A stretch of 64,000 nt of DNA from Janthinobacterium sp. 64 (GTDB lineage: Bacteria; Pseudomonadota; Gammaproteobacteria; Burkholderiales; Burkholderiaceae_D): the NCBI RefSeq assembly GCF_002813325.1, contig NZ_PHUG01000001.1:2914001-2978000 (forward strand), written 5' to 3'. Made by a program: the position numbers and the translations under genes. Positions 1-64,000 of this stretch are shown piece after piece. Below the pieces are notes generated by a model. That model ran no database searches, was not told the DNA's origin, and saw only the letters and a list, made by a program, of their open reading frames with translations. Every line of letters starts with the position of its first letter. Position 1 is the first letter of the stretch.

Positions 1-169
1 CGTCGACGATATTGGTTTGCAGTTCATAGCGCTTGACCGCGGCGGCGGCCGAGGGTTGGCTGACTGCGGCGGCGCTGGCCGGCAGGCTCGCCTGGGCTTG
101 CACGGACAGGGGCATGGCCAGGACACAGACGGCGGCGGCAATGGCGCGGAGGGAGGGAGTCGTTTTCAT
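1..169 (-). CDS. Exported protein, N-terminal part only (predicted NorR target)
   Basis: The gene runs off the left edge; 56 codons are visible. The start is the ATG at 169-167, preceded by an AGGAAA ribosome binding site seven bases upstream. The protein opens with Lys-2, then a hydrophobic stretch and an Ala-Gln-Ala-like cleavage region near residue 25, which is a typical Sec signal peptide. An Ala/Ser/Pro-rich linker follows, and the visible part ends in KRYELQTNIVD. It is divergent from norR and lies behind a sigma-54 promoter with three NorR sites, so it is probably part of nitric oxide or nitrite metabolism. A periplasmic copper nitrite reductase or another cupredoxin protein would fit, but too little sequence is present to name it. 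Confidence 0.7.
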   Translation of the reverse strand, partial: MKTTPSLRAIAAAVCVLAMPLSVQAQASLPASAAAVSQPSAAAAVKRYELQTNIVD

Positions 170-214
170 CAAGCTTTCCTTGGTCTTGTATGCCGGTTCG
201 GCACCCTTACCTAG

Positions 215-229
215 GCAATCCGTGTGCCA
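215..229 (-). promoter_or_regulatory. Sigma-54 (-24/-12) promoter
   Basis: On the minus strand this reads TGGCACACGGATTGC. It matches the sigma-54 consensus TGGCAC-N5-TTGC exactly, including the GG and GC dinucleotides at -24 and -12. It points at the exported-protein gene starting at 169, predicting a transcript start near 204. NorR sites lie about 50-100 bases upstream, the usual position for an enhancer-binding protein. Confidence 0.85.
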
Positions 230-265
230 GGAAAAACTTGTTTTAAATCAACGATTTGAAAAATG

Positions 266-325
266 CAGGGTCGGTATGACCCTGTTTAAGTGTGGTTCGT
301 TGTACCCTGAATGGTACTTATGACC
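266..325. promoter_or_regulatory. Three NorR binding sites (GGT-N7-ACC)
   Basis: Three GGT-N7-ACC motifs occur at 269-281, 294-306 and 313-325. The first sits in a perfect inverted repeat, CAGGGTC-N5-GACCCTG (266-284). The third overlaps the norR start codon. A separate inverted repeat, GTACC-N6-GGTAC, spans 302-317. GGT-N7-ACC is the site described for Ralstonia eutropha NorR, where three copies lie upstream of the target operon. Assignment to this norR is inference from motif and position. Confidence 0.8.
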
Positions 326-1879
326 ACCACCGCCATCCACCTGCTGTTACTCACCGACCTGGTCGCCGACCTGCCCGTGGCCGTGCGCCTGCAGCGCCTG
401 GTGGGCAGCCTGCGCGCGCACTTCGGCTGCGAGGCCGTGGCCTTGCTGAAAATCGATGGCGAGCACCTGCACCCCGTGGCGATGGCCGGCCTGGCCAGCG
501 ATGCGCTGGGACGCCGCTTCGCCGTTGCCGACCATCCGCGCCTGGCCGCCATCCTGCAGCGGCGCGGCGTGCTGTGCTTCCATCACGACAGCTCCCTGCC
601 CGATCCCTACGATGGCCTGATCGCCGAGCGGGCCGGCGAGCCGCTGCCCGTGCACGACTGCATGGGCATGGCGCTGGACCTGGAAGGCGAACGCTGGGGC
701 GTGATCACGCTCGACGCGCTGCAGGTGGGCACCTTCGACGCGCGGGCGCAGCGCGACCTGGGCGAGCTGGCCTGCGCCATCGAGGCGGCCGTGCGCGTGA
801 CCCGCCTGGAGACGGAAATCCGCGCCCTGCGCCTGTCGGGCGGCGCCATGCTGGCCGATGCGCAGGCGCCGCGCGAGGAACATGACTTCGTCGGCCAGAG
901 CAGCGCCATCACGCAGCTGCTGCACGAATTACAGGTGGTCGCCGATTCCGAACTGCCCGTGCTGCTGCTGGGAGAAACGGGCGTGGGCAAGGAACTGTGC
1001 GCGCACCGCTTGCACCGCCTGTCGCGCCGCGCGGGCAAGCCCCTGATCCACGTCAATTGCGCGGCCTTGCCCGAGTCCCTGGCCGAAAGCGAATTGTTCG
1101 GCCATGTGCGCGGTGCGTTTTCCGGCGCCGTCAGCGACCGGCCTGGCCGATTTGAGGCGGCCGAAGGGGGCACGCTGTTTCTCGATGAAGTGGGGGAATT
1201 GCCATTGTCGATACAAGCCAAGCTGCTGCGCACCTTGCAAAATGGCGAAATCCAGCGCCTGGGCGCGGACCGGCCGCGCCGGGTCAACGTGCGCGTGATC
1301 GCCGCCACCAACCGCAGCCTGCGCGAGCATGTGCGCGACGGCACGTTCCGCGCCGACCTGTATCACCGTTTATCCGTGTATCCCGTGCCGATTCCGCCGC
1401 TGCGCGAGCGGGGCAATGACGTGCTGCTGCTGGCCGGTGGTTTCCTGGAACTGAACCGCGCGCGCCTGGGCCTGCGCAGCCTGCGCCTGTCCGCCGCGGC
1501 GGAAAACGCGCTCTGCCACTACCGCTGGCCGGGCAACGTGCGCGAACTGGAACATGTGATCAGCCGGGCCGCGCTGAAAGCGGTGATCCGCGGCGCGAAC
1601 CGCAAGGACATCGTGACCCTGGAAACGGATATGCTCGACCTCGATGCGCTGGAAGCGCCGGCCGGCACGGACGCGCTGCCGCCAGTGCCAGGCGCGTGCG
1701 GCACGCCGGCGGCACCGCCGCTGTCCATGCATCAGATCGTGGAAGCGAGCCAGCGCCAGGCCATCCGGCAAGCGCTGGCCCTGCATCAGGATAACTGGGC
1801 CGCTGCGGCGCGCCAGCTGGGACTCGACGCCAGCAATTTGCATAAGCTGGCGCGCCGCGTCGGACTGAAGAACACCTAA
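320..1879 (+). CDS. norR: Nitric oxide-responsive sigma-54 activator NorR
   Basis: NorR senses nitric oxide through a non-haem iron in its N-terminal GAF domain and then drives sigma-54 polymerase. The N-terminal 170 or so residues look like a GAF domain. The AAA+ domain follows with Walker A GETGVGKE, the sigma-54-contacting GAFSGA loop, Walker B LFLDEVGE and the arginine-finger region ending in WPGNVRELEH. The C-terminus carries a Fis-type helix-turn-helix (NWAAAARQLGLDASNLHKLA). About 519 residues is normal for NorR. ATG 320 is chosen because the protein then begins MTTTAIHLLLLTDLV; ATG 311 is an in-frame alternative and neither has a clear ribosome binding site. The divergent sigma-54 promoter and three GGT-N7-ACC sites support the name strongly. 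Confidence 0.9.
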   Translation: MTTTAIHLLLLTDLVADLPVAVRLQRLVGSLRAHFGCEAVALLKIDGEHLHPVAMAGLASDALGRRFAVADHPRLAAILQRRGVLCFHHDSSLPDPYDGLIAERAGEPLPVHDCMGMALDLEGERWGVITLDALQVGTFDARAQRDLGELACAIEAAVRVTRLETEIRALRLSGGAMLADAQAPREEHDFVGQSSAITQLLHELQVVADSELPVLLLGETGVGKELCAHRLHRLSRRAGKPLIHVNCAALPESLAESELFGHVRGAFSGAVSDRPGRFEAAEGGTLFLDEVGELPLSIQAKLLRTLQNGEIQRLGADRPRRVNVRVIAATNRSLREHVRDGTFRADLYHRLSVYPVPIPPLRERGNDVLLLAGGFLELNRARLGLRSLRLSAAAENALCHYRWPGNVRELEHVISRAALKAVIRGANRKDIVTLETDMLDLDALEAPAGTDALPPVPGACGTPAAPPLSMHQIVEASQRQAIRQALALHQDNWAAAARQLGLDASNLHKLARRVGLKNT

Positions 1880-1912
1880 CCAAACCTACTGCGCGTCGGT
1901 TTTGTCAGGTGT
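1872..1912 (+). repeat. Dispersed 3'-end palindromic element, short copy
   Basis: This is a 41-base element overlapping the norR stop codon. Its arms ACACCTAACCAAACC (1872-1886) and GGTTTTGTCAGGTGT (1898-1912) pair with two or three mismatches around the conserved core TACTGCGCGTC. Longer relatives lie at 8173-8292 and 16511-16620; this copy lacks their roughly 80-base middle. The position just past the stop suggests an RNA 3'-end or terminator-like role. Confidence 0.7.
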
Positions 1913-1942
1913 CAGAACAACCAATCAATCCGGCGCTATAAC

Positions 1943-2284
1943 TCAGCGGTGGGTCACCAGGGTGGTCGGCAGGCTGTGGAAGTAGGCGGCCAGGTCCTTG
2001 ATGTCCTGGTTGCTCAGCGCTTTCACCTGGCCCGTCATGATGGCGTTGTTGCGGCCATTGGCCTTGTCGCCCCGCTTATACGCGGTCAAGGCGTGTTCCA
2101 GGTAATCCTTGTGCTGGCCCGCCAGTTTCGGGTACGACGGGTCGCTGGGCGAGCCGTAATCCTTGCCGTGGCAGTTGGCACAGCTGTATTTTTCGGCCAG
2201 GGCTTTACCGGTATTGATATTGCCGGCGGCGCTGGCGGAAAACGAGACGGTGGCGCAAACGAAGGCGGCGAGTAGTGTTTTCAT
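1943..2284 (-). CDS. Small periplasmic class I cytochrome c
   Basis: A 113-residue protein with a signal peptide (MKTLLAAFVCATVSFSASA, cut near residue 19) and one haem-binding CANCH motif around residues 36-40. The likely distal Met ligand is in the NNAIMTGQVKALSNQDI segment. It should be a monohaem electron carrier in the periplasm, matured by the Ccm or Ccs system. Its neighbour upstream on the same strand (2296-2625) is a similar cytochrome, 11 bases away, so the two are probably co-transcribed. They resemble the paired c4/c5-like 'c553' proteins that feed terminal oxidases or denitrification enzymes; the nearby norR makes the second plausible but does not prove it. Confidence 0.85.
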   Translation of the reverse strand: MKTLLAAFVCATVSFSASAAGNINTGKALAEKYSCANCHGKDYGSPSDPSYPKLAGQHKDYLEHALTAYKRGDKANGRNNAIMTGQVKALSNQDIKDLAAYFHSLPTTLVTHR

Positions 2285-2295
2285 CTGGCTGATCC

Positions 2296-2625
2296 TCAGT
2301 TCGGCTTGGCTTGTTGCGCATAATACGCGGCGACATCGGCGATATCCTGGTCCGACAGGCTGCTGGCGATACCCTTCATGCTGGGGTGCTTGCGATCGCC
2401 CTTCTTGTAGGCTTGCAGCGCATTTTCGATATATTTTGCCGGCTGGCCGCCGATCATCGGCACCTGGAACACTTCAGGGAAGGTCGCCTTGTAACCGGGG
2501 ATGCCGTGGCAACCGATACACATTTCCACCTTGGCAGGGGCTGCCTTGGCGTTTCCTACAATGTCAGCCGCTGTGACGGCATTTGCTATGCCGGCAAGCA
2601 CGAGAAGTGCAAATATTTTTTTCAT
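2296..2625 (-). CDS. Small periplasmic class I cytochrome c
   Basis: A 109-residue protein starting at the ATG at 2625, which gives a clean signal peptide (MKKIFALLVLAGIANAVTAA). Extending the frame upstream adds about 70 residues with no signal-like or conserved features, so the shorter start is preferred. It has one haem motif, CIGCH, a Met region (HPSMKGIASSLSDQDI) and an alpha-helical C-terminus ending AYYAQQAKPN, the layout of a monohaem cytochrome c. It is first of a two-gene pair with the cytochrome at 1943-2284, with which it shares the KKGDRK/KRGDKA and LS-QDI segments, suggesting tandem duplication. Confidence 0.85.
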   Translation of the reverse strand: MKKIFALLVLAGIANAVTAADIVGNAKAAPAKVEMCIGCHGIPGYKATFPEVFQVPMIGGQPAKYIENALQAYKKGDRKHPSMKGIASSLSDQDIADVAAYYAQQAKPN

Positions 2626-2858
2626 AGTGGCAATGTGAACAAAGGTAATCGGAGAAACGCCAGAGCTGGTTTTTTTTGATTTTATGTGTTGACAATTAAG
2701 GTTGCCAATTAATCTGCTGCTTGCCGATTCTAGCCAAGATATTCTTGCAAGTCCACCTATAAAACCCGCATTGTAGGCGGGCAGGCACAGCCCGTCCGCG
2801 TGACGCCGGGCCGCAGTTCTGTTTATACTCACCGTTTCCCCACTTTGGCAGACCGCTC

Positions 2859-3728
<870 letters not shown>

Positions 3729-3737
3729 GGAGCGCCG

Positions 3738-4376
3738 GTGAACGACATCAGCCCCGACAAAGTCTTCGTCCCCCTGGAACTGCACGGCATCCGTCTCGAA
3801 GCGCTGGCGCCGCACCATGCAGCCGGCTTGCGCGCGGCGGCCATGGATGGCGAACTGTGGAATCTGCGCGTCACTTCCGTGCCCGAGCCGGAGCAGGTGG
3901 ACCAGTACATTTTCAAGGGCATCGAGATGCGCCCCACGCGCTTCGCCTTTGCCGTCATCGATGTGGCCAGTGGCGAGGTGCTGGGCACCACCAGCTACCA
4001 CGACGTGGTGCCGGAGGTAAAACGCCTGGAAATCGGCTACACCTGGTATGCGCAGCGCTGCCAGCGCAGCCACGTCAACACTACCTGCAAATTGCTGCTG
4101 CTGACGCACGCCTTCGACACGCTCGGCTGCGCGCTGGTGGGCCTGCGCACCGATAATTTCAACCACGCCTCGCAGGCGGCCATCGAACGCCTGGGCGCGA
4201 AAAAGGATGGCGTGCTGCGCCACCATGCACTGCGCCGCGACGGCACCGTGCGCGACACGGTCATGTACAGCATCACGCGCGGCGAATGGCCGGAAATTGC
4301 CGCCCATTTGCGCTACAAGCTGGCGCAGCGCCCCATCGCCGCGCTGCCCCGCGCGGGGGAACCCGCGCCATGCTGA
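3738..4376 (+). CDS. GNAT-family N-acetyltransferase (RimJ/RimL-like)
   Basis: A 212-residue protein with a GTG start at 3738 and an AAGGAG ribosome binding site at 3727-3732. The fold is recognisable from the N-terminal beta strand with substrate-side helices, the RLEIGYTWYA strand, the acetyl-CoA binding segment after it and the C-terminal NHASQAAIERLGAKKDGVLR region. This last segment is typical of RimJ/RimL-type enzymes that acetylate protein N-termini, amino acids or small amines. The substrate is unknown. It lies inside a MoxR/VWA operon and overlaps the VWA gene by seven bases (ATGCTGA), implying translational coupling. Confidence 0.82.
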   Translation: MNDISPDKVFVPLELHGIRLEALAPHHAAGLRAAAMDGELWNLRVTSVPEPEQVDQYIFKGIEMRPTRFAFAVIDVASGEVLGTTSYHDVVPEVKRLEIGYTWYAQRCQRSHVNTTCKLLLLTHAFDTLGCALVGLRTDNFNHASQAAIERLGAKKDGVLRHHALRRDGTVRDTVMYSITRGEWPEIAAHLRYKLAQRPIAALPRAGEPAPC

Positions 4377-5539
4377 TCGACTTCTTCTTCACGCTCAAGG
4401 ATGCGAAGATTCCCGTCTCGATCAAGGAATTTCTGACCCTTCTTGAGGCGCTGCAAAAGAACGTCATCGGCGCCTCGATGGACGATTTCTATTATCTTTC
4501 GCGCCTGACCCTGGTCAAGGATGAAGCGCATTTCGACAAGTTCGACCGCGCGTTTGCGCAGTACTTCAAGGGCGTCAACGCGGCCTTCGACACGAACGCG
4601 GCGATACCGCTCGACTGGCTGCTGAAACGCATGCAGCGCGAACTGTCCGACGAGCAGAAGGCGCAGCTGGAAAAATTCGGCTACGACAAGCTGATGGACC
4701 GCCTCAATGAACTGCTGAAGGAACAGAAGGAGCGCCACGAGGGCGGCAGCAAGTGGATCGGCACGGGTGGCACATCGCCGTTCGGCAATGGCGGCACGAA
4801 TCCGGAAGGCATCCGCATCGGCGGCACGGGCGGCAACCGCACGGCCGTGAAAGTGTGGGAAGCGCGCAGCTACAAGGATTACGACGGCGAGCGCGAACTG
4901 GGCACGCGCAACATCAAGGTGGCCTTGCGCCGCCTGCGCAAATTCGCACGCGAAGGCGCGGAAGACGAACTGGCGCTGGACGCCACCATCGCCGCCACGG
5001 CCAACAACGCCGGTTATCTCGACATCAGGATGCGGCCCGAGCGCAAGAACCGCATCAAGGTGCTGATGCTGTTCGACGTGGGCGGCAGCATGGACGACCA
5101 TATCGAGCGCACCGAGGAACTGTTTTCGGCGGCGAAGACGGAATTCAAGAACATGGAGTTCTTTTACTTCCATAACTGTGTCTACGACTATTTGTGGAAG
5201 AACAACCGGCGCCGCAACGCCGAACGTTTTCCCACCTGGGACGTGCTGCGCAAATACCCGCCCGACACCAAGCTGATTTTCGTCGGCGACGCCACCATGA
5301 GCCCCTATGAAATCCTGCAGCCGGGCGGCAGCGTCGAATACAACAACGAGGAAGCGGGATCGACGTGGCTGGCGCGCTTTACCCAGGCGTTCCCGAAATT
5401 CATCTGGCTCAATCCCGAGGCGGAGGGATTGTGGCAGTACCGCCAGTCGATCGGCGTGATGCGGCAATTGATGAACAACCGCATGTTCCCCCTGTCGATC
5501 GACGGGCTGGAACGGGGCATGCGTCTGCTTAGTAAATAA
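4370..5539 (+). CDS. VWA-domain protein (CoxE-like), MoxR partner
   Basis: A 389-residue protein starting at ATG 4370 inside the end of the acetyltransferase gene; upstream extension of the frame only reads through that gene. The N-terminal half is helical and charged, with a glycine-rich stretch near residues 125-165. The C-terminal half is a von Willebrand A domain, whose metal site would be LFDVGGSMDD. The canonical MIDAS is DxSxS; here it is D-V-G-G-S, so the first serine is replaced by glycine. VWA proteins of this class work with MoxR ATPases to load or activate cofactors in large enzymes or membrane complexes. The client is not apparent nearby. Confidence 0.85.
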   Translation: MLIDFFFTLKDAKIPVSIKEFLTLLEALQKNVIGASMDDFYYLSRLTLVKDEAHFDKFDRAFAQYFKGVNAAFDTNAAIPLDWLLKRMQRELSDEQKAQLEKFGYDKLMDRLNELLKEQKERHEGGSKWIGTGGTSPFGNGGTNPEGIRIGGTGGNRTAVKVWEARSYKDYDGERELGTRNIKVALRRLRKFAREGAEDELALDATIAATANNAGYLDIRMRPERKNRIKVLMLFDVGGSMDDHIERTEELFSAAKTEFKNMEFFYFHNCVYDYLWKNNRRRNAERFPTWDVLRKYPPDTKLIFVGDATMSPYEILQPGGSVEYNNEEAGSTWLARFTQAFPKFIWLNPEAEGLWQYRQSIGVMRQLMNNRMFPLSIDGLERGMRLLSK

Positions 5540-5852
5540 AAGCACGCAACAAAAAGTCCATGGCGGCTGGCCGCCGCCATGTCGTACACTGCGGTACGAA
5601 ACTACCGTGCGGAGCATCTCCGCTGCGGGCGGGTACCATACGCTGACACCAGCCCTGCCCCATTCTGCTGCATCCTGTGCGCGGCCGCCATGGCCGCGAC
5701 ACTGTTCGATTGCGCACATCGTGCGCGCCGTCTGCTCCGGTAGAATCGGCGTATCGCTCTGCGCAAACCATGCACCATCGCTGCACCACGACCTTGCCGC
5801 GCCAGCCTCCGTGCTGCCGGCCGGTGCCAGCGCCATTTTCAAAGGAATGAGC
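5540..5852. other. Intergenic stretch with one strong inverted repeat
   Basis: This 313-base gap separates the VWA gene from the antiporter gene. It holds a perfect inverted repeat, CATGGCGGC-TGGCC-GCCGCCATG (5559-5581). On the minus strand a U-rich run would follow the hairpin two bases later, terminator-like, yet no minus-strand gene ends here. An open frame continues upstream of the antiporter start but has no ribosome binding site and no conserved features. No promoter is obvious. Confidence 0.5.
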
Positions 5853-7040
5853 ATGCAAAGTCTGATCTCGATCGCCGCCGACCTGTCCTGGCCGTTCGCC
5901 ATCACCCTGGCCTGGGTGGTGGGCGAATTCGGTCACCGCTGGACGGGCCTGCCGCGCATCAGTTTTTACGGCGTGATCGGTTTCGTCCTCGCGCAAACGC
6001 AGGTAGGCGTGCTGCCGCAGACGGACGCCGGCCCCATGCTGGTGCTGGCCGACGTGGCCTTCGGCCTGATCCTGTTCGAGGTCGGCTACCGCATCAACCT
6101 GCGCTGGCTGAAGAACAACCCGTGGATCGCCGTCACGGGCCTGGTCGAATCCCTGCTGACCTTTGCCGTCGTCTACTTCATCGGCATCGAATTCGGCAGC
6201 ACCTCGATGACGGCGCTGCTGCTGGCATCACTGGCCATGTCCACCTCGCCAGCCACCATCATGCGCGTCATCAACGAGGAACGCAGCTCGGGCCAGGTCA
6301 CGGAACGCATCGTCCACCTCACGGCCTTGAATTGCGTGCTGGCCGTCTTCACGTTCAACATCATCGTCGGCTTCTGGATGTTCCAGAGCTCCACAGATTT
6401 GATCGAGGCGAGCAGCAGCAGCGCCGCCGTGCTGGCCGCCTCGGTGGCCGCCGGTACCGTCTTCGGCATCGTCGTGCCGGCCATGCTGCGCCGCCTGGGC
6501 AACATGGCGCAGGACGCCACCGTGGCGTTCGCGCTGTCGGTGATGCTGCTCGTGGCCCTGACCTACACCACCAGCCTGTCGCCGCTCTTGGCCACGCTCA
6601 CGTTCGGCCTGGTGGCACGCCACCGCCGTGTCGCCTTCAGCCAGGCGCAGCGTAATTTCGGCGCCATGGGCGAGCTGCTGACGGTGCTGCTGTTCGTGTA
6701 TGCCGCCTCGACCCTGGAATGGGCCAGCGTGACGGCCGGCGCGGGCCTGGCCTTGGCCGTCGTCGGCGGACGCTTGCTGACGAAAGTCGCCGGCGTGGCC
6801 GCGTTCTCGCACGTCAGCGGCATTTCCTGGCGCAAGGGCGTGCTGACGGGCGTGGCACTGACGCCCGTCTCCGTCTTCATCATCCTGCTGCTCGAACACG
6901 CGCGCCAGCACGGCGTGAACTTCGGCGACGAATTGAACGCCCTGGCCGCCATCACCCTGGGCCTGGAACTGGTCGGCCCGGTGCTGGTGCAGCGCGTGCT
7001 GATGCTGGCCAAAGAAACCCACGAAATCAAGGAGCGCTAA
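5853..7040 (+). CDS. Cation:proton antiporter (CPA family), inner membrane
   Basis: A membrane protein of 395 residues made almost entirely of hydrophobic helices, roughly eleven to thirteen. The start is ATG 5853 because AAAGGAA lies at 5841-5847, correctly spaced; ATG 5847 is too close and upstream codons are uncharged filler. Segments such as FGLILFEVGYRINLRWL and LLASLAMSTSPATIMRV match the Na+/H+ or K+/H+ exchanger fold of the CPA superfamily. There is no C-terminal TrkA-type regulatory domain, unlike KefB/KefC. It is followed immediately, with no gap, by the YbdK-type ligase gene. The ion carried is not determined. Confidence 0.8.
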   Translation: MQSLISIAADLSWPFAITLAWVVGEFGHRWTGLPRISFYGVIGFVLAQTQVGVLPQTDAGPMLVLADVAFGLILFEVGYRINLRWLKNNPWIAVTGLVESLLTFAVVYFIGIEFGSTSMTALLLASLAMSTSPATIMRVINEERSSGQVTERIVHLTALNCVLAVFTFNIIVGFWMFQSSTDLIEASSSSAAVLAASVAAGTVFGIVVPAMLRRLGNMAQDATVAFALSVMLLVALTYTTSLSPLLATLTFGLVARHRRVAFSQAQRNFGAMGELLTVLLFVYAASTLEWASVTAGAGLALAVVGGRLLTKVAGVAAFSHVSGISWRKGVLTGVALTPVSVFIILLLEHARQHGVNFGDELNALAAITLGLELVGPVLVQRVLMLAKETHEIKER

Positions 7041-8171
7041 ATGCCGCTGGAACCCTTTGGCCAATCGGCCGCGCTGACCTTCGGCGTCGAACTCGAACTG
7101 CAACTGGTGAACCTGTCGGACTATGACTTGACGGCCGCCAGCCCAGACCTGCTGCATCTGCTGAATAAAAAACCGTTCCCCGGCAACGTCACGCCGGAAA
7201 TCACCGAGAGCATGATCGAGATTAACTCGAGCGTGCACACGCATCACGGTCCCCTGCTGGAGCAATTGCAGGAAATCCGCGACACCTTGATCACGGCCGG
7301 CGACAAGCTCAATATCGGCATCGCCGGCGGCGGCACGCACCCGTTCCAGCAATGGTCGTCGCAAAAGATCTTTTCCAAGCCCCGCTTCCAGGAGATTTCG
7401 GAACTGTACGGCTACCTGGCCAAGCAATTCACCATCTTCGGCCAGCACGTGCACATCGGCTGCGCCTCGGGCGACGACGCCATGTTCCTGCTGCATTCGC
7501 TGAACCGCTACATCCCCCACTTCATCGCCCTGTCAGCGTCGTCCCCCTATGTGCAGGGGCGCGATACCCTGTTCGATTCGGCCCGCCTGAATTCCGTGTT
7601 CGCGTTTCCCATGAGCGGGCGCGCGCCGTTCACCTTGAGCTGGGAGCAGTTCTCCAACGAGTACTTCGCCAAGATGGAGAACACGGGCATCATCAAGAGC
7701 ATGAAGGATTTTTACTGGGATATCCGCCCCAAGCCGGAATTCGGCACCATCGAACTGCGCGTGTGCGACACGCCACTGACGGTGGAGCGGGCCGCCGCGC
7801 TGGCCGCCTACCTGCAGGCGCTGTGCCGCTACCTGCTCGAACGCCGCGAAACCCCGCCGGTGGAAGACGATTACCTCGTGTATAACTACAACCGCTTCCA
7901 GGCTTGCCGCTTCGGCCTCGATGGCGCCATCACGCATCCGAAAACCTACGAAACGATGTCGCTGCGCGAAGACATCATGACGACGCTGCGCAAGATGGAA
8001 CCGCACGCCGAGGCGCTGGGCAGCACGCCGGCCCTGAAGCACCTGTCGGACGTGGCCAAGCAATGGAGCGACGCGCAATACCTGCGCAAGCAGCGCAATG
8101 TGCAGGGCAGCGCCGAAGGCATGGTCGATTCGGCGATCCGCTGCTTCCGGGGCGAACCGATGAACTATTGA
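7041..8171 (+). CDS. YbdK-type carboxylate-amine ligase (glutamate-cysteine ligase family 2)
   Basis: A 376-residue enzyme whose ATG directly abuts the antiporter stop codon. The N-terminal [12 protein letters not shown] segment is the ATP/glutamate-binding beta strand of the GCS2 family. The motifs [36 protein letters not shown] and [20 protein letters not shown] are all conserved features of the YbdK group. These ATP-dependent enzymes join an amino acid carboxylate to an amine; E. coli YbdK has weak glutamate-cysteine ligase activity and its physiological substrate is uncertain. Here it is probably co-transcribed with the antiporter, and a dispersed 3' element starts two bases after its stop codon. 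Confidence 0.88.
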
Positions 8172-8172
8172 G

Positions 8173-8292
8173 GATGCCTGGCCAAACCTGCTGCGCGTCG
8201 GTATAGGCGGCCTGCGATGCTCACCGTACCTTCGTACGGTTGCGCTTCTTAGCCACCTCTCCCTTCCGCTCGCGACGGTTTTGCCAGTCATC
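8173..8292 (+). repeat. Dispersed 3'-end palindromic element, full copy A
   Basis: A 120-base element beginning two bases after the stop codon at 8171. Outer arms GATGCCTGGCCAAACC and GGTTTTGCCAGTCATC pair with two mismatches. The core CTGCGCGTCG follows the left arm. An inner hairpin ACCGTAC-CTTC-GTACGGT lies at 8223-8240. Copy B at 16511-16620 has the same plan with compensatory changes in both stems. The role is unknown; the position suggests an RNA 3'-end structure. Confidence 0.8.
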
Positions 8293-8377
8293 GTGATTTT
8301 TACCCCAACAACGCAACCCAAAAAACCACACCCCGCCTGCCCGTCATTTACAGCCACCTCCCCCGCTTGTTACAATA

Positions 8378-8396
8378 AGTGAGAATGATTCTTATT
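8378..8396. promoter_or_regulatory. Fur box
   Basis: AGTGAGAATGATTCTTATT contains the palindromic core GAATGATTC and agrees well with the 19-base Fur consensus GATAATGATAATCATTATC. It ends 50 bases before the sigma/anti-sigma fusion gene, so that gene and probably the receptor behind it should be repressed when iron is plentiful. Confidence 0.8.
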
Positions 8397-8446
8397 ATTG
8401 TTTAAAAACACCAGCCCACCCGGGCGGGTCATGCAAGGGGAACGCG

Positions 8447-9763
8447 ATGCCGCTGGCAGAGCCGCTACAACGCCAGGACATCGCGACACTGTATGCCGAC
8501 CACCACGGCTGGCTGCAGGGCTGGCTGCGCAAGAAACTCGGCAGCACGGCCAGCGCGGCCGATGTGGCGCAGGATACCTTCATGCGCCTGCTCGACCGCG
8601 AAGACGCCGTCGCCGCGCGCGAACCGCGCGCCTTTCTCGCCACCGTCGCGCAGCGTGTGCTGTTCAACCATTACCGCCGCCAGAAACTGGAACAGGCGTA
8701 TTTCGACGTGCTGGCGCAGCTGCCGCCCCTGCATGCGCCATCACCCGAGGAACGGGCGCTGCTGCTGGCCACCGTGTCTGAACTGGACCGCATGCTCGAC
8801 GGCTTGCCGCCCCCCGTCAAGCGGGCTTTCTTGCTACGCCAGCTCGACGAGCTGCCGCAGGAAGATATCGCGCGCCAGCTCGGCATCTCGCTGGCGACGG
8901 TAAAACGCCATCTGCAGCGCGCCGGCAGCGCCACGCAGGCGTGGCAGCAGCTGCAAATGCAGCATGAACATCTGCCGCCTGCGGCGCACGCGAGCCTGCT
9001 GCGCGCCTGCGTGCAAGCGAATGCGCCGCGCCGCCATGCCGTCAAGACGCTGGTCCTGCTGCTGGCCTGCGGCGCCTCGCTGCATGCGTTCGAACGCCGC
9101 AGCCCATGGCGCGGCTGGATGGCCGACTACCGCACGGCCGTCAACCAGCGCCGCGTCGTGACCCTCGCTGACGGCACGCAGCTCACGCTCAACACCAGCA
9201 GCGCCGTCAATATCGTTTACGACGGCGCACAGCGCCGCATTCAACTGCTGGCCGGCGAGATCTTCATCGCCACCGGCAAGGATGCGGTACAACGGCCCTT
9301 CTTCGTCGACACGCCGCACGGCAGCCTGCAGGCGCTGGGCACGCGCTTCACCGTGCGCCTGCACGAAGGCTATGCCAGCGCCGGCGTGCTCGAAGGCGCC
9401 GTCGCCGTGCTGGCCGGCGATGGCGCACAGCGCCTGGTGCTGCGTCCCGGCGAAGGCGCCCATTTCGACGGCACGGGCGCGCACCGCCAGGCACTGGCGC
9501 CGTATGGCGGCGCGTGGCTCAATGGCATGCTGGTGGCGCGCGACATGCGCCTGGCCGATTTCCTCGCCGAGCTGTCGCGCTACAGCGACCCTCCGCTGGG
9601 CTGTACGCCCGCCGTCGCCAGCCTGCGCGTGTCCGGTTCCTACCCGCTGACCGATGTCGGCGCCATCCTCGACGCCGTCAGCGCCAGCCTGCAACTGCGG
9701 CGCAATACCGTCACGCGCTTCTGGGGGCATCAGGTGGTGCGCATCGACCTGGCGGCCCACTGA
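8447..9763 (+). CDS. ECF sigma factor (FecI-like) fused in frame to FecR-type regulator
   Basis: One 438-residue frame carries two proteins that are normally separate. Residues 1-158 are a FecI-type ECF sigma factor: region 2 (HHGWLQGWLRKKLGSTASAA, DVAQDTFMRLL) and region 4 (LPQEDIARQLGISLATVKRH). From residue 163 the sequence matches FecR but begins only at the very end of its cytoplasmic anti-sigma domain (QAWQQLQM). A single membrane helix follows at about 198-215, then a periplasmic FecR domain (RRVVTLADGTQLTLNTSSAV; LQALGTRFTV). Most of the anti-sigma domain (DUF4880) is missing. The start has an AAGGGG site, and a Fur box lies 50 bases before it. The receptor gene follows 95 bases later. 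Sigma/anti-sigma fusions are known (IutY of Pseudomonas putida); here the shortened linker is unusual. Confidence 0.85.
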   Translation: MPLAEPLQRQDIATLYADHHGWLQGWLRKKLGSTASAADVAQDTFMRLLDREDAVAAREPRAFLATVAQRVLFNHYRRQKLEQAYFDVLAQLPPLHAPSPEERALLLATVSELDRMLDGLPPPVKRAFLLRQLDELPQEDIARQLGISLATVKRHLQRAGSATQAWQQLQMQHEHLPPAAHASLLRACVQANAPRRHAVKTLVLLLACGASLHAFERRSPWRGWMADYRTAVNQRRVVTLADGTQLTLNTSSAVNIVYDGAQRRIQLLAGEIFIATGKDAVQRPFFVDTPHGSLQALGTRFTVRLHEGYASAGVLEGAVAVLAGDGAQRLVLRPGEGAHFDGTGAHRQALAPYGGAWLNGMLVARDMRLADFLAELSRYSDPPLGCTPAVASLRVSGSYPLTDVGAILDAVSASLQLRRNTVTRFWGHQVVRIDLAAH

Positions 9764-9858
9764 AAAATATTTTCTGCAAAGTGAGCTGTTTCGCCGTGCT
9801 CGCGTGACTTGGTAGATAGACATTCCCCATCTTGCGCAATCACGAAAGGTTTTATTCC

Positions 9859-12330
9859 ATGCACCACGCTTCGCGTTCCCTCCTTACCCGCACCGTCCTG
9901 GCCTGCGCCCTGTCGCAGATCGGCATGGCCCTGGCCCTGCCAGCATCAGCCCAGGCGCAAAGCCGGCAAGTGCGCACCTACAGCATTCCGGCCGGCGCGC
10001 TCGGTGACGTGCTGACGCGTTTCGGCAGCGACAGCGCCATTTTATTATCGTTCTCCAGCGAGTCCACGCAAGGTTTGCGCAGCGCCGGGCTGCAAGGCAG
10101 CTATGGCCTGCAAGAGGGCTTCCGCGTGCTGCTGGCCGGCAGCGGCCTGCAAGCCGTGCCGCAATCAAATGGCGGCTACCTGCTGCAAAAAATCCCCGCC
10201 AGCGCCAGCGCACCCACGGCGGACAGCCGTGGCGTGGCCATCATGAGCGGCGTCACCGTGGTGGCGGCGGCCGAGCGCAACGCCGCCACCAGCGGCACGG
10301 CCAGCTATACGGGCGGCCCTGCCAGCGGCGCCACGGGCCTGGCCCTGACGCAGCGCGAAACACCGCAATCGCTGACCATCGTCACGCGCCAGCAGATGGA
10401 TGACCAGAACAGCAACGCCGTTTCCGACGTCATGAAAAACGTCAATGGCGTGAGCGTGCAAAACTATGACAGCGACCGCTGGAGCTTCCAGGCGCGCGGC
10501 TTTTCCGTCACCAATTTCCAGTACGATGGCGTGTCGGCCATCTATGACGGCGTCTACGACTGGGGCACGACCAACAGCGACATGGCCATCTATGACCGCA
10601 TCGAAGTGCTGAAGGGCGCGACGGGCTTGATGAGCGGCTCGGGCGACCCGTCGGCCACCGTCAACATGGTGCGCAAGCGCCCCACCGCCCACTTCGAAGG
10701 CTCGGCCACCGTCGGCGCGGGATCGTGGGACAACTACCGCGCCGAAGCCGATATCTCCGGTCCCCTGAACGACAGCCGCACGCTGCGCGCCCGCCTGGTG
10801 GGCGCCTACCAGGACAAGCACTCCTACCTGGACCGCTACACGCAGCAAAAATCCGTCGCCTACGGCATCATCGAGGCGGACCTGACCCAAGTCACCCTGC
10901 TGACGGCCGGCTTCACGCACCAGGATTACAAGCCGCGCGGCTCGACCTGGACGGGTTTCCCCGTGCTGTTCTCCGACGGCACCCGCACGGATTTCCCCAC
11001 TTCGTGGAATCCGGCCACGGACTGGAGCCGCCGCGACATGCAGAACACCACGCTGTTTGCGTCGCTCGAACACAGCTTCGCCAACGAGTGGAAAGTAACA
11101 TTGAGCGCCAACCAGCTGCGCAGCAAGCATGACAGCGTGCTCGGTTCGGCCAGCGGCGGCAATCCCAACCCTGTCACCGGCGCAGGCGCGTTTTACTACA
11201 TGGGAAAATACAAGGGCGAGCGCCGCCAGAGCACCGTCAACGTGGACGCCAGCGGGCCATTCACTGCCTTCGGCCGCCGGCATGAAGCGATGTTCGGCTA
11301 TTCCAGTTCGACGGCAAAGCAGGATGGCCCCGTCTACGAATCGGTCTACCCGCCCGTGGAAGGCAGTTACTTTGACTGGCGCGGCCAGTACGCGGAACCG
11401 GCGTTCAAGCGCCTCGGGAACGACAACGACAGCACGCGCCAGAGCGGCCTGTATGGCGCCGTGCGCCTGCGTCCCGTTGACGCGCTGTCGGTCATCGTCG
11501 GGGCGCGCGTGAGCAACTACAAGCAGGAGCAGGACCGCAGCTTCTTCGATCCCAAGACCGCGCGCATCACCTCGCGCATCGAGGAAAATAAGGTCATCAC
11601 GCCGTATGCGGGCGTCGTGTATGACCTCGACAAAACGTACTCCGTGTTCGGCAGCTACACCAGCATCTTCGCGCCGCAGAGCAACCGCGACGTGAACCGC
11701 AACTTTCTGTCGCCCGTGCGCGGCAAGGGTGTGGAAGCGGGCGTGAAGGCAGAATATTTGGATGGCAAGGTCAATGCCAGCACGTCCCTGTTCCAGATCC
11801 GTCAAAGCAACGTGGCCAGCTCCGTGGGCCAAGTCAACGGCGAAGAAGCGTATACAGCCATCGACGGCGTGACCAGCCGCGGCGTGGAAATGGAGGTGAC
11901 GGGCGACGTGATGAAGGATGTGAAGCTGAGCGCCGGCTACACCTACACCCACGTGCGCGACGCGGATGGCAAGGACGTCTTTTCCACCATGCTGCAAACC
12001 ACGCAGCCTGCCCACCTGCTGCGCGTACAGGGCACGTGGCGCCTGCCGGCCAGCCTGGACAAGCTGAGCGTCGGTGGCGGCATCAACTGGCAAAGCAGCT
12101 ACTACGGCAATATCTGGAATCCCGCCATCGAGGACGATTCACGCATCAAGCAGGGCAGCTATGCGCTGGTCAACCTGATGGCGCGCTACGAGATCAGCAA
12201 GAACGTCACGGCCAGCGTCAACGTGAACAACCTGCTCGACAAGAAGTACTTCACGGGCCTGGGCCTGTTCCAGACGGGCTTTTACGGCGAACCGCGCAAT
12301 GTGATGTTCACCGTGCGCACGAAGTTCTGA
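9859..12330 (+). CDS. TonB-dependent siderophore receptor with N-terminal signalling domain
   Basis: An 823-residue outer-membrane receptor (FecA/FpvA class). ATG 9859 is chosen for its GAAAGG site nine bases upstream and the signal peptide that follows (LLTRTVLACALSQIGMALALPASAQA). After cleavage comes an STN signalling domain of about 75 residues (RTYSIPAGALGDVLTRFGSD...). The TonB box region and plug follow (ETPQSLTIVTRQQMDDQN; VLKGATGLMSGSGDPSATVN), then the beta-barrel ending in an aromatic-rich C-terminus (NVMFTVRTKF). The STN domain passes the ligand-bound signal to the FecR part of the adjacent sigma/anti-sigma fusion. The ligand is probably a ferric siderophore, not identified. Confidence 0.92.
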   Translation: MHHASRSLLTRTVLACALSQIGMALALPASAQAQSRQVRTYSIPAGALGDVLTRFGSDSAILLSFSSESTQGLRSAGLQGSYGLQEGFRVLLAGSGLQAVPQSNGGYLLQKIPASASAPTADSRGVAIMSGVTVVAAAERNAATSGTASYTGGPASGATGLALTQRETPQSLTIVTRQQMDDQNSNAVSDVMKNVNGVSVQNYDSDRWSFQARGFSVTNFQYDGVSAIYDGVYDWGTTNSDMAIYDRIEVLKGATGLMSGSGDPSATVNMVRKRPTAHFEGSATVGAGSWDNYRAEADISGPLNDSRTLRARLVGAYQDKHSYLDRYTQQKSVAYGIIEADLTQVTLLTAGFTHQDYKPRGSTWTGFPVLFSDGTRTDFPTSWNPATDWSRRDMQNTTLFASLEHSFANEWKVTLSANQLRSKHDSVLGSASGGNPNPVTGAGAFYYMGKYKGERRQSTVNVDASGPFTAFGRRHEAMFGYSSSTAKQDGPVYESVYPPVEGSYFDWRGQYAEPAFKRLGNDNDSTRQSGLYGAVRLRPVDALSVIVGARVSNYKQEQDRSFFDPKTARITSRIEENKVITPYAGVVYDLDKTYSVFGSYTSIFAPQSNRDVNRNFLSPVRGKGVEAGVKAEYLDGKVNASTSLFQIRQSNVASSVGQVNGEEAYTAIDGVTSRGVEMEVTGDVMKDVKLSAGYTYTHVRDADGKDVFSTMLQTTQPAHLLRVQGTWRLPASLDKLSVGGGINWQSSYYGNIWNPAIEDDSRIKQGSYALVNLMARYEISKNVTASVNVNNLLDKKYFTGLGLFQTGFYGEPRNVMFTVRTKF

Positions 12331-13395
12331 CTAACTGCCGTACAGCGCCAGCGCCCAGGCTGGCGGGCGCAAGTCCAGCGCCAGCGACAGGTAAGCAGGG
12401 TCGAAACGCGCCGCCAGCAGATACACATTGGCGGCGCCCTTCGGTTCCCAGTTCCCCGTAAAACCCTTTTCGCCGGCCGCCACGCGCTTGCGGTCGAAGG
12501 GCACGGCGCTTTTTGCAAATTCCTCGTGCGTCTTTTTGCCCTGCGCATACGGCGCCAGCCAGGCCAGCGCTTCGGCCAGGCGCCGCGCTTCCGGCGCGCC
12601 ATACCAGTCGTCGCCATGCGCCTGCGCCATCAGGGCCGTCGTCAGCAGCGGCTCCAGGCTGTAGGTGGTGTAGTGCAGGGCGTCGCGCTGCTCGAAGTCG
12701 AAGGGCACGCCGCCGGCGCCGATATTGCGCGGCACGTGCGCCAGGAAGCGCTCCTTCGCGCGCGCGATCAGCAAGGCGTCGCCCGTCACATACGCGGCGG
12801 CCGTACCGATCTTGATGCGGTGGCTATGCCAGTTGTTGCGCGCCGTGGACGGGCCGCCCACCTTGATGGGATCACTCAGATACCCTTGCGCCAGGGTGCG
12901 GCAAAACGCCTGTACCTGTTCGCGCTCGACGCCGTTCAAGCGCTCCTGCACCAGGTCAAAGCCCATCAGCAGGCTGGCCAGCTCCGTCTCGTCGACGGGG
13001 CTGAACGATGGCTGATAAGTACCGCTCCAGGCCAGCAGCAACTGGCGCGCTGCCTCGAAATGCGCCAGCTCGCCCGACAGCCGCCAGGCCAGCGCCTGCA
13101 AGCGCGCCTGGCGCCAGTCTTCCTGCGCCTGCTGGCTGGTCTCGCGCCCGCCCTCTCCCTTCAGCAAGCCACCCGTGCGCACTTCGGCCATCAGGTGCAC
13201 GGGCCGCGCCGCATCCTTGCGCGCCGCCTTGATCACCTGCTCGGCAATGGCCGGCGCCACCCGCGCCTTGAGCGTGCGGGCGCGCGCGGCAGACGTCAGC
13301 GCAAACGGCAGCGCCCCCTCATGCGGGCACGGCGCCGCGCGCAAGCCCGCCAGGGGCAGCGCCAGCAGGCCGGCCAGCACAGTGCGCCGGCGCAT
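12331..13395 (-). CDS. Alginate-lyase-like exported protein
   Basis: A 354-residue protein with a probable Tat or Sec signal (MRRRTVLAGLLALPLAGLRA). The start is ATG 13395; a TTG at 13410 would add five residues. The mature part is an alpha/alpha-toroid-like sequence matching the alginate lyase (PL5-type) domain family, with the conserved segment ARNNWHSHRIKIGTAAAYVTGD holding Asn-Asn and His residues typical of the active site. Members cleave uronic-acid polysaccharides by beta-elimination; many proteins with this domain have other or untested substrates. It lies two codons beyond the stop of the amidotransferase-like gene upstream, so the pair is co-transcribed. It converges end to end with the receptor gene with no gap. 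Confidence 0.7.
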   Translation of the reverse strand: MRRRTVLAGLLALPLAGLRAAPCPHEGALPFALTSAARARTLKARVAPAIAEQVIKAARKDAARPVHLMAEVRTGGLLKGEGGRETSQQAQEDWRQARLQALAWRLSGELAHFEAARQLLLAWSGTYQPSFSPVDETELASLLMGFDLVQERLNGVEREQVQAFCRTLAQGYLSDPIKVGGPSTARNNWHSHRIKIGTAAAYVTGDALLIARAKERFLAHVPRNIGAGGVPFDFEQRDALHYTTYSLEPLLTTALMAQAHGDDWYGAPEARRLAEALAWLAPYAQGKKTHEEFAKSAVPFDRKRVAAGEKGFTGNWEPKGAANVYLLAARFDPAYLSLALDLRPPAWALALYGS

Positions 13396-13406
13396 CCGGT
13401 GCGTAC

Positions 13407-14414
13407 TCAAAACCGCGTCTCCCGCGCCGCGCGCAAAAAGTTATCGAGGATGGGCGTGCAATCGAGCAGTTCGACGCCGCCCGCCGAATGGAATTCCGGG
13501 TGCCACTGCAAGCCCATGACGAAGCGCGCCCGCTGATAGCGGATGGCTTCGACGATATTGTCGCCTTGCGAATATGCTTCCACGGTGACGTCGCGTCCCA
13601 GGTCCTTGACCGACTGGTGGTGGATGGAATTGACGAGCGCCTCGCCCGTCTTCGGAAACATGCCCGCCAGGGACGAGCCTTTCGGGAAGACGATGGTGTG
13701 GCGGTGGCGGTCATACAGGTCGTTGACGTGGGAAGTCGCGCCTTCCACGTCCGAGGCGATGTCCTGATACAGCGTGCCGCCAAAGCCCACGTTGATCAGT
13801 TGGCAGCCGCGGCATATACCCAGCACGGGTTTGCCCGCATCGACGAATTCGTGCAGCAGTTCCAGTTCGTACAGGTCGCGCGCGCGGTCGCCGTTCCATT
13901 CCGGCCGCGTGGCCGCCTCGGAATACGTCTGCGGCGAGACGTCGGCGCCGCCCTGCAGCACCAGCCCATCGAGGTGGCGCGCATAGTGGCGCAGGGTGAT
14001 GTTGCTCGGGTGTAGCTGGCCGCTGGTATTGACCGTCGGGATCATGAACACCAGCACGTCGCGCGACATGACCCACTGCGCGATCGACTCTTCCAGGTAT
14101 TGCAGGTTCTTGCTGCGCAGGCCAGTGGCGCCCGGCTCGGGGTGAAAAATGCGCGCCGAGATGCCGATGCGCAGGGTGCGCCGCATGAAATCGCGACTGG
14201 CCTTGTCGCGCATGGAGCGGTAGCGCGACGAGATCACGCGCCAGGCCAGCGCAAGCGGCGTGTCGTTATCCTTCAGGTAGCGGGGGGCGGCGTCGCGCGC
14301 GCGGTGCTCGTCATCGGGTGCCCGGCGACCCACGCGGTCGGGCCGCGCCGGTGCTGGCTCTGGTGGCGCTGGGTCGGTGGACGGGGGAAGCAGGGGATCT
14401 TTTTCGTCTGACAT
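13407..14414 (-). CDS. Gamma-glutamyl-gamma-aminobutyrate hydrolase-like protein (peptidase C26)
   Basis: A 335-residue class I glutamine-amidotransferase-like hydrolase. The nucleophile elbow is VLGICRGCQLINVGFGGTL, with Cys in G-I-C-R-G, and the catalytic His-Glu pair is in MGLQWHPEFH. The oxyanion strand is GLVLQGGADVSP. The family includes PuuD, which releases GABA from gamma-glutamyl-GABA in putrescine breakdown. This protein has an extra N-terminal, proline- and arginine-rich region of about 90 residues before the catalytic domain, so its substrate may differ. It is first in a two-gene unit with the alginate-lyase-like gene. No putrescine genes are nearby. Confidence 0.82.
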   Translation of the reverse strand: MSDEKDPLLPPSTDPAPPEPAPARPDRVGRRAPDDEHRARDAAPRYLKDNDTPLALAWRVISSRYRSMRDKASRDFMRRTLRIGISARIFHPEPGATGLRSKNLQYLEESIAQWVMSRDVLVFMIPTVNTSGQLHPSNITLRHYARHLDGLVLQGGADVSPQTYSEAATRPEWNGDRARDLYELELLHEFVDAGKPVLGICRGCQLINVGFGGTLYQDIASDVEGATSHVNDLYDRHRHTIVFPKGSSLAGMFPKTGEALVNSIHHQSVKDLGRDVTVEAYSQGDNIVEAIRYQRARFVMGLQWHPEFHSAGGVELLDCTPILDNFLRAARETRF

Positions 14415-14633
14415 GGCGGGGCTGACTGAAAGCGGAGAACGGTTTCAATATAACCCCCTGCCTCCGAAAGCACGATTCAATTTTGTAACAAAAGCATACC
14501 CGCGGGGCATCCGCGCAACACGCCGTCGGCAAACGCATACGCCCCGTTTACGCCGGTGGCCCCGCTTTTTAGAGAATCTTTACGCCCCCGCTGCTAATCT
14601 TGAACGTACCTCAACCACCGCTGCAAAGACACC

Positions 14634-14951
14634 ATGGAACCCCATTCACGCCTGCAAACGCATCAAGCGCATCAAGCACATCACGCACTGCCCCACCGCC
14701 ATCCCCGCCTGCCCACTTTCCTCATGCATATCACGGTCGACAAGTCTTGCCTGGCCGAGCTGCGCCAGCTGGTCGTCAAAACGTGCGGCGGCATGCTGTC
14801 GTTCATGCGCGTCGAGGCGGTCGACCATGCCGAACGCATGAAGGTCTGGCTGTGCGTGACGGAGCCTGCCCTGCGCCTGACCATGGATGCCGTCATGCGC
14901 CTGTTGCCAGCGGCGGAATTTGGCCGCATCAGCCAGGGGAAATCACTATGA
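14634..14951 (+). CDS. Small uncharacterised protein ahead of the DapA-like gene
   Basis: Up to 105 residues. The ATG at 14634 adds a His-rich leader (HSRLQTHQAHQAHHALPHRH) that may not be real; the internal ATG at 14724 would give a 75-residue protein beginning MHITVDKSCLAELRQLV. Neither start has a strong ribosome binding site. The conserved-looking part has alternating short strands and helices (GGMLSFMRVEAVDHAERMKVWLCV), with no signal peptide or membrane segment. The stop overlaps the next start (ATGA), implying translational coupling with the DapA-like gene. I do not recognise a family. Confidence 0.6.
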   Translation: MEPHSRLQTHQAHQAHHALPHRHPRLPTFLMHITVDKSCLAELRQLVVKTCGGMLSFMRVEAVDHAERMKVWLCVTEPALRLTMDAVMRLLPAAEFGRISQGKSL

Positions 14952-15985
14952 ACCAGTATGCCTGCGAGCAGGCGATGTCTTCGTCGCGCATCACCGCGCA
15001 CTTCCAGGGTATCTGGGTGCCGATGGTCACGCCCTTCCTTGATGGCGATGGCGACATCGACTTCGACGCGGCCCAGCAGCTGGCCAGCGAGCTGGCCGCC
15101 AGCGGCATCGATGGTCTGGTGGTGTGCGGCACCACGGGCGAAGCGGCCATGCTGAGCGCCGCCGAACACACCATGCTGTTAGATAGCGTGCTCGAAGCCG
15201 TCGGCCCCCGCTTTCCCGTCGTGATGGGGATAGGCGGTAGCGATACGCGCCAGGTCACCGCCACGGTGCAACGCTACAACGACCACCCGCTGGCCGGCTT
15301 GCTGGTCTCCGCTCCCGCCTATGTGCGCCCTTCGCAGGACGGCATCGTGCGCCACTTCCAGGCCATCGCCGCCGCCACCGACCAGTCCATCGTGCTGTAC
15401 AACGTGCCGGCCCGCACGGGGGTCAATATCGAACCGCAGACGGCGGCGCTGCTGGCGTCCGACTCGCACTTCGTCGCCATCAAGGAAGCGGGCGGCAAGC
15501 TGCAGCAGCTGGGCGAACTGCTGCTCGACACGCGCCTGGACGTGCTGTGCGGCGACGACGCGCTGCTGCTGGCCAGCCTGTCCATGGGCGGCCACGGCGC
15601 CATGTCGGCCGCCGCCCAGATACGCCCCGACCTGTATGCGCAGCTGTATCACCTGGTCAGGCAGGGCCGCCACGGCGCCGCCGGCGCCCTGTTCAAGGTC
15701 ATGCTGCCCGTCATCCGCCTGCTGTTTGCCGAACCCAATCCTGGCCCCGTGAAGGCGGCGCTGGCCATGCAGGGCAAGGTGCGCGACGAGCTGCGCCTGC
15801 CGATGACGCCGATGTCGTCCGCCGGCCAGCACAAGCTGGCCGAAGCACTCGCCCCCCTGATGGAACTGCCCGTATGGACAGCCGGCGACAGGGACGCGCC
15901 GCGCGAAGGCTGTCTGCTGCAGCTGGTCTCCCCTGCCAACATCATGCCAGCCGTGCGCCAAGATGATCATCGCCATCACGGATGA
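14948..15985 (+). CDS. DapA-family (dihydrodipicolinate synthase-like) aldolase
   Basis: A 345-residue TIM-barrel protein of the class I aldolase family that includes 4-hydroxy-tetrahydrodipicolinate synthase and N-acetylneuraminate lyase. It has the substrate-binding GTTGEAAML motif, the catalytic Tyr in VLYNVPARTGVN and the Schiff-base Lys in FVAIKEAGGK. The core fits DapA, which makes the first committed intermediate of lysine and meso-diaminopimelate synthesis. It is longer than the usual 290-300 residues, with about 20 extra at the N-terminus and 35 or more at the C-terminus. The tail overlaps the start of the ParA-like gene by 23 bases. Its operon partners are unusual for housekeeping dapA, so it may be a paralogue. 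Confidence 0.82.
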   Translation: MNQYACEQAMSSSRITAHFQGIWVPMVTPFLDGDGDIDFDAAQQLASELAASGIDGLVVCGTTGEAAMLSAAEHTMLLDSVLEAVGPRFPVVMGIGGSDTRQVTATVQRYNDHPLAGLLVSAPAYVRPSQDGIVRHFQAIAAATDQSIVLYNVPARTGVNIEPQTAALLASDSHFVAIKEAGGKLQQLGELLLDTRLDVLCGDDALLLASLSMGGHGAMSAAAQIRPDLYAQLYHLVRQGRHGAAGALFKVMLPVIRLLFAEPNPGPVKAALAMQGKVRDELRLPMTPMSSAGQHKLAEALAPLMELPVWTAGDRDAPREGCLLQLVSPANIMPAVRQDDHRHHG

Positions 15986-16505
15986 ACGCGGGGGGATGGA
16001 GAAATCCATCCTGGCCGGGAGGCTGGCCGCTTCGCGCGCGCTGGCCGGACGCAAGGTATTGCTGCTCGATGCCGATCCGCGCCAGGGCGCCATGGCGCAG
16101 GCCAGGAACATGCACGACGGCGCCATGCATGGCAGCCTGACGCGGCCGCGCCTGATGGCGCGCGCCATCAGCGCCAAGGGCTTGCAGCCGGAGCTGGAAC
16201 ACCTGGTGCACTGCTACCACGACATCGTCATCGACAGCGAAGGCCGCGACTCCATGGGCAGCCGTTCGGCCCTGATCGCCGCGCGCGTACTGGTGGTGCC
16301 GCTCGACGGTGTCGTGGACGGCGCCGCGCAGGCGGGCCTGGCGCGCCGCATCGCGCACGCGCGCAGCGTCAATCCGGACCTGCGCGTCCTGCTGGCAACG
16401 GATACGCAAACGGCCCCCGCCCATGCCCTGGCCAAGCAGATTCCGGCCGCCCGCGTGGTCAGCCTGGGACAGTTGTATTGCGCCGTCTTTAACCTGCCCA
16501 CTTAG
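15963..16505 (+). CDS. ParA/MinD-like P-loop protein with degenerate Walker A
   Basis: A 180-residue protein starting with MIIAITDERGGMEKSI, followed by GRKVLLLDADPRQGAMAQA, the layout of short ParA-type ATPases of about 200 residues. The deviant Walker A consensus KGGxGKST is changed to R-G-G-M-E-K-S-I: the signature lysine is arginine, the glycine before the catalytic lysine is glutamate, and the final threonine is isoleucine. The switch II aspartate is preserved in the HDIVIDSEGRDS segment. ATP hydrolysis may be weak or lost. No ParB gene or parS-like cluster is near. It overlaps the DapA-like gene and is the last gene of the operon; a dispersed 3' element follows the stop codon. Confidence 0.75.
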   Translation: MIIAITDERGGMEKSILAGRLAASRALAGRKVLLLDADPRQGAMAQARNMHDGAMHGSLTRPRLMARAISAKGLQPELEHLVHCYHDIVIDSEGRDSMGSRSALIAARVLVVPLDGVVDGAAQAGLARRIAHARSVNPDLRVLLATDTQTAPAHALAKQIPAARVVSLGQLYCAVFNLPT

Positions 16506-16510
16506 AGTAC

Positions 16511-16620
16511 CTAACATAACCTACTGCGCGTCGCGATTTGCGGCCTCCGATGCTCACTGTGCATTTGCACAGCTGCGCGTCTCGGCCGCAACTCACTGCC
16601 GCTCGCTACGGTTCTGTTAG
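16511..16620 (+). repeat. Dispersed 3'-end palindromic element, full copy B
   Basis: A 110-base element starting five bases after the stop codon at 16505. Outer arms CTAACATAACC and GGTTCTGTTAG pair with one mismatch. The core CTACTGCGCGTCG is shared with the other copies. The inner hairpin is CTGTGC-ATTT-GCACAG (16557-16572). Relative to copy A both stems carry paired, compensatory substitutions. Confidence 0.8.
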
Positions 16621-16636
16621 CCGCTCTTAAGCACGC

Positions 16637-16661
16637 AAAAAAGGCGGCGCATGCGCCGCCT
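16637..16661 (-). terminator. Rho-independent terminator of the porin gene
   Basis: On the minus strand a perfect GC-rich hairpin, GGCGGCGC-AT-GCGCCGCC, is followed by six U. It lies 20 bases past the stop codon of the porin gene. Confidence 0.88.
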
Positions 16662-16680
16662 CTCCTCACATCTGCGTCAA

Positions 16681-17430
16681 TTAAAACGTCTTGCTGACCG
16701 TCAGCTGCAGCGCCGTCTTGCCCATGAATTTGCCATTCACGGGCGACGCATAGGCAGACTTGTCCGCGTTCGTGCCGATCACGGCCAGCGCGCCCGTCAC
16801 CATGCCGAAGTCGCGCGTAACGCCCACTTTCCAGTCCGTGTAGCTGGCCGCATCATTGTTCTTGACCTTCTGGTGACCCGCATGCAGGTTGCCGGTCCAG
16901 CCGTTCGTCAGGTCGATATTCGCGCCGATATCGAGGTAGCCGCTGTTCTTGCTGTTGACGATGCCGAACAGGTTGGAGACGGCGTGCGAATACTTGATAT
17001 AAGCGGGGCCGTACGACAGCTGGCCGTAGACTTCCTGCGTGTCCGCGTTGGCCAGGCCTGCGATATGCTTCAAGCCGTTGTCCGCATACACATACGCGAG
17101 CACGCCCACGTCATAGCCAATGGCGTCGTTCAACTGGCCGCGCTTGCCCGCATACAGGTCCACTTCCACGTCGCCGCTGCCGCCCGCATCCTTGGTCCAC
17201 TTGATGGTGGACGCCCAGGCGCCCGCATACAGGCCCGTCGGATTGTTGACGTAATCGACGCCGCCCTGCAGCGCAGGTTTCAAGCGCGTCTGCGAAATGC
17301 CGCGATAACGGTAGTCGGACACGCCGGCCACGTTGAAACTGACTTCGTTGTCGGGCTTGGCCTCGTCCGCGTGGGCCAGGCTGCCCGTAAAGGCGGTCGC
17401 GACGGCAAGTGCAAGTAGCATTTTGTTCAT
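16681..17430 (-). CDS. TorF-family putative outer-membrane porin
   Basis: A 249-residue protein starting at ATG 17430, behind an A/G-rich AAGAAG leader. The signal peptide (MNKMLLALAVATAFTGSLAHA) is followed by EVSFNVAGVSDYRYRGISQT, the diagnostic opening of the TorF (TIGR02001) family. Alternating beta-strand segments run to a C-terminal Phe (LQLTVSKTF), the usual signal for outer-membrane insertion by the Bam complex. Members are predicted channels of unknown substrate, common in betaproteobacteria. It is monocistronic, with a terminator just downstream. The next gene upstream, kdpE, reads the same way but is 147 bases away. Confidence 0.88.
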   Translation of the reverse strand: MNKMLLALAVATAFTGSLAHADEAKPDNEVSFNVAGVSDYRYRGISQTRLKPALQGGVDYVNNPTGLYAGAWASTIKWTKDAGGSGDVEVDLYAGKRGQLNDAIGYDVGVLAYVYADNGLKHIAGLANADTQEVYGQLSYGPAYIKYSHAVSNLFGIVNSKNSGYLDIGANIDLTNGWTGNLHAGHQKVKNNDAASYTDWKVGVTRDFGMVTGALAVIGTNADKSAYASPVNGKFMGKTALQLTVSKTF

Positions 17431-17576
17431 GGTTTTTTCTTCTTCATGGGTGGTATGGGCCTTTGCCAACATGGCGCAGCTGGCCCGCCGCTGCAAAAAT
17501 TCGCTGCAAAAATTTTAGGTAAAGCGTCCCCCCGGCGCGCGCGGCGCCTGTTTTCAAACAGGGGAAAGAAAGCTAT

Positions 17577-18275
17577 TTAAAGGGGCAAGAGCAATCGGTA
17601 GCCGACGGCCGTTTCCGTCAGCAGGTACTGCGGCTGGGCCGGATCGGCTTCCAGCTTCTGGCGCAGATGCCCCATATAGATGCGCAGGTAATGGCCGTTT
17701 TCGCTGTTCGACGGCCCCCACACTTCGCGCAGCAACTGCGGATTGGTGACCACCCTGCCCGCGTTTTTTACCAGCACCGAGAGCAGGCGAAATTCCGTCG
17801 GCGTCATGTGCACCAGTTGCTTGTTGCGCGTCACCAGCCGGTCCTTCAAGTCAACGCGCACGTCGCCAAACTGCACCACGCCATCGTCGCTGGCGGCGGG
17901 CTGGCGCTGGCGACGCAAGGTGGCGCGCACGCGGGCCAGCAGTTCGCCCACGCCGAACGGCTTGGTCAGATAATCGTCGGCGCCCGCGTCCAGCGCGCGG
18001 ATCTTGTCCTCTTCGTCGACCCGCGCCGACAGCACGATGATGGGCACGGCCGACCATTTGCGGATGTCGGCGATGAAGTCGATGCCGTCGCCGTCGGGCA
18101 GGCCCAGGTCCAGCACGATCAGGTCGGGCCGGCGCGTGCCCGCATCGATCAAGCCCCGCTGCATGGTGGCGGACTCGAAAATCTGCCAGCCCTCGTCTTC
18201 CAGCGCGGCGCGCACGAAGCGGCGGATTTGCGGTTCATCCTCGACCAGCAAGGCGGTGGCGGAAGGTTCGTTCAT
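17577..18275 (-). CDS. kdpE: Response regulator KdpE
   Basis: A 232-residue OmpR-type regulator. The receiver domain has the phosphorylatable Asp in LIVLDLGLPDGDG and the Lys of DDYLTKPFGVGELLAR. The C-terminal winged helix carries HMTPTEFRLLSVLVKNAGRVV and the RIYMGHLRQKLE recognition helix typical of KdpE. It is activated by KdpD under potassium limitation or osmotic stress and switches on the kdp structural genes. Its start overlaps the end of kdpD (ATGA), so the two are translationally coupled. A candidate binding site lies at 25968-25984. Confidence 0.95.
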   Translation of the reverse strand: MNEPSATALLVEDEPQIRRFVRAALEDEGWQIFESATMQRGLIDAGTRRPDLIVLDLGLPDGDGIDFIADIRKWSAVPIIVLSARVDEEDKIRALDAGADDYLTKPFGVGELLARVRATLRRQRQPAASDDGVVQFGDVRVDLKDRLVTRNKQLVHMTPTEFRLLSVLVKNAGRVVTNPQLLREVWGPSNSENGHYLRIYMGHLRQKLEADPAQPQYLLTETAVGYRLLLPL

Positions 18276-21025
18276 GATGGTTTTCCTGTTTCGTAGTCGT
18301 TGGCGTCATCGAGTTCGATCTCTGGCGGCGCAGGCGGCGAGCCCAGCGGCAGGCTGAAGACGATGGCCGCGCCCTGTCCCGGCGCGTGCGGCTGCGCGTG
18401 GATGGTGCCGCCGTGGGCTTCGACGATGGCGCGGCAAATGGCCAGCCCCAGTCCGACGCCCGGCTTGTTCGATTCGCGTTCGCCGCGCGTAAATTTTTCA
18501 AAGATGGCTTCTTCGCGGCCGGGCGGCAAGCCCGGGCCATCGTCAGACACCCTCACCTGCAGGAACTGGCCGTGCACCCCGGCCGCGACCGTGATGGTGC
18601 TGCCGGGCGGCGTGTACTTGGCCGCGTTTTCCAGCAGGTTGCACAGCACGCGCTCGACCAGCACGGCGTCGTAGCGCACCAGCGGCAAGTCCGGCGCCAG
18701 CTGCGTCTGCACGGCATGCTGCAGCAATTGCGGGCCGCTGGCGCGCAGCGCGCTGCCCACCACTTCTTCCAGCGCCTGCCATTGCAGGTTCAGGCGCACC
18801 TGGCCGCTCTCGATGCGCGCCATGTCCAGCAAGTTCGCCACCAGGGCGCTCATGCGCACGGTTTCGGACTGCAGCGAACGCGCCATGTCCAGCTGCGCGG
18901 GCGACAAGGCAGGCCGCGACAGGGCCAGCGATTCGGCCAGGCCCACCAGCGACGTCAAAGGCGTGCGCAAGTCGTGCGACAGCGCCGCCAGCAGCGAATT
19001 GCGCAGCCGCTCGGACTCCATCTGCAGCAGCGCGCCCTGGGCCACGTCGATGTAGTGCACGCGTTCGAGCGCGATGGCCGCCAGCGCAGCAAAGGTATCG
19101 AGGTGCTGGCGCTGTTCCGGCACCAGCAGCCAGCGCCCGTGCTGGGCAGCTTCCAGCGGCAACAGCGCCAGCACGCCCCGCGTGCGCATCGGCGCAATCA
19201 GCGGCAGGTAGAAAATGGGTGAAGCCGGCAAGGTATCGGTGCCCGTCCCCGCCGCCTGCGCATGGTCAAAGGCCCACTGTGCGATGCCGATATCGAGCGG
19301 CTCGCCGCCGTTCGGGGCCTGCAAGCTGCCCTCGTCATCGGGCAGCAGCAGGGTAGCGCGTGCGCGGAAAGCCCGTTCGATGGTGCTTTTTGTGATGTCG
19401 AAAATCTGTTCCGTCTGCAGCACGCCGGACAATTCCCGCGAAAACTCGTACAGGGCGCGGGCGCGCGCTTCGCGGTGCGAGGCCACGCGGGCCTGGAAGC
19501 GCAGGCCGGCCGTCAGGTGGCCCGTGATCAGGCCCACGGCCAGCATCACGCCAAAGGTGATCACGTACTGGAAATCGCCCACGGCAAACGAAAAGCGCGG
19601 CGGCACGAAGACGAAATCGAAGCTGGCCACACCCACCAGGCTGGCCAGCGCCGCCGGCCCGCGCCCCAGGCGCACGGCCACCAGCACCACCGTCAGCAAG
19701 GACAGCATGGCGATATTGGCCAGGTCAAGATAAGGCTGCAAGGGGACCAAGGCGAGGGCCGTGGCCAGGCTGACGCCGGCGGCCAATATGTAACGCCAGT
19801 GGCGCGAGGACCGGCGCGGCGCGGGCGCATCGTCATCCGCCGCGCGCCGGGGCGCCGCATCGGCTGGCGGCAAGCCAACCTCGATCAAGTCGATATCGGG
19901 CGCCAGGCTGGCCATGCGCGCCGCTGGCGGCGCCTGCCACAGGCGCGCCAGCGCACGGCCATGGCCGCGGCCACGGCCACGGCCCACGATGACTTTCGAG
20001 ATATTCGCATTGCGCGCATAGTCGACCACGGCGCCGGCGATGTCGGCCGACGGCACAATGGCCGTGCGCGCGCCCAGGTCCTGCGCCAGTTTCAAGGTTT
20101 TCAGGATGCGCTCGCGCTGGCCCGCCGGCAGACGCTGCAAACGCGGCGTTTCCACGTACAGCGCATGCCATTCCGCATTCAACTGGCTGGCCAGGCGCGC
20201 CGTGCTGCGGATCACATGCTCGCCGCCCGCGTGCGGTCCCACGCAGGCCAGCAGCGCGGCGCCCGTCTTCCACACGGGATTGATCGATTTCTCGACGCGG
20301 TAGGCTTGCACGTCGTCCTGCACCCGGTCCGCCGTACGACGCAAGGCCAGTTCGCGCAAGGCGATCAGGTTACCCTTGCGGAAAAAATGCTGCGATGCCC
20401 GCTCGGCCTGCAGCGGCTGATACACCTTGCCCTGCTTGAGGCGGCGCAGCAGTTCATCGGCGGGGATATCGACCAGCACCACTTCATCGGCGCGGTCGAA
20501 CACCGTGTCGGGCAGGGTTTCGGCCACGCGCACGCCCGTTATCCCGCCCACCACGTCATTGAGGCTTTCCAGGTGCTGCACGTTGACGGTCGACAGCACG
20601 TCGATGCCGGCCGCCAGCAATTCCTCGACATCCTGCCAACGCTTCGGATGGCGCGAACCGGCCACGTTCGAGTGGGCCAGTTCATCCATCAGTATCAGCG
20701 GCGGCGCGCGCCGCAGCGCTTCATCGAGGTCGAACTCGAACAGGGTCTTGCCCCGGTACTCGATGGCTTTCAGGGGCAGCACGGGCAAGCCGTCAAGCTG
20801 GGCCGCCGTATCCAGGCGCCCATGCGTCTCCACCACGCCCACCAGCAAGTCCTGGCCATCAGCCAGCAGTTTGCGGGCGGCAGCCAGCATCGCATAGGTC
20901 TTGCCGACGCCGGCCGAGGCGCCGAAATAAATGCGCAGCCGGCCGCGCGCGGCTTTCTTTTCCTGCGCCTGCACTTGCGCCAGCAGGGCATCAGGGTCGG
21001 GGCGTTGGCTGTCGTTGGGGAGCAT
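18272..21025 (-). CDS. kdpD: Sensor histidine kinase KdpD
   Basis: A 917-residue full-length KdpD. The N-terminal KdpD domain has the Walker A-like RIYFGASAGVGKTYAML at residues 30-46. A universal-stress-protein-like domain follows, then four clustered membrane helices of the DUF4118 type around residues 400-500. A GAF-like segment precedes the kinase core with the phospho-acceptor His in SHDLRTPLTSLVGLAESL and the ATP-binding VSDDGPGLPPG and KPGVGLGLAICRAIVE boxes. It senses potassium or turgor and phosphorylates KdpE. It is separated from kdpC by 195 bases holding REP-like palindromes, which may adjust expression relative to the transporter genes. Confidence 0.95.
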   Translation of the reverse strand: MLPNDSQRPDPDALLAQVQAQEKKAARGRLRIYFGASAGVGKTYAMLAAARKLLADGQDLLVGVVETHGRLDTAAQLDGLPVLPLKAIEYRGKTLFEFDLDEALRRAPPLILMDELAHSNVAGSRHPKRWQDVEELLAAGIDVLSTVNVQHLESLNDVVGGITGVRVAETLPDTVFDRADEVVLVDIPADELLRRLKQGKVYQPLQAERASQHFFRKGNLIALRELALRRTADRVQDDVQAYRVEKSINPVWKTGAALLACVGPHAGGEHVIRSTARLASQLNAEWHALYVETPRLQRLPAGQRERILKTLKLAQDLGARTAIVPSADIAGAVVDYARNANISKVIVGRGRGRGHGRALARLWQAPPAARMASLAPDIDLIEVGLPPADAAPRRAADDDAPAPRRSSRHWRYILAAGVSLATALALVPLQPYLDLANIAMLSLLTVVLVAVRLGRGPAALASLVGVASFDFVFVPPRFSFAVGDFQYVITFGVMLAVGLITGHLTAGLRFQARVASHREARARALYEFSRELSGVLQTEQIFDITKSTIERAFRARATLLLPDDEGSLQAPNGGEPLDIGIAQWAFDHAQAAGTGTDTLPASPIFYLPLIAPMRTRGVLALLPLEAAQHGRWLLVPEQRQHLDTFAALAAIALERVHYIDVAQGALLQMESERLRNSLLAALSHDLRTPLTSLVGLAESLALSRPALSPAQLDMARSLQSETVRMSALVANLLDMARIESGQVRLNLQWQALEEVVGSALRASGPQLLQHAVQTQLAPDLPLVRYDAVLVERVLCNLLENAAKYTPPGSTITVAAGVHGQFLQVRVSDDGPGLPPGREEAIFEKFTRGERESNKPGVGLGLAICRAIVEAHGGTIHAQPHAPGQGAAIVFSLPLGSPPAPPEIELDDANDYETGKPS

Positions 21026-21100
21026 GTTGTATTTTAATCTTCTTGCGTAATGCTATCTTGTTATTTTGCCGTGGCGTCAAGCGGCGGCGTAAGCATGTAG

Positions 21101-21207
21101 GTCGGATTAGCGCTTGCGCGTAATCCGACAACATTGTTGGCCCGGACAGTGGTGATGTCGGCTTACGCTGCGCTAAGCCGACCTACGCCGACCTACGCCG
21201 ACCTGCG
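21101..21207. repeat. REP-like palindrome pair plus a 10-base tandem repeat
   Basis: Between kdpC and kdpD lie two related palindromes. The first is GTCGGATTA...TAATCCGAC (21101-21129) and the second GTCGGCTTA...TAAGCCGAC (21157-21182). The second differs from the first by a compensating base pair. The second runs into three tandem units of GCCGACCTAC (21178-21207, the third imperfect). This resembles the widespread proteobacterial GTCGGATTA repeats. Confidence 0.75.
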
Positions 21208-21220
21208 CATCTTCGCCAGC

Positions 21221-21796
21221 TTACTTTGCCATGGCATCGAGCGCCAGATTCAGTTCCAGCACATTCACGCGCGGTTCGCCGAAAAAGCCGATATACGCAG
21301 TTTTCTGCACCTTGGCGATGGCGTTTTCCACCTGAGCCAGCGGCATGGCGCGCACGCGGGCCACGCGCGGCGCCTGGTACAGGGCTGCCGCCAGGCTGAT
21401 TTCCGGGTCCAGGCCGCTGCTCGATGCCGTCACCAGGTCGACGGGAATGGCGCGCGTATTGCCGGGATCAGCTTCCTTCAGGGCGGCGATGCGCGCCTTG
21501 ACGGCGTCCACCAGGGCGGGATTGCTCGGTCCCTGGTTCGAGCCGCCAGAACCGGCGCCGTTATTGGCCATCGGCGCGGTGGCCGATGGACGGCCCCAGA
21601 AATACTTGGGCGAGGTGAAGGACTGGCCGATCAGCATCGAGCCGACGGGCTTGCCACCACGCTCGACGATGCTGCCGTTGACTTCATCGCTGAAAGCCAG
21701 CTGCCCGATGCCGGCCGTGGCAAACGGATAGACCACGCCGCAGATCACGGTCAGCGCGGCAAACAGGACCAGGGCGGGACGTACGATAGTGCTCAT
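21221..21796 (-). CDS. kdpC: Potassium-transporting ATPase subunit C
   Basis: A 191-residue KdpC: one N-terminal membrane helix (residues 8-30) and a periplasmic domain with the family motif YFWGRPSATAPMANNGAGSGGSNQGPSNPAL. KdpC stabilises the KdpFABC complex and supports high-affinity K+ binding. It ends ten bases before a REP-like region and starts ten bases after kdpB. Length and motifs are normal. Confidence 0.95.
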   Translation of the reverse strand: MSTIVRPALVLFAALTVICGVVYPFATAGIGQLAFSDEVNGSIVERGGKPVGSMLIGQSFTSPKYFWGRPSATAPMANNGAGSGGSNQGPSNPALVDAVKARIAALKEADPGNTRAIPVDLVTASSSGLDPEISLAAALYQAPRVARVRAMPLAQVENAIAKVQKTAYIGFFGEPRVNVLELNLALDAMAK

Positions 21797-21806
21797 GATG
21801 GTTCCT

Positions 21807-23891
21807 TTAGACTAAATTGAGTGCGGACAGCAGCATGTCGATCAGCTTGATGCCGATGAAGGGCAGGACGATGCCGCCCAGGCCGTAGATCAGCAGATTG
21901 CGGCGCAACAGGCTGGCCGCGCCGATGGCCCGGTATTGCACGCCTTTGAGCGCCAGCGGAATCAGCACGACGATGATCAGGGCATTGAAGATCACGGCCG
22001 ACATGATGGCCGACGCGGGGCTGGACAAATGCATGATGTCGAGCGCCTTCAATTGCGGATAGGTGCCCACGAACGCGGCCGGGATGATGGCGAAGTACTT
22101 GGCGATGTCGTTCGAAATCGAGAACGTCGTCAGCGAACCGCGCGTCATCAGCATCTGCTTGCCGATTTCAACGATTTCCAGCAGCTTGGTCGGATTCGAA
22201 TCGAGGTCGACCATATTGCCCGCCTCTTTCGCCGCCTGCGTGCCCGAATTCATGGCCACGGCCACGTCGGCCTGCGCCAGCGCCGGCGCGTCATTGGTGC
22301 CGTCGCCCGTCATCGCCACCAGGCGGCCTTCGGACTGGTAGCTGCGGATCAGTTTCAGCTTGTCTTCCGGCGTCGCTTCGGCAAGGAAATCGTCCACGCC
22401 CGCTTCGGCGGCAATCGCGGCGGCCGTCAGCTTGTTGTCGCCCGTGATCATGACGGTCTTGATGCCCATGCGGCGCAATTCCGCAAAACGCTCCTTGATG
22501 CCGCCCTTGACGATATCCTTCAGTTCCACGACACCCATGACGCGGCCATCGTCGACCACCACCAGCGGCGTGCTGCCACGGCGCGCGATGTCGTCGACGG
22601 CGCGCGCCACCTCGGCCGGATATGGCTGGCCCAGCGCTTCCACATACTTTTTCATGGAATCGGCCGCGCCCTTGCGCAGCTGGCGCACCTGCTGCTCGCC
22701 CGGAATATCCACGCCGCTCATGCGCGTTTGCGCCGTGAAGGGCACGAAGGTGGCGTGCAGGCTGGCCATCTCGCGTTCGCGGATGTTGAACTTCTGCTTG
22801 GCCAGCACGACGATGCTGCGACCTTCCGGCGTTTCATCGGCCAGCGAAGCCAGTTGCGCCGCGTCGGCCAGCTGCTGCTCCGTCACGCCGGGCGCCGGCA
22901 CAAAGGTCGAGGCCTGGCGGTTGCCCAGGGTGATGGTGCCCGTTTTATCGAGCAGCAGCACGTCCACATCGCCGGCCGCTTCCACGGCGCGCCCCGACGT
23001 GGCGATCACATTGGCCTGCATCATGCGGCTCATGCCGGCTACGCCGATGGCGGACAACAAACCGCCGATGGTGGTCGGAATCAGACACACGAGCAGCGCG
23101 ATCAGCACCGTGATCGTCACCGGCGTGCCAGTGCCGGCCGCCGCCACGGAAAACAGCGAATACGGCAGCAGGGTCACGGTGACGATCAGGAACACGATCG
23201 ACAGCGCCACGAGCAAAATCGTCAGGGCGATTTCATTCGGCGTCTTCTGGCGCTTGGCGCCTTCGACCATGGCGATCATGCGGTCGATGAACGCTTCGCC
23301 CGGGTTGACGGAAACGCGCACCAGCAGCCAGTCCGACAGCACGCGGGTGCCGCCCGTCACAGCCGAAAAATCGCCGCCCGATTCGCGGATCACGGGTGCC
23401 GATTCGCCCGTGATGGCGCTTTCGTCGACGGAAGCTACGCCGGCCGTCACTTCACCGTCGGCGGGAATGACGTCACCCGCCTCGACCAGCACCGTCATGC
23501 CCTTGCGCAGATCGGTGGCCGGCGTGGGCAGCCAGGAGGTGCCGTACTTCGGCGTTTGCATTTTCTTTGCCATCACCGTCTGCTTGAGGGCGCGCAGCGA
23601 GGCCGCCTGGGCCTTGCTGCGGCCTTCGGCCAGCGCTTCGGCGAAGTTCGCGAACAGCACGGTAAACCATAGCCACACGGCGACGGCGAGGATGAAGCCG
23701 AACGGCGCTTCACCCTGGCCACCGCTGATCCCGGCCTGGGTCGCCAGCAGGCTCGTGATGATGCTGCCGACGTAGACGACGAACATCACGGGGCTGCGCC
23801 ACTGCGTGCGGGGGTCGAGTTTTTTGAACGCATCGACGACGGCGGGGCCGATCAGTGCGGAATCGAACAAAGTCAGGCTTGTGCGTGACAT
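21807..23891 (-). CDS. kdpB: Potassium-transporting P-type ATPase subunit B
   Basis: A 694-residue P-type ATPase catalytic subunit that hydrolyses ATP to power K+ uptake. The actuator loop has [10 protein letters not shown], the phosphorylation site is [16 protein letters not shown], the nucleotide-binding domain follows, and the hinge has [21 protein letters not shown]. About seven membrane helices are present. The Ser phosphorylated for inhibition in E. coli lies in the TGES loop, which is also preserved here. It is in the normal position between kdpA and kdpC, nine to ten bases from each. Confidence 0.97.
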
Positions 23892-23900
23892 GGTAGCCTC

Positions 23901-25706
23901 TTATTTGATGAAAAGTTGCAGGTGTTCGACGATCGGGCCCAGGGCCAGCGCGGGAACGTAATTCAATACGCCAACCAGCACGACGACGCCGATCAGCAAG
24001 CCGATGAACATGGGGCCGTGCGTGGGCATGGTGCCGGCGTTGGCCGACAGGCGCTGCTTAGCCGCCAGCGAACCGGCCACCGCCAGCACGGGCACGATCA
24101 CGCCGAAGCGGCCGAACCACATGGCGATCGCCAGCATCACGTTGTAGAACGGCGTGTTGGCGGACAGGCCGGCAAACGCGCTGCCGTTGTTGTTGGCCGC
24201 CGACGTGAAGGCATACAGGATCTCCGAGAAGCCGTGCGCGCCCGGATTGGCCACGCCGATCTTGCCCGGTTCGACCATCACGGCAATCGCCGTACCCGTC
24301 AATACCAGCGCTGGCGTAATCAGGATGGCCAGCGACACCATCTTCATTTCATAGGCCTGGATTTTCTTGCCCAGGTATTCAGGCGTGCGGCCTATCATCA
24401 GGCCGGCGATGAAGACGGCCAGGATCGCAAACATCAGCATGCCGTACAGGCCCGTGCCCACGCCGCCGAAGATCACTTCGCCGAATTGCATCAGCAGCAG
24501 CGGCACCATGCCGCCCAGCGGCATGTAGGAGTCGTGCATGGAATTGACGGCGCCGCACGATGCCCCCGTCGTCACCGCTGCGAACAGGGTCGAGGAGCTG
24601 ATGCCGAAGCGCGTTTCCTTGCCTTCCATATTGCCGCCCGATTGCAGGCTGCTGGCCTGTTGGTCCACGCCCAAGGCTTGCAAGGCGGGATTGGCTTGCT
24701 GCTCGGCGCTCATCACGCCGACCGTCATGACGACGAAGATCAGGCTCATCGCGGCCAGCACTGCCCAGCCCTGGCGCAGGTCGCCCACCATGCGGCCAAA
24801 GGTGAAGCACAGGCCGGCGGGAATGATGAAAATGGCCAGCATCTGCAGAAAGTTCGACAGCACGGTCGGGTTTTCATACGGGTGCGAGGAATTGGCATTG
24901 AAGAAGCCGCCGCCATTCGTGCCCAGCAGCTTGATCGATTCCTGCGACGCGACGGGGCCCATGGCGATCGTCTGCGTGGTCGCCACTTGCGCTTCCATCA
25001 CGGGTTTACCGCCCGTATCGAGCACGGGCTGGCCGTCGGCCGTCAGCTTCGGCGTTTCATACGCCACGTGGTCGAGCAGGGTCACTTCCTTGTAAGCGGA
25101 AAAATTCTGGATCATGCCTTCGCCCATGAAGACGACGGACAGGGCCAGGGAGAGCGGCAGCAGGATGTACAGGGTCGAGCGCACCAGGTCGACCCAGAAA
25201 TTGCCGATCGATTTGCCCGAGCGCGAGGCGAAGCCGCGCACCAGCGCGAAGATCACGGCGATGCCGGTGGCCGCCGAGAAGAAGTTCTGGCATGCCATGC
25301 CCAGCATCTGGGTCAAATAGCTCATGGTCTGTTCGCCGCCGTAGCCCTGCCAGTTGGTATTGGCGACGAAGCTGACGGTGGTATTGAACGAGGAATCGGG
25401 GCTGACGGCGCCCAGGCCCTGTGGATTCAACGGTAAAAAACCCTGCAGGCGCTGCAAGCCGTAGACGAAGACGGCGCCCACGGTGTTAAACACGATCAGG
25501 GCGATGGCATAGCTTTTCCAGCCCATGGCCTTGTCGGCAGGCAGGCCGGACCAGCGGTACAGCAGGTTTTCCAGCTTTTGCAGCCAGCCCAGGCCGCGCA
25601 CGGGGCCGTCGCCGGCCACCTTGGCCATGTACAGGCCCAGCGGATAGCCGGCGGCCAGCAGCACTGCCAGGAAGGCCACCAGCAGCAATATCGATTGCGT
25701 CGTCAT
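23901..25706 (-). CDS. kdpA: Potassium-transporting ATPase subunit A
   Basis: A 601-residue channel-like subunit with about ten membrane helices and the selectivity-filter loops of the Trk/Ktr superfamily, for example FVANTNWQGYGGEQTMSYLTQ, SIKLLGTNGGGFFNANSSHP and AVTTGASCGAVNSMHDS. The start is ATG 25706, which shares a base with the kdpF stop codon and has a GGAGGA site seven bases upstream; GTG 25709 is an alternative. KdpA binds and conducts K+ in the KdpFABC complex. Confidence 0.96.
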   Translation of the reverse strand: MTTQSILLLVAFLAVLLAAGYPLGLYMAKVAGDGPVRGLGWLQKLENLLYRWSGLPADKAMGWKSYAIALIVFNTVGAVFVYGLQRLQGFLPLNPQGLGAVSPDSSFNTTVSFVANTNWQGYGGEQTMSYLTQMLGMACQNFFSAATGIAVIFALVRGFASRSGKSIGNFWVDLVRSTLYILLPLSLALSVVFMGEGMIQNFSAYKEVTLLDHVAYETPKLTADGQPVLDTGGKPVMEAQVATTQTIAMGPVASQESIKLLGTNGGGFFNANSSHPYENPTVLSNFLQMLAIFIIPAGLCFTFGRMVGDLRQGWAVLAAMSLIFVVMTVGVMSAEQQANPALQALGVDQQASSLQSGGNMEGKETRFGISSSTLFAAVTTGASCGAVNSMHDSYMPLGGMVPLLLMQFGEVIFGGVGTGLYGMLMFAILAVFIAGLMIGRTPEYLGKKIQAYEMKMVSLAILITPALVLTGTAIAVMVEPGKIGVANPGAHGFSEILYAFTSAANNNGSAFAGLSANTPFYNVMLAIAMWFGRFGVIVPVLAVAGSLAAKQRLSANAGTMPTHGPMFIGLLIGVVVLVGVLNYVPALALGPIVEHLQLFIK

Positions 25707-25795
25707 CACAGTTCCTCCGCCTTCAGCAGCGCCACCAGCAGGTACACGAGCAGGCCAGCCGAGACCACGGCGCCCAGCACATAAAACGCGTTCAT
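25706..25795 (-). CDS. kdpF: Potassium-transporting ATPase small subunit F
   Basis: A 29-residue protein, MNAFYVLGAVVSAGLLVYLL..., with one membrane helix and the KAEEL ending typical of KdpF. It stabilises the KdpFABC complex in the membrane. Its stop codon overlaps the kdpA start, and its start overlaps the stop of a second tiny membrane ORF upstream. Confidence 0.9.
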   Translation of the reverse strand: MNAFYVLGAVVSAGLLVYLLVALLKAEEL

Positions 25796-25884
25796 TTGAC
25801 GCTCCCTAATTTGTCGCAGGCGACGGCAAAGCCGGCCGCCACAACGAAAAAAACGGCAATCAAGCCGAGATACACGAGATCCAT
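25792..25884 (-). CDS. 30-residue membrane miniprotein ahead of kdpF
   Basis: A tiny ORF, M-D-L-V-Y-L-G-L-I-A-V-F-F-V-V-A-A-G-F-A followed by VACDKLGSVK. It is one hydrophobic helix with a charged C-terminus. GAGGGTGGGA immediately upstream can act as its ribosome binding site. Its TGA stop overlaps the kdpF ATG (ATGA), the coupling used throughout this operon. Similar one-helix ORFs occur just ahead of kdpF in other betaproteobacteria as far as I recall. A role in the Kdp complex is inference. Confidence 0.7.
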   Translation of the reverse strand: MDLVYLGLIAVFFVVAAGFAVACDKLGSVK

Positions 25885-25967
25885 TCCCACCCTCATTCAG
25901 GTTTGTTTTGATAGTGAGCAGATTAGCCAAAAGGGTCTAAAAAATTCGTAAAGACTGGGGAGGTGCT

Positions 25968-25984
25968 TGTAAACAAGATGTAAA
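25968..25984 (-). promoter_or_regulatory. Candidate KdpE binding site
   Basis: On the minus strand this reads TTTACA-TCTTG-TTTACA, two direct hexamers one helical turn apart. The E. coli KdpE site is TTTATA-N5-TTTACA, the same 17-base plan. It lies 84 bases upstream of the first ORF of the operon. A third half-site-like TTTACG is at 25947-25952. Confidence 0.65.
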
Positions 25985-26160
25985 AACGGCGGCTTTGCCG
26001 CATAAAATCCATCACAATTGGCGTAAAACCACGCCTGAGGCGCACTGTTGTTGCCCTGGAGTAGCGCTATTGCTCGCTGGACAAGATAGAATGCGCGAGC
26101 GTCCGCACAAGGACGCCTAGCCTGCCGCACTGCCCTCTGCCAGTGACGCTGGACGGAATA

Positions 26161-26180
26161 TACTGTATATTTATACAGTT
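26161..26180. promoter_or_regulatory. LexA (SOS) box upstream of parE
   Basis: TACTGTATATTTATACAGTT differs from the E. coli LexA consensus TACTGTATATATATACAGTA at only two positions and has the full CTGT-N8-ACAG core (26163-26178). A -10-like TATACT (26159-26164) overlaps it. The next gene, parE, starts 79 bases downstream; nothing convincing reads away on the other strand. Confidence 0.8.
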
Positions 26181-26258
26181 ATCGCCGCCGTTGTCACTGC
26201 GCACCGCAGTGCCCCGGCCTGGCGTTCCAACCACTGTCTTTACTTAGCTTGAACACGT

Positions 26259-28256
26259 ATGGCCACTAAAAAACCAGCATCCGACTACAGCGAATCATCC
26301 ATCCGTGTCCTGAAAGGACTGGAACCCGTCAAGCAGCGCCCGGGGATGTACACCCGCACTGAAAATCCGCTGCACATCATTCAGGAAGTGATCGACAATG
26401 CCTCCGACGAGGCGCTGGGCGGTCATTGCACGCATATCGCCGTCACGCAAAATACGGATGGCAGCATCACCGTCGAAGACAATGGCCGCGGCATTCCCGT
26501 CGGCATCCACCCTGAAGAAGGCGTGCCGACGGTGGAAATCGTGTTTACACGGCTGCACGCGGGCGGCAAGTTCGACAAGGGTTCGGGCGGCGCCTACGCG
26601 TTCTCGGGCGGCTTGCACGGCGTCGGCGTGTCCGTCACCAATGCGCTGTCGACGCGCCTGGAAATCACCGTCTGGCGCAAGGAAAGCGACGGCAACGGCC
26701 TGCATCACATGGTGTTTGCGAATGGCGACGTGATCGAGCCCTTGACTTCGCGCCCTGCCCCGCGCGACGGCAAGAAGTCGGGCACGCGCGTCACGGCCTG
26801 GCCTGACGCGAAATATTTTGATTCGCCCAACATCTCGCAAACGGAGCTGCAGCGCCTGCTGCGCTCGAAAGCCGTGCTGCTGCCGGGCGTCACCGTCACC
26901 CTCACCAACGCGAAAACGGGCGACACGCAAACGTGGCAGTACGCGGAAGGCTTGCGCGGCTACCTGACCGAAACGCTGGCGCAGGTATCGAATGGCGAAA
27001 CCCTGATTCCCCTGTTCGAAGGCGCGCAGTACGCTGGCCCGGACTCGGAAGGCTTTGCCGAAGGCGAAGGCGCGGCCTGGGTGGTGGCATGGACGGAAGA
27101 AGGCGCCATCGTGCGCGAATCGTACGTCAACCTGATTCCCACCTCGAATGGCGGCACGCACGAATCGGGCTTGCGCGACGGCCTGTTCGGCGCCGTGAAA
27201 AACTTCGTCGAAATGCACTCGCTGCTGCCCAAAGGCGTCAAATTGCTGCCCGAAGACGTATTCGCGCGCGCCTCGTTCGTGCTGTCGGCGAAAGTGCTGG
27301 ACCCGCAATTCCAGGGCCAGATCAAGGAACGCCTGAACTCGCGCGACGCCGTGCGCCTCGTCTCGACCTTCACCAAGCCGCCGCTGGAACTGTGGCTGAA
27401 CCAGCACGTCGATTACGGCAAGAAGCTGGCCGACCTGGTGATCAAGCAGGCGCAGTCGCGCCAGCGTTCGCTGCAAAAAGTGGAAAAGAAAAAATCCTCG
27501 GGCGTGGCCGTGTTGCCCGGCAAGCTGACCGACTGCGAATCGTCGGACATCGCGCGCAATGAACTGTTCCTCGTCGAGGGCGACTCGGCGGGCGGTTCGG
27601 CCAAGATGGGCCGCGACAAGGAATTCCAGGCGATCCTGCCCCTGCGCGGCAAGGTCTTGAACTCGTGGGAAACGGACCGCGACCGCCTGTTTGCCAATAA
27701 CGAAATCCACGATATTGCGGTCGCCATCGGCGTCGATCCGCACAGCGTGGGCGACTCGCCCGACCTGTCCGGCCTGCGCTACGGCAAGATCTGCATCCTG
27801 TCCGACGCGGACGTGGACGGCTCGCACATCCAGGTACTGCTGCTGACCTTGTTCTTCAAGCACTTCCCCGTCCTGATCAACAAGGGCCACATCTGCATCG
27901 CCCGCCCGCCGTTGTACCGCGTGGACGCGCCGGCGCGCGGCAAGAAGCCGATGCAGAAGATCTACGCGCTCGACGACGGCGAACTGGTGGCCATCGAAGA
28001 CAAGCTGCGCAAGGAAGGCGTGAAACAGGGCGCCTGGTCGATCTCGCGCTTCAAGGGTCTGGGCGAAATGAACGCCGAGCAGCTGTGGGAAACGACGATG
28101 AACCCGGACACGCGCCGCCTGCTGCCCGTCACGCTCGGTGAAGTCGACCACATGGCCTCGGCCTCGCGCTTCAATATGTTGATGGGCAAGGGCGAAGCGG
28201 CCGGACGCCGCGCCTGGATCGAAGAACACGGCAATGAGGCGGAGGCGGATATCTGA
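26259..28256 (+). CDS. parE: DNA topoisomerase IV subunit B
   Basis: A 665-residue ATPase subunit of topoisomerase IV, which unlinks daughter chromosomes. The GHKL ATPase domain has EVIDNASDEALGG, VEDNGRGIPVGIHPEEG and GGLHGVGVSVTNALS. The TOPRIM domain has ELFLVEGDSAGGSAKMGRDKEFQAILPLRGK and DADVDGSHIQVLLLT. The length fits ParE rather than GyrB (about 800 or more residues). Its partner parC lies 3.6 kb downstream, with two chaperone-type genes between. The stop codon overlaps the start of the Hsp70 gene (TGATG). A LexA box upstream suggests DNA-damage control. Confidence 0.95.
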   Translation: MATKKPASDYSESSIRVLKGLEPVKQRPGMYTRTENPLHIIQEVIDNASDEALGGHCTHIAVTQNTDGSITVEDNGRGIPVGIHPEEGVPTVEIVFTRLHAGGKFDKGSGGAYAFSGGLHGVGVSVTNALSTRLEITVWRKESDGNGLHHMVFANGDVIEPLTSRPAPRDGKKSGTRVTAWPDAKYFDSPNISQTELQRLLRSKAVLLPGVTVTLTNAKTGDTQTWQYAEGLRGYLTETLAQVSNGETLIPLFEGAQYAGPDSEGFAEGEGAAWVVAWTEEGAIVRESYVNLIPTSNGGTHESGLRDGLFGAVKNFVEMHSLLPKGVKLLPEDVFARASFVLSAKVLDPQFQGQIKERLNSRDAVRLVSTFTKPPLELWLNQHVDYGKKLADLVIKQAQSRQRSLQKVEKKKSSGVAVLPGKLTDCESSDIARNELFLVEGDSAGGSAKMGRDKEFQAILPLRGKVLNSWETDRDRLFANNEIHDIAVAIGVDPHSVGDSPDLSGLRYGKICILSDADVDGSHIQVLLLTLFFKHFPVLINKGHICIARPPLYRVDAPARGKKPMQKIYALDDGELVAIEDKLRKEGVKQGAWSISRFKGLGEMNAEQLWETTMNPDTRRLLPVTLGEVDHMASASRFNMLMGKGEAAGRRAWIEEHGNEAEADI

Positions 28257-29965
28257 TGATCATCGGCATCGACCTTGGAACCACCAACAGCCTGGTCGCC
28301 ATCTGGCGCGACGGCAAGGCTTCCATCATCCCGAATGCGCTCGGTGAACACCTGACGCCGTCGTGCGTGAGCATCGATGACGACGGCACCGTGCTGGTGG
28401 GCCGCGCCGCGCGCGAGCGCCTGCAGACGCACCCGCAGCTGACGGCGGCCGTCTTCAAGCGCTACATGGGCAGCGAAAAGAAGATCACCCTCGGCACGCA
28501 GCAGTTCCGCCCGGAAGAGCTGTCGTCGATGGTGCTGCGCGCGCTGAAGGAAGATGCCGAAGCCTTCCTCGGCCACAAGGTCGAGGAAGCCATCATCACC
28601 GTGCCCGCGTATTTCAGCGATGCGCAGCGCAAGGCCACGCGCATCGCCGGCCAGCTGGCGGGCTTGCGCGTGGAGCGCCTGCTCAACGAGCCGACGGCCG
28701 CCGCGCTGGCCTACGGCATCCGCGACAAGGAACAGGAAAGCAAATTTCTCGTCTTCGACCTGGGCGGCGGCACGTTCGACGTGTCGATCCTCGAACTGTT
28801 CGAAGGCGTGATGGAAGTGCGCGCCTCGGCCGGAGACAATTTTCTGGGCGGCGAAGACTTCGTCACCGTGCTGGTCGACGCTTTCATGGAAGGCTGCGGC
28901 TTGCGCGACGCCGTCGGCAGCCGCCTGCTCGACCCGCGCCAGCAACAGCTGCTGCGCGATGAAGCCGAGCGCGTCAAGCGTTTGCTGTCGGAGCAGCCGT
29001 CCGTGCGCATGGCCACGCGCTACCAGGACAGGGAATACAGCTGGGAGATCGGCGAAGACAAACTGGCGCAGCTGTGCGAGCCCCTGCTGGCCCGCTTGCG
29101 CCTGCCCGTGGAACGGGCGCTGCGCGACGCCACCATCCGCGCCGCGGAATTGAATGAAGTGGTGCTGGCCGGCGGCGCCACGCGCATGCCGCTGGTGCGC
29201 AAACTCGTCTCGCGCATGTTCGGCCGCTTCCCCGCCATCCACCTGGACCCGGACGAAGCCGTGGCGCTGGGCGCCGCCGTGCAGGCGGGCCTGAAGATGC
29301 GCGACGCGGCCCTGGACGAAGTGGTCATGACGGACGTGGCGCCGTATTCGCTGGGCATTTCGATCTCGCGCCAGATCGGCGCGAACCAGTATGAAGGCGG
29401 GCATTACCTGCCCATCATCGAGCGCAATTCCGTGGTGCCCGTCTCGCGCACGGAAAACATCACCACCATCCACGACAACCAGAAGGAAATCAACGTGGCG
29501 ATCTTCCAGGGCGAGTCGCGCCTGGTGGCCGACAATGTTTTCCTTGGCAAGATCAGCTTCCCGATCCCCGCGAAAAAGGCGGGCGAGATCGGCATCGACG
29601 TGCGCTTCACCTACGACGTCAGCGGCGTGCTGGAAGCGGAAGTGACGGTGCTGGCCACGCAGGAACGCCACAAGATGATCATCAGCGATAACGCTGGCGT
29701 GATGACGCCGGAGCAGATCGAGCAGCGCTTTGCGGAACTGGCCGACCTGAAGATCCACCCGCGCGAACAGATGGAAAACCGCACCCTGGTCACGCGCGCC
29801 GACCGCCTGTACGAACAGTCGCTGGGCGACGTGCGCCAGTACCTGGCGGCGCACACGGCCAACTTCCAGGCCGCGCTGGAAACGCAGGACCCGAACACCA
29901 TCCGCAAGGCACGCCAGGCGCTCGACGAGGTGTTGCGCCAGGTCGAGAGCGAGAGTTTCCTGTAG
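28256..29965 (+). CDS. hscC: Hsp70-family chaperone, HscC-like
   Basis: A 569-residue Hsp70 of the short HscC class (DnaK is about 640). The ATPase domain begins MIIGIDLGTTNSLVAIWRDG and has VFDLGGGTFDVSILEL and LAGGATRMPLVRKLV. A shortened substrate-binding domain (MTDVAPYSLGISISRQ...) and a partial helical lid follow. E. coli HscC is genetically linked to atypical J proteins (DjlB/DjlC), and here a J-like membrane protein gene follows directly. The start overlaps the parE stop by one base, so it is translationally coupled to topoisomerase IV, an unusual arrangement. Confidence 0.9.
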   Translation: MIIGIDLGTTNSLVAIWRDGKASIIPNALGEHLTPSCVSIDDDGTVLVGRAARERLQTHPQLTAAVFKRYMGSEKKITLGTQQFRPEELSSMVLRALKEDAEAFLGHKVEEAIITVPAYFSDAQRKATRIAGQLAGLRVERLLNEPTAAALAYGIRDKEQESKFLVFDLGGGTFDVSILELFEGVMEVRASAGDNFLGGEDFVTVLVDAFMEGCGLRDAVGSRLLDPRQQQLLRDEAERVKRLLSEQPSVRMATRYQDREYSWEIGEDKLAQLCEPLLARLRLPVERALRDATIRAAELNEVVLAGGATRMPLVRKLVSRMFGRFPAIHLDPDEAVALGAAVQAGLKMRDAALDEVVMTDVAPYSLGISISRQIGANQYEGGHYLPIIERNSVVPVSRTENITTIHDNQKEINVAIFQGESRLVADNVFLGKISFPIPAKKAGEIGIDVRFTYDVSGVLEAEVTVLATQERHKMIISDNAGVMTPEQIEQRFAELADLKIHPREQMENRTLVTRADRLYEQSLGDVRQYLAAHTANFQAALETQDPNTIRKARQALDEVLRQVESESFL

Positions 29966-31789
29966 ATGGACGGCGGCATGCACAACGGACAGCGCAGCCT
30001 GTGGGCCATCCTCGGCACGGAGCCGACCGGCGACGAGCGCGCCCTCAAGCGCGCGTATGCGAAGCGCCTGAAGGTGACGCGTCCCGAAGACGATCCGGCC
30101 GCCTTCCAGGAGCTGCGCGAAGCGTATGAGTACGCGCTGCGCCATGCGCACCTGTTTGCCAAGGAGCTGCCGGAAGCGCAAGCGGCCGAGGCCGAAGCGG
30201 CAGCGATGGCAGCGCCGCCCATGGAGCCGGCCGAGCTGTGGGGCGTCGTCGACCAACCCGCGCAGGAAGCGCAGGAGCCGCCTGCGGAACTGTGGGGCGT
30301 CATAGCCCAGGAGCCCGCAGCACCGCCGGAACTATGGGGCGTGGTCGCCATCGATCCCGTCCAGGAAGGCGCCAGCCTGTGGCAGGCATTCCTGGAACAG
30401 TCGCGGCGCCGCGACGCGGCCGCCCTGCTGGCCGGCTTCCTCGAACGCGAAGAATTGCTCAACCTCGACGTGCGCGAGGAATTCGAGCTGTGCGCGCTGC
30501 GCTACTGCGCCAGCGCCGGCTATGACCTGTCGCTGCGCCATGCCTTGTTCGAGCAGCTGGGCTGGGACCGCGACTTTTCCTACCTGGCGCGCAGCCATGG
30601 GGACCTGGTGCGCAGCGCCGTGCAGCGCTACCGGGCCGACCGCTCGTTCGCGCATTTCAGCGACAACCGCGACAGCTACCCGGGCCTCGATTGCATCATG
30701 TCGCAGCAGCCGCCATCGGCCTATGCGCGCCAGATGCTGGACAAAAAATTCAACCTGCAGCTGCGCGAGCTGCTGCAGACGATACGCTGGCAGCATGGCG
30801 AAATGCTGGCCTATAAACTCGATACGGATCTGTTCGAGCAATGGGAACAGGCGGTTTTTTCGCGCCGCTATTTCAAGCAAACGGCCTTCGCATCGGCGGG
30901 CCTGGGCTTCGTGCTGCACATCATCCTCTCCAGCCTGTTCAAGGTCGCCGACATCAGCCTCGGTGACATGGGCGCGTATGCCAGCCTGCTGGGTTGCCAG
31001 GCGCTGGCCTTTGCCGTGCTGGCCATGCACGCGCTGCGCTGGCCCGCGCCCCTGTTCGCGCGGCTGCACGCGCTGCAGGAAGGGCTGCAGGAGCGCCTGC
31101 CCGTGCTGCGGCAGCGTCACGGACTGCTGCAGCTGGCCTGGATCGTGCCCTTTGTGCTGCTGGCGCTATTGCTGTTCCTGCCCGAGCGCAGCGATACGCT
31201 GCGCATCGCCACCTCGGTGGGCTTGTGCGCCTCGGCGCTGCTGGCATATGCCATGAACCGCCAACTGCTCAACGGCATGCTGCTTGCCGCCGCGCTGGGC
31301 CTGGCGCTGGTCGCCGCCTTGTTCATGAACGGCATAGGCTCTGCGGCACTCGTCATCGCCAATGGCATGCCCATGATGTTTTGCCTGTTACTGCTTGCCT
31401 TGCGCAGCGCCGCTGGCCTGTATGAGGAATGCGGCTTGCCCGTGGCGCGTTTGCCGCGCCTGCGCGTGGCATGGCTGATCGGCTGCGCCGGCCTGCTGCT
31501 GCCCCTGTATCTGCAACTGCTGCCAGCCGTGCCGCTCGGTGCCGCGCTGTATGCCTGGTCATGCGCAGGTCTGCTGATTTCGCCCAGCGATTTGCGCTGG
31601 AGGACGGTCTGGCCGCTGGTGCTGGTGCCCTCCCTTGGCAGCTTTTTGCTGGCCGGCCAGGCCGCGTCCGTGCGCTCCATGTCGATGATGCATAACGGCG
31701 TCGAGCTGGCCCTGATCGTGCTGTACTTCACCCTGCGCTGCATCTATCTGCGCTACGGCGCCGCCTTATCCCGACCCGGGCTGTCATAA
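29966..31789 (+). CDS. J-like domain membrane protein (DjlB/DjlC type)
   Basis: A 607-residue protein, probably the co-chaperone of the Hsp70 gene that ends at the previous base. Residues 8-50 (LWAILGTEPTGDERALKRAY, then RPEDDPAAFQELREAYEYAL) follow the helix layout of a J domain, but the HPD tripeptide that stimulates Hsp70 ATPase is not present as HPD; the loop reads RPEDDP. A linker with three repeats of the form (A/P)-(A/P)-ELWGV (about residues 88-130) follows. From about residue 305 the C-terminal half contains about ten hydrophobic helices. A second start, ATG 29978, is possible. Confidence 0.75.
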   Translation: MDGGMHNGQRSLWAILGTEPTGDERALKRAYAKRLKVTRPEDDPAAFQELREAYEYALRHAHLFAKELPEAQAAEAEAAAMAAPPMEPAELWGVVDQPAQEAQEPPAELWGVIAQEPAAPPELWGVVAIDPVQEGASLWQAFLEQSRRRDAAALLAGFLEREELLNLDVREEFELCALRYCASAGYDLSLRHALFEQLGWDRDFSYLARSHGDLVRSAVQRYRADRSFAHFSDNRDSYPGLDCIMSQQPPSAYARQMLDKKFNLQLRELLQTIRWQHGEMLAYKLDTDLFEQWEQAVFSRRYFKQTAFASAGLGFVLHIILSSLFKVADISLGDMGAYASLLGCQALAFAVLAMHALRWPAPLFARLHALQEGLQERLPVLRQRHGLLQLAWIVPFVLLALLLFLPERSDTLRIATSVGLCASALLAYAMNRQLLNGMLLAAALGLALVAALFMNGIGSAALVIANGMPMMFCLLLLALRSAAGLYEECGLPVARLPRLRVAWLIGCAGLLLPLYLQLLPAVPLGAALYAWSCAGLLISPSDLRWRTVWPLVLVPSLGSFLLAGQAASVRSMSMMHNGVELALIVLYFTLRCIYLRYGAALSRPGLS

Positions 31790-31837
31790 TCAGCCCCACG
31801 AATTCAACCGCAACCACTTAACACCGAAACAAGCGCC

Positions 31838-34192
31838 ATGTCCACACAAACCAATTTATTTGACGATGCCCAGCCTGAGCCGACCGAGCCGGATGAACCG
31901 GTATTCGACGGCGAAGCGCTGACTCTGTCCACCTTTGCCGAGCGCGCCTATCTCGATTACGCCATCTCCGTCGTCAAGGGCCGCGCCCTGCCCGACGTGT
32001 GCGACGGCCAGAAGCCGGTGCAGCGCCGCATCCTGTATGCGATGAATGAGCTGGGCCTCAATTCCACGGCGAAGCCCCGCAAATCGGCGGCCGTGGTCGG
32101 CGACGTGCTCGGTAAGTTGCATCCGCACGGCGACCAGTCCGTGTACGACGCGCTGGTGCGCATGGCGCAGGATTTTTCCTTGCGCTACCCGCTGATCGAT
32201 GGCCAGGGCAACTTCGGCTCGCGCGATGGCGACGGCGCCGCGGCCATGCGTTACACGGAAGCGCGTCTGACGCCGATCGCCAAGCTGCTGATGGATGAAA
32301 TCGGCATGGGCACGGTGGATTTCCAGCCCAACTACGACGGTTCGACGGAAGAGCCGAAGCTGCTGCCGGCGCGCCTGCCGATGGTGCTGCTGAACGGCGC
32401 CTCCGGCATCGCCGTGGGCCTGGCAACAGAGATCCCGTCGCACAATCTGGCCGAAGTGGCAAAAGCGGCCGTCGCCATGATCCGCGATCCGAAGATGACG
32501 CACGCCGAGCTGATGGCCATCATTCCCGGCCCCGACTTCCCCGGCGGCGGCCAGATCATCACGCCGCCATCGCAGATCGCCGACATGTACGCGAGCGGGC
32601 GTGGCAGCATGAAGGTGCGCGCGCGCTGGAAAATCGAAGAGCTGGCGCGCGGCCAGTGGCAAGCCGTCGTGACGGAACTGCCGCCGGGCACCTCGTCGCA
32701 AAAGGTGCTGGAAGAAATCGAGGAGCTGACGAATCCGAAGATCAAGCTGGGCAAGAAGGCGCTGTCGCCGGACCAGGTGGCCCTGAAGGCGCTGATCCTC
32801 AATTCGCTCGACACCATCCGCGACGAATCGGGCCGTGCCGCGCCCGTGCGCCTCGTGTTCGAACCGAAGTCGAAGAACCAGGACCAGACGGAATTCATGC
32901 TGATGCTGCTGGCGCACACGTCGCTGGAATCGTCGACCTCGATCAATCTGGTGATGATCGGCGGCGACGGCCGCCCGCGCCAGAAAGGCCTGGGCGACAT
33001 CCTGCGCGAGTGGATCGATTTCCGCTTCGAGACCGTCACGCGCCGCACCGGCTACAAACTGGGCAAGGTCAAGGACCGCATCCATATTCTGGAAGGACGC
33101 GAAGCGATCCTGCTCAATATCGACAAGGTGATCCAGATCATCCGCAATTCGGATGAACCGAAGGCAGCCCTGATCGACGCGTTCAAGCTGTCCGAGCGCC
33201 AGGCCGACGATATCCTGGAAATCCGCTTGCGCCAGCTGGCGCGCCTGGAAACGATCAAGATCCAGCAGGAACTGGCTGAACTGCGCAAGGAAGAAAAGTC
33301 GCTGCAGGACCTGCTCGACAATCCGGGTTCGATGAAGCGCGCCATCATCCGCGAAATCGAAGCGGACGCCAAGCAGTTCGGCGACGCGCGCCGCACCCTG
33401 ATCGAGGAAGCGCAAAAAGCCGTGGCCGAACAGAAGGTGGTCGATGAACCGGTCACCGTCATCATTTCGGAAAAAGGCTGGGTGCGCGCGCGTACCGGCA
33501 TCGGCCACGATGCGGCGCAGTTCACCTTCAAGGCGGGCGACAGCCTGCATGGCGCGTTCGAGTGCCGCACGGTCGACACCCTGCTGGGCTTTGGCAACAA
33601 CGGCAAGATTTACTCGGTTCCCGTCTCCGCGCTGCCCAACGCGCGCGGCGACGGCGTGCCGATCACGACCTTGTGCGACCTGAGCGGCGGCACGCCAGGC
33701 AACGCCGTGCGCATCCTGCACTACTTTGCGGGCAATGGCGCGACCAATTTGCTGCTGGCGTCGAGCGCCGGCTACGGCTTCATCGCCAAGGCGGGCGACA
33801 TGAGCAGCCGCCTGAAAGGCGGCAAGGCCTTCATCACACTGGACGACGGCGACGTGCCGCTCGAACCGAAAGTCATCCCCGAGGCGGCCAGTGCCCTGGC
33901 CTGCCTGACGGAAGGCGCGCGCCTGCTGGTGTTCGGCCTCGATGAAATGAAAACCCTGTCCAAGGGCGGCACCGGCGTCAAGCTGATCGACCTCGATGCG
34001 AAAGACAAGCTGCTGGCCGTGCAGCCGATCACGCAGCGCGGCGTGGTGGTCTCGGGCATCGGCCGGGCCTCGAAACCGCAGGATGCGTCGCTGGGCGCCA
34101 CGGCCCTGGCCGAGCATTTCGGCAAGCGCGCGAAGAAGGGCAAGGCGCTGGCGGCCAAGCTGAAACCGGTGTCGATGGCGGCCATCGGCTAA
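31838..34192 (+). CDS. parC: DNA topoisomerase IV subunit A
   Basis: A 784-residue DNA-cleaving subunit. The winged-helix domain has the quinolone-region sequence [35 protein letters not shown], and the active-site Tyr is in [12 protein letters not shown]. The C-terminal third is a beta-pinwheel DNA-wrapping domain of the ParC type, shorter than in GyrA and without a GyrA box. With ParE it decatenates replicated chromosomes. It ends the parE-hscC-J-parC cluster; a strong terminator follows 19 bases later. Confidence 0.95.
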
Positions 34193-34210
34193 GCACCATC
34201 GATTCATACG

Positions 34211-34238
34211 AAAAGACAGGTTCGCCTGTCTTTTTTTT
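34211..34238 (+). terminator. Rho-independent terminator after parC
   Basis: AAAAGACAGG-TTCG-CCTGTCTTTT, a ten-base-pair stem with a stable TTCG tetraloop, followed by a run of T to 34238. Confidence 0.95.
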
Positions 34239-34380
34239 CGCCCATCGAATCTAGCGGCGGCAGAGAAAAATAATTTTACAAATACGTCCCCCGTTCCCGT
34301 TACTCCTGCAGGCACGCCACCGGCATGCCGCCAACTGACAGGAGAGCAAGGATGACAAACACCGTTTCAGGCAGGGCGCC

Positions 34381-34569
34381 ATGCAGCGATTGACCCCGGC
34401 GGAGCGGCTGGTGGCGGCCATGGCGGCCGAAGGCTTGGCGTATAAAAGCATCGCCAGGGAACTGGGCAAGTCGCCGGCCACCGTGCGCAACCAGTTGCAT
34501 GCGATTTACCAGAAACTGGGCGTGGGCAACCGCACGGCGCTCGCCTACAAGCTGCGCGACCAGCCTTAG
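34381..34569 (+). CDS. Orphan LuxR/GerE-type helix-turn-helix protein
   Basis: A 62-residue protein that is just the DNA-binding domain of a LuxR-family regulator: LTPAERLVAAMAAEGLAYKS, then IARELGKSPATVRNQLHAIY and a C-terminal KLGVGNRTALAYKL. No sensory or receiver domain is attached. The start at ATG 34381 has no good ribosome binding site. A better placed site (GGAGAGCAAGG) serves an ATG at 34352 in another frame, which encodes only 13 codons and stops at 34393, overlapping this start. So it could be a coupled leader or the remnant of a longer, frameshifted gene. It ends tail to tail with the next gene, overlapping by four bases. Confidence 0.65.
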   Translation: MQRLTPAERLVAAMAAEGLAYKSIARELGKSPATVRNQLHAIYQKLGVGNRTALAYKLRDQP

Positions 34570-34913
34570 CGCCGCGCCAGGCGCAGCACGTCGGGTGTCG
34601 CTTCGACGATGTCGATCACGTCCTGCGCGCCTGCGCCATCACCGAGCGCATAGCGGCCCATGCCCAAGGGTACGAGCCGGGTCACGGGGCCGGCGCGGGG
34701 ACGGTCGTCGGGGCCGGGCGCCATCGACGTCAAGGTTGCCGCCCCTTGCGCCATGACGCCGGCCGGCGCGCCGAATTCCAGCACCTTGCGCCCCTTGCGG
34801 CTGGGAGGAAAGGCAAACGTAGCCGTGGGCCGGTACACCTCGATACCGTCCGCATCTTCCTCGAACGAGTGCGTCCAGCTGCCGCTGGGCAGTGCCGTTG
34901 TCATGCCGTGCAT
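34566..34913 (-). CDS. Small uncharacterised protein downstream of the M43 protease
   Basis: A 115-residue protein with the start at ATG 34913 chosen for the GAGGGAGGGA site just upstream. It is predicted to be soluble and beta-rich (HSFEEDADGIEVYRP; RKVLEFGAPAGVM), with a C-terminal segment DVIDIVEATPDVLRLARR. No signal peptide or membrane helix. It starts 14 bases after the protease-lectin gene and probably shares its mRNA. I do not recognise a family. Confidence 0.6.
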   Translation of the reverse strand: MHGMTTALPSGSWTHSFEEDADGIEVYRPTATFAFPPSRKGRKVLEFGAPAGVMAQGAATLTSMAPGPDDRPRAGPVTRLVPLGMGRYALGDGAGAQDVIDIVEATPDVLRLARR

Positions 34914-34926
34914 GGCGATCCCTCCC

Positions 34927-37242
34927 TCAGAAACACGATACCACGCCGCCCAGGCTTTCATAAGCGCTCACGGACGGCGACCAGGCCGTGCCGTTCCACG
35001 CCTTGTGGAACAGGGCGCCGTTCGTGCCCGTGACAAAGACATCGAGGCGGTTGGTTGCCCAGGCCGTGGCGCGCGGCCGCGAGGTGCACACGCCGCCCAG
35101 GTTTTCAAAGCCCGCCAGGGAAGGCGACCAGGCGGATCCATTCCAGGCCTTGTGATACAGGGCGCTGTCCGTGCCGATGACGAACAGGTCGAGCCGGTTC
35201 GGTCCCCACGACACGGCTTCCACCTCGCCCACGCAGATGCCGCCCAGGCGTTCGAAACCATCGTTGGAAGGCCCCCATTTCGCGCCATCCCACCACTTGT
35301 GGTACAGGGCGCCATCGGTACCCGTGACGAAAACGTCGAGGCGGTTCGGCCCCCATGCCACGGCATTCGGCGACGAGGTGCAGATGCCGCCCAGCCGTTC
35401 ATATCCCGTCTGCGACGGTCCCCAGGCCGTGCCGTTCCACCACTTGTGGTACAGGGCCCGGTCCGTGCCGACGACGAACACGTCGAGGCGGTTCGGTCCC
35501 CACGCCACCGCTTCCGGCTGGCCCAGGCACAGACCGCCCATGGCTTCATAGCCCGTCAAGGATGGCCCCCAGGCGGACCCGTTCCACCACTTGTGATACA
35601 GGCCGCGGTCCGTGCCGACGACAAACACATCGAGACGGTTCGGTCCCCAGGCCACGGCGCGCGGGTCGCCCACGCACAAGCCGCCCATCGCTTCATAGCC
35701 CGTCAGCGACGGTCCCCACGCCGTGCCGTTCCACCATTTGTGGAACAAGCCGCTGTCGGTGCCCGTGACGAATACGTCGAGCCGGTTCGGCGCCCACGAG
35801 ACCACTTGCGGCGCGCTGGTACAGATGCCGCCCTGCCCCTCGTAGCCGGTGACGGACGGCGCCCAGGCCGTGCCATTCCAGGCCTTGTGATACAGCGCGC
35901 GGTCCGTGCCAACGACGAAGACATCGAGGCGGTTCGCGCCCCAGGCCACGACGGGAGAGGAGCTCTGGCGCGGCGTGGCGCCCGTGCCGCCCGTCCCGCT
36001 GCCGATGCTGGCGCGCGGACCATCGAGGCAAGCCTGCATGCGCGCCACCTGGCCCGCCGTAAACATGAACATGGCGGGATCGTCGACGTAATCCATGTAG
36101 TTCATGAACATGTCGCCATTCGGTCCGTTATTGCACGACACCTGGGGAAACGAGGGCTGGCCCGTGTTCGGCCCGCCCTGGTTCGGCGTATCGGCGACAT
36201 TGTCCGTGCCCGAGCAACCGGTGCCGTCGTCGCCCCAGATATGGTTCAGATTCAGCCAGTGGCCAATTTCATGCGTGGCCGTGCGTCCCAGGTGGAACGG
36301 TGGCGCCGCCGTGCCCGTCGTGCCGAAGGCCGATTGCAGGATCACCACGCCGTCGGTGGCGGCCGGGCCGCCGGGGAACTGCGCGTAGCCGAGCAAGCCG
36401 CCACCGAGCTGGCACACCCAGATATTGAGGTAGGTATCGGCCGGCCAGGCATCCATGCCGCCCGTCGCCTGCGACTTGACGGCATCGTCCGCGCCAAACG
36501 AGGCCACCGCCGTCTGGCGCCGCTCGATGCCGCTGGTGGCCGCACCGTTCGGATCGGTGGTGGCCAGCGCGAACTCCACGCGCGCATCGGACGTCAGCGG
36601 CAGGAATGGTGCCGGCGTGCTGTTCACATCCGGGTTGACGCGCCGGAAATCGCGGTTCAGCACGTCGATCTGACTGGCGATCTGCGCATCCGAAATATTC
36701 TGCGCGGCCGTATTCCACACCACGTGCACCACCACCGGTATCTGCGTCACGCCGGCACGGCCCGCAATGCTGGCGTCGCCCTCGTAGAGTCCGGCCAGGT
36801 TTTCGATATCGGCGCGCACGTTCGCATACGACGGGTCTTCGGTCAGCAGGCGGCGATGGACGTCCATCGTGGCGCAGGTGCGCACTTGCGGCGTGCCGCC
36901 GCCCTGCCCCCCATCACCGCCATTGCCACCGCTATCGCCACCATCGCCGCCCATGCCGCCACCGCCAACCTGCATGCAACTGGCGCCCGCCATGCCCTGC
37001 GGCGCCTGCTGCATGCCGCCGCCCGGCATGTCGCCAGCATCCGCAGCGGCAGCACCCTGGGTGAGCGCCGCCTGGCCCGCATATGACACGCCCAGACGCT
37101 GCCCCGGCATGGCGTCGCCGCCCGCCGCATCAGCGCCGGCCTGCATATCGCCTTCGACCGGCATCGCCTGCATGGCGGACATGGCTGGTGCGCCTTGCGC
37201 CGAACCGGTGGCCGGCGTTTTTTTCGTTTTAGCGGTGCTCAT
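34927..37242 (-). CDS. M43-type metalloprotease fused to a seven-repeat lectin-like propeller
   Basis: A 771-residue protein with three parts. Residues 1-140 are low-complexity, rich in Ala, Met, Gln and Gly, with a run of Gly/Asp/Asn repeats and no standard signal peptide. Residues 150-420 are an M43 (pappalysin/cytophagalysin) metalloprotease with the zinc motif [11 protein letters not shown] at 324-334 and a Met-turn near MNYMDYVDD. Residues 428-771 are seven 49-residue repeats, each of the form [20 protein letters not shown] followed by YHKWWNG-AWGPS. Seven such repeats match the beta-propeller lectins of the Photorhabdus PLL type, which bind fucose-like sugars. The GGGAGA ribosome site fits ATG 37242. 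Secretion route and target are unknown. Confidence 0.8.
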
Positions 37243-37347
37243 GATGTCTCCCTTCGTCTGTTTGCCAGTTCACTATGGCACGGCGAAAAGAGGAGCATTT
37301 GCGCCAGATCAAGACTGGCAAGCGGTGCCAGGGAAAAGTGGCGGACG

Positions 37348-37374
37348 AAAAAAAAGACAGCCGAAGCTGTCTTT
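37348..37374 (-). terminator. Rho-independent terminator of the Lys/Ala-rich protein gene
   Basis: Reading on the minus strand: AAAGACAGC-TTCG-GCTGTCTTT followed by five more U, so eight in all. It lies 33 bases past the stop codon of the gene at 37408. Confidence 0.92.
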
Positions 37375-37407
37375 GGGGCTTGCAGGCCGAGGCCCGCAAA
37401 CGGGGAA

Positions 37408-37884
37408 TTACTTGGCGGCGGCGGCCTTGACTTCAGCGTCGGCCTTGGCCTTGGCTTCTTCCGTCTTGGTGGCGGCGATGGCTTTATCGGCGTTCGCTTC
37501 CACTTTTTCCTTGGCGACCTTGGCGTTGGCTTTCACGGCCGTCTTGGTGGCTTTCGCATCGGCCTTGGCATCGGTTTTATCGGCCTTGGCTTCCGCTTTC
37601 AGCTTGTCTTCCGCATCGGCGTTGACGACTTTGTCATGGGCCTTGGCCTTGGTTTTGTTGGCCTTGTGATGGGCGTCGGCTTTCTTTTCGTCGGCCTTCA
37701 TTTCAGCCTTGGCGACGTTGGCGTCAGCCTTGGCATCGACTTTGGCTTCCGAAGCGGCAGCCTTGTTGACGTCTTTTTGCGCGGAAGCCTGGGCTTTCAC
37801 GACAGCTTCGGTAGCCGGCGCGGTTTGAGCGAAGGCGGCGGTAGCAAACAGGGTGGCGATCAGGGCGGCGAGTAATTTGTTCAT
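37408..37884 (-). CDS. Lysine/alanine-rich exported protein
   Basis: A 158-residue protein starting at ATG 37884 behind GAAAGG. The signal peptide (MNKLLAALIATLFATAAFA) is cut near residue 19. The rest is almost entirely Ala, Lys, Asp, Glu, with scattered short repeats such as KADAKAD and KAKADAEVKAAAAK, predicted to form long charged helices. This looks like histone-H1-like or LEA-like low-complexity protein, but periplasmic. No Cys and few aromatic residues. It is monocistronic, with its own terminator. A stress or surface-associated role is possible; nothing in the sequence shows it. Confidence 0.8.
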   Translation of the reverse strand: MNKLLAALIATLFATAAFAQTAPATEAVVKAQASAQKDVNKAAASEAKVDAKADANVAKAEMKADEKKADAHHKANKTKAKAHDKVVNADAEDKLKAEAKADKTDAKADAKATKTAVKANAKVAKEKVEANADKAIAATKTEEAKAKADAEVKAAAAK

Positions 37885-38099
37885 GATGAGACCTTTCAAT
37901 ATGGTTTAATTTTATTCTTACTAAAGGCGGGCAAAATGTTCCAAATTTGCCAGGCATCGGGCTGTGGTTGTCAGCAGCTCGATGGCATGACTTCATAGTA
38001 AAGATAAGGGGCAAACCACACAGTGCGTTAGCGCACTCAACGGGAAATATGTGCAATTCGGCAAATTTCCCATCGAGTGCGATTGTATGCGTCAGATCC

Positions 38100-39317
38100 T
38101 CATGCGCTCACGGCCAGCGCCGCATGGCGGGCAGCCACCCACTCCTCGTTGGCCGGCTCCACGCCCACCACGATGCGGCTGGCATCGGTGGAAATACGGC
38201 TGGCGTTGCGCGCATTGGCCTGCGCATCGAGCACGGGGCCGATGAAACCCAGTTCGGCGCAGATGCGCTGGCGCAGTTCGGCGCTGTGCTCGCCGATACC
38301 GGCCGTAAACACCAGCATATCCAGCCCACCCAGCACGGCCGTCAGGGCGCCGATCTCACGCACGATGCGGCGGATATACAGGGCCAGCGCGGCGCGTATG
38401 CGCTCGCCCGTGGCATCCTGCCGGTCCTGCTGCGCCAGCAGCACCGGCGGATCGGCCGACACGCCCGACACGCCCAGCAAGCCCGATTCGTGGTACAGCA
38501 CATGCGCCACTTTTTCCAGCGACAGTTTTTCGATTTCCATCAGGTAGATCACGGCGCCCGGATCGAGCGAACCGCAGCGCGTGCCCATCATCAGGCCATC
38601 GAGCGCGGAAAAGCCCATGGTGGTGGCCACGCTGTGCAGGTTCTCCATGGCGCACAGGCTGGCGCCGCTGCCCAGGTGAGCGACGATGACCTTGCCGCGC
38701 GCGACGGCGCCAAAACGCTGCTCCAGCACCAGCGACTGGTATTCGTACGACAGGCCGTGGAAGCCGTAGCGGCGCAAGCCCCGTTCCCATGCATCGTACG
38801 GCAGGGCCAGCATCTGCTCGACCTGCGGCACCGTGTGGTGGAAGGCCGTGTCGAAGCACGCCACCTGGGCGATGTCGGGCCGCGATTCGAGCAGCACCTC
38901 GATCGCCTCCAGCGCGAATGGCTGGTGCAGGGGCGCCAGCGGCACATAACTTTTCAGGTCTGCCAGCACTTTGAAATCGATGCGCACGGGGGCGAAATAC
39001 TTGCTGCCGCCATGCACCACGCGATGCGCCACGGCGCGCAGCGGGCGCCCGGCCAGCTGCGCCACGACTTGCGCGCGGATGTATTCGAGGGCCGCGTGAT
39101 GGGGCTGCTCCGCATCGAGCTGCAAGGCGATTGCCGGCAGCCCGCCGGCGCGGTAGGTGGCGTTTTCACGGCCGATGCCTTCGACCTTGCCGCTCCATTG
39201 CGCCTGCTGCGGCAGCACGCCGCCCGCTTGCTCGAACAGGGCGAACTTGATGCTCGACGAGCCGCAATTGAGCACCAGGATCAGGGCGCCGTCGGCATGT
39301 TGGACTGACGCGTTCAT
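38100..39317 (-). CDS. ackA: Acetate kinase
   Basis: A 405-residue acetate kinase, which makes acetate and ATP from acetyl phosphate. The start is ATG 39317; the frame continues upstream into the preceding gene but without homology. The N-terminal ILVLNCGSSSIKFALFE is the family signature, and FDTAFHHTVPQVEQMLALP, HGLSYEY and HLGSGASLCAM hold catalytic and phosphate-binding residues. A propionate or butyrate preference is possible. It overlaps the MaoC-Pta gene by four bases (ATGA) and is the last gene of a long operon controlled by an FNR/Anr-type promoter. Confidence 0.93.
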   Translation of the reverse strand: MNASVQHADGALILVLNCGSSSIKFALFEQAGGVLPQQAQWSGKVEGIGRENATYRAGGLPAIALQLDAEQPHHAALEYIRAQVVAQLAGRPLRAVAHRVVHGGSKYFAPVRIDFKVLADLKSYVPLAPLHQPFALEAIEVLLESRPDIAQVACFDTAFHHTVPQVEQMLALPYDAWERGLRRYGFHGLSYEYQSLVLEQRFGAVARGKVIVAHLGSGASLCAMENLHSVATTMGFSALDGLMMGTRCGSLDPGAVIYLMEIEKLSLEKVAHVLYHESGLLGVSGVSADPPVLLAQQDRQDATGERIRAALALYIRRIVREIGALTAVLGGLDMLVFTAGIGEHSAELRQRICAELGFIGPVLDAQANARNASRISTDASRIVVGVEPANEEWVAARHAALAVSA

Positions 39318-40732
39318 GGTGGCGTGCTCCGGTAATGGTTGGCCAGCATCACGGCGATGGCGCACGAGGCGATGCGGCTGGCGCGCGAATCGGCGCGGCT
39401 GGTGAGGATGACGGGGATTTTCGCGCCCAGCACGATGCCGGCGCTGTCCGCGTCGCCCATGTATTCGAGCTGCTTGGCCAGCATGTTGCCGCTTTCCAGG
39501 TCGGGCACGAGCAAAATGTCGGCGCGGCCCGCCACCTCGGAGACGATGCCCTTGACGGTGGCGGCGGCGATCGACACGGCGTTGTCGAAGGCCAGCGGGC
39601 CGTCGAGGATCGCGCCCGTGATTTGCCCACGGTCGGCCATCTTGCACAGGGCGGCCGCGTCCAGCGTGGCCGGCATGTCCGCGTTCACCGTTTCCACGGC
39701 GGCCAGGATGGCCACGCGCGGGCAGGCCACGCCGATCACGTGCGCCAGGTCAATGGCGTTGCGCACGATGTCGGCCTTCATGGCCAGGTTCGGCGCGATA
39801 TTGATGGCCGCATCCGTGATGATGAAAGGACGCGGATAGGCGGGCGTCTGCATCAGGAAGCAGTGGCTGATGCGGCGCTTGGTGCGCAGGCCGGCGCTGG
39901 CGGCCAGCACGGCCGACATCAGTTCGTCCGTGTGCAGGCTGCCCTTCATCAGCGCCTCGACTTCGCCCTTGCCCGCCAGTTCGGCGCCGCGCGCGGCCGC
40001 CGCATGGCTATGCTCGACATCCTCGATGGCGATGCCTTCCAGGCTCAGGCCAGCCTCCAACGCCACCGCTTCCAGGCGCGCGCGCGGCGCCACCAGCACG
40101 GGCGTGATCAGGCCGGCCGCATAGGCGTCCAGCGCGCCCGCCAGGCTCAGTTCATCGCACGGGTGGATCACGGCCACCCGGATCGGTCCCAAGGTGCGCG
40201 CCTGCTCCAGCAGGCGCCGCGTGCCGTCGCCGTTATGCAGGCGTACTTCGGGCAAGGTGGCGCGCTTGCGTTCGATCTGTTCGGCGGGCGCGATCACCTG
40301 CGCTTCGCCGTCGAGCACCACGGCGCCATGCTGGTTGACGCAGCGGCAGGCCAGGGTCACGTGGCGGTTGCGCGGCTCGCGCGCGGTGACGGTGACGCTG
40401 ATGACCAGCGTATCGCCCACGCGCACGGGCTGCAGGAAACGCAGGGTCTGGCCCGTGTAGACGGTGCCGGCGCCGGGCAGGCGCGTGCCCAGCACGGCGG
40501 AAATGAGGGCCGCGCCCCACATGCCGTGGGCAATCACGCCCTCGTAACGGGTGGCGGCGGCAAATTCCGTATCGAGGTGCTGCGGGTTGTCATCGCCCGA
40601 CATCACTGCGAACAGGGCGATGTCGTCCATGCTCAGGGTGCGCGTGATGCTGGCAGTGTCGCCGATGGCGATCTGGTCGAAGGTGCGGTTGCGCACGATA
40701 TGCAAATCATCGTTTTGGGTGGTAGTCATCAT
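39314..40732 (-). CDS. MaoC-like hydratase fused to phosphate acetyl/butyryltransferase
   Basis: A 472-residue bifunctional protein. Residues 1-150 are a MaoC-type hot-dog domain with the dehydratase motif GDDNPQHLDTEFA (D-x5-H class). Residues 160-472 are a phosphotransacetylase/phosphotransbutyrylase domain with CFLMQTPAYPRPFIITDAAI and VLGAKIPVILTSRADS. The first would hydrate enoyl-CoA, the second swap CoA for phosphate on acyl-CoA, feeding the following acetate kinase to make ATP. Overlap with ackA indicates coupled translation. ATG 40729, one codon inside, is an equally good start. Confidence 0.88.
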   Translation of the reverse strand: MMTTTQNDDLHIVRNRTFDQIAIGDTASITRTLSMDDIALFAVMSGDDNPQHLDTEFAAATRYEGVIAHGMWGAALISAVLGTRLPGAGTVYTGQTLRFLQPVRVGDTLVISVTVTAREPRNRHVTLACRCVNQHGAVVLDGEAQVIAPAEQIERKRATLPEVRLHNGDGTRRLLEQARTLGPIRVAVIHPCDELSLAGALDAYAAGLITPVLVAPRARLEAVALEAGLSLEGIAIEDVEHSHAAAARGAELAGKGEVEALMKGSLHTDELMSAVLAASAGLRTKRRISHCFLMQTPAYPRPFIITDAAINIAPNLAMKADIVRNAIDLAHVIGVACPRVAILAAVETVNADMPATLDAAALCKMADRGQITGAILDGPLAFDNAVSIAAATVKGIVSEVAGRADILLVPDLESGNMLAKQLEYMGDADSAGIVLGAKIPVILTSRADSRASRIASCAIAVMLANHYRSTPP

Positions 40733-40738
40733 GGTCTT

Positions 40739-43015
40739 CTAGGCAGATGTTGTGTTTTTGGCGGGTTTGGCCTGGATAGCAGGCTGGGACGCAGTTTGAG
40801 ATGCATGCGCGGCCGGCGGCAGCGCCTTCGTTTGATCCTTGATCGCACGCTCGAATACCTCCAGCATCTGCTGCAGGCTCGCTTCCTCGTCCGGCGTCGG
40901 CGCTTCGGGCACTTGCAGCACTTGCTGCAGCCATTCGCCCAGCGCGCCGATGGCATCCGGTTCGGCACGCGACAGCAATTCCGGCAGGGCGGCGATGGCG
41001 GCATCGAAATCATGCAGCATCAAACGCGCCTGCTGGCGCACGATGCCGCGGAATTCCTCCATGTTGACATCCTGCCGGTATTGCGGCTTGATCAGTTTGA
41101 GCGCCAGGTTGACCCTGCGCTCGTCGGCGATCATGCGGAAGCGGTAGATGTAGAACAGCGCGCGCACGGCCGCTTCCACCAGGCCCCCATGCTGCATGTC
41201 CTCGTCCATCTTGCGCGTTTCGCAGCGCACGTATTCGCCATGCTCGGGCGAGATACCGGGATGCGGGCGCGGCGGCGAGGTGTCGCCGATGGCTTGCCCC
41301 GTCAGCGCCTGCACCAGGGGTGAACCGTACACCAGGTCGAAGGTCGTTTCCTGCACCGTATCGCGCCAGTCGCGCCAACCGTTCAAGCCGGCCGTGATGG
41401 CGTCGGAGAAGGCTTCCTGCATGGCCAGCAGCGGGTTGTCCGGTGCCACAGGCTGGCGCTGGGCGCGCACTTTTTCCGCCTCCTTGGCCACCAGCTTGGC
41501 CAGCGGATTGTGGTCCGTCCAGCGCTCGTACGAGACGCGCAGCGGATGCGTGAGCTGCAGGAAGCGCGCCGACTGCGGCGTGACCATGGCGCGCACCCAC
41601 GGCTGCGCAAACGTGCGGTACAAAGCCAGGTTCACTTCGGACACGCGCGCGGCGGCGGCGAACTTGCGGTCGTTTTCCACGCTCGGCTGCACGATGGCGC
41701 GCACGTCGTCGATGCCGCGGTGCTCGACCTGCAGCACGTAGTCGCCGCTGGCCAGGTCCGCGTTCGGCGTATCGGGCGTCTTGTCGACGATCCGCGCTTC
41801 GTAAATGCCGGCCGGCAGCAGGTTGATCAGGTCGATATTGCTGGCGAATTTCTGGTGTTCCTTGTGTCCCACCTTGGACGAGACGAAAATGCCCAGGTGG
41901 CCGATGCTGTCATGGACGGCGTAGACGATGGTCTGGTCGTGCAGCAGCACATCGTTGTCGTCGCGGTACAGGTCCGTGATCCAGCCCAGCGCCTGCGGCG
42001 GCGGCGTGATGTTGTCGCCGTTCGAGCAGAATACGACGATGGGCGAGCGGATATTGCGCAAGTCCAGGCGCACGCCATCGGAGGTGATCAGCTCGGCCGT
42101 GGCCAGGCGGTTGCCGATGAACAGATTGTCGACGATGTACTGCATTTCGACGTCGTTGAGGAACACGTGACCGCCCCAGTACTTTTCAAATTCAAGATAG
42201 CGCGGCGCTTCCGTATCGATGTTCGCGTACAGGTTGTACTGCTTGCCCCACAGGGTGTTGGCCGGGTTCAGCTTCTCGAAATTCTGCACCAGGCTGGCGC
42301 CGTCGAAACGGCCCTTGCCCAGGTCGCCCGCCAGGGCCGTGGCCCAGCTGCCGCCCATCAGGCCACCCGCGTAGCGCATCGGATTGCGGCCGTGCCAGCC
42401 GGCCCAGTACGACACGGGCGCGCCGGCCACGATGATGGGGCCGAACAAGTCCGGGCGCATGGCCGCCGTCATGAGGATCTGCCAGCCCGCCTGGCAATTG
42501 CCGATGACGACGGGTTTACCTTCGCTGAGCGGATGCAGGGCGATGACTTTTTCCAGGAAGGCCGCCTCGGCGTGCATCACGTCTTCCACCGTCTGTCCCG
42601 GCACGGGATCGGGCAGGAAGCCGATGAAGTAGCACGGGTGGCCGGCGCGCAGGGCCACGCCGATTTCGCTCTCGGCTTTGAAGCCGCCGATGCCGGGACC
42701 GTGTCCCGCGCGCGGATCGACGACGACGAAGGGCCGCTTCGATGGATCAGGTTCGGGCGCATCGGGCGTCAATATGCACGCCAGGCCGTAGTTGACGGGA
42801 CGCGCCAGCTCCAGGCCGGACATCACCAGTTCGGCGGGGAAGTCCAGCACGTTCGGCACTTCCTCGGCCAGATGCTCCTGGTACTGGTTGCCGCGCCGGC
42901 GCATCACGTCCGCGTACAGCACGATGCGCTGCCACGAGTCGCGCGCATAGTCGCCCAGCACGCCCAGCGGCGGCAAGCCGCCGGTGGAGAAAAATGGAGC
43001 AGTTTCGATCTTCAT
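40739..43015 (-). CDS. DUF3141-family alpha/beta-hydrolase protein (PHA-synthase-like)
   Basis: A 758-residue protein. ATG 43015 is chosen for its AAAAGGA site; ATG 43030 has none. The N-terminal 450 residues contain an alpha/beta-hydrolase core with nucleophile elbow VVIGNCQAGWQILM, an acidic residue in VFCSNGDNITPP and His in HDSIGHLGIFVS, a plan like that of class III polyhydroxyalkanoate synthases and the DUF3141 family. The remaining 300 residues are helical. The function is not established; its place next to Pta and acetate kinase suggests acyl-CoA or short-chain hydroxyacid metabolism. It is six bases upstream of the MaoC-Pta gene. Confidence 0.82.
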   Translation of the reverse strand: MKIETAPFFSTGGLPPLGVLGDYARDSWQRIVLYADVMRRRGNQYQEHLAEEVPNVLDFPAELVMSGLELARPVNYGLACILTPDAPEPDPSKRPFVVVDPRAGHGPGIGGFKAESEIGVALRAGHPCYFIGFLPDPVPGQTVEDVMHAEAAFLEKVIALHPLSEGKPVVIGNCQAGWQILMTAAMRPDLFGPIIVAGAPVSYWAGWHGRNPMRYAGGLMGGSWATALAGDLGKGRFDGASLVQNFEKLNPANTLWGKQYNLYANIDTEAPRYLEFEKYWGGHVFLNDVEMQYIVDNLFIGNRLATAELITSDGVRLDLRNIRSPIVVFCSNGDNITPPPQALGWITDLYRDDNDVLLHDQTIVYAVHDSIGHLGIFVSSKVGHKEHQKFASNIDLINLLPAGIYEARIVDKTPDTPNADLASGDYVLQVEHRGIDDVRAIVQPSVENDRKFAAAARVSEVNLALYRTFAQPWVRAMVTPQSARFLQLTHPLRVSYERWTDHNPLAKLVAKEAEKVRAQRQPVAPDNPLLAMQEAFSDAITAGLNGWRDWRDTVQETTFDLVYGSPLVQALTGQAIGDTSPPRPHPGISPEHGEYVRCETRKMDEDMQHGGLVEAAVRALFYIYRFRMIADERRVNLALKLIKPQYRQDVNMEEFRGIVRQQARLMLHDFDAAIAALPELLSRAEPDAIGALGEWLQQVLQVPEAPTPDEEASLQQMLEVFERAIKDQTKALPPAAHASQTASQPAIQAKPAKNTTSA

Positions 43016-43064
43016 GGCTATCCTTTTCATGCAAACAAACGCCGGAACATTCCGGCGCGGGGGG

Positions 43065-44189
43065 CTACGCCATCTGGCTGATGGTCTTGCGAAAGCGCGC
43101 CAGCGCGAAGCTAAACAGGGCCGTGCCGATGGCCAGCAGGGCCAGGAACGGTTTCCACACCACGTCGATGCCGGCGCCCCGGTACAGGATCGCCTGGCTC
43201 AATTCGACGAAATGCGTGGTCGGAGCGATCAGCATGATGTTCTGCACCAGTTCGGGCATGCTTTCGCGCGGCGTGCTGCCGCCCGAGAGCATCTGCAGCG
43301 GCAGCAGCACGAGGATCAGCAGCATGCCGAACTGCGGCATGCTGCGCGCCACGGTGGCCAGGAAAATGCCCATCGAGGTAGTGGCAAATAAGTGCAGGGC
43401 CGCGCCGCACAGGAACAGCGCGATCGAGCCTTCGATGGGCACGTGCAGCATGCCGCGCACCACCAGGTTCAGCGACAGGGCGGCGGCCAGCAGCACCACC
43501 AGGCCCATCGACCATACCTTGCCCAGCATGATTTCGGCCGGCGTCACGGGCATCACCAGCAAGTGCTCGATGGTGCCGTGTTCGCGCTCGCGTATCAGCG
43601 CTGCCCCCGTCAAAATGATCGACAGCATCGTCACCTGGTTGATGAGTTCCATCAGCGAGCCAAACCACGCCTGGCTCAGCGAAGGATTGAAGCGCGCGCG
43701 CATCACCAGCTCCACCGGCGAGACCGTCGTGCCGCGATAGCGTTTGGCGAATTCGGCTATTTCGCCGGCGACGATCTGCTGGATGTAGCCGCTGCCGCTG
43801 AAGGCCTGGCTCATGCGCGTGGCGTCCACGTTCAGCTGCAATTCCGCCTGGCGTGCGCCCAGCACGTCGGCCTGCAGCTTGGGCGGGATCGTCAGCACGA
43901 AGGTGTACAGGCCTGCGTCCAAGCCCGCATCGACCTGGCTCTGGTTGATCATGGCCGGCGGCGTGAACTGCGGCGGAAAGAAGGCCGAGGCGATGCGCCC
44001 GGACAGCGGCGAGCCATCCTCGTCGACGATGGCGATCGACGCCATGTGCAGGGTTTCCGGCTTGGCCGTGGCGGCCACGTAGATCGCCAAAGTAAACGTG
44101 TAGAGGATCAGGATCAGCATCATCGGATCGCGGATCAGGCTCCAGATTTCCTTCACGCCCAGGCGGTAGATATTTTCAAGGTGCCGCAT
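43065..44189 (-). CDS. ABC-2 type exporter permease, YhhJ-like
   Basis: A 374-residue ABC-2 membrane protein: one helix near residues 22-42, a large periplasmic loop to about 180, then five helices. It matches E. coli YhhJ in length and plan. It starts one base after the RbbA-like gene ends, and likely completes the exporter with that protein and the HlyD-type adaptor. The sequence REREHGTIEHLLVMPVTPAE after helix 2 is typical of this family. Substrate unknown. Confidence 0.88.
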   Translation of the reverse strand: MRHLENIYRLGVKEIWSLIRDPMMLILILYTFTLAIYVAATAKPETLHMASIAIVDEDGSPLSGRIASAFFPPQFTPPAMINQSQVDAGLDAGLYTFVLTIPPKLQADVLGARQAELQLNVDATRMSQAFSGSGYIQQIVAGEIAEFAKRYRGTTVSPVELVMRARFNPSLSQAWFGSLMELINQVTMLSIILTGAALIREREHGTIEHLLVMPVTPAEIMLGKVWSMGLVVLLAAALSLNLVVRGMLHVPIEGSIALFLCGAALHLFATTSMGIFLATVARSMPQFGMLLILVLLPLQMLSGGSTPRESMPELVQNIMLIAPTTHFVELSQAILYRGAGIDVVWKPFLALLAIGTALFSFALARFRKTISQMA

Positions 44190-44190
44190 A

Positions 44191-46944
44191 TCAGCTCTCC
44201 TGTTTCTTCAGCAGCGCCACCGTCACGCCGAGGATCACGGGGATGGCGATGATCAATGGCCAGAACGAGGCGTGCAGGTCGCCGAATCCCAGCGCCTTGT
44301 TGAACACGCCGCGGCTGATATTGAGCATGTGCGTGGCCGGGTACATCAGGCCGATGGCCTTGCCCACGCCTTCCATCGAGGAGACGGGATTGAGCAGGCC
44401 GGAAAACTGGATGGCCGGAATCATGGTGCCGATCATGGTCACGAACAGGGCCGCGATCTGGCTGCGTGTAAACGTCGAGGCGAACAGGCCGATGCCGGTG
44501 GCGCAGATATTGAAGATGAACGTGGCGCCGATCAGGGTCAGCAAGCTGCCCTTGATCGGCACGCCAAAGGCGGTGACCGCCAGCAGCGCCATGAGAGCGA
44601 AGTTGAACATCGCCAGCATGACGTACGGCACCTGCTTGCCAAGCAAGAATTCCAGGCGCGTGACGGGCGTCACGTACAAGTTGATGATGGAACCGAGTTC
44701 CTTTTCACGCACCACCGACAGCGCCGCCAGCATGGCCGGCAGCATCAGCAGCAGCAGGGGAATCACGGCCGGCACCATGGCCGGCAGGCTTTTCACGTCG
44801 GGGTTGTAGCGGTAGCGGGTCTGGATGGCGACGGGGTTGCTCATCGTGATGCCATAACGGTGCAAGGCCTGGTCGGCAAGCCACAGCTGATGCATGCCCT
44901 GCACGTAGCCCTGCACGGTTTCGGCGCGCATCGGCATGGCGCCGTCGATCCAGGCGCCCACCTGTGCCGGCGCGCCGCGCTGCACGTCGCGCGCAAAGCC
45001 GGGCGGAATCTCGATGGCCAGCGACAGTTCGCCGCTGCGCATGCGCTTGTCGATATCGGCATAGTCGCGCAGCGGCGCTCGCTCGACGAAGTAGCGCGAA
45101 CCGGCCAGGTTGTTCGTGTAATTCTGGCTCAACGTCGTCTGGTCGTGATCGAGCACCGCATAACTGAGGTCTTCCACATCGAGGCTGATGCCGAAGCCGA
45201 TGACGAACAGCAGCAGCACGGAGCCGCCCAGCGCCAGGGTCAGGCGCACGGGATCGCGGCGCAATTCCAGCGTTTCGCGCCACATGTAGCTGAGCATGCG
45301 CCCAAGACTGAAACGGCTGCGCTGCTGCTTCTGCTGCGGCGCCTGCACTGCCGCCTTTTGGCCCGGCGCCTCGCTTTCCTGCGCTTCGGCTGCTGCCGTG
45401 CCGCCGCCCGCCTCTTCCAGGTAGGCGATGAAGGCCGCTTCCAGCGAGGGCGCGCCCTTCTTGCGTACCAGTTCGGCCGGCGCATCGCTGACCAGCACTT
45501 TACCCGCATGCATCAGCGAGATGCGGTCGCAGCGCTCGGCCTCGTTCATGAAGTGGGTGGAGATGAAGATGGTGACGCGGTCACGCCGCGCCAGCTCGAT
45601 CATGAGGCGCCAGAAATTGTCGCGCGCGATCGGGTCGACGCCGGACGTGGGCTCGTCGAGGATCAGCATTTCCGGCTTGTGCACCATGGCCACGGCCAAG
45701 GACAGCCGCTGGCGTATGCCCAGCGGCAGGCTGTCAGGCAAATCGTCCATCACCGCGCGCAAGTCGAAGCGCTGCGCCATCTCGTCGATGCGGGCAGCGA
45801 TTTGCGCTTCCGGCACGTGGAACAGGCGCGCGTGCAGCACCAGGTTCTGGCGCACCGTCAGTTCGCTATACAGCGAGAATGCCTGCGACATGTAGCCGAC
45901 CCTGCGGCGCGTGTCGATATCGCTGGAATCGACTTCCTTGCCGAACAGCCAGGCCTTGCCTTCCGTTGCCGGCAGCAGGCCCGTGAGCATCTTCATCGTG
46001 GTCGACTTGCCGCAGCCGTTCGAACCGAGAAAGCCGAAGATCTCGCCACGGCCGATGCGGAAATTCACATGGTCGACGGCTGTAAAGTCGCCGAAGCGCA
46101 TGGTCAGGTCTTGCGCCTCGATGGCGACGTCCTGCGCGCTGGCAGCATCGAGCGGCGTGATCACCACAGGCTGGTGGCCCGCGCGCTTGGCTTCCGGCAG
46201 CAGCTTGATGAAGGCCGCCTCCAGATTGTCGCTTTGCGTGCGCGCCAGCAGTTCGGCCGGCGTGCCCGTATCGAGCACCTTGCCGTCATCCATGGCCACC
46301 AGCCAGTCGAAGCGCTGCGCCTCGTCCATGTAGGCGGTGGCGACCATCACGCTCATTTGCGGGCGCTGCACGCGGATGCCGGCGATCAGGTCCCAGAACT
46401 GGGCGCGCGCCAGCGGATCGACGCCGGTGGTCGGTTCATCGAGAATGAGCAGGTCGGGATCGTGGATCAGCGCGCAGCACAGGCCCAGCTTCTGCTTCAT
46501 GCCGCCCGACAGCTTGCCCGCCGGACGCGCGAGGAACGATTGCAAGCCCGTGCTGCGGGTCAGCTGGTCGATGCGGCGCCGGCGTTCGGCCGCATCGTGG
46601 CCGAACAGGCGCGCGAAAAACTGCAGGTTTTCCTCGACCGACAGGGTCGGATACAGATTCTTGCCCAGGCCTTGCGGCATGTAGGCGATGCGCGGACAGA
46701 CGTCGTCGCGATGGCGCGCATCGCGCATGTCGCCTCCCAGCGCCATCACTGTGCCCTGCTGCACGGCGCGCGCGCCGGCCACCAGCGACAGCAGGCTCGA
46801 TTTGCCCACGCCATCGGGCCCGATCAAGCCCACCATGCGGCCGGCCGGCACGTCGAGGTCGATGCCGTCCAGCGCCACCGTCTTGCCGTAATGCTGGCTG
46901 ACGCCTTTGATGCTGACGACTGGGGAAGTGGAAGCCACGGTCAC
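44191..46944 (-). CDS. Tandem ABC ATPase plus permease, RbbA/YhiH-like
   Basis: A 917-residue fusion of two ATP-binding domains and an ABC-2 membrane domain, the plan of E. coli RbbA (about 911). Domain 1 has Walker [12 protein letters not shown] and signature [11 protein letters not shown]. Domain 2 has Walker [13 protein letters not shown] but a degenerate signature, LPLGIRQRL, as is normal in this family. The C-terminal part from about residue 555 has six hydrophobic helices around a periplasmic loop. It should power export together with the HlyD adaptor, the permease and the outer-membrane lipoprotein encoded alongside. RbbA was also reported to bind ribosomes, so other roles are possible. 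Confidence 0.9.
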
Positions 46945-48014
46945 TGCGGGACCTTCGCCGTCAATTCAGCGGGCCATGGCTGCTTCGCATCGAGACGCAC
47001 CCAGGCCACGCCGGGCAAGCCCACCTTGACCAGCGCCAGGTGCTTTTGCAGCAGCTCGCGGCTGATCTGCGCTTTCACGCGGAACATCAGCTTCTGGCGT
47101 TCGCTGGCCGTTTCTACGGTCTTCGGCGTGAACTGCGCGCTGGCGGCGACGAACGAGATCGTCGCGGGAATCACATAGTTCGGCGCCGCATCGAGGATGA
47201 TGCGTACTTCGCCGCCCAGCGCCACCTTGCCGGCCGCCGTCTCGGGCAGGAAGAAGGTCATGTAGACGTCCGACAGGTCGACCAGGTTGAGCACCTTGCC
47301 GCCGCCGGCCAGCACTTCGCCCTGCTGCGCCACCAGGTATTGCACGCGGCCGTCGCGCGGCGCCGCCAGCTGGCCATCGGCCAGGTCGGCATCGATGCGC
47401 GCGGTGGTCGCTTCGGCGGCCGTCACGGCGGAACGCGAACCGACCACCTGCGCTTTTGCCGCGTCGATGGCCGCCTGCGCCGCCGTCACTTGCGCCTTGG
47501 CCGCATTCAAGGCGGCGGCCACGCTGCGCACGCGGGCGCGGTCGTCGTCGAGTTCCTGCACCGAGGAAGCGCCTTCTTTCGACAGGGTTTCGGAACGGGC
47601 CAGGCGGCGTTTGGCCGCATCGAGTTCGCTTTCGCGCTGCGCCACCAGGGCCAGCGCGGCCGCCTTGTCGCTCTCGCGCACAGCCACCTGCGCCTGCGCA
47701 CCGACCACCGCGTCGGACGCCTGCTGCTGGCGCGCGCGCGCCTCGTCGCGCTGCGCCGTCAGCGAGTCCACCTGCATGCTGGCCAGCGGCTGGCCCGCCT
47801 TGACGAAGTCGCCCTCGCGCACGAGGATCTCCTTGACCCGCCCCGCCAGCTTGGTGGCGACGTCGATTTCGGTCGCTTCGATGCGGCCATTGCCGCTGAC
47901 AAAACCTTCGCCAGGGCCGGTGGGACGCATTTTTTGCCAGGCCACATAGCCCAGCACGAGAACGGCCACGACCAGCGCCGCGGGGATGAGTTTTTTCTTC
48001 AGTTGAGCATTCAT
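46941..48014 (-). CDS. HlyD-family membrane fusion protein, YhiI-like
   Basis: A 357-residue adaptor with an N-terminal membrane anchor ([18 protein letters not shown]), a lipoyl-like half ([20 protein letters not shown]), a long coiled coil at about 90-210, and beta-barrel segments. It links the inner-membrane ABC exporter to the outer-membrane channel. It overlaps the RbbA-like gene by four bases (ATGA) and starts 18 bases after the outer-membrane lipoprotein gene. Length fits E. coli YhiI. Confidence 0.9.
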
Positions 48015-48032
48015 GGTATCGGGGCGATCAAA

Positions 48033-49484
48033 TTAGTGGGTGGAAGCGGCGGCGGAGGCGACGGGTGCGCCGCCGCCCAGGGCCGCATACAGGCTGACCT
48101 GGCTCGATAGCAGCGCGCGGCGCGTCTGCACCAGCTGCTGCTCGACCGTCAGCAAGTCGCGCTGCGCATCGAGCACTTCCAGGTAGGGCGCGGCGCCATT
48201 GTCATAGCGCAGCTTGGCCAGGCGCGCCCGTTCGCTCTGCGCGGCCAGCGTGGTCTTGCCGATGTCGACCTGCAGCGCCAGCCAGCGCCGGTTCGACAGC
48301 GCGTCGGCCACTTCGCGGAAGGCACCCTGCACGCTCTTTTCATAGTTGGCCACGGCCACGTCGCGGCGCACTTCGGCCAGATCCATGTTGGCGCGCAAAC
48401 GGCCCGCATCAAAGATCGGCAGCACCAGGCGCGGCGCAAAATTCCAGGCACCGCTGCCAGAATCGAACAGGCCGCTCAATTCCGCGCTGGCCGTGCCGTA
48501 GGCCGCCGTCAGCGAAATGGTGGGGAAGAACGCGGCGCGCGCGGCGCCGATATTGGCTTGCGCGGCGCGCAGCTGATGCTCGGCCGCGATCAGGTCGGGA
48601 CGCTGCGTGAGTAAAGCCGAGGGCAGGCCAGCATGCAATGGCTGCAGCACGCTGGCGTCGTCGAAGCGGCGCACCTCACCAGCCACCGGCGTCAGGTCGA
48701 CGGGGCCGCCCACCAACTGGGCCAGCGCGTGCGCCTGCACGGCGCGCGCCTGCTCCAGCTGCGCCGACAGCGAGAGGGCCTGGCTGAGCAGGGTTTCCAC
48801 CTGCGTCAGGTCCAGCTTGGAAATCGACCCGACTTCAAAGCGGCGCGTGAAGATGCGCAGCGACTCGGCGCGGCTGTCGACCGTGGCGCGCGCCAGTTCC
48901 ACGCGCTCATCGAGTTCGCGCAAGCCCAGGTAGCCATTGGCCACCTGCGCCACCAGGGCCACGCCGACGGCGCGGCGCGCCTCGTCGCTGGCCAGCAGGG
49001 TTTGCAGCGCGCTATCTTTCAGGCTGCGCACCCTGCCCCAGAAATCGAGCTCCCAGGCGCTCACGTTCAAGCCCGTTTGGTACTGCGCGCTCGTCATGGC
49101 GCGGCCCGTCGGACTCAGGTCGCCGGGCACGCGCGCGCGGCTGCCGGAGGCGCCCAGCGCAATGGTGGGGAATTGTTCCGCGCGCACGATGCCATACGCG
49201 GCGCGGGCCTCTTCCACGCGCAGGGCGGCGATGCGCATATCGCGGTTGCCGGCCAGCGCCTGCGCAATGAGCGCCTGCAGGCGCGCGTCGGCAAAGTAGC
49301 TTTGCCAGGCGACGTCGGGCGCGCTTGCGCCGGCGGGATCGGTTTCCGGATACTGCGCCGCCACGGGCAGCGGCGGTGGCGCATACGGCGGCGCCATCGA
49401 AGCGCAGCCGGTCAGGGCCAGCGTGGCGGCCAGCGCGGCCAGCATGGCGCGGTGTGGCAAAGTAAAGACAGCCTTGGTCATCAT
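48033..49484 (-). CDS. Outer-membrane efflux lipoprotein, NodT/TolC type
   Basis: A 483-residue OMF channel. The lipobox LTGC places the acylated Cys at residue 27. Two OEP repeats follow, typical of the TolC fold (SWELDFWGRVRSLKDSALQ; VLPIFDAGRLRANMDLAEVR). It forms the outer-membrane exit duct for the HlyD/RbbA/YhhJ-type exporter next to it. Many YhiI-RbbA-YhhJ sets lack their own channel, so its presence makes this a complete tripartite system. ATG 49481 is an alternative start. It lies seven bases after fabI. Confidence 0.92.
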   Translation of the reverse strand: MMTKAVFTLPHRAMLAALAATLALTGCASMAPPYAPPPLPVAAQYPETDPAGASAPDVAWQSYFADARLQALIAQALAGNRDMRIAALRVEEARAAYGIVRAEQFPTIALGASGSRARVPGDLSPTGRAMTSAQYQTGLNVSAWELDFWGRVRSLKDSALQTLLASDEARRAVGVALVAQVANGYLGLRELDERVELARATVDSRAESLRIFTRRFEVGSISKLDLTQVETLLSQALSLSAQLEQARAVQAHALAQLVGGPVDLTPVAGEVRRFDDASVLQPLHAGLPSALLTQRPDLIAAEHQLRAAQANIGAARAAFFPTISLTAAYGTASAELSGLFDSGSGAWNFAPRLVLPIFDAGRLRANMDLAEVRRDVAVANYEKSVQGAFREVADALSNRRWLALQVDIGKTTLAAQSERARLAKLRYDNGAAPYLEVLDAQRDLLTVEQQLVQTRRALLSSQVSLYAALGGGAPVASAAASTH

Positions 49485-49491
49485 CTTCCAG

Positions 49492-50277
49492 TCAATTCAG
49501 AATGTTGTAGCCGCCGTCGACATACAAGGTGCCGCCCGTGATGGCGCGCGCGCCGTCGCCGGCGAGGAAGGCGCACAGCGCGCCCACGTCCTCGATGGTG
49601 GCCAGGCAGCGCATGGGCGAGCGTTCGATGGCGTCGGCCATCAGGCGGTCGAAATGGGCAATGCCGGAAGCGGCCCGCGTCTCCAGGGGCCCCGGCGAGA
49701 TGGCATTGACGCGGATGCCTTGCGGGCCCAGTTCCGCGGCCAGGTAGCGCACCGATGCTTCCAGCGCCGCCTTCACGGGCCCCATCAGGCCATAGTCGGC
49801 GATGACTTCCTCGGCGCCCAGGTAACTCATGGTGGTCAAGCTGCCGCCGTCCGGCATCAGCGGTTCGGCCAGTTTCGCCATGCGCATGAAGGAGTGGCAG
49901 GAGACATCCATCGCCTGCGCGAAGCCGTCAGCCGAACTGTCCGTGACGCGGCCATGCAAGTCTTGTTTGGGCGCGTAGGCGATGGAATGGACGACGAAAT
50001 CGAGCCGCCCCCACTGCTGCTCGATCTGCGCAAACAGCGCTTCGAGCTGGCCCGGCACGGCCACGTCGAGCGGCGCCATGATGGCCGCCTGCACTTGCTG
50101 CGCCAGCGGTTCCACATGCGGACGCGCCTTGTCATTGAGCCAGGTCACGGCCAGTTCGGCGCCGGCCGCGCGCAGGGCGCTGGCGCAGCCCCAGGCGATG
50201 CTTTGCGCGTTGGCGATGCCGACCACCAGCCCGCGTTTTCCCTGCAATGGCAGGAATGGCGGCACGGACGCCGTCAT
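49492..50277 (-). CDS. fabI: Enoyl-ACP reductase FabI
   Basis: A 261-residue short-chain dehydrogenase of the FabI class, which reduces the enoyl-ACP double bond in the last step of fatty-acid elongation. The NAD-binding segment is GLVVGIANAQSIAWGCASAL, distinctive of FabI, and the catalytic residues are in TTMSYLGAEEVIADYGLMGPVKAALE (Tyr-x6-Lys). It is the first clearly recognised gene of an operon with an exporter and acetate-kinase genes. A second, housekeeping FabI probably exists elsewhere in the genome; this copy may serve a special role. Its ATG overlaps the stop of a small upstream ORF. Confidence 0.9.
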   Translation of the reverse strand: MTASVPPFLPLQGKRGLVVGIANAQSIAWGCASALRAAGAELAVTWLNDKARPHVEPLAQQVQAAIMAPLDVAVPGQLEALFAQIEQQWGRLDFVVHSIAYAPKQDLHGRVTDSSADGFAQAMDVSCHSFMRMAKLAEPLMPDGGSLTTMSYLGAEEVIADYGLMGPVKAALEASVRYLAAELGPQGIRVNAISPGPLETRAASGIAHFDRLMADAIERSPMRCLATIEDVGALCAFLAGDGARAITGGTLYVDGGYNILN

Positions 50278-50453
50278 GGTTTATTCGGACGCAAGGCGGG
50301 CCAGGGCGTGGCCGCGTTCACGCAGCGCACCGCGCCGGCGCGCATGGCGGCAGCGCAAGTGGCCAGGGTGACGCCGCCGGCGCGCGCATACGGCAAGGCA
50401 ATGGGAGTGTGGGGGTGTAAGGTACTGCGCGCGTCAGGCGCGGGGATCTGCAT
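50274..50453 (-). CDS. Possible small leader ORF ahead of fabI
   Basis: About 59 residues from ATG 50453 (MQIPAPDARSTLHPHTPIAL...), or 61 from ATG 50459. It ends with ATGA overlapping the fabI start, the coupling used elsewhere in this operon. It has no recognisable motif, no clear ribosome binding site and an Ala/Arg-rich make-up that could be chance in GC-rich DNA. The predicted transcript start is near 50598, so it would lie in the leader. Confidence 0.3.
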   Translation of the reverse strand: MQIPAPDARSTLHPHTPIALPYARAGGVTLATCAAAMRAGAVRCVNAATPWPALRPNKP

Positions 50454-50590
50454 CTTCATGAATCGGGCTTCCGTCACTGAAATTCGAGGCCGGCACCAGT
50501 GCATTCTCGGGGAACTGGTACGGGGCGAAATTACTCTACAGCATTTAGAAGCGTGATTCGTGATGAGTTCGATCCGCATTCCATGACGCT

Positions 50591-50646
50591 TTGAGCTAGG
50601 TCAACTATAAGTGCGATTGCGGCAATGCAGCATTGATGTAAATCAA
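50591..50646 (-). promoter_or_regulatory. FNR/Anr-type class II promoter
   Basis: TTGAT-GTAA-ATCAA (50633-50646) matches the FNR/Anr consensus exactly. On the minus strand a -10 TATAGT lies at 50609-50604, placing the transcript start near 50598. The FNR box is then centred about 41.5 bases upstream, the class II position. A second, weaker TTGA-N6-TCAA (50591-50604) overlaps the predicted start, exactly 42 bases away, and could allow repression. Confidence 0.75.
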
Positions 50647-50760
50647 ATTTTACCTCAATATTAACTAAATGAAATATTTTTCAGGCAAGCGTGCGAGCAT
50701 GCATATTTGATAATACTACTGGGCTTGCAGGAAGAAAATAGACGTTGCCAGCACAGATGG

Positions 50761-50785
50761 GCATTGCTTGAAAAACAAGCAATGC
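50761..50785. other. Perfect inverted repeat between M64 gene and the fabI operon
   Basis: GCATTGCTTG-AAAAA-CAAGCAATGC: a ten-base-pair stem with a five-base loop. It has no T-run on either side, so it is not a classical terminator. It lies about 105 bases past the M64 stop codon. Confidence 0.5.
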
Positions 50786-50889
50786 AGGGCAAGGGCGGAT
50801 GACAGACGCTGCGGGAGAGATGGAATGGGGACCATGCTATTGCGTTGCAACATGGCCCACCATGCCTTGCGGAACTGCGCGAAACGGCC

Positions 50890-52332
50890 TTATTGGCGCA
50901 GCGCCGCTGCCGGACGCGAATACAGGTCGATGATGGTGCTGATGCCATCCTGGCATACGGAGCAGAAGGTCTCGCTGCGGTCGAACATGATGCATTGCAT
51001 CTCGGGCCGGTAGTAGCCGGACGACTCGTAGTTCGCGCCTTCGAAGGCGCCCACCGCATGGCGCTGCGGCGCCTTCGAGAACAGCTGCTGCGTGTACGCC
51101 AGGTCGGCCTTGAACAAGTCGCTCATCTCGCTTTCCGGGCGGTTGGCCGCGCGCAGGGCGGCGCGCTGCTTCTGGTATTCGCGCGCATGGCTGTCGTACG
51201 CATCCTTCGGCCATGGCGTCGGCAGCGGCGTGCCTGCCTTGACGTGCTGCTTCCATTTCAGCCTGGCCGGATCGCGCAGCGCCGTGGCGTTCGGCTCCCA
51301 CGGCTCCTGCCGCTCGCCATTCGACTGATAGGCCACGGGCGAGGTGTAGTACTCGTCGGCCAGGCCGGCGAAATGGTGGCCGAATTCATGCACGAACAGG
51401 TAGTTGGCCCAGTCGTTGTTGGCTGCGGCCGTGCTGAACTGGCCGAAGATGCCGCCACCGCCGTAGGTGTCGTTGTTGACAAGGATCTCGATGAATTCAT
51501 ACGGCGCATACTGCGCCAAGTCGCGCAGGGCGCGGTTGTCGGTGGTGAGCACATAACGCTCGCTGCCGAAGATATCGTAACGCGTGCCCAGCGGCGACGC
51601 ATGGTGCACGCCCGTCGAGGGACGCGACACGCCCGATTCCTGCGTCGGCGCGGCCATCGCCCACACATTGAAATCATTGGCCCGCTCGCGAAATGGCGAC
51701 ACCGTAAACAGGTGCTCGGCCAATTTGCGCGCCGTCGCTTCGAACTTGCCCATTTCGGCGGCCGTGTAGCCGTCGCCCATGATCAAGAGGTCGACCTTGT
51801 CGCTGGACGGACCACTGATGCGGATCGGGATCGGCTTGACGGGCGCCGGCGGCTGCTTGCGGATCACGTCCTGCGCGGCCGGGTCGACATCGGTGCTCCA
51901 CACAATGGAAAACAGGCCGCGCTCGTCGCGCTTGAGGATGCGCACGCGCACGGGGTGCTCGGGCTGCGGGAAGCGCACGGATTCCTGGAACGCGCGCGTG
52001 GTGGTTTTCGCTTCGTCCGTGCTGGCCCACTCGCCGAAGATGGTGGAAAAACCGCGCGAATACAGCACCTTGCCCGACTGGATGTCGACCACTTCCAGCA
52101 GATTGTTGCCGCGGTTGCTGTCGTCGATGGGGCGCGCCAGGTTGCCCGGCCATGGCAAGGGCTCGACCAGCACGCGCTCAACAGCATAATGTTCACCCAG
52201 CGCATTGCCGCTGTGCTGGTAATCGAGGCGCATGGTGGCCGGCTGGGTGGCATTGGCAGCGTGCGCGGCTGGGACGATGCCGGCGGCCAGCGCCAGCGCG
52301 CAGAGGAAGGATCGAATCGGGGTCTGCTGCAT
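50890..52332 (-). CDS. Secreted zinc peptidase of family M64
   Basis: A 480-residue exported metallopeptidase. ATG 52332 is chosen for the AGGA site and the signal peptide (MQQTPIRSFLCALALAAGIVPAAHA); the upstream frame lacks features. An N-terminal domain of about 160 residues (beta-rich) precedes the catalytic M64 domain, which has LLIMGDGYTAAEM, the zinc motif FVHEFGHHFAGLADEYY (HExxH-x8-E pattern) and C-terminal CIMFDRSETFCSVCQDGIS, whose paired cysteines may form disulfides. M64 includes Clostridium IgA peptidase; targets of environmental members are unknown. It is divergent from the TetR gene; a shared operator at 52494-52509 suggests control. Confidence 0.88.
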   Translation of the reverse strand: MQQTPIRSFLCALALAAGIVPAAHAANATQPATMRLDYQHSGNALGEHYAVERVLVEPLPWPGNLARPIDDSNRGNNLLEVVDIQSGKVLYSRGFSTIFGEWASTDEAKTTTRAFQESVRFPQPEHPVRVRILKRDERGLFSIVWSTDVDPAAQDVIRKQPPAPVKPIPIRISGPSSDKVDLLIMGDGYTAAEMGKFEATARKLAEHLFTVSPFRERANDFNVWAMAAPTQESGVSRPSTGVHHASPLGTRYDIFGSERYVLTTDNRALRDLAQYAPYEFIEILVNNDTYGGGGIFGQFSTAAANNDWANYLFVHEFGHHFAGLADEYYTSPVAYQSNGERQEPWEPNATALRDPARLKWKQHVKAGTPLPTPWPKDAYDSHAREYQKQRAALRAANRPESEMSDLFKADLAYTQQLFSKAPQRHAVGAFEGANYESSGYYRPEMQCIMFDRSETFCSVCQDGISTIIDLYSRPAAALRQ

Positions 52333-52493
52333 CTCATTCCTGACACGGTAGAAAAACGGGTAAAAGGAGCGGTTTTCCAAACAAACAGCGGCGCCAGCGG
52401 CGGGCGTGGAAAAATCCGGTGCGGCACATTGTAGCGACAGGAAGCGAACGTGGAAAGTGCCCAGCTTGACCAGGCAAGGCAATCGGACTATAT

Positions 52494-52509
52494 TAGATTG
52501 ACCAGTCTA
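52494..52509. promoter_or_regulatory. Candidate TetR-family operator
   Basis: TAGATTGACCAGTCTA is an imperfect 16-base palindrome (six of eight pairs), typical of TetR operators. It lies 20 bases before the TetR start and 162 bases before the divergent M64 start, so it may control either or both. Confidence 0.6.
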
Positions 52510-52528
52510 CTAATTAAAGGGTAAGCCC

Positions 52529-53131
52529 ATGCGCACCATCGATCCCGATAAACACGCGGCCCGCCGCGATGCCATTCTCGCCGCCGCGCGCAGTTGCTTC
52601 GCACGCAAGGGCTTTCACCAGACCAGCACCGCCGCCATCTGCGCGCAAGCGGGCATGAGTCCCGGCAACCTGTTTCATTACTTCCCCACCAAGCAAGCCA
52701 TCATCGCCGCCATCGTCGACCAGGAAGGCAGCGAGACGGCCGCCTATTTCACCGGCGTGCAAGGCAGCGCCGATGCCTACGGCGCCCTGCTCGACTTCAT
52801 GGACCTGGTGCTGGCGCTGGCGTCCGACGGGGATTTTGCGGGGCTGGCGCTGGACATTGCCGCCGAAGCGATGCGCGACCAGGACATCGCGGCCAGGGTG
52901 GCGCGCAACGATGCCGTGCTGCGCGCCGGCGTGCAGGCGCTGCTGGAAAGCGCTGCTGCGCGAGGCCAGGTTGACGCCGCGCTCGACCCCGCGCAAACGG
53001 CCGGCTGGATCGCCGCGCTGATCGACGGCATCTTCAACCGGGTCGCCGTCGATCCCGATTACGCACCGCTGGCGCAGCGCGCCAGCCTGCACCTGCTATT
53101 GGCGCGCTTCCTGCGCCCTGCCCAGGCATGA
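52529..53131 (+). CDS. TetR-family transcriptional regulator
   Basis: A 200-residue regulator. The N-terminal DNA-binding domain has RRDAILAAARSCFARKGFHQ and TSTAAICAQAGMSPGNLFHY, a textbook TetR helix-turn-helix. The C-terminal ligand domain resembles the BetI/YcdC-like subgroup (FFMDLVLALASDG...). The ligand is unknown. The stop codon overlaps the start of the DUF418 gene, so the two are translationally coupled. The palindrome at 52494-52509 is a likely autoregulatory site. Confidence 0.9.
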   Translation: MRTIDPDKHAARRDAILAAARSCFARKGFHQTSTAAICAQAGMSPGNLFHYFPTKQAIIAAIVDQEGSETAAYFTGVQGSADAYGALLDFMDLVLALASDGDFAGLALDIAAEAMRDQDIAARVARNDAVLRAGVQALLESAAARGQVDAALDPAQTAGWIAALIDGIFNRVAVDPDYAPLAQRASLHLLLARFLRPAQA

Positions 53132-54324
53132 GCGGCGCCATGCCAATCCCGCCGGCGCGCATCGCCGACGTCGACGCCCTGCGCGGCTGCGCCCTGTTCG
53201 GCATTTTGGTCGTCAATATCGGCGCCTTCGCCACGCCCTGGTTCGGCCTGGGCATGCCCGATCCCGCCTTTCACGGCGGCGTGGACCGCGCCACGCACTT
53301 TCTCGTCGCGCTGCTGTTCGAGACCAAGTTCTACCTGCTGTTTTCCTTCCTGTTCGGCTACAGCTTCACCTTGCAGATGCAGGCGGCGGCGCGCGCCGAG
53401 GCGCCGTTCGTGCCGCGCATGCTGCGCCGGCAAGCGGGCCTGTGGCTGATCGGCGCCCTGCACGCCGTGTTGCTGTTTCATGGCGACATACTCACCACTT
53501 ACGCCGTGCTGGGCATCGTGCTGCTGGCGCTGCACCGCTGCGGTGAACGCCAGGCACTGTCCCTGGCGTTGACGCTCGTCGCCGTCTGCGTGGCGTTCTG
53601 GGCGGGCATGGCCTGGCTGCAAAGCCTGCAGCCGGCGGGCGACGCGACGGACAACGCCGTGGCGATGGCGCAAAAGGCGGCAAGCGCGCTGGCCGCCTAC
53701 CGCGCCACGCCCGCCGCCGTCGTCCATCAGCACCTGCGCGAACTGAGTGAAATCTGGATCGTCCTGCTGCTGGTGCAGGCACCGTGCGCGCTGGCCATGT
53801 TCCTGTGCGGCCTGGCCGCCGGCAAGCGCGAGATGCTGCTGCACGCCAGCGATTACCTGCCGCTGCGTCGCCGCCTGCTGTGGGCCGGGGCGCTGGTGGG
53901 CCTGCCCGGCGCAGCCTTTTACGCGTGGACGTCCGTGTATGCGCAAAGCCAGGCATGGCAGGTGGCGGGACTGGCCGTGGGCCTGGCCACCGCGCCGCTG
54001 CTGGCCGGCGCCTACCTGGCATTGGCGCTATCGCTGTTCGAGCGCCTGCGCGACGGCACGCTGTTTGCGCTGCTGGCCGACACGGGCCGCATGGCCCTGT
54101 CGAACTACCTGCTGCAGTCGGCCATCTGCGCCGTGCTGTTCCTCGCGTATGGCGCGCGGCTGATGGGCAGTGTGTCGCCGCTCGGTGCACTGGCGCTGGC
54201 CGCCATCATCTTCTGCCTGCAACTGCCTTTGAGCCGCTGGTGGCTGCGCGGCCATGCGTATGGCCCCGTCGAGTGGCTGCTGCGGGCCTTGACGATCGCC
54301 GCGTGGCCGCGCTGGCGGAGGTAG
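53128..54324 (+). CDS. DUF418-family membrane protein
   Basis: A 398-residue inner-membrane protein with about ten hydrophobic helices. It opens with RIADVDALRGCALFGILVVN, the hallmark of the DUF418/YeiB family. The C-terminal DUF418 segment (LADTGRMALSNYLLQSAICA) is also clear. The family's function is unestablished, and some members may be acyltransferase-like. Coupled by ATGA overlap to the TetR gene, which probably regulates it. It converges on the cyanophycinase gene, eight bases away, without a visible terminator. Confidence 0.85.
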   Translation: MSGAMPIPPARIADVDALRGCALFGILVVNIGAFATPWFGLGMPDPAFHGGVDRATHFLVALLFETKFYLLFSFLFGYSFTLQMQAAARAEAPFVPRMLRRQAGLWLIGALHAVLLFHGDILTTYAVLGIVLLALHRCGERQALSLALTLVAVCVAFWAGMAWLQSLQPAGDATDNAVAMAQKAASALAAYRATPAAVVHQHLRELSEIWIVLLLVQAPCALAMFLCGLAAGKREMLLHASDYLPLRRRLLWAGALVGLPGAAFYAWTSVYAQSQAWQVAGLAVGLATAPLLAGAYLALALSLFERLRDGTLFALLADTGRMALSNYLLQSAICAVLFLAYGARLMGSVSPLGALALAAIIFCLQLPLSRWWLRGHAYGPVEWLLRALTIAAWPRWRR

Positions 54325-54332
54325 CGCTGCGC

Positions 54333-55586
54333 TTACTTGTAGCGGTACAGCGGCTGGCGCAGCTGGATCGGGCGAATGTCGAGGCGCAGCTTCAGCACCG
54401 AATATGCTTCCGCCTCGGTCGAACTGTAGCCGACGCTGTTGACGGTTTTACTGAAGCGGAATTCGAAGCCGAGGTCCGGATACGGGTCGCGCGGGTTGCC
54501 GAAGGCGATGCCGATGGCTTCCTGCTGCGCGTTGTCGATCAAATTGCCCATCAGGTCGAGCACGGCGTTATTGCCGAGGATATCGTTGGTAAATACGGGT
54601 TCGCGCATGTCGGGCTGGTTCGGATCGAGCTTGTTGTCGGCCTTGTCCGGCGAAGGCGTAAACACACGCGTGACGAGGTTGAATTTATCGCCCCGGTCCA
54701 GGTAGCTGATGGCCGCATTGCTGATATTGAAATTTTTCACGCCACGGTCGCTGATGGCGCCCGACAGGTCGATCAGCAAGGCGCCGCTGTAGCCGATGAC
54801 TTCCACGTCGCGCATGGCGTCGACCACCATGGCACTGTTTTCATCGATGCCCAGTCCAAGGTGATAGCCTTTTTTCAGCATCACGGGAATCATGCGGGCA
54901 AAACGCCCGCGTACCAGCAAATGCTGGTCCACGAAGACATCGCTGCCGATGAAACCGAGGCCAGGCGCGATCTCGCGGCCATCCGTCACGCCCATCTTGA
55001 GCATGTCGAGCACGGGCTTGGCGTCGTAGAACATGGTGGTGCTCATGATGGCGGCGCCAGCGCTGGAACCGGCGATCACGCCGCCGTTGCGGTAGACCGA
55101 CCAGATGGCTTCCAGCGCGGCCGTGCGGCTGCCGTCCGGGCGCAGCAAGGCTTGCGTGATGCGCCCCTGGTCGCCGCCGGCAAAATAGATGCCGCTGGCC
55201 GACTTGATCTGCGTGACGATGGCCGGGTCTTCGGCGGCCTTGCGGTAATCGCGATTGGGCAGCTTGACGGCCAGCGGCACGAAAAAGGCGTCGGCACCAT
55301 ATTGATTGAGTTTTTGGATGATGCTTTCACCCGATTTTTCCGGATTCATCGCGGCAGAGGCCAGCACGGCAATCCGCGCGCCCGGCCCGCCCGACAGCTT
55401 GACGATGCGCTGCCAGACTTCGGCATTGTCGGCGCGCAGGCCGCCGCCGATGATGACGAGGGTGCCCTGCGGAGCGCTGCCAATGGCACTGCCGCCAGGC
55501 GCCGCCACGGCATGGAAGCTGCACAATGCCAGCGCGAACAACAGCGCGGCGCGGAAGGTGTGATACAGGCTTGAAGATGATTTCAT
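54333..55586 (-). CDS. cphE: Secreted cyanophycinase
   Basis: A 417-residue exported peptidase of family S51. ATG 55586 is chosen for its GAGAGG site and signal peptide (FRAALLFALALCSFHAVAA). The nucleophile Ser lies in VIAGSSAGAAIM, and GTLVIIGGGLRADN and YFAGGDQGRITQALL are typical of cyanophycinases. These cut multi-L-arginyl-poly-L-aspartate to beta-Asp-Arg dipeptides. Extracellular CphE-type enzymes are about this length; intracellular CphB is shorter and lacks the signal. It follows a TonB-dependent receptor (154 bases) and an RpiR gene on the same strand and faces a candidate dipeptide hydrolase operon, which supports a polymer-use role. Confidence 0.85.
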   Translation of the reverse strand: MKSSSSLYHTFRAALLFALALCSFHAVAAPGGSAIGSAPQGTLVIIGGGLRADNAEVWQRIVKLSGGPGARIAVLASAAMNPEKSGESIIQKLNQYGADAFFVPLAVKLPNRDYRKAAEDPAIVTQIKSASGIYFAGGDQGRITQALLRPDGSRTAALEAIWSVYRNGGVIAGSSAGAAIMSTTMFYDAKPVLDMLKMGVTDGREIAPGLGFIGSDVFVDQHLLVRGRFARMIPVMLKKGYHLGLGIDENSAMVVDAMRDVEVIGYSGALLIDLSGAISDRGVKNFNISNAAISYLDRGDKFNLVTRVFTPSPDKADNKLDPNQPDMREPVFTNDILGNNAVLDLMGNLIDNAQQEAIGIAFGNPRDPYPDLGFEFRFSKTVNSVGYSSTEAEAYSVLKLRLDIRPIQLRQPLYRYK

Positions 55587-55740
55587 GGTGCCTCTCGAAT
55601 ACATGGAAAGGGGCGCGCGCTTGTTGATACCGGCGCGCGCCCTTGCTGCCAAAACTGCCGCTTGCAACCCAACGCCATCGAGCTACGATACTACCCGCTG
55701 CGTGTGACAGCCGTATTGCGGCATCTCCTGCTTTGCCGCC

Positions 55741-58524
55741 TTATTTGAAGCTGTAATTGGCGCTGGCATAGAAGCGCCGGCCACGCGGGTCCGAATAAGT
55801 AGGGTCATAGCCGGACAGGAAGTAGTACGCCTGGTTCGAGTACGGCGGGCTGGTATTGAACAGATTCTGTATGCCCACGCGCAGCTTGAACTGCTTGCTG
55901 ACCGCATACGCGCCCGACATATCCCACAGCGTGTAGGCCTTCACCCGGTTCGGTTTGACCACGCTGCCGTCGTCCGTGTTGATGGCCGAATTCTGGTCAT
56001 CATAGCCGCTCGAATACGTGTTCGACAGGCTGGCCGAATACGGGCCGTTGTCCCAGTCCAGTGTGATCGTATGGCGCCAGCGCTGCACCACGCCGTCCGT
56101 GACGAATTTATTGAGGTTACTGATAAAAGCGTCTCCAGGGCTGGTCTGGATTTTCGAGTCGAGCACATACGTGCCGCTCAGGTGGCCGCCGAAACGTCCC
56201 CAGGCCGTTTTCACACCGTGCAGGTCGGCAGTGATATCGATGCCCGCAGCTTTTTGCGCACCGCGGTTTTCCTTGCGCAGTTCGATGTAGTCGATTTCAT
56301 TGTCTTCATCGCGGTGCACCAGGTCACCGTACTTGGACAGGTTGGACAGGATGATGTCGTCGCCGATTTCGCTGATCAGGTCCGTGCGCTTGATGTTCCA
56401 GTAATCGAAGCTGAAGGTCCAGTGCTGGCTCGGTTCGAGCACCAGGCCGGCCGTGAACTGGCGGCTGCGCTCTGGTTTCAGCTTGTCGTTGCTGTAGCGG
56501 CGCGTATCCCAGTTATATGTGCATCGCGTGTAATCGTAATCGATAGACGCACAATACACGGGATCAGGCAGGGTGGCCGTGCTGCTGTAAACAGTGGGAC
56601 GGTGCAACTCGGACATGGAAGGCGCGCGGAAGCCCTTGCCGGCCGACGCGCGCAGCAGCACCTGCTTGCTGGGCATGTAGGTCAGGCCGATTTTAGGACT
56701 CAAGGCGCCGCCCACCTGCTGGTAATGGTCATAGCGGCCCGAGAGCTGCGCCTGCCACTGCTTGCTGAATGGCAGCAGCAGTTCGCTGTAAATGGCTTGC
56801 ACGTTGCGGCTGTCGCTGGTGGGTTTTCCGCCTTCTGGGGCATCATCGTTATTGATGTTGTCACTCATCAGCAGTTCGGAAGGACGGAACTCCGTGCGCT
56901 CGCGCCGCACTTCGCCACCCACGGCCAGCGCCATATCGCCGCCGCCCATAGCCATCAAGGCGCGCGACACCTTGAAATCCAGGGCATCCATGGTGCCACG
57001 CGCATGACGTACTTCATCATTGACCTGAAGGCTATCAATCAGCGCCTTGCCTTCGGCTCCCGAGGGGCCAAAAGGATTAATAAGGCCATCGGCGATACCC
57101 TTCTTGAGCTCTTTATACAGCAGGTATCCATGCGTATCTCTGTCGCGTACAGTATTCACACTATGGTTGACACCTACATCGTAATCCCATCCCGCCGCCG
57201 TACCGGTCGCCCCCACCACGATGCGCTGGCTATCGCTGGTCAGCTCGCTGGTACGCATGCCGCCTTCGTTCAATCGGATACGCAATTCCAGCTCTGTGTC
57301 GATTGGCTCGCCATCCTCATCAACAGCAGTGAAAAGGCCAGAACCTGCCAATTGCGGAATCCTGCTCGCATCGACATAGGCGCGCACGCGCGCGGAAGAA
57401 CCTGCATAATAGGTACGCGAACGACTCAAGGCAACCTCCGCATATAGCTGATGGTCGGCGTTCAGTTTCAACACTCCACGCGTAAGGAAATTCTGCTTGT
57501 CGGATTTCGGATACAGCTCTGTATCGCCCATGTAATCATAGGTACAGCCGTCAACGCCACCGGTACCATTAGGTAGGTGCAGGTTGGCCGGTGGATGACA
57601 GCCGGGAGCTCCGGTATTGATCGTCCCCTTCGAAATTGGGCGTCCGTTCAGCGGGAAGCCCTTGAGCGCCTCAAACTGTTCCTCCGACAGTACGATGTTC
57701 GCAGGGCTTGTGTACCCGGACAAGAGGTGGCCGAGCCGCTCCGGCACATGCAGGTTCGGAATGAACTTGCGCTGCGAAGTGCTCAGGCGGTCGGTTTTTT
57801 GCAGGTCGACCACGGCAAAGATATTGTAGCCATCCGCCGCCAGGTCGCCGGTGCCAGCCGTGATGCTGGCCGTGCGCTTGCCGGCCCCGCCTTCATCGGT
57901 GCGGCTGCCGTAGACATTCAGCTCCACGCCCTGGTAATCCTTGCGCGTAATAAAATTGATGACGCCGCCGATGGCATCCGTGCCGTACAGGGCCGAAGCA
58001 CCGTCGAGCAATACTTCCACGCGCTGCAGGGCGGCGGCGGGAATGTTATTCAGGTCCACGCCCGCATCGTCGCCGGGCGAGGCAAAGTTGGCCATGCGCC
58101 GGCCATTGAGCAGCACCAGGGTCGATGAGGTACCCACGCCGCGCAGGTTGGCGCTGTTGAAGCCGCGCTGGTCGCCGCCCACGTTGATGCTGACGCCATC
58201 GGTCAGGCCGCCCACGTTGGCCGACACGCGCGCCATCAGCTCGGCCGCCGTCGTCACGCCCGCCTTCTCGATCTCGGCGCGCGTGATGATCTGCACCGGC
58301 AGCGCCGTCTCCGATTCCAGGCGCTTGATGGCCGAACCCGTGATCTCCACGCGCTGCATTTTTTTCGGCGCCGGCTCGCCATCTTGCTCTTGCGCCTGTG
58401 CGCCGCCAGCCAGCATGCCCAGCGCCGCCGACACGCTCAAGGCGCCCAGCGCGAGGCGCACGCCTTGCGCCAGCACCGACTCGCGTGGCAATACGGAACG
58501 GCCGTCCTGTCTTTTCATGTGCAT
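55741..58524 (-). CDS. TonB-dependent receptor of the cyanophycin locus
   Basis: A 927-residue outer-membrane receptor. ATG 58524 is preceded by GGGGAGAG; ATG 58518 is also possible. A long signal peptide (residues to about 45) leads to the TonB-box/plug region (KKMQRVEITGSAIKRLESET; VEVLLDGASALYGTDAIGGV). The barrel ends in a C-terminal Phe-Lys (FYASANYSFK). It lacks an STN signalling domain, unlike the receptor at 9859. The N-terminal style (QRVEITGSxIKR) is that of receptors for oligosaccharides and peptides rather than siderophores. Between an RpiR regulator and the cyanophycinase, it probably imports cyanophycin fragments; the ligand is inference. Confidence 0.85.
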   Translation of the reverse strand: MHMKRQDGRSVLPRESVLAQGVRLALGALSVSAALGMLAGGAQAQEQDGEPAPKKMQRVEITGSAIKRLESETALPVQIITRAEIEKAGVTTAAELMARVSANVGGLTDGVSINVGGDQRGFNSANLRGVGTSSTLVLLNGRRMANFASPGDDAGVDLNNIPAAALQRVEVLLDGASALYGTDAIGGVINFITRKDYQGVELNVYGSRTDEGGAGKRTASITAGTGDLAADGYNIFAVVDLQKTDRLSTSQRKFIPNLHVPERLGHLLSGYTSPANIVLSEEQFEALKGFPLNGRPISKGTINTGAPGCHPPANLHLPNGTGGVDGCTYDYMGDTELYPKSDKQNFLTRGVLKLNADHQLYAEVALSRSRTYYAGSSARVRAYVDASRIPQLAGSGLFTAVDEDGEPIDTELELRIRLNEGGMRTSELTSDSQRIVVGATGTAAGWDYDVGVNHSVNTVRDRDTHGYLLYKELKKGIADGLINPFGPSGAEGKALIDSLQVNDEVRHARGTMDALDFKVSRALMAMGGGDMALAVGGEVRRERTEFRPSELLMSDNINNDDAPEGGKPTSDSRNVQAIYSELLLPFSKQWQAQLSGRYDHYQQVGGALSPKIGLTYMPSKQVLLRASAGKGFRAPSMSELHRPTVYSSTATLPDPVYCASIDYDYTRCTYNWDTRRYSNDKLKPERSRQFTAGLVLEPSQHWTFSFDYWNIKRTDLISEIGDDIILSNLSKYGDLVHRDEDNEIDYIELRKENRGAQKAAGIDITADLHGVKTAWGRFGGHLSGTYVLDSKIQTSPGDAFISNLNKFVTDGVVQRWRHTITLDWDNGPYSASLSNTYSSGYDDQNSAINTDDGSVVKPNRVKAYTLWDMSGAYAVSKQFKLRVGIQNLFNTSPPYSNQAYYFLSGYDPTYSDPRGRRFYASANYSFK

Positions 58525-58559
58525 TGCATCTCTCCCCAATGGTGTATGTCTGATTTTTA

Positions 58560-59561
58560 TCATGATTTTTGTACTGCCTTGCGCTGCCTGGATACTGCTT
58601 TCCGGGGCCCTGGCACGCCATGCTCGCCGCCGTACAGATAGGCGGCGATGACGTCGCTCAGGCGGGCCGCTTTTTCAACGTTCTTCTTGTTCGACACCAT
58701 CAGCGCCACGGCCAGCGCCTCTATCATGGCCAGCGCCGTGCTGGCGCTGCTGGGCAGGACGGGATGCGTGCTTTGCGCATACAAGGCGTGATCGGCCAGT
58801 TCGGCCAGGGGGGATGCGGGAGAATCGGTGAGCGCCACGATGCAGGCGCCACGGTCGCGCGCAAAGCTGGCCAGGCCGATGCAGTCGAGCGTATAGCGCG
58901 GGAACGAGATCACCACCAGCACGTCGTGCGCCGTCAGGTTGACCAGGTGCCCGGCCGCCACTTCCGAACCGCCGATGCCCACCACTTCCACCACATGCGG
59001 GCAAAACGGCTGCAGATGCTGCACCAGCATGCCCGCCAGATTGGCCGACAGGCCAAACCCCATCACATACACCACCCTGGCGCGCGTCAGGCGCCGCACC
59101 ACGGCCTGCATGGTGGGCGGCGACAGGGCATCGGATGTGGCGGCGATATTCGCGGCCGCATATTCCAGGCTTTCCGTGATGGGTGATGTGGCGCGCGCGC
59201 GCCGTTCTATGGTAAGGCGCAATTTGTCGACCGGCTGCAACAGCGATTGCAGGGTTTCGGCCATGGCGCTGCGCATGGCCGAATAATTCTTTTGCCCGAT
59301 GTCGCGCGCGAAGCGGCTGATGGTCGCCGTCGATACCTGGCAGCTGTCGGCCAGCTCCTCGATGCCCAGCGCTGTCACGCGCATCTGGTTGCGCAGCAGG
59401 TAGTCGGCGATCTGCCGCTGCGAGGCCGAGCCGCCGGCCAGCACGTGCATCAGCGTTTGCCCCAACGGCGATTGCGCGAAGGCGGCATCGGGCGACGACA
59501 GGGCGCCGGCCACTGGCGTGCGCAAGCTGCTGTTACGGGCAGGACTGGCGGATGATTTCAT
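58560..59561 (-). CDS. MurR/RpiR-family transcriptional regulator
   Basis: A 333-residue regulator with an N-terminal helix-turn-helix of the RpiR type (LGIEELADSCQVSTATISRFARDIG) and a C-terminal SIS domain (RARVVYVMGFGLSANLAGML; DVLVVISFPRYTLD). RpiR proteins usually sense phosphorylated sugars or other metabolites. An extra N-terminal 30 or so residues precede the HTH. It lies 35 bases upstream of the receptor gene and is divergent from the hydrolase-transporter pair, so it likely controls both arms. A palindrome at 59661-59672 is a candidate operator. Confidence 0.88.
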   Translation of the reverse strand: MKSSASPARNSSLRTPVAGALSSPDAAFAQSPLGQTLMHVLAGGSASQRQIADYLLRNQMRVTALGIEELADSCQVSTATISRFARDIGQKNYSAMRSAMAETLQSLLQPVDKLRLTIERRARATSPITESLEYAAANIAATSDALSPPTMQAVVRRLTRARVVYVMGFGLSANLAGMLVQHLQPFCPHVVEVVGIGGSEVAAGHLVNLTAHDVLVVISFPRYTLDCIGLASFARDRGACIVALTDSPASPLAELADHALYAQSTHPVLPSSASTALAMIEALAVALMVSNKKNVEKAARLSDVIAAYLYGGEHGVPGPRKAVSRQRKAVQKS

Positions 59562-59660
59562 ATCACTGGCGGCCTGTGTTCTTGTGCATGGCGGATGACG
59601 GATAAAAAGGCGAATACGGGTCGCTGGAACTTACTGTACTCATATCAAAAAGAAAACTCA

Positions 59661-59672
59661 ACAAATATTTGT
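59661..59672. promoter_or_regulatory. Palindrome in the rpiR / hydrolase divergent region
   Basis: ACAAATATTTGT, a perfect 12-base palindrome in an A/T-rich stretch between the divergent genes. A candidate site for the RpiR regulator; no direct evidence. Confidence 0.45.
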
Positions 59673-59763
59673 AAAAGGATTTTCATTGATTTACTTCGTG
59701 AAAATAATGCTACATAATCGACCGAAATCCATCAACTGCGCCCCGTTTTGGGGCGAATTTACC

Positions 59764-60900
59764 ATGCAAGTACAACAGCATCCCATCTCCAGCGCGCACG
59801 CCAGCGTAGCGTGCCAGTTGAGCAGCTTTCACTTTGGCACGGCAGCGGCCAGCAGCCGCAGCGGCAAAAAGGTGTACATCCAGGCGGCGCTGCACGCGGA
59901 CGAAGTGCCGGGCATGCTGGTGTCGCAATTTCTGCGCCGCGAACTGCTGGCGCTGGAAGCGGCCGGCAAGGTGCATGGCGAAATCATCCTGGTGCCGGCC
60001 GCCAACCCGATCGGCCTGGCGCAAGCCATCCATGGCGCGCCGTTCGGCCGCTTCGACCTGACCACCGGCATCAACTTCAACCGCGCCTACCGCCACGTGG
60101 CCGATGAACTGAAAACCACGCTGGCTGGCCTGCTGGGACAGGATGCGCAAGCCAACGTGTCGCTGATACGCGAGCACGCGCGCGCCGCCGTCGCCGCCTG
60201 GCGGCCGTCCACGGATGCGGAGACCTTGAAGAAAACCCTGCTGGGCATGGCCATCGATGCCGACATCGTGCTCGACCTGCATTGCGATAACGAGGCGGCC
60301 CTGCACATCTACACGGGCACGCCGTTGGCGGCGCAGATCGCGCCCCTGTCCGCGCTCTTGGGTGCGCGCGCCGTGCTGCTGGAACTGGCGGCCGGCGAAG
60401 AGCCGTTCGACGAAGCCTGCAGCCGATTGTGGTGGGATCTCGACGCGCACTTCGGCGGCCGCTATCCGATTCCTGCCGCCTGCCTGTCGACCACCGTCGA
60501 ATTGCGCGGCGAAGTGGAAGTGAGCTACGCCCTGGCAGAGCGCGACGCCGCCGCCCTGCTGCGCTTTCTTGCCATCGAGGGTGTGCTGGAGATCGCCGGT
60601 GCCGGCGACGACCTGCCCGCGCTGCAGTGCCAGCCCACGCCGCTGGCCGGCGTGGAGCCGATCCTCGCGCCGCATCACGGCGTACTGGTGTATCTGCGCG
60701 AAATGGGCGACGTGCTGGCCGCAGGCGATGCGCTGGCCGACCTGATCGATCCCGTCAGCGGCGAGACGACGACCTTGCGCTGCAGCGTCGCCGGTGTCTT
60801 TTTTGCGCGCAGCGCCCACCGCCACGTCTTGCGCGGCATGAACGTCGGCAAGGTCGCAGGCAGCATCGCCTTCCGCGGCGGCAGCCTGCTGAGCCAATGA
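59764..60900 (+). CDS. M14/AstE-type zinc hydrolase, candidate beta-Asp-Arg dipeptidase (CphZ-like)
   Basis: A 378-residue protein of the succinylglutamate desuccinylase/aspartoacylase branch of M14. The start ATG 59764 gives the family-typical length; upstream codons lack features. Zinc ligands are seen in ALHADEVPG (His-44, Glu-47) and DLHCDNEA (His-173); NFNRAYR is the substrate carboxylate-binding segment and TVELRGE holds a likely catalytic Glu. The C-terminal domain is beta-rich. In cyanophycin clusters, members of this family (CphZ) are reported, as I recall, to hydrolyse beta-Asp-Arg dipeptides. The neighbouring cyanophycinase and transporter fit this, but desuccinylase or deacylase activity remains possible. 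Confidence 0.75.
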   Translation: MQVQQHPISSAHASVACQLSSFHFGTAAASSRSGKKVYIQAALHADEVPGMLVSQFLRRELLALEAAGKVHGEIILVPAANPIGLAQAIHGAPFGRFDLTTGINFNRAYRHVADELKTTLAGLLGQDAQANVSLIREHARAAVAAWRPSTDAETLKKTLLGMAIDADIVLDLHCDNEAALHIYTGTPLAAQIAPLSALLGARAVLLELAAGEEPFDEACSRLWWDLDAHFGGRYPIPAACLSTTVELRGEVEVSYALAERDAAALLRFLAIEGVLEIAGAGDDLPALQCQPTPLAGVEPILAPHHGVLVYLREMGDVLAAGDALADLIDPVSGETTTLRCSVAGVFFARSAHRHVLRGMNVGKVAGSIAFRGGSLLSQ

Positions 60901-60904
60901 CGCC

Positions 60905-62293
60905 ATGAGAAAATTCAAGCTGCCCAATACCTTTGTCCTGCTGTGCGGCATCCTGGCCATGATCGCCCTGGCGACCTGGCTGGTACCCGGCGGGAAATTC
61001 GATACGCAACTGGTGAACGGCAAACAGCTGATCATTCCCGGCACGTTTCATTACGTCGACAACAAGCCGCAGGGACTGGCCGCGTTGATGATGGCGCCCA
61101 TCAAGGGTTTCGTCGACGCCAGCCTGATCATCGGCTTCATCCTGATCGTCGGCGGCGCCTTCGCCGTACTGCAAAAAACCGAAGCCTTCGATTCGCTGAT
61201 CAAGGCCATCGCCAAGGCGCATACCAGTTCGCGCTTCGTGCGCGCCGCCATCATCCCCGTCTTCTTCACCATGTTTTCGCTGGGCGGCGCCACCTTCGGC
61301 ATGAACGAGGAGGCCATTCCCTTCATTCTGATCTTCGTGCCGCTGGCGCTGGCCCTGGGCTATGACACCATCACGGGCGTGTCGATTCCCTTCATCGGCT
61401 CGCAAGTGGGTTTTTCCGCCGCCTTTTTGAACCCGTTCAACGTCGGTATCGCGCAAGGCATCGCCGGCGTGCCGATCTTTTCCGGCATCGGCTACCGCCT
61501 GATCGTCTGGGCCATCGCCACGGCCGTCAGCATCGTGTTTTTGATGTGGTACGCGGCGCGCATCAAGCGCCACCCGGAAAAAAGCCCGACCTACCTGCTC
61601 GACATCGAAAAGCGCAGCGAACACACGCTGGACCTCGACAGCTTTGCCGGCATGACGCGCACGCACCGCGCGGTGCTGTGGATTTTCATGGCGACCTTGC
61701 TGACGATGGTCGTCGGCGTCGTCAAGTACGACTGGTTCATCGATGAAATCGCCGCGCTGTTCCTGGTGATGGCCATCGTCGTCGGCCTGGTCGGCCGGCT
61801 CGACATGGACAGCCTGGTGGCGTCGTTCGTGCAGGGCGCGCGCGACATGGTCAGCGTGGCGCTCGTCATCGCGCTGGCGCGCGGCACCATGATCCTGGCG
61901 CGCGACGCGCAGATCATCGACACCATGCTGCATGCATTGACGCCCCTGGTGGCCTCGTCGAGTCCCGTCTTCGCCGCACAGAAGATGTTCTTCATGCAGT
62001 CGGTGATCAACTTCTTCATCCATTCCGGCAGCGGCCAGGCGGCGCTCACCATGCCCATCATGGCGCCGCTGGCCGACCTGGTGGGGGTGACGCGCCAGAC
62101 GGCCATCCTGGCCTTCCAGTTCGGCGAATTCACCACGCCGATGATCCCCACCTCCGGCATCACCGTCGGCGTACTGGCGCTGGCGCGCGTGCCGTGGATT
62201 ACCTGGGCCAAGTGGATGATTCCGCTGCAGCTGATCTACCTGGTGCTGGCGCTGCTGCTATTGATTCCACCGTGCCTGATGCACTGGCAGTAA
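60905..62293 (+). CDS. YfcC-family membrane transporter
   Basis: A 462-residue inner-membrane protein with about twelve helices. It matches the YfcC/UIT-type family (KLPNTFVLLCGILAMIALATWLVPGGKFD; GGATFGMNEEAIPFI; SGSGQAALTMPIMAPLADL). E. coli YfcC is poorly characterised; relatives carry dicarboxylates, short-chain acids or dipeptides. It starts four bases after the hydrolase gene and is co-transcribed. In this locus it could import beta-Asp-Arg or related dipeptides across the inner membrane, which is inference. A strong terminator follows at 62477. Confidence 0.85.
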   Translation: MRKFKLPNTFVLLCGILAMIALATWLVPGGKFDTQLVNGKQLIIPGTFHYVDNKPQGLAALMMAPIKGFVDASLIIGFILIVGGAFAVLQKTEAFDSLIKAIAKAHTSSRFVRAAIIPVFFTMFSLGGATFGMNEEAIPFILIFVPLALALGYDTITGVSIPFIGSQVGFSAAFLNPFNVGIAQGIAGVPIFSGIGYRLIVWAIATAVSIVFLMWYAARIKRHPEKSPTYLLDIEKRSEHTLDLDSFAGMTRTHRAVLWIFMATLLTMVVGVVKYDWFIDEIAALFLVMAIVVGLVGRLDMDSLVASFVQGARDMVSVALVIALARGTMILARDAQIIDTMLHALTPLVASSSPVFAAQKMFFMQSVINFFIHSGSGQAALTMPIMAPLADLVGVTRQTAILAFQFGEFTTPMIPTSGITVGVLALARVPWITWAKWMIPLQLIYLVLALLLLIPPCLMHWQ

Positions 62294-62476
62294 ACGGAAC
62301 ACGCCATTGGCGATGCCGATGGCAAGCTGAAAAGTGCTGTGGATGGCGGGAAGCTCGCGTTCCGCCTGGGCTGAAAAGGAAACGGGGGCGCCGCCCGTTC
62401 CGATTGCCGATGATGCTGTATTGCTGAAGCTGATGGAGCTACTGGTATGGCTTCCTGATACTGCAGACAATGCATG

Positions 62477-62500
62477 GCCGCGCTTACAGCGCGGCTTTTT
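62477..62500 (+). terminator. Rho-independent terminator after the YfcC gene
   Basis: GCCGCGCT-TAC-AGCGCGGC followed by five T (62496-62500). The stem covers the stop codon of the converging small gene at 62484. Confidence 0.88.
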
Positions 62501-62690
62501 CTTCGGCGCTCAAACGCTTGGCGCTGACATACACGGTGTGCATGGTGGCTTGGTCGGTGCTGGCGGCGAGGGCGGCGGAAGCGGCCGGCGCGGCGCGCAA
62601 TTTCGGCACGGCGGCGGTGGCCAGGCTGGTGGCGGCGGCAACGGCGATGATGGCAACGAAGATGGCTTCCATGTTTTTAGCGATGTTCAT
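62484..62690 (-). CDS. Small membrane or exported protein
   Basis: A 68-residue protein from ATG 62690, behind AAAGGA. A hydrophobic segment (AIFVAIIAVAAATSLATAAV, residues 9-28) is either a signal peptide or a membrane helix. The remainder is Ala-rich with a C-terminal TMHTVYVSAKRLSAEEKAAL. The stop codon lies inside the terminator of the converging operon. No family recognised. Monocistronic. Confidence 0.65.
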   Translation of the reverse strand: MNIAKNMEAIFVAIIAVAAATSLATAAVPKLRAAPAASAALAASTDQATMHTVYVSAKRLSAEEKAAL

Positions 62691-62925
62691 GATGGTGTCC
62701 TTTGGGTGGCTGGTTGTGTGTTGCGATGATTGAACTGTAGGCCGATCACCCCTGAACTGCCATCGGATTGCGACCAAACGCACGATACGCGGGACAGAAT
62801 ACAAAAAGCCCGGATGGAACGCACAACAGCGTCCGCAGCGTGGCATTTGACGCTTGCCAGCCCCAATCCCGGCCATTTCAGCGCCCTGCAAGCCCCTAAA
62901 AGCCCTACCGCCGGCCAACCTTGTT

Positions 62926-62931
62926 TATAAT
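62926..62931 (+). promoter_or_regulatory. -10 element of the argH promoter
   Basis: TATAAT, a perfect -10 hexamer, lies 26 bases before the argH ATG; a transcript start near 62938 would give a short leader with the AAAGGA site at 62943-62948. No good -35 is seen. Confidence 0.5.
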
Positions 62932-62956
62932 CGCCGTACACTAAAGGACTTCTTTC

Positions 62957-64000
62957 ATGACTGATCAATTCTCCAAAAAGGGCGAAGCCTGGTCGGCCCG
63001 GTTTTCCGAACCGGTCTCGGACCTCGTCAAGCGCTACACAGCTTCTGTATTTTTTGACAAGCGCCTGGCGCTGTTCGACATCGAAGGTTCGCTGGCCCAT
63101 GCGGAAATGCTGCATGCGCAAGCCATCATCAGCCCGGCCGACTACGCGGAAATCGTGCGCGGCATGGCGCAAATCTCGCAGGAAATCGCCAGCGGCCAGT
63201 TCGAATGGCTGCTGGACCTGGAAGACGTCCACCTGAATATTGAAAAACGCCTGACCGAACTGGTCGGCGATGCGGGCAAGCGCTTGCATACCGGCCGTTC
63301 GCGCAACGACCAGGTGGCCACCGACATCCGCCTGTACGTGCGTTCCGCCATCGACGACATCACCGCGCTGCTGGCGACGTTGCGCAGCGCGCTGACGGAC
63401 CTGGCCGAGCAGCATGCCGACACCATCATGCCGGGCTTTACCCACATGCAGGTGGCCCAGCCGATCACCTTCGGCCACCACATGCTGGCGTACGTCGAAA
63501 TGTTCGGCCGCGACGCCGAGCGCATGGCCGACTGCCGCAAGCGCGTCAACCGCCTGCCGCTGGGCGCCGCCGCCCTGGCCGGCACCACCTTCCCCATCGA
63601 CCGCCTGCGCGTGGCAAAAACGCTGGGCTTTGACGACGTCTGCCATAACTCGCTCGACGCCGTGTCGGACCGCGACTTCGCCATCGAATTTTGCGCCGCC
63701 TCCGCCGTGCTGATGATGCACGTATCGCGCATGGCCGAGGAACTGGTGATCTGGATGAGCCCACGCATCGGCTTCATCGACATCGCCGACCGCTTCTGCA
63801 CCGGCTCGTCGATCATGCCGCAAAAGAAAAACCCGGACGTGCCCGAGCTCGCCCGTGGCAAGACGGGCCGCGTGTATGGCCACCTGATTGGCCTGTTGAC
63901 CCTGATGAAAGGCCAGCCGCTGGCCTACAACAAGGATAACCAGGAAGACAAGGAACCGCTGTTCGACACCGTCGACACCGTCATCGACACCTTGCGCATC
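62957..64000 (+). CDS. argH: Argininosuccinate lyase, C-terminus beyond the window
   Basis: The first 348 codons of argininosuccinate lyase, the last step of arginine synthesis (argininosuccinate to arginine and fumarate). The start ATG 62957 follows AAAGGA. Conserved segments are [29 protein letters not shown] (substrate binding), [11 protein letters not shown] and the signature [20 protein letters not shown]. The full protein is normally about 460 residues, so roughly 110 lie outside. Arginine synthesis next to a cyanophycin (arginine polymer) locus may be coincidence. Confidence 0.96.

What the first reader, a model, noticed from the sequence alone, without database searches (positions are those of the whole stretch)
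1872..16620. Dispersed element located directly after stop codons, with compensatory base changes
Three copies (1872-1912, 8173-8292, 16511-16620) all share the core CTGCGCGTCG next to a left arm and begin at or within five bases of a stop codon, in the same orientation as the gene (norR, ybdK-like, parA-like). Outer arms differ between copies but stay paired: CTGGC/GCCAG versus CTAAC/GTTAG. The inner stem is CCGTAC/GTACGG in one copy and CTGTGC/GCACAG in another, two more compensated pairs. The first copy lacks the middle segment. Paired changes argue for a selected RNA or DNA structure, possibly a 3'-end or termination element, or a mobile palindrome with preference for gene ends.
Basis: partly seen in the sequence, partly recalled or inferred. 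Interest (0 to 1): 0.75.

Follow-up and report, generated by a model that had tools for sequence, protein, structure and literature searches.

The report
Folded DNA repeats abutting stop codons
A roughly 120-base repeat that folds into one long hairpin sits, nearly always the same way round, within a few bases after the stop codons of many unrelated genes in Janthinobacterium, and relatives of it (one already catalogued as half of a 'small RNA') do the same in other Proteobacteria.

Summary
Confirmed, and larger than reported. The three copies belong to a dispersed family: 37 full and 4 short copies found in this Janthinobacterium genome, and matches in 36 of 39 relatives of the genus. A full copy is one 122-nt nested hairpin with conserved internal loops and co-varying stems. 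At 62 of 75 distinct sites a >=100-codon open frame ends within -12..+6 nt of the left end; shifted positions give 2.5, the right end 11. Stems swap Watson-Crick pairs with little wobble outside three edge or loop-side pairs, and the strand antisense to the gene folds better in 128 of 131 copies, which favours folded single-stranded DNA over sense RNA. Sites turn over between species, yet shared copies are usually more conserved than adjacent coding DNA. Rfam 'sRNA' sX9 is the right half of such an element in another genus, again at stop codons. Best reading: a REPIN/MITE-like mobile palindrome lodged at gene ends, mobiliser unknown. Terminator and attC readings are not supported. Window copy 1 is an inner-deletion derivative.

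The parts
1870..1914 (+). Short copy 1: outer hairpin only (inner hairpin deleted); its left arm supplies the NorR stop codon TAA (1877-1879)
   Evidence: full copy at the same site in L140 and L141
8172..8293 (+). Full copy 2 of the nested palindrome, directly after the YbdK stop codon (TGA 8169-8171)
   Evidence: 129.7 bits to model R1
16505..16626 (+). Full copy 3, overlapping by one base the stop codon (TAG 16503-16505) of the ParA-like gene
   Evidence: 122.1 bits to model R1
8172..8188 (+). Copy 2 left outer arm, pairs with 8277-8293; variable between copies but kept paired
8277..8293 (+). Copy 2 right outer arm
8189..8197 (+). Copy 2 conserved internal-loop strand TRCTGCGCG (nearly invariant in the aligned copies)
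8267..8276 (+). Copy 2 opposite conserved loop strand CGCTCGCKAC (GTAG or GTCG on the bottom strand)
8224..8239 (+). Copy 2 inner tip hairpin CCGTAC/GTACGG (CTGTGC/GCACAG in copy 3)
311..1879 (+). norR, gene ending at copy 1
   Evidence: NF003451, 706 bits
7041..8171 (+). YbdK family carboxylate-amine ligase gene ending at copy 2
   Evidence: NF010040, 578 bits
15963..16505 (+). ParA-like ATPase gene ending at copy 3
   Evidence: NF041546 63.6 bits, below its cut-off of 180

Best explanation
A family of non-autonomous mobile palindromes that works as folded single-stranded DNA, in the manner of REPINs or MITEs. The conserved internal loops (TRCT/TA and TCA/TTGC) on the better-folding bottom strand are the probable recognition points of an unidentified recombinase or transposase. 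Base-paired stems are kept by selection for an intact DNA hairpin and/or by arm-to-arm copying. Copies settle at, or survive mainly at, the first bases after a stop codon in the sense orientation. They are then carried in the 3' untranslated part of the mRNA, in some genes ahead of a native terminator, and are kept nearly unchanged, which suggests some in-place benefit or constraint. Shown: copy number, structure, covariation, stop-codon abutment, polarity, turnover between species, in-place conservation. Inferred: mobility, protein recognition, the strand used, transcription of the copies, and why stop codons are the address.
For: Dispersed: 37 full + 4 short own copies; matches in 36 of 39 genus relatives, 9 of 20 family and 8 of 40 order genomes; 31 of 398 genomes of the phylum, own included. 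Turnover: at 24 own sites in 6 related genomes, 130 alleles are 41 full (one of them, L257, in reverse), 13 fragments, 76 absent (fragments called by eye). Structure: 98.9% of 2196 stem cells paired, 134 double-change cells against 29.3 in shuffles. Little RNA signature: outside three edge or loop-side pairs, stems hold GT 6, AC 12, other mismatches 26 of 1056 cells in A2, and GT 2, AC 3, other 10 of 2013 in A3. Bottom strand folds better in 128 of 131 (DNA parameters), and 28 of 28 in the second genus. Stop-codon abutment: 62 of 75 sites. Weak sign of a 3-bp duplication at the expected offset in both genera: 13 of 122 observed against 7.0 expected, and 6 of 23 against 2.5.
Against: No mobiliser found: no model hit (E <= 1) in the 7.5-kb stretches around the two own Y1 transposase genes; one of those genes lies near a different palindrome; Y1 proteins also occur in G027, which has no match. 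No clean empty site: absent alleles mostly have unrelated spacer there. Counted over all 36 pairs GT exceeds AC (28 to 15 in A2, 39 to 11 in A3); 22 of the 28 and 37 of the 39 lie in three pairs that I set aside after seeing the counts. In-place conservation above coding level is more than a purely selfish element needs. Nothing similar in plasmids (two queries) or phages (one query).
Confidence: 0.56

Rival explanations
1. A host 3'-UTR RNA element: the hairpin protects or processes the mRNA 3' end, or is gated by the terminating ribosome, which would cover the outer arm while it sits on the stop codon. Selection, not insertion, places it beside stop codons.
For: Stop-codon abutment with sense polarity; copies lie between stop codon and a native terminator in several genes (by eye; 21 of 131 with a strict search against 1 of 131 shuffled and 3 upstream coding pieces); element identity (median 97.5%) above upstream coding (92.2%) and downstream spacer (82.5%) in 26 orthologous pairs; the Rfam sRNA sX9 maps to the right half of such an element, so one relative is catalogued as an RNA; two loop-side pairs do show sense-strand G-U.
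Against: Few G-U intermediates in the other variable pairs, and A-C is at least as frequent there. The sense strand is the worse folder in 124 of 131 copies even with RNA parameters. Presence at orthologous genes is erratic.
Confidence: 0.27
2. A REP/REPIN mobilised by a TnpAREP (RAYT) transposase.
For: Bottom strand carries GTAG at the base of a mismatch-containing hairpin in 26 of 32 own copies (read); TnpAREP binds such single-stranded hairpins (PMC8266576, passages); all 40 genus genomes have a Y1 protein.
Against: REPs are 20-50 nt with a leading GTAG (PMC8266576, passages); here 122 nt with the motif internal, and GTCG in 6 of 32. Own Y1 genes have no model hit nearby. G027 has Y1 proteins and no match.
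Confidence: 0.12
3. An integron attC-like site recombined by an integron integrase.
For: Folded bottom strand, position directly after stop codons, and arms CCTAAC/GTTAGG in some copies resemble attC core sites (resemblance recalled).
Against: Commonest arms are CCTGAC/GTCAGG; integron integrase model over its cut-off in 0 of 40 genomes; copies lie far apart singly, not in cassette arrays.
Confidence: 0.02
4. An intrinsic transcription terminator.
For: Strong hairpin at gene ends.
Against: T-rich start after the hairpin in 12 of 131; separate terminator-like hairpins follow in 21 of 131 against 1 of 131 in shuffled controls.
Confidence: 0.03

Closest known systems
Rfam RF02228 sX9 (Xanthomonas sRNA)
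   Same: It is the right-hand half of the same kind of nested palindrome: a distant copy (L356) scores 87.8 bits over a cut-off of 44. In that genus 9 of 13 genomes have matches, up to 12 at E <= 0.001 (10 of those 12 over the cut-off), and at 28 of 30 loci read the left half precedes it (the other two have it with one changed base, by eye).
   Different: Rfam models 76 nt with small hairpins and calls it an sRNA gene; the unit here is about 142 nt, multi-copy, and abuts stop codons. Window copies score at best 27.2 bits, below cut-off.
REP / REPIN elements and TnpAREP
   Same: Dispersed intergenic palindromes near gene 3' ends with mismatched stems. PMC3733652 (one section read) reports REPs under 20 bp from ORF ends and GTAG termini supplying TAG stops.
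   Different: 122-nt single nested hairpin, loops conserved internally, no terminal GTAG/CGTC tag, no RAYT linkage seen; the GTAGGTCGG repeat in the same loci has a stop at -3..+6 in 1 of 23.
MITEs of DDE insertion sequences
   Same: Terminal inverted repeats, no coding capacity, possible 3-bp duplication.
   Different: Arms co-vary instead of being fixed; no parent element seen; duplication only suggestive.
Integron attC sites
   Same: Folded bottom strand and post-stop position (recalled).
   Different: Core sites not kept, no integron integrase over cut-off, no arrays.

Membership tests
REP (GTAG-tagged) | Palindrome of 20-50 nt preceded by GTAG | tested here: not met
   122-nt unit; GTAG internal on the bottom strand, 26 of 32 copies; definition from PMC8266576 passages
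REP (GTAG-tagged) | Copies flank the cognate RAYT gene | tested here: not met
   No R1 match (E <= 1) in 7.5-kb stretches around both own Y1 genes
REP (GTAG-tagged) | Bound and cleaved as ssDNA by TnpAREP | not testable with these tools
   needs biochemistry
Rfam sX9 | Covariance score over the gathering cut-off | tested here: not met
   Window copy 27.2 of 44 bits. Distant copies of the same kind meet it
Integron attC | RYYYAAC / GTTRRRY core sites | tested here: not met
   Commonest arms CCTGAC/GTCAGG; core-site definition recalled
Integron attC | Integron integrase in the genome or genus | tested here: not met
   0 of 40 genomes over the TIGR02249 cut-off
Intrinsic terminator | Hairpin followed at once by a T tract | tested here: not met
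   12 of 131 copies have 5 or more T in the first 8 nt
MITE | Target-site duplication | tested here: inconclusive
   3-mers at -3..-1 and the first three after the element equal in 13 of 122 (7.0 expected) and 6 of 23 (2.5 expected); not the strongest offset in Janthinobacterium
MITE | Related autonomous element with the same ends | tested here: inconclusive
   Left-end pattern gives 43 places in the own genome against 5 for the reversed control; of the AAACC-type places one (C1:5761874) is not among the known copies and was not read

The most novel reading that the evidence does not exclude
A phylum-wide class of folded-DNA elements that uses the translation stop codon as its address: spread and upkeep depend on a bottom-strand ssDNA hairpin whose loops are read by an unknown enzyme, and the position and polarity after stop codons come from the spreading process itself (for example at ssDNA exposed where ribosomes leave the transcript) and not from selection afterwards. 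Catalogued sRNAs such as sX9 would then be mobile-DNA fragments.
Probability: 0.3. Interest if true: 0.82.

Novelty: new variant of a known kind. Interest (0 to 1): 0.63.

Why it matters
Dispersed palindromes near gene ends are known, but a one-way abutment to stop codons within a few bases, holding in genera with quite different element sequences, goes beyond what the REP papers seen here describe. It gives a clean test of how mobile DNA finds, or survives at, gene ends. It also recasts an Rfam sRNA (sX9) as half of a multi-copy palindrome, so sRNA surveys in Proteobacteria may be counting pieces of such elements. Stems that change as whole Watson-Crick pairs may be a practical sign for telling DNA-level from RNA-level structure.

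Tried and rejected
Rfam on the window: only weak sX9 and DnaX matches. Y1 transposases as mobiliser: universal in the genus, not linked (in one search one of the three proteins scanned was the wrong neighbour, a GreA-type factor). Integron integrase: none over cut-off. Outer arms taken from the target site: left arm no closer to its own empty sites than to others (284 of 500 permutations at least as high; right arm 37 of 500), so not adopted. Plasmids and phages: no match. Literature: the listings show no paper recognisable as describing this family (titles and abstract starts only, except the passages and the section); the original sX9 paper is not held. A claim of absence in print rests on these searches only. 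A first regex sorting of alleles missed diverged copies and was replaced by model hits.

Rows dropped: A2 left out two copies with a 13-nt central insert (32 of 34 used). One search dropped 1 duplicate of 71; one search used 69 of 71, and 26 of 29 distant loci (3 too short). One search used 26 of 37 orthologous pairs (11 of unequal size class dropped; means over all 37 are upstream 0.922, element 0.882, downstream 0.755, so with them the element is not ahead of the coding DNA). One search used 23 pairs. The copies of A3 come from the best-scoring listing, not from a random draw. One search scored at most 35 candidates per genome and its match counts may include reverse-strand echoes.
Full report
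WHAT IS THERE. The three copies are real. Search of the whole genome (6.30 Mb, window at C1:2914001-2978000) with a covariance model built from 32 own copies gives 37 full copies and 4 short ones; the other 21 of its 62 rows are weak reverse-strand echoes of the palindrome. 150 of 4631 first-look candidates were scored, so this is a lower bound. Named relatives found with the YbdK protein (best ones 97-99% identical) place the genome in Janthinobacterium, by inference. Among genomes held, 36 of 39 of the same genus have at least one match, 30 of them 20 or more; at most 35 candidates per genome were scored and echoes may be included. One genome rated 100% complete, G027, has none; two with none are 82-83% complete. 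In the wider family 9 of 20 and in the order 8 of 40 genomes match. Across the phylum 31 of 398 genomes and 23 of 213 genera, own included, match at E <= 0.001.

ANATOMY. A full copy is one nested hairpin of about 122 nt: a variable outer arm, a conserved loop TRCTGCGCG opposite CGCTCGCKACG, a middle stem, a second conserved loop GATGCTCA opposite TTGCGCTTC, and a tip hairpin with a variable tip. Many distant copies are 141-144 nt with the same plan and other arms. Some copies carry a GC-rich insert of about 13-16 nt beside the tip, also in the second genus. Deletion forms occur: outer hairpin only, or left half only. Window copy 1 is one, since L140 and L141 have a full copy at the same norR site, while L138 and L139 have none.

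PAIRING. RNAalifold on A2 finds 36 pairs, 19 with changes on both sides. In copies from other Janthinobacterium genomes (A3, 61 distinct) 98.9% of 2196 cells pair, 134 cells carry double changes (shuffles 29.3, 0 of 500 as high), and sliding the partner by 1-3 columns drops pairing to 37-45%. A3 was fitted to the model, which favours the structure; A2 was aligned without it and agrees (95.2% of 1152 cells). What is unusual is how rarely intermediates are seen: most variable pairs swap A-T for G-C, or C-G for T-A, with almost no G-T. Over all 36 pairs GT does exceed AC (28 to 15 in A2, 39 to 11 in A3), but 22 of those 28 and 37 of those 39 lie in three pairs, one at the open end and two beside loops, which I set aside after seeing the counts. 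In the other 33 pairs GT 6 / AC 12 / other mismatches 26 stand among 1056 cells in A2, and GT 2 / AC 3 / other 10 among 2013 in A3. In 23 orthologous pairs of copies, 751 Watson-Crick stem pairs give 728 unchanged, 7 changed on both sides to another Watson-Crick pair, 4 single changes to GT, 7 to AC, and 5 others. A sense RNA should favour GT over AC through the stems; outside the two loop-side pairs this does not. The bottom strand folds better: mean -36.2 against -29.3 kcal/mol with DNA parameters, 128 of 131 copies, a difference of 6.8 (sd 2.7) against 1.5 (sd 1.9) in shuffled copies; with RNA parameters 124 of 131. These facts point to DNA. They do not prove it, and no structured-RNA control was run for the wobble count.

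THE STOP CODON. With a simple codon-usage gene finder, 25 of 41 own copies and 53 of 70 copies from other Janthinobacterium genomes have a same-strand stop ending -3 to +6 nt from the element start; uniform intergenic placement in the window would give 6.7%. A further 5 and 6 have it at -9 or -10, inside the first ten model positions; the rest (11 and 11) are farther off, on the other strand, or without a called gene. Without any gene finder, 62 of 69 copies have a >=120-codon open stretch ending at -12..+6, against a mean of 1.5 (maximum 8) at shifted positions. Collapsing shared sites, 62 of 75 sites have a >=100-codon one at the left end and 11 at the right end (shifted mean 2.5, maximum 6). 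Another repeat in the same loci, GTAGGTCGG, has a stop at -3..+6 in 1 of 23 cases, its reverse in 0 of 23, and GGGTCRGACC in 1 of 11. In the distant set 11 of 26 abut on the left and 3 on the right (shifted mean 0.46, maximum 3). At ybdK, at the ParA-like gene and at several other sites the stop is native, since alleles without the element have one at the same place; at norR and at the L029 site the element supplies it.

TURNOVER AND CONSTRAINT. At 24 own sites (two of them short copies) in six related genomes, 130 alleles sort into 41 full, 13 fragments and 76 absent. Absent alleles usually have an unrelated spacer or another palindrome there, so precise insertion points could not be read. 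Where both species have a copy of the same size class (26 of 37 pairs), the element is 97.5% identical (median), the coding DNA just upstream 92.2% and the next 60 nt downstream 82.5%; the element beats the coding DNA in 22 of 26. Over all 37 pairs, unequal sizes included, the means are 88.2%, 92.2% and 75.5%, so there the element is not ahead. Copies too diverged for the model are missing from this comparison, which flatters the element.

THE sX9 LINK. The window copies match Rfam sX9 only weakly (27.2 bits, cut-off 44). A distant copy, L356, matches it at 87.8 bits. In that unnamed genus (Xanthomonas is my inference from the family name) 9 of 13 genomes have matches over the cut-off, up to 12 matches per genome at E <= 0.001, and none of 14 control genomes does. 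Of 30 loci read, 28 show the left half by motif and 2 more by eye with one changed base; 20 of 28 have a long-ORF stop near the left end, 18 of them at 0 or -1, though several are one site seen in more than one species; the bottom strand folds better in 28 of 28. So sX9 is the right half of the same kind of element. A paper listing sX9 in two Herbaspirillum species was seen as passages only.

WHAT IT PROBABLY IS. I commit to a non-autonomous mobile palindrome acting as folded single-stranded DNA, lodged at stop codons and carried in 3' UTRs (0.56; lowered from 0.58, with the RNA rival raised from 0.25 to 0.27, when the full GT/AC count was written out). The mobiliser is unknown. The two own Y1 transposase genes have no copy in the 7.5 kb read around each, one lies near a GGGTCAGACCC palindrome, and Y1 proteins occur in all 40 genomes including G027, which has no match. 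No integron integrase reaches its cut-off in the genus. A 3-bp duplication (TNA-like) is hinted at the right offset in both genera (13 of 122 against 7.0; 6 of 23 against 2.5), but other offsets score higher in Janthinobacterium. TNA reads the same on both strands, so it could not explain the one-way orientation; that needs an oriented insertion step or selection on the transcript. The main rival, a host RNA element in 3' UTRs (0.27), explains abutment, polarity and in-place conservation well, but not the scarce wobble pairs, the better-folding antisense strand or the erratic presence.

NOVELTY. REPs close to ORF ends, some supplying TAG stops, are in print (PMC3733652, one section read), as are REPINs (PMC3116915, passages) and ssDNA recognition of mismatched REPs (PMC8266576, passages). 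A 122-142-nt nested palindrome with one-way abutment within a few bases across genera was not seen in the searches listed. I rate it a new variant of a known kind.

Noticed in passing
window 8447-9763 (+): Single ORF that joins an ECF sigma factor (FecI type, residues about 10-160) to a FecR-type regulator (about 162-427).
   Followed up: no
window 18577-18607 (-): Weak match to the DnaX frameshifting element (27.6 bits, cut-off 35), inside a 917-aa ORF on the same strand.
   Followed up: no
L136 3488-3528 (own genome near C1:2410500): A palindrome GGGGTCAGACCC...GGGTCTGACCCC at a TAA stop, about 0.3 kb from a Y1 transposase gene; possibly that transposase's own REP family.
   Followed up: partly
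L219, L221, L228, L323, L337 and others: Another dispersed palindrome, GTAGGTCGGATTAG...CGTAATCCGAC, takes the place of the element after the same genes in related species.
   Followed up: partly
L055, L011, L307, L329, L347 and L425, L432, L440: A GC-rich insert of about 13-16 nt beside the tip hairpin recurs in unrelated copies, with different sequence in the two genera; origin unexplained.
   Followed up: no
A2 columns 19 and 104 (window 8190 and 8274 in copy 2): Loop bases appear to co-vary without being complementary: TACT goes with GCTACG and TGCT mostly with GCGACG (L019 is an exception).
   Followed up: no
G027 (Janthinobacterium genome rated 100% complete): The one highly complete genome of the genus without any match; a useful contrast for finding the mobiliser.
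   Followed up: partly
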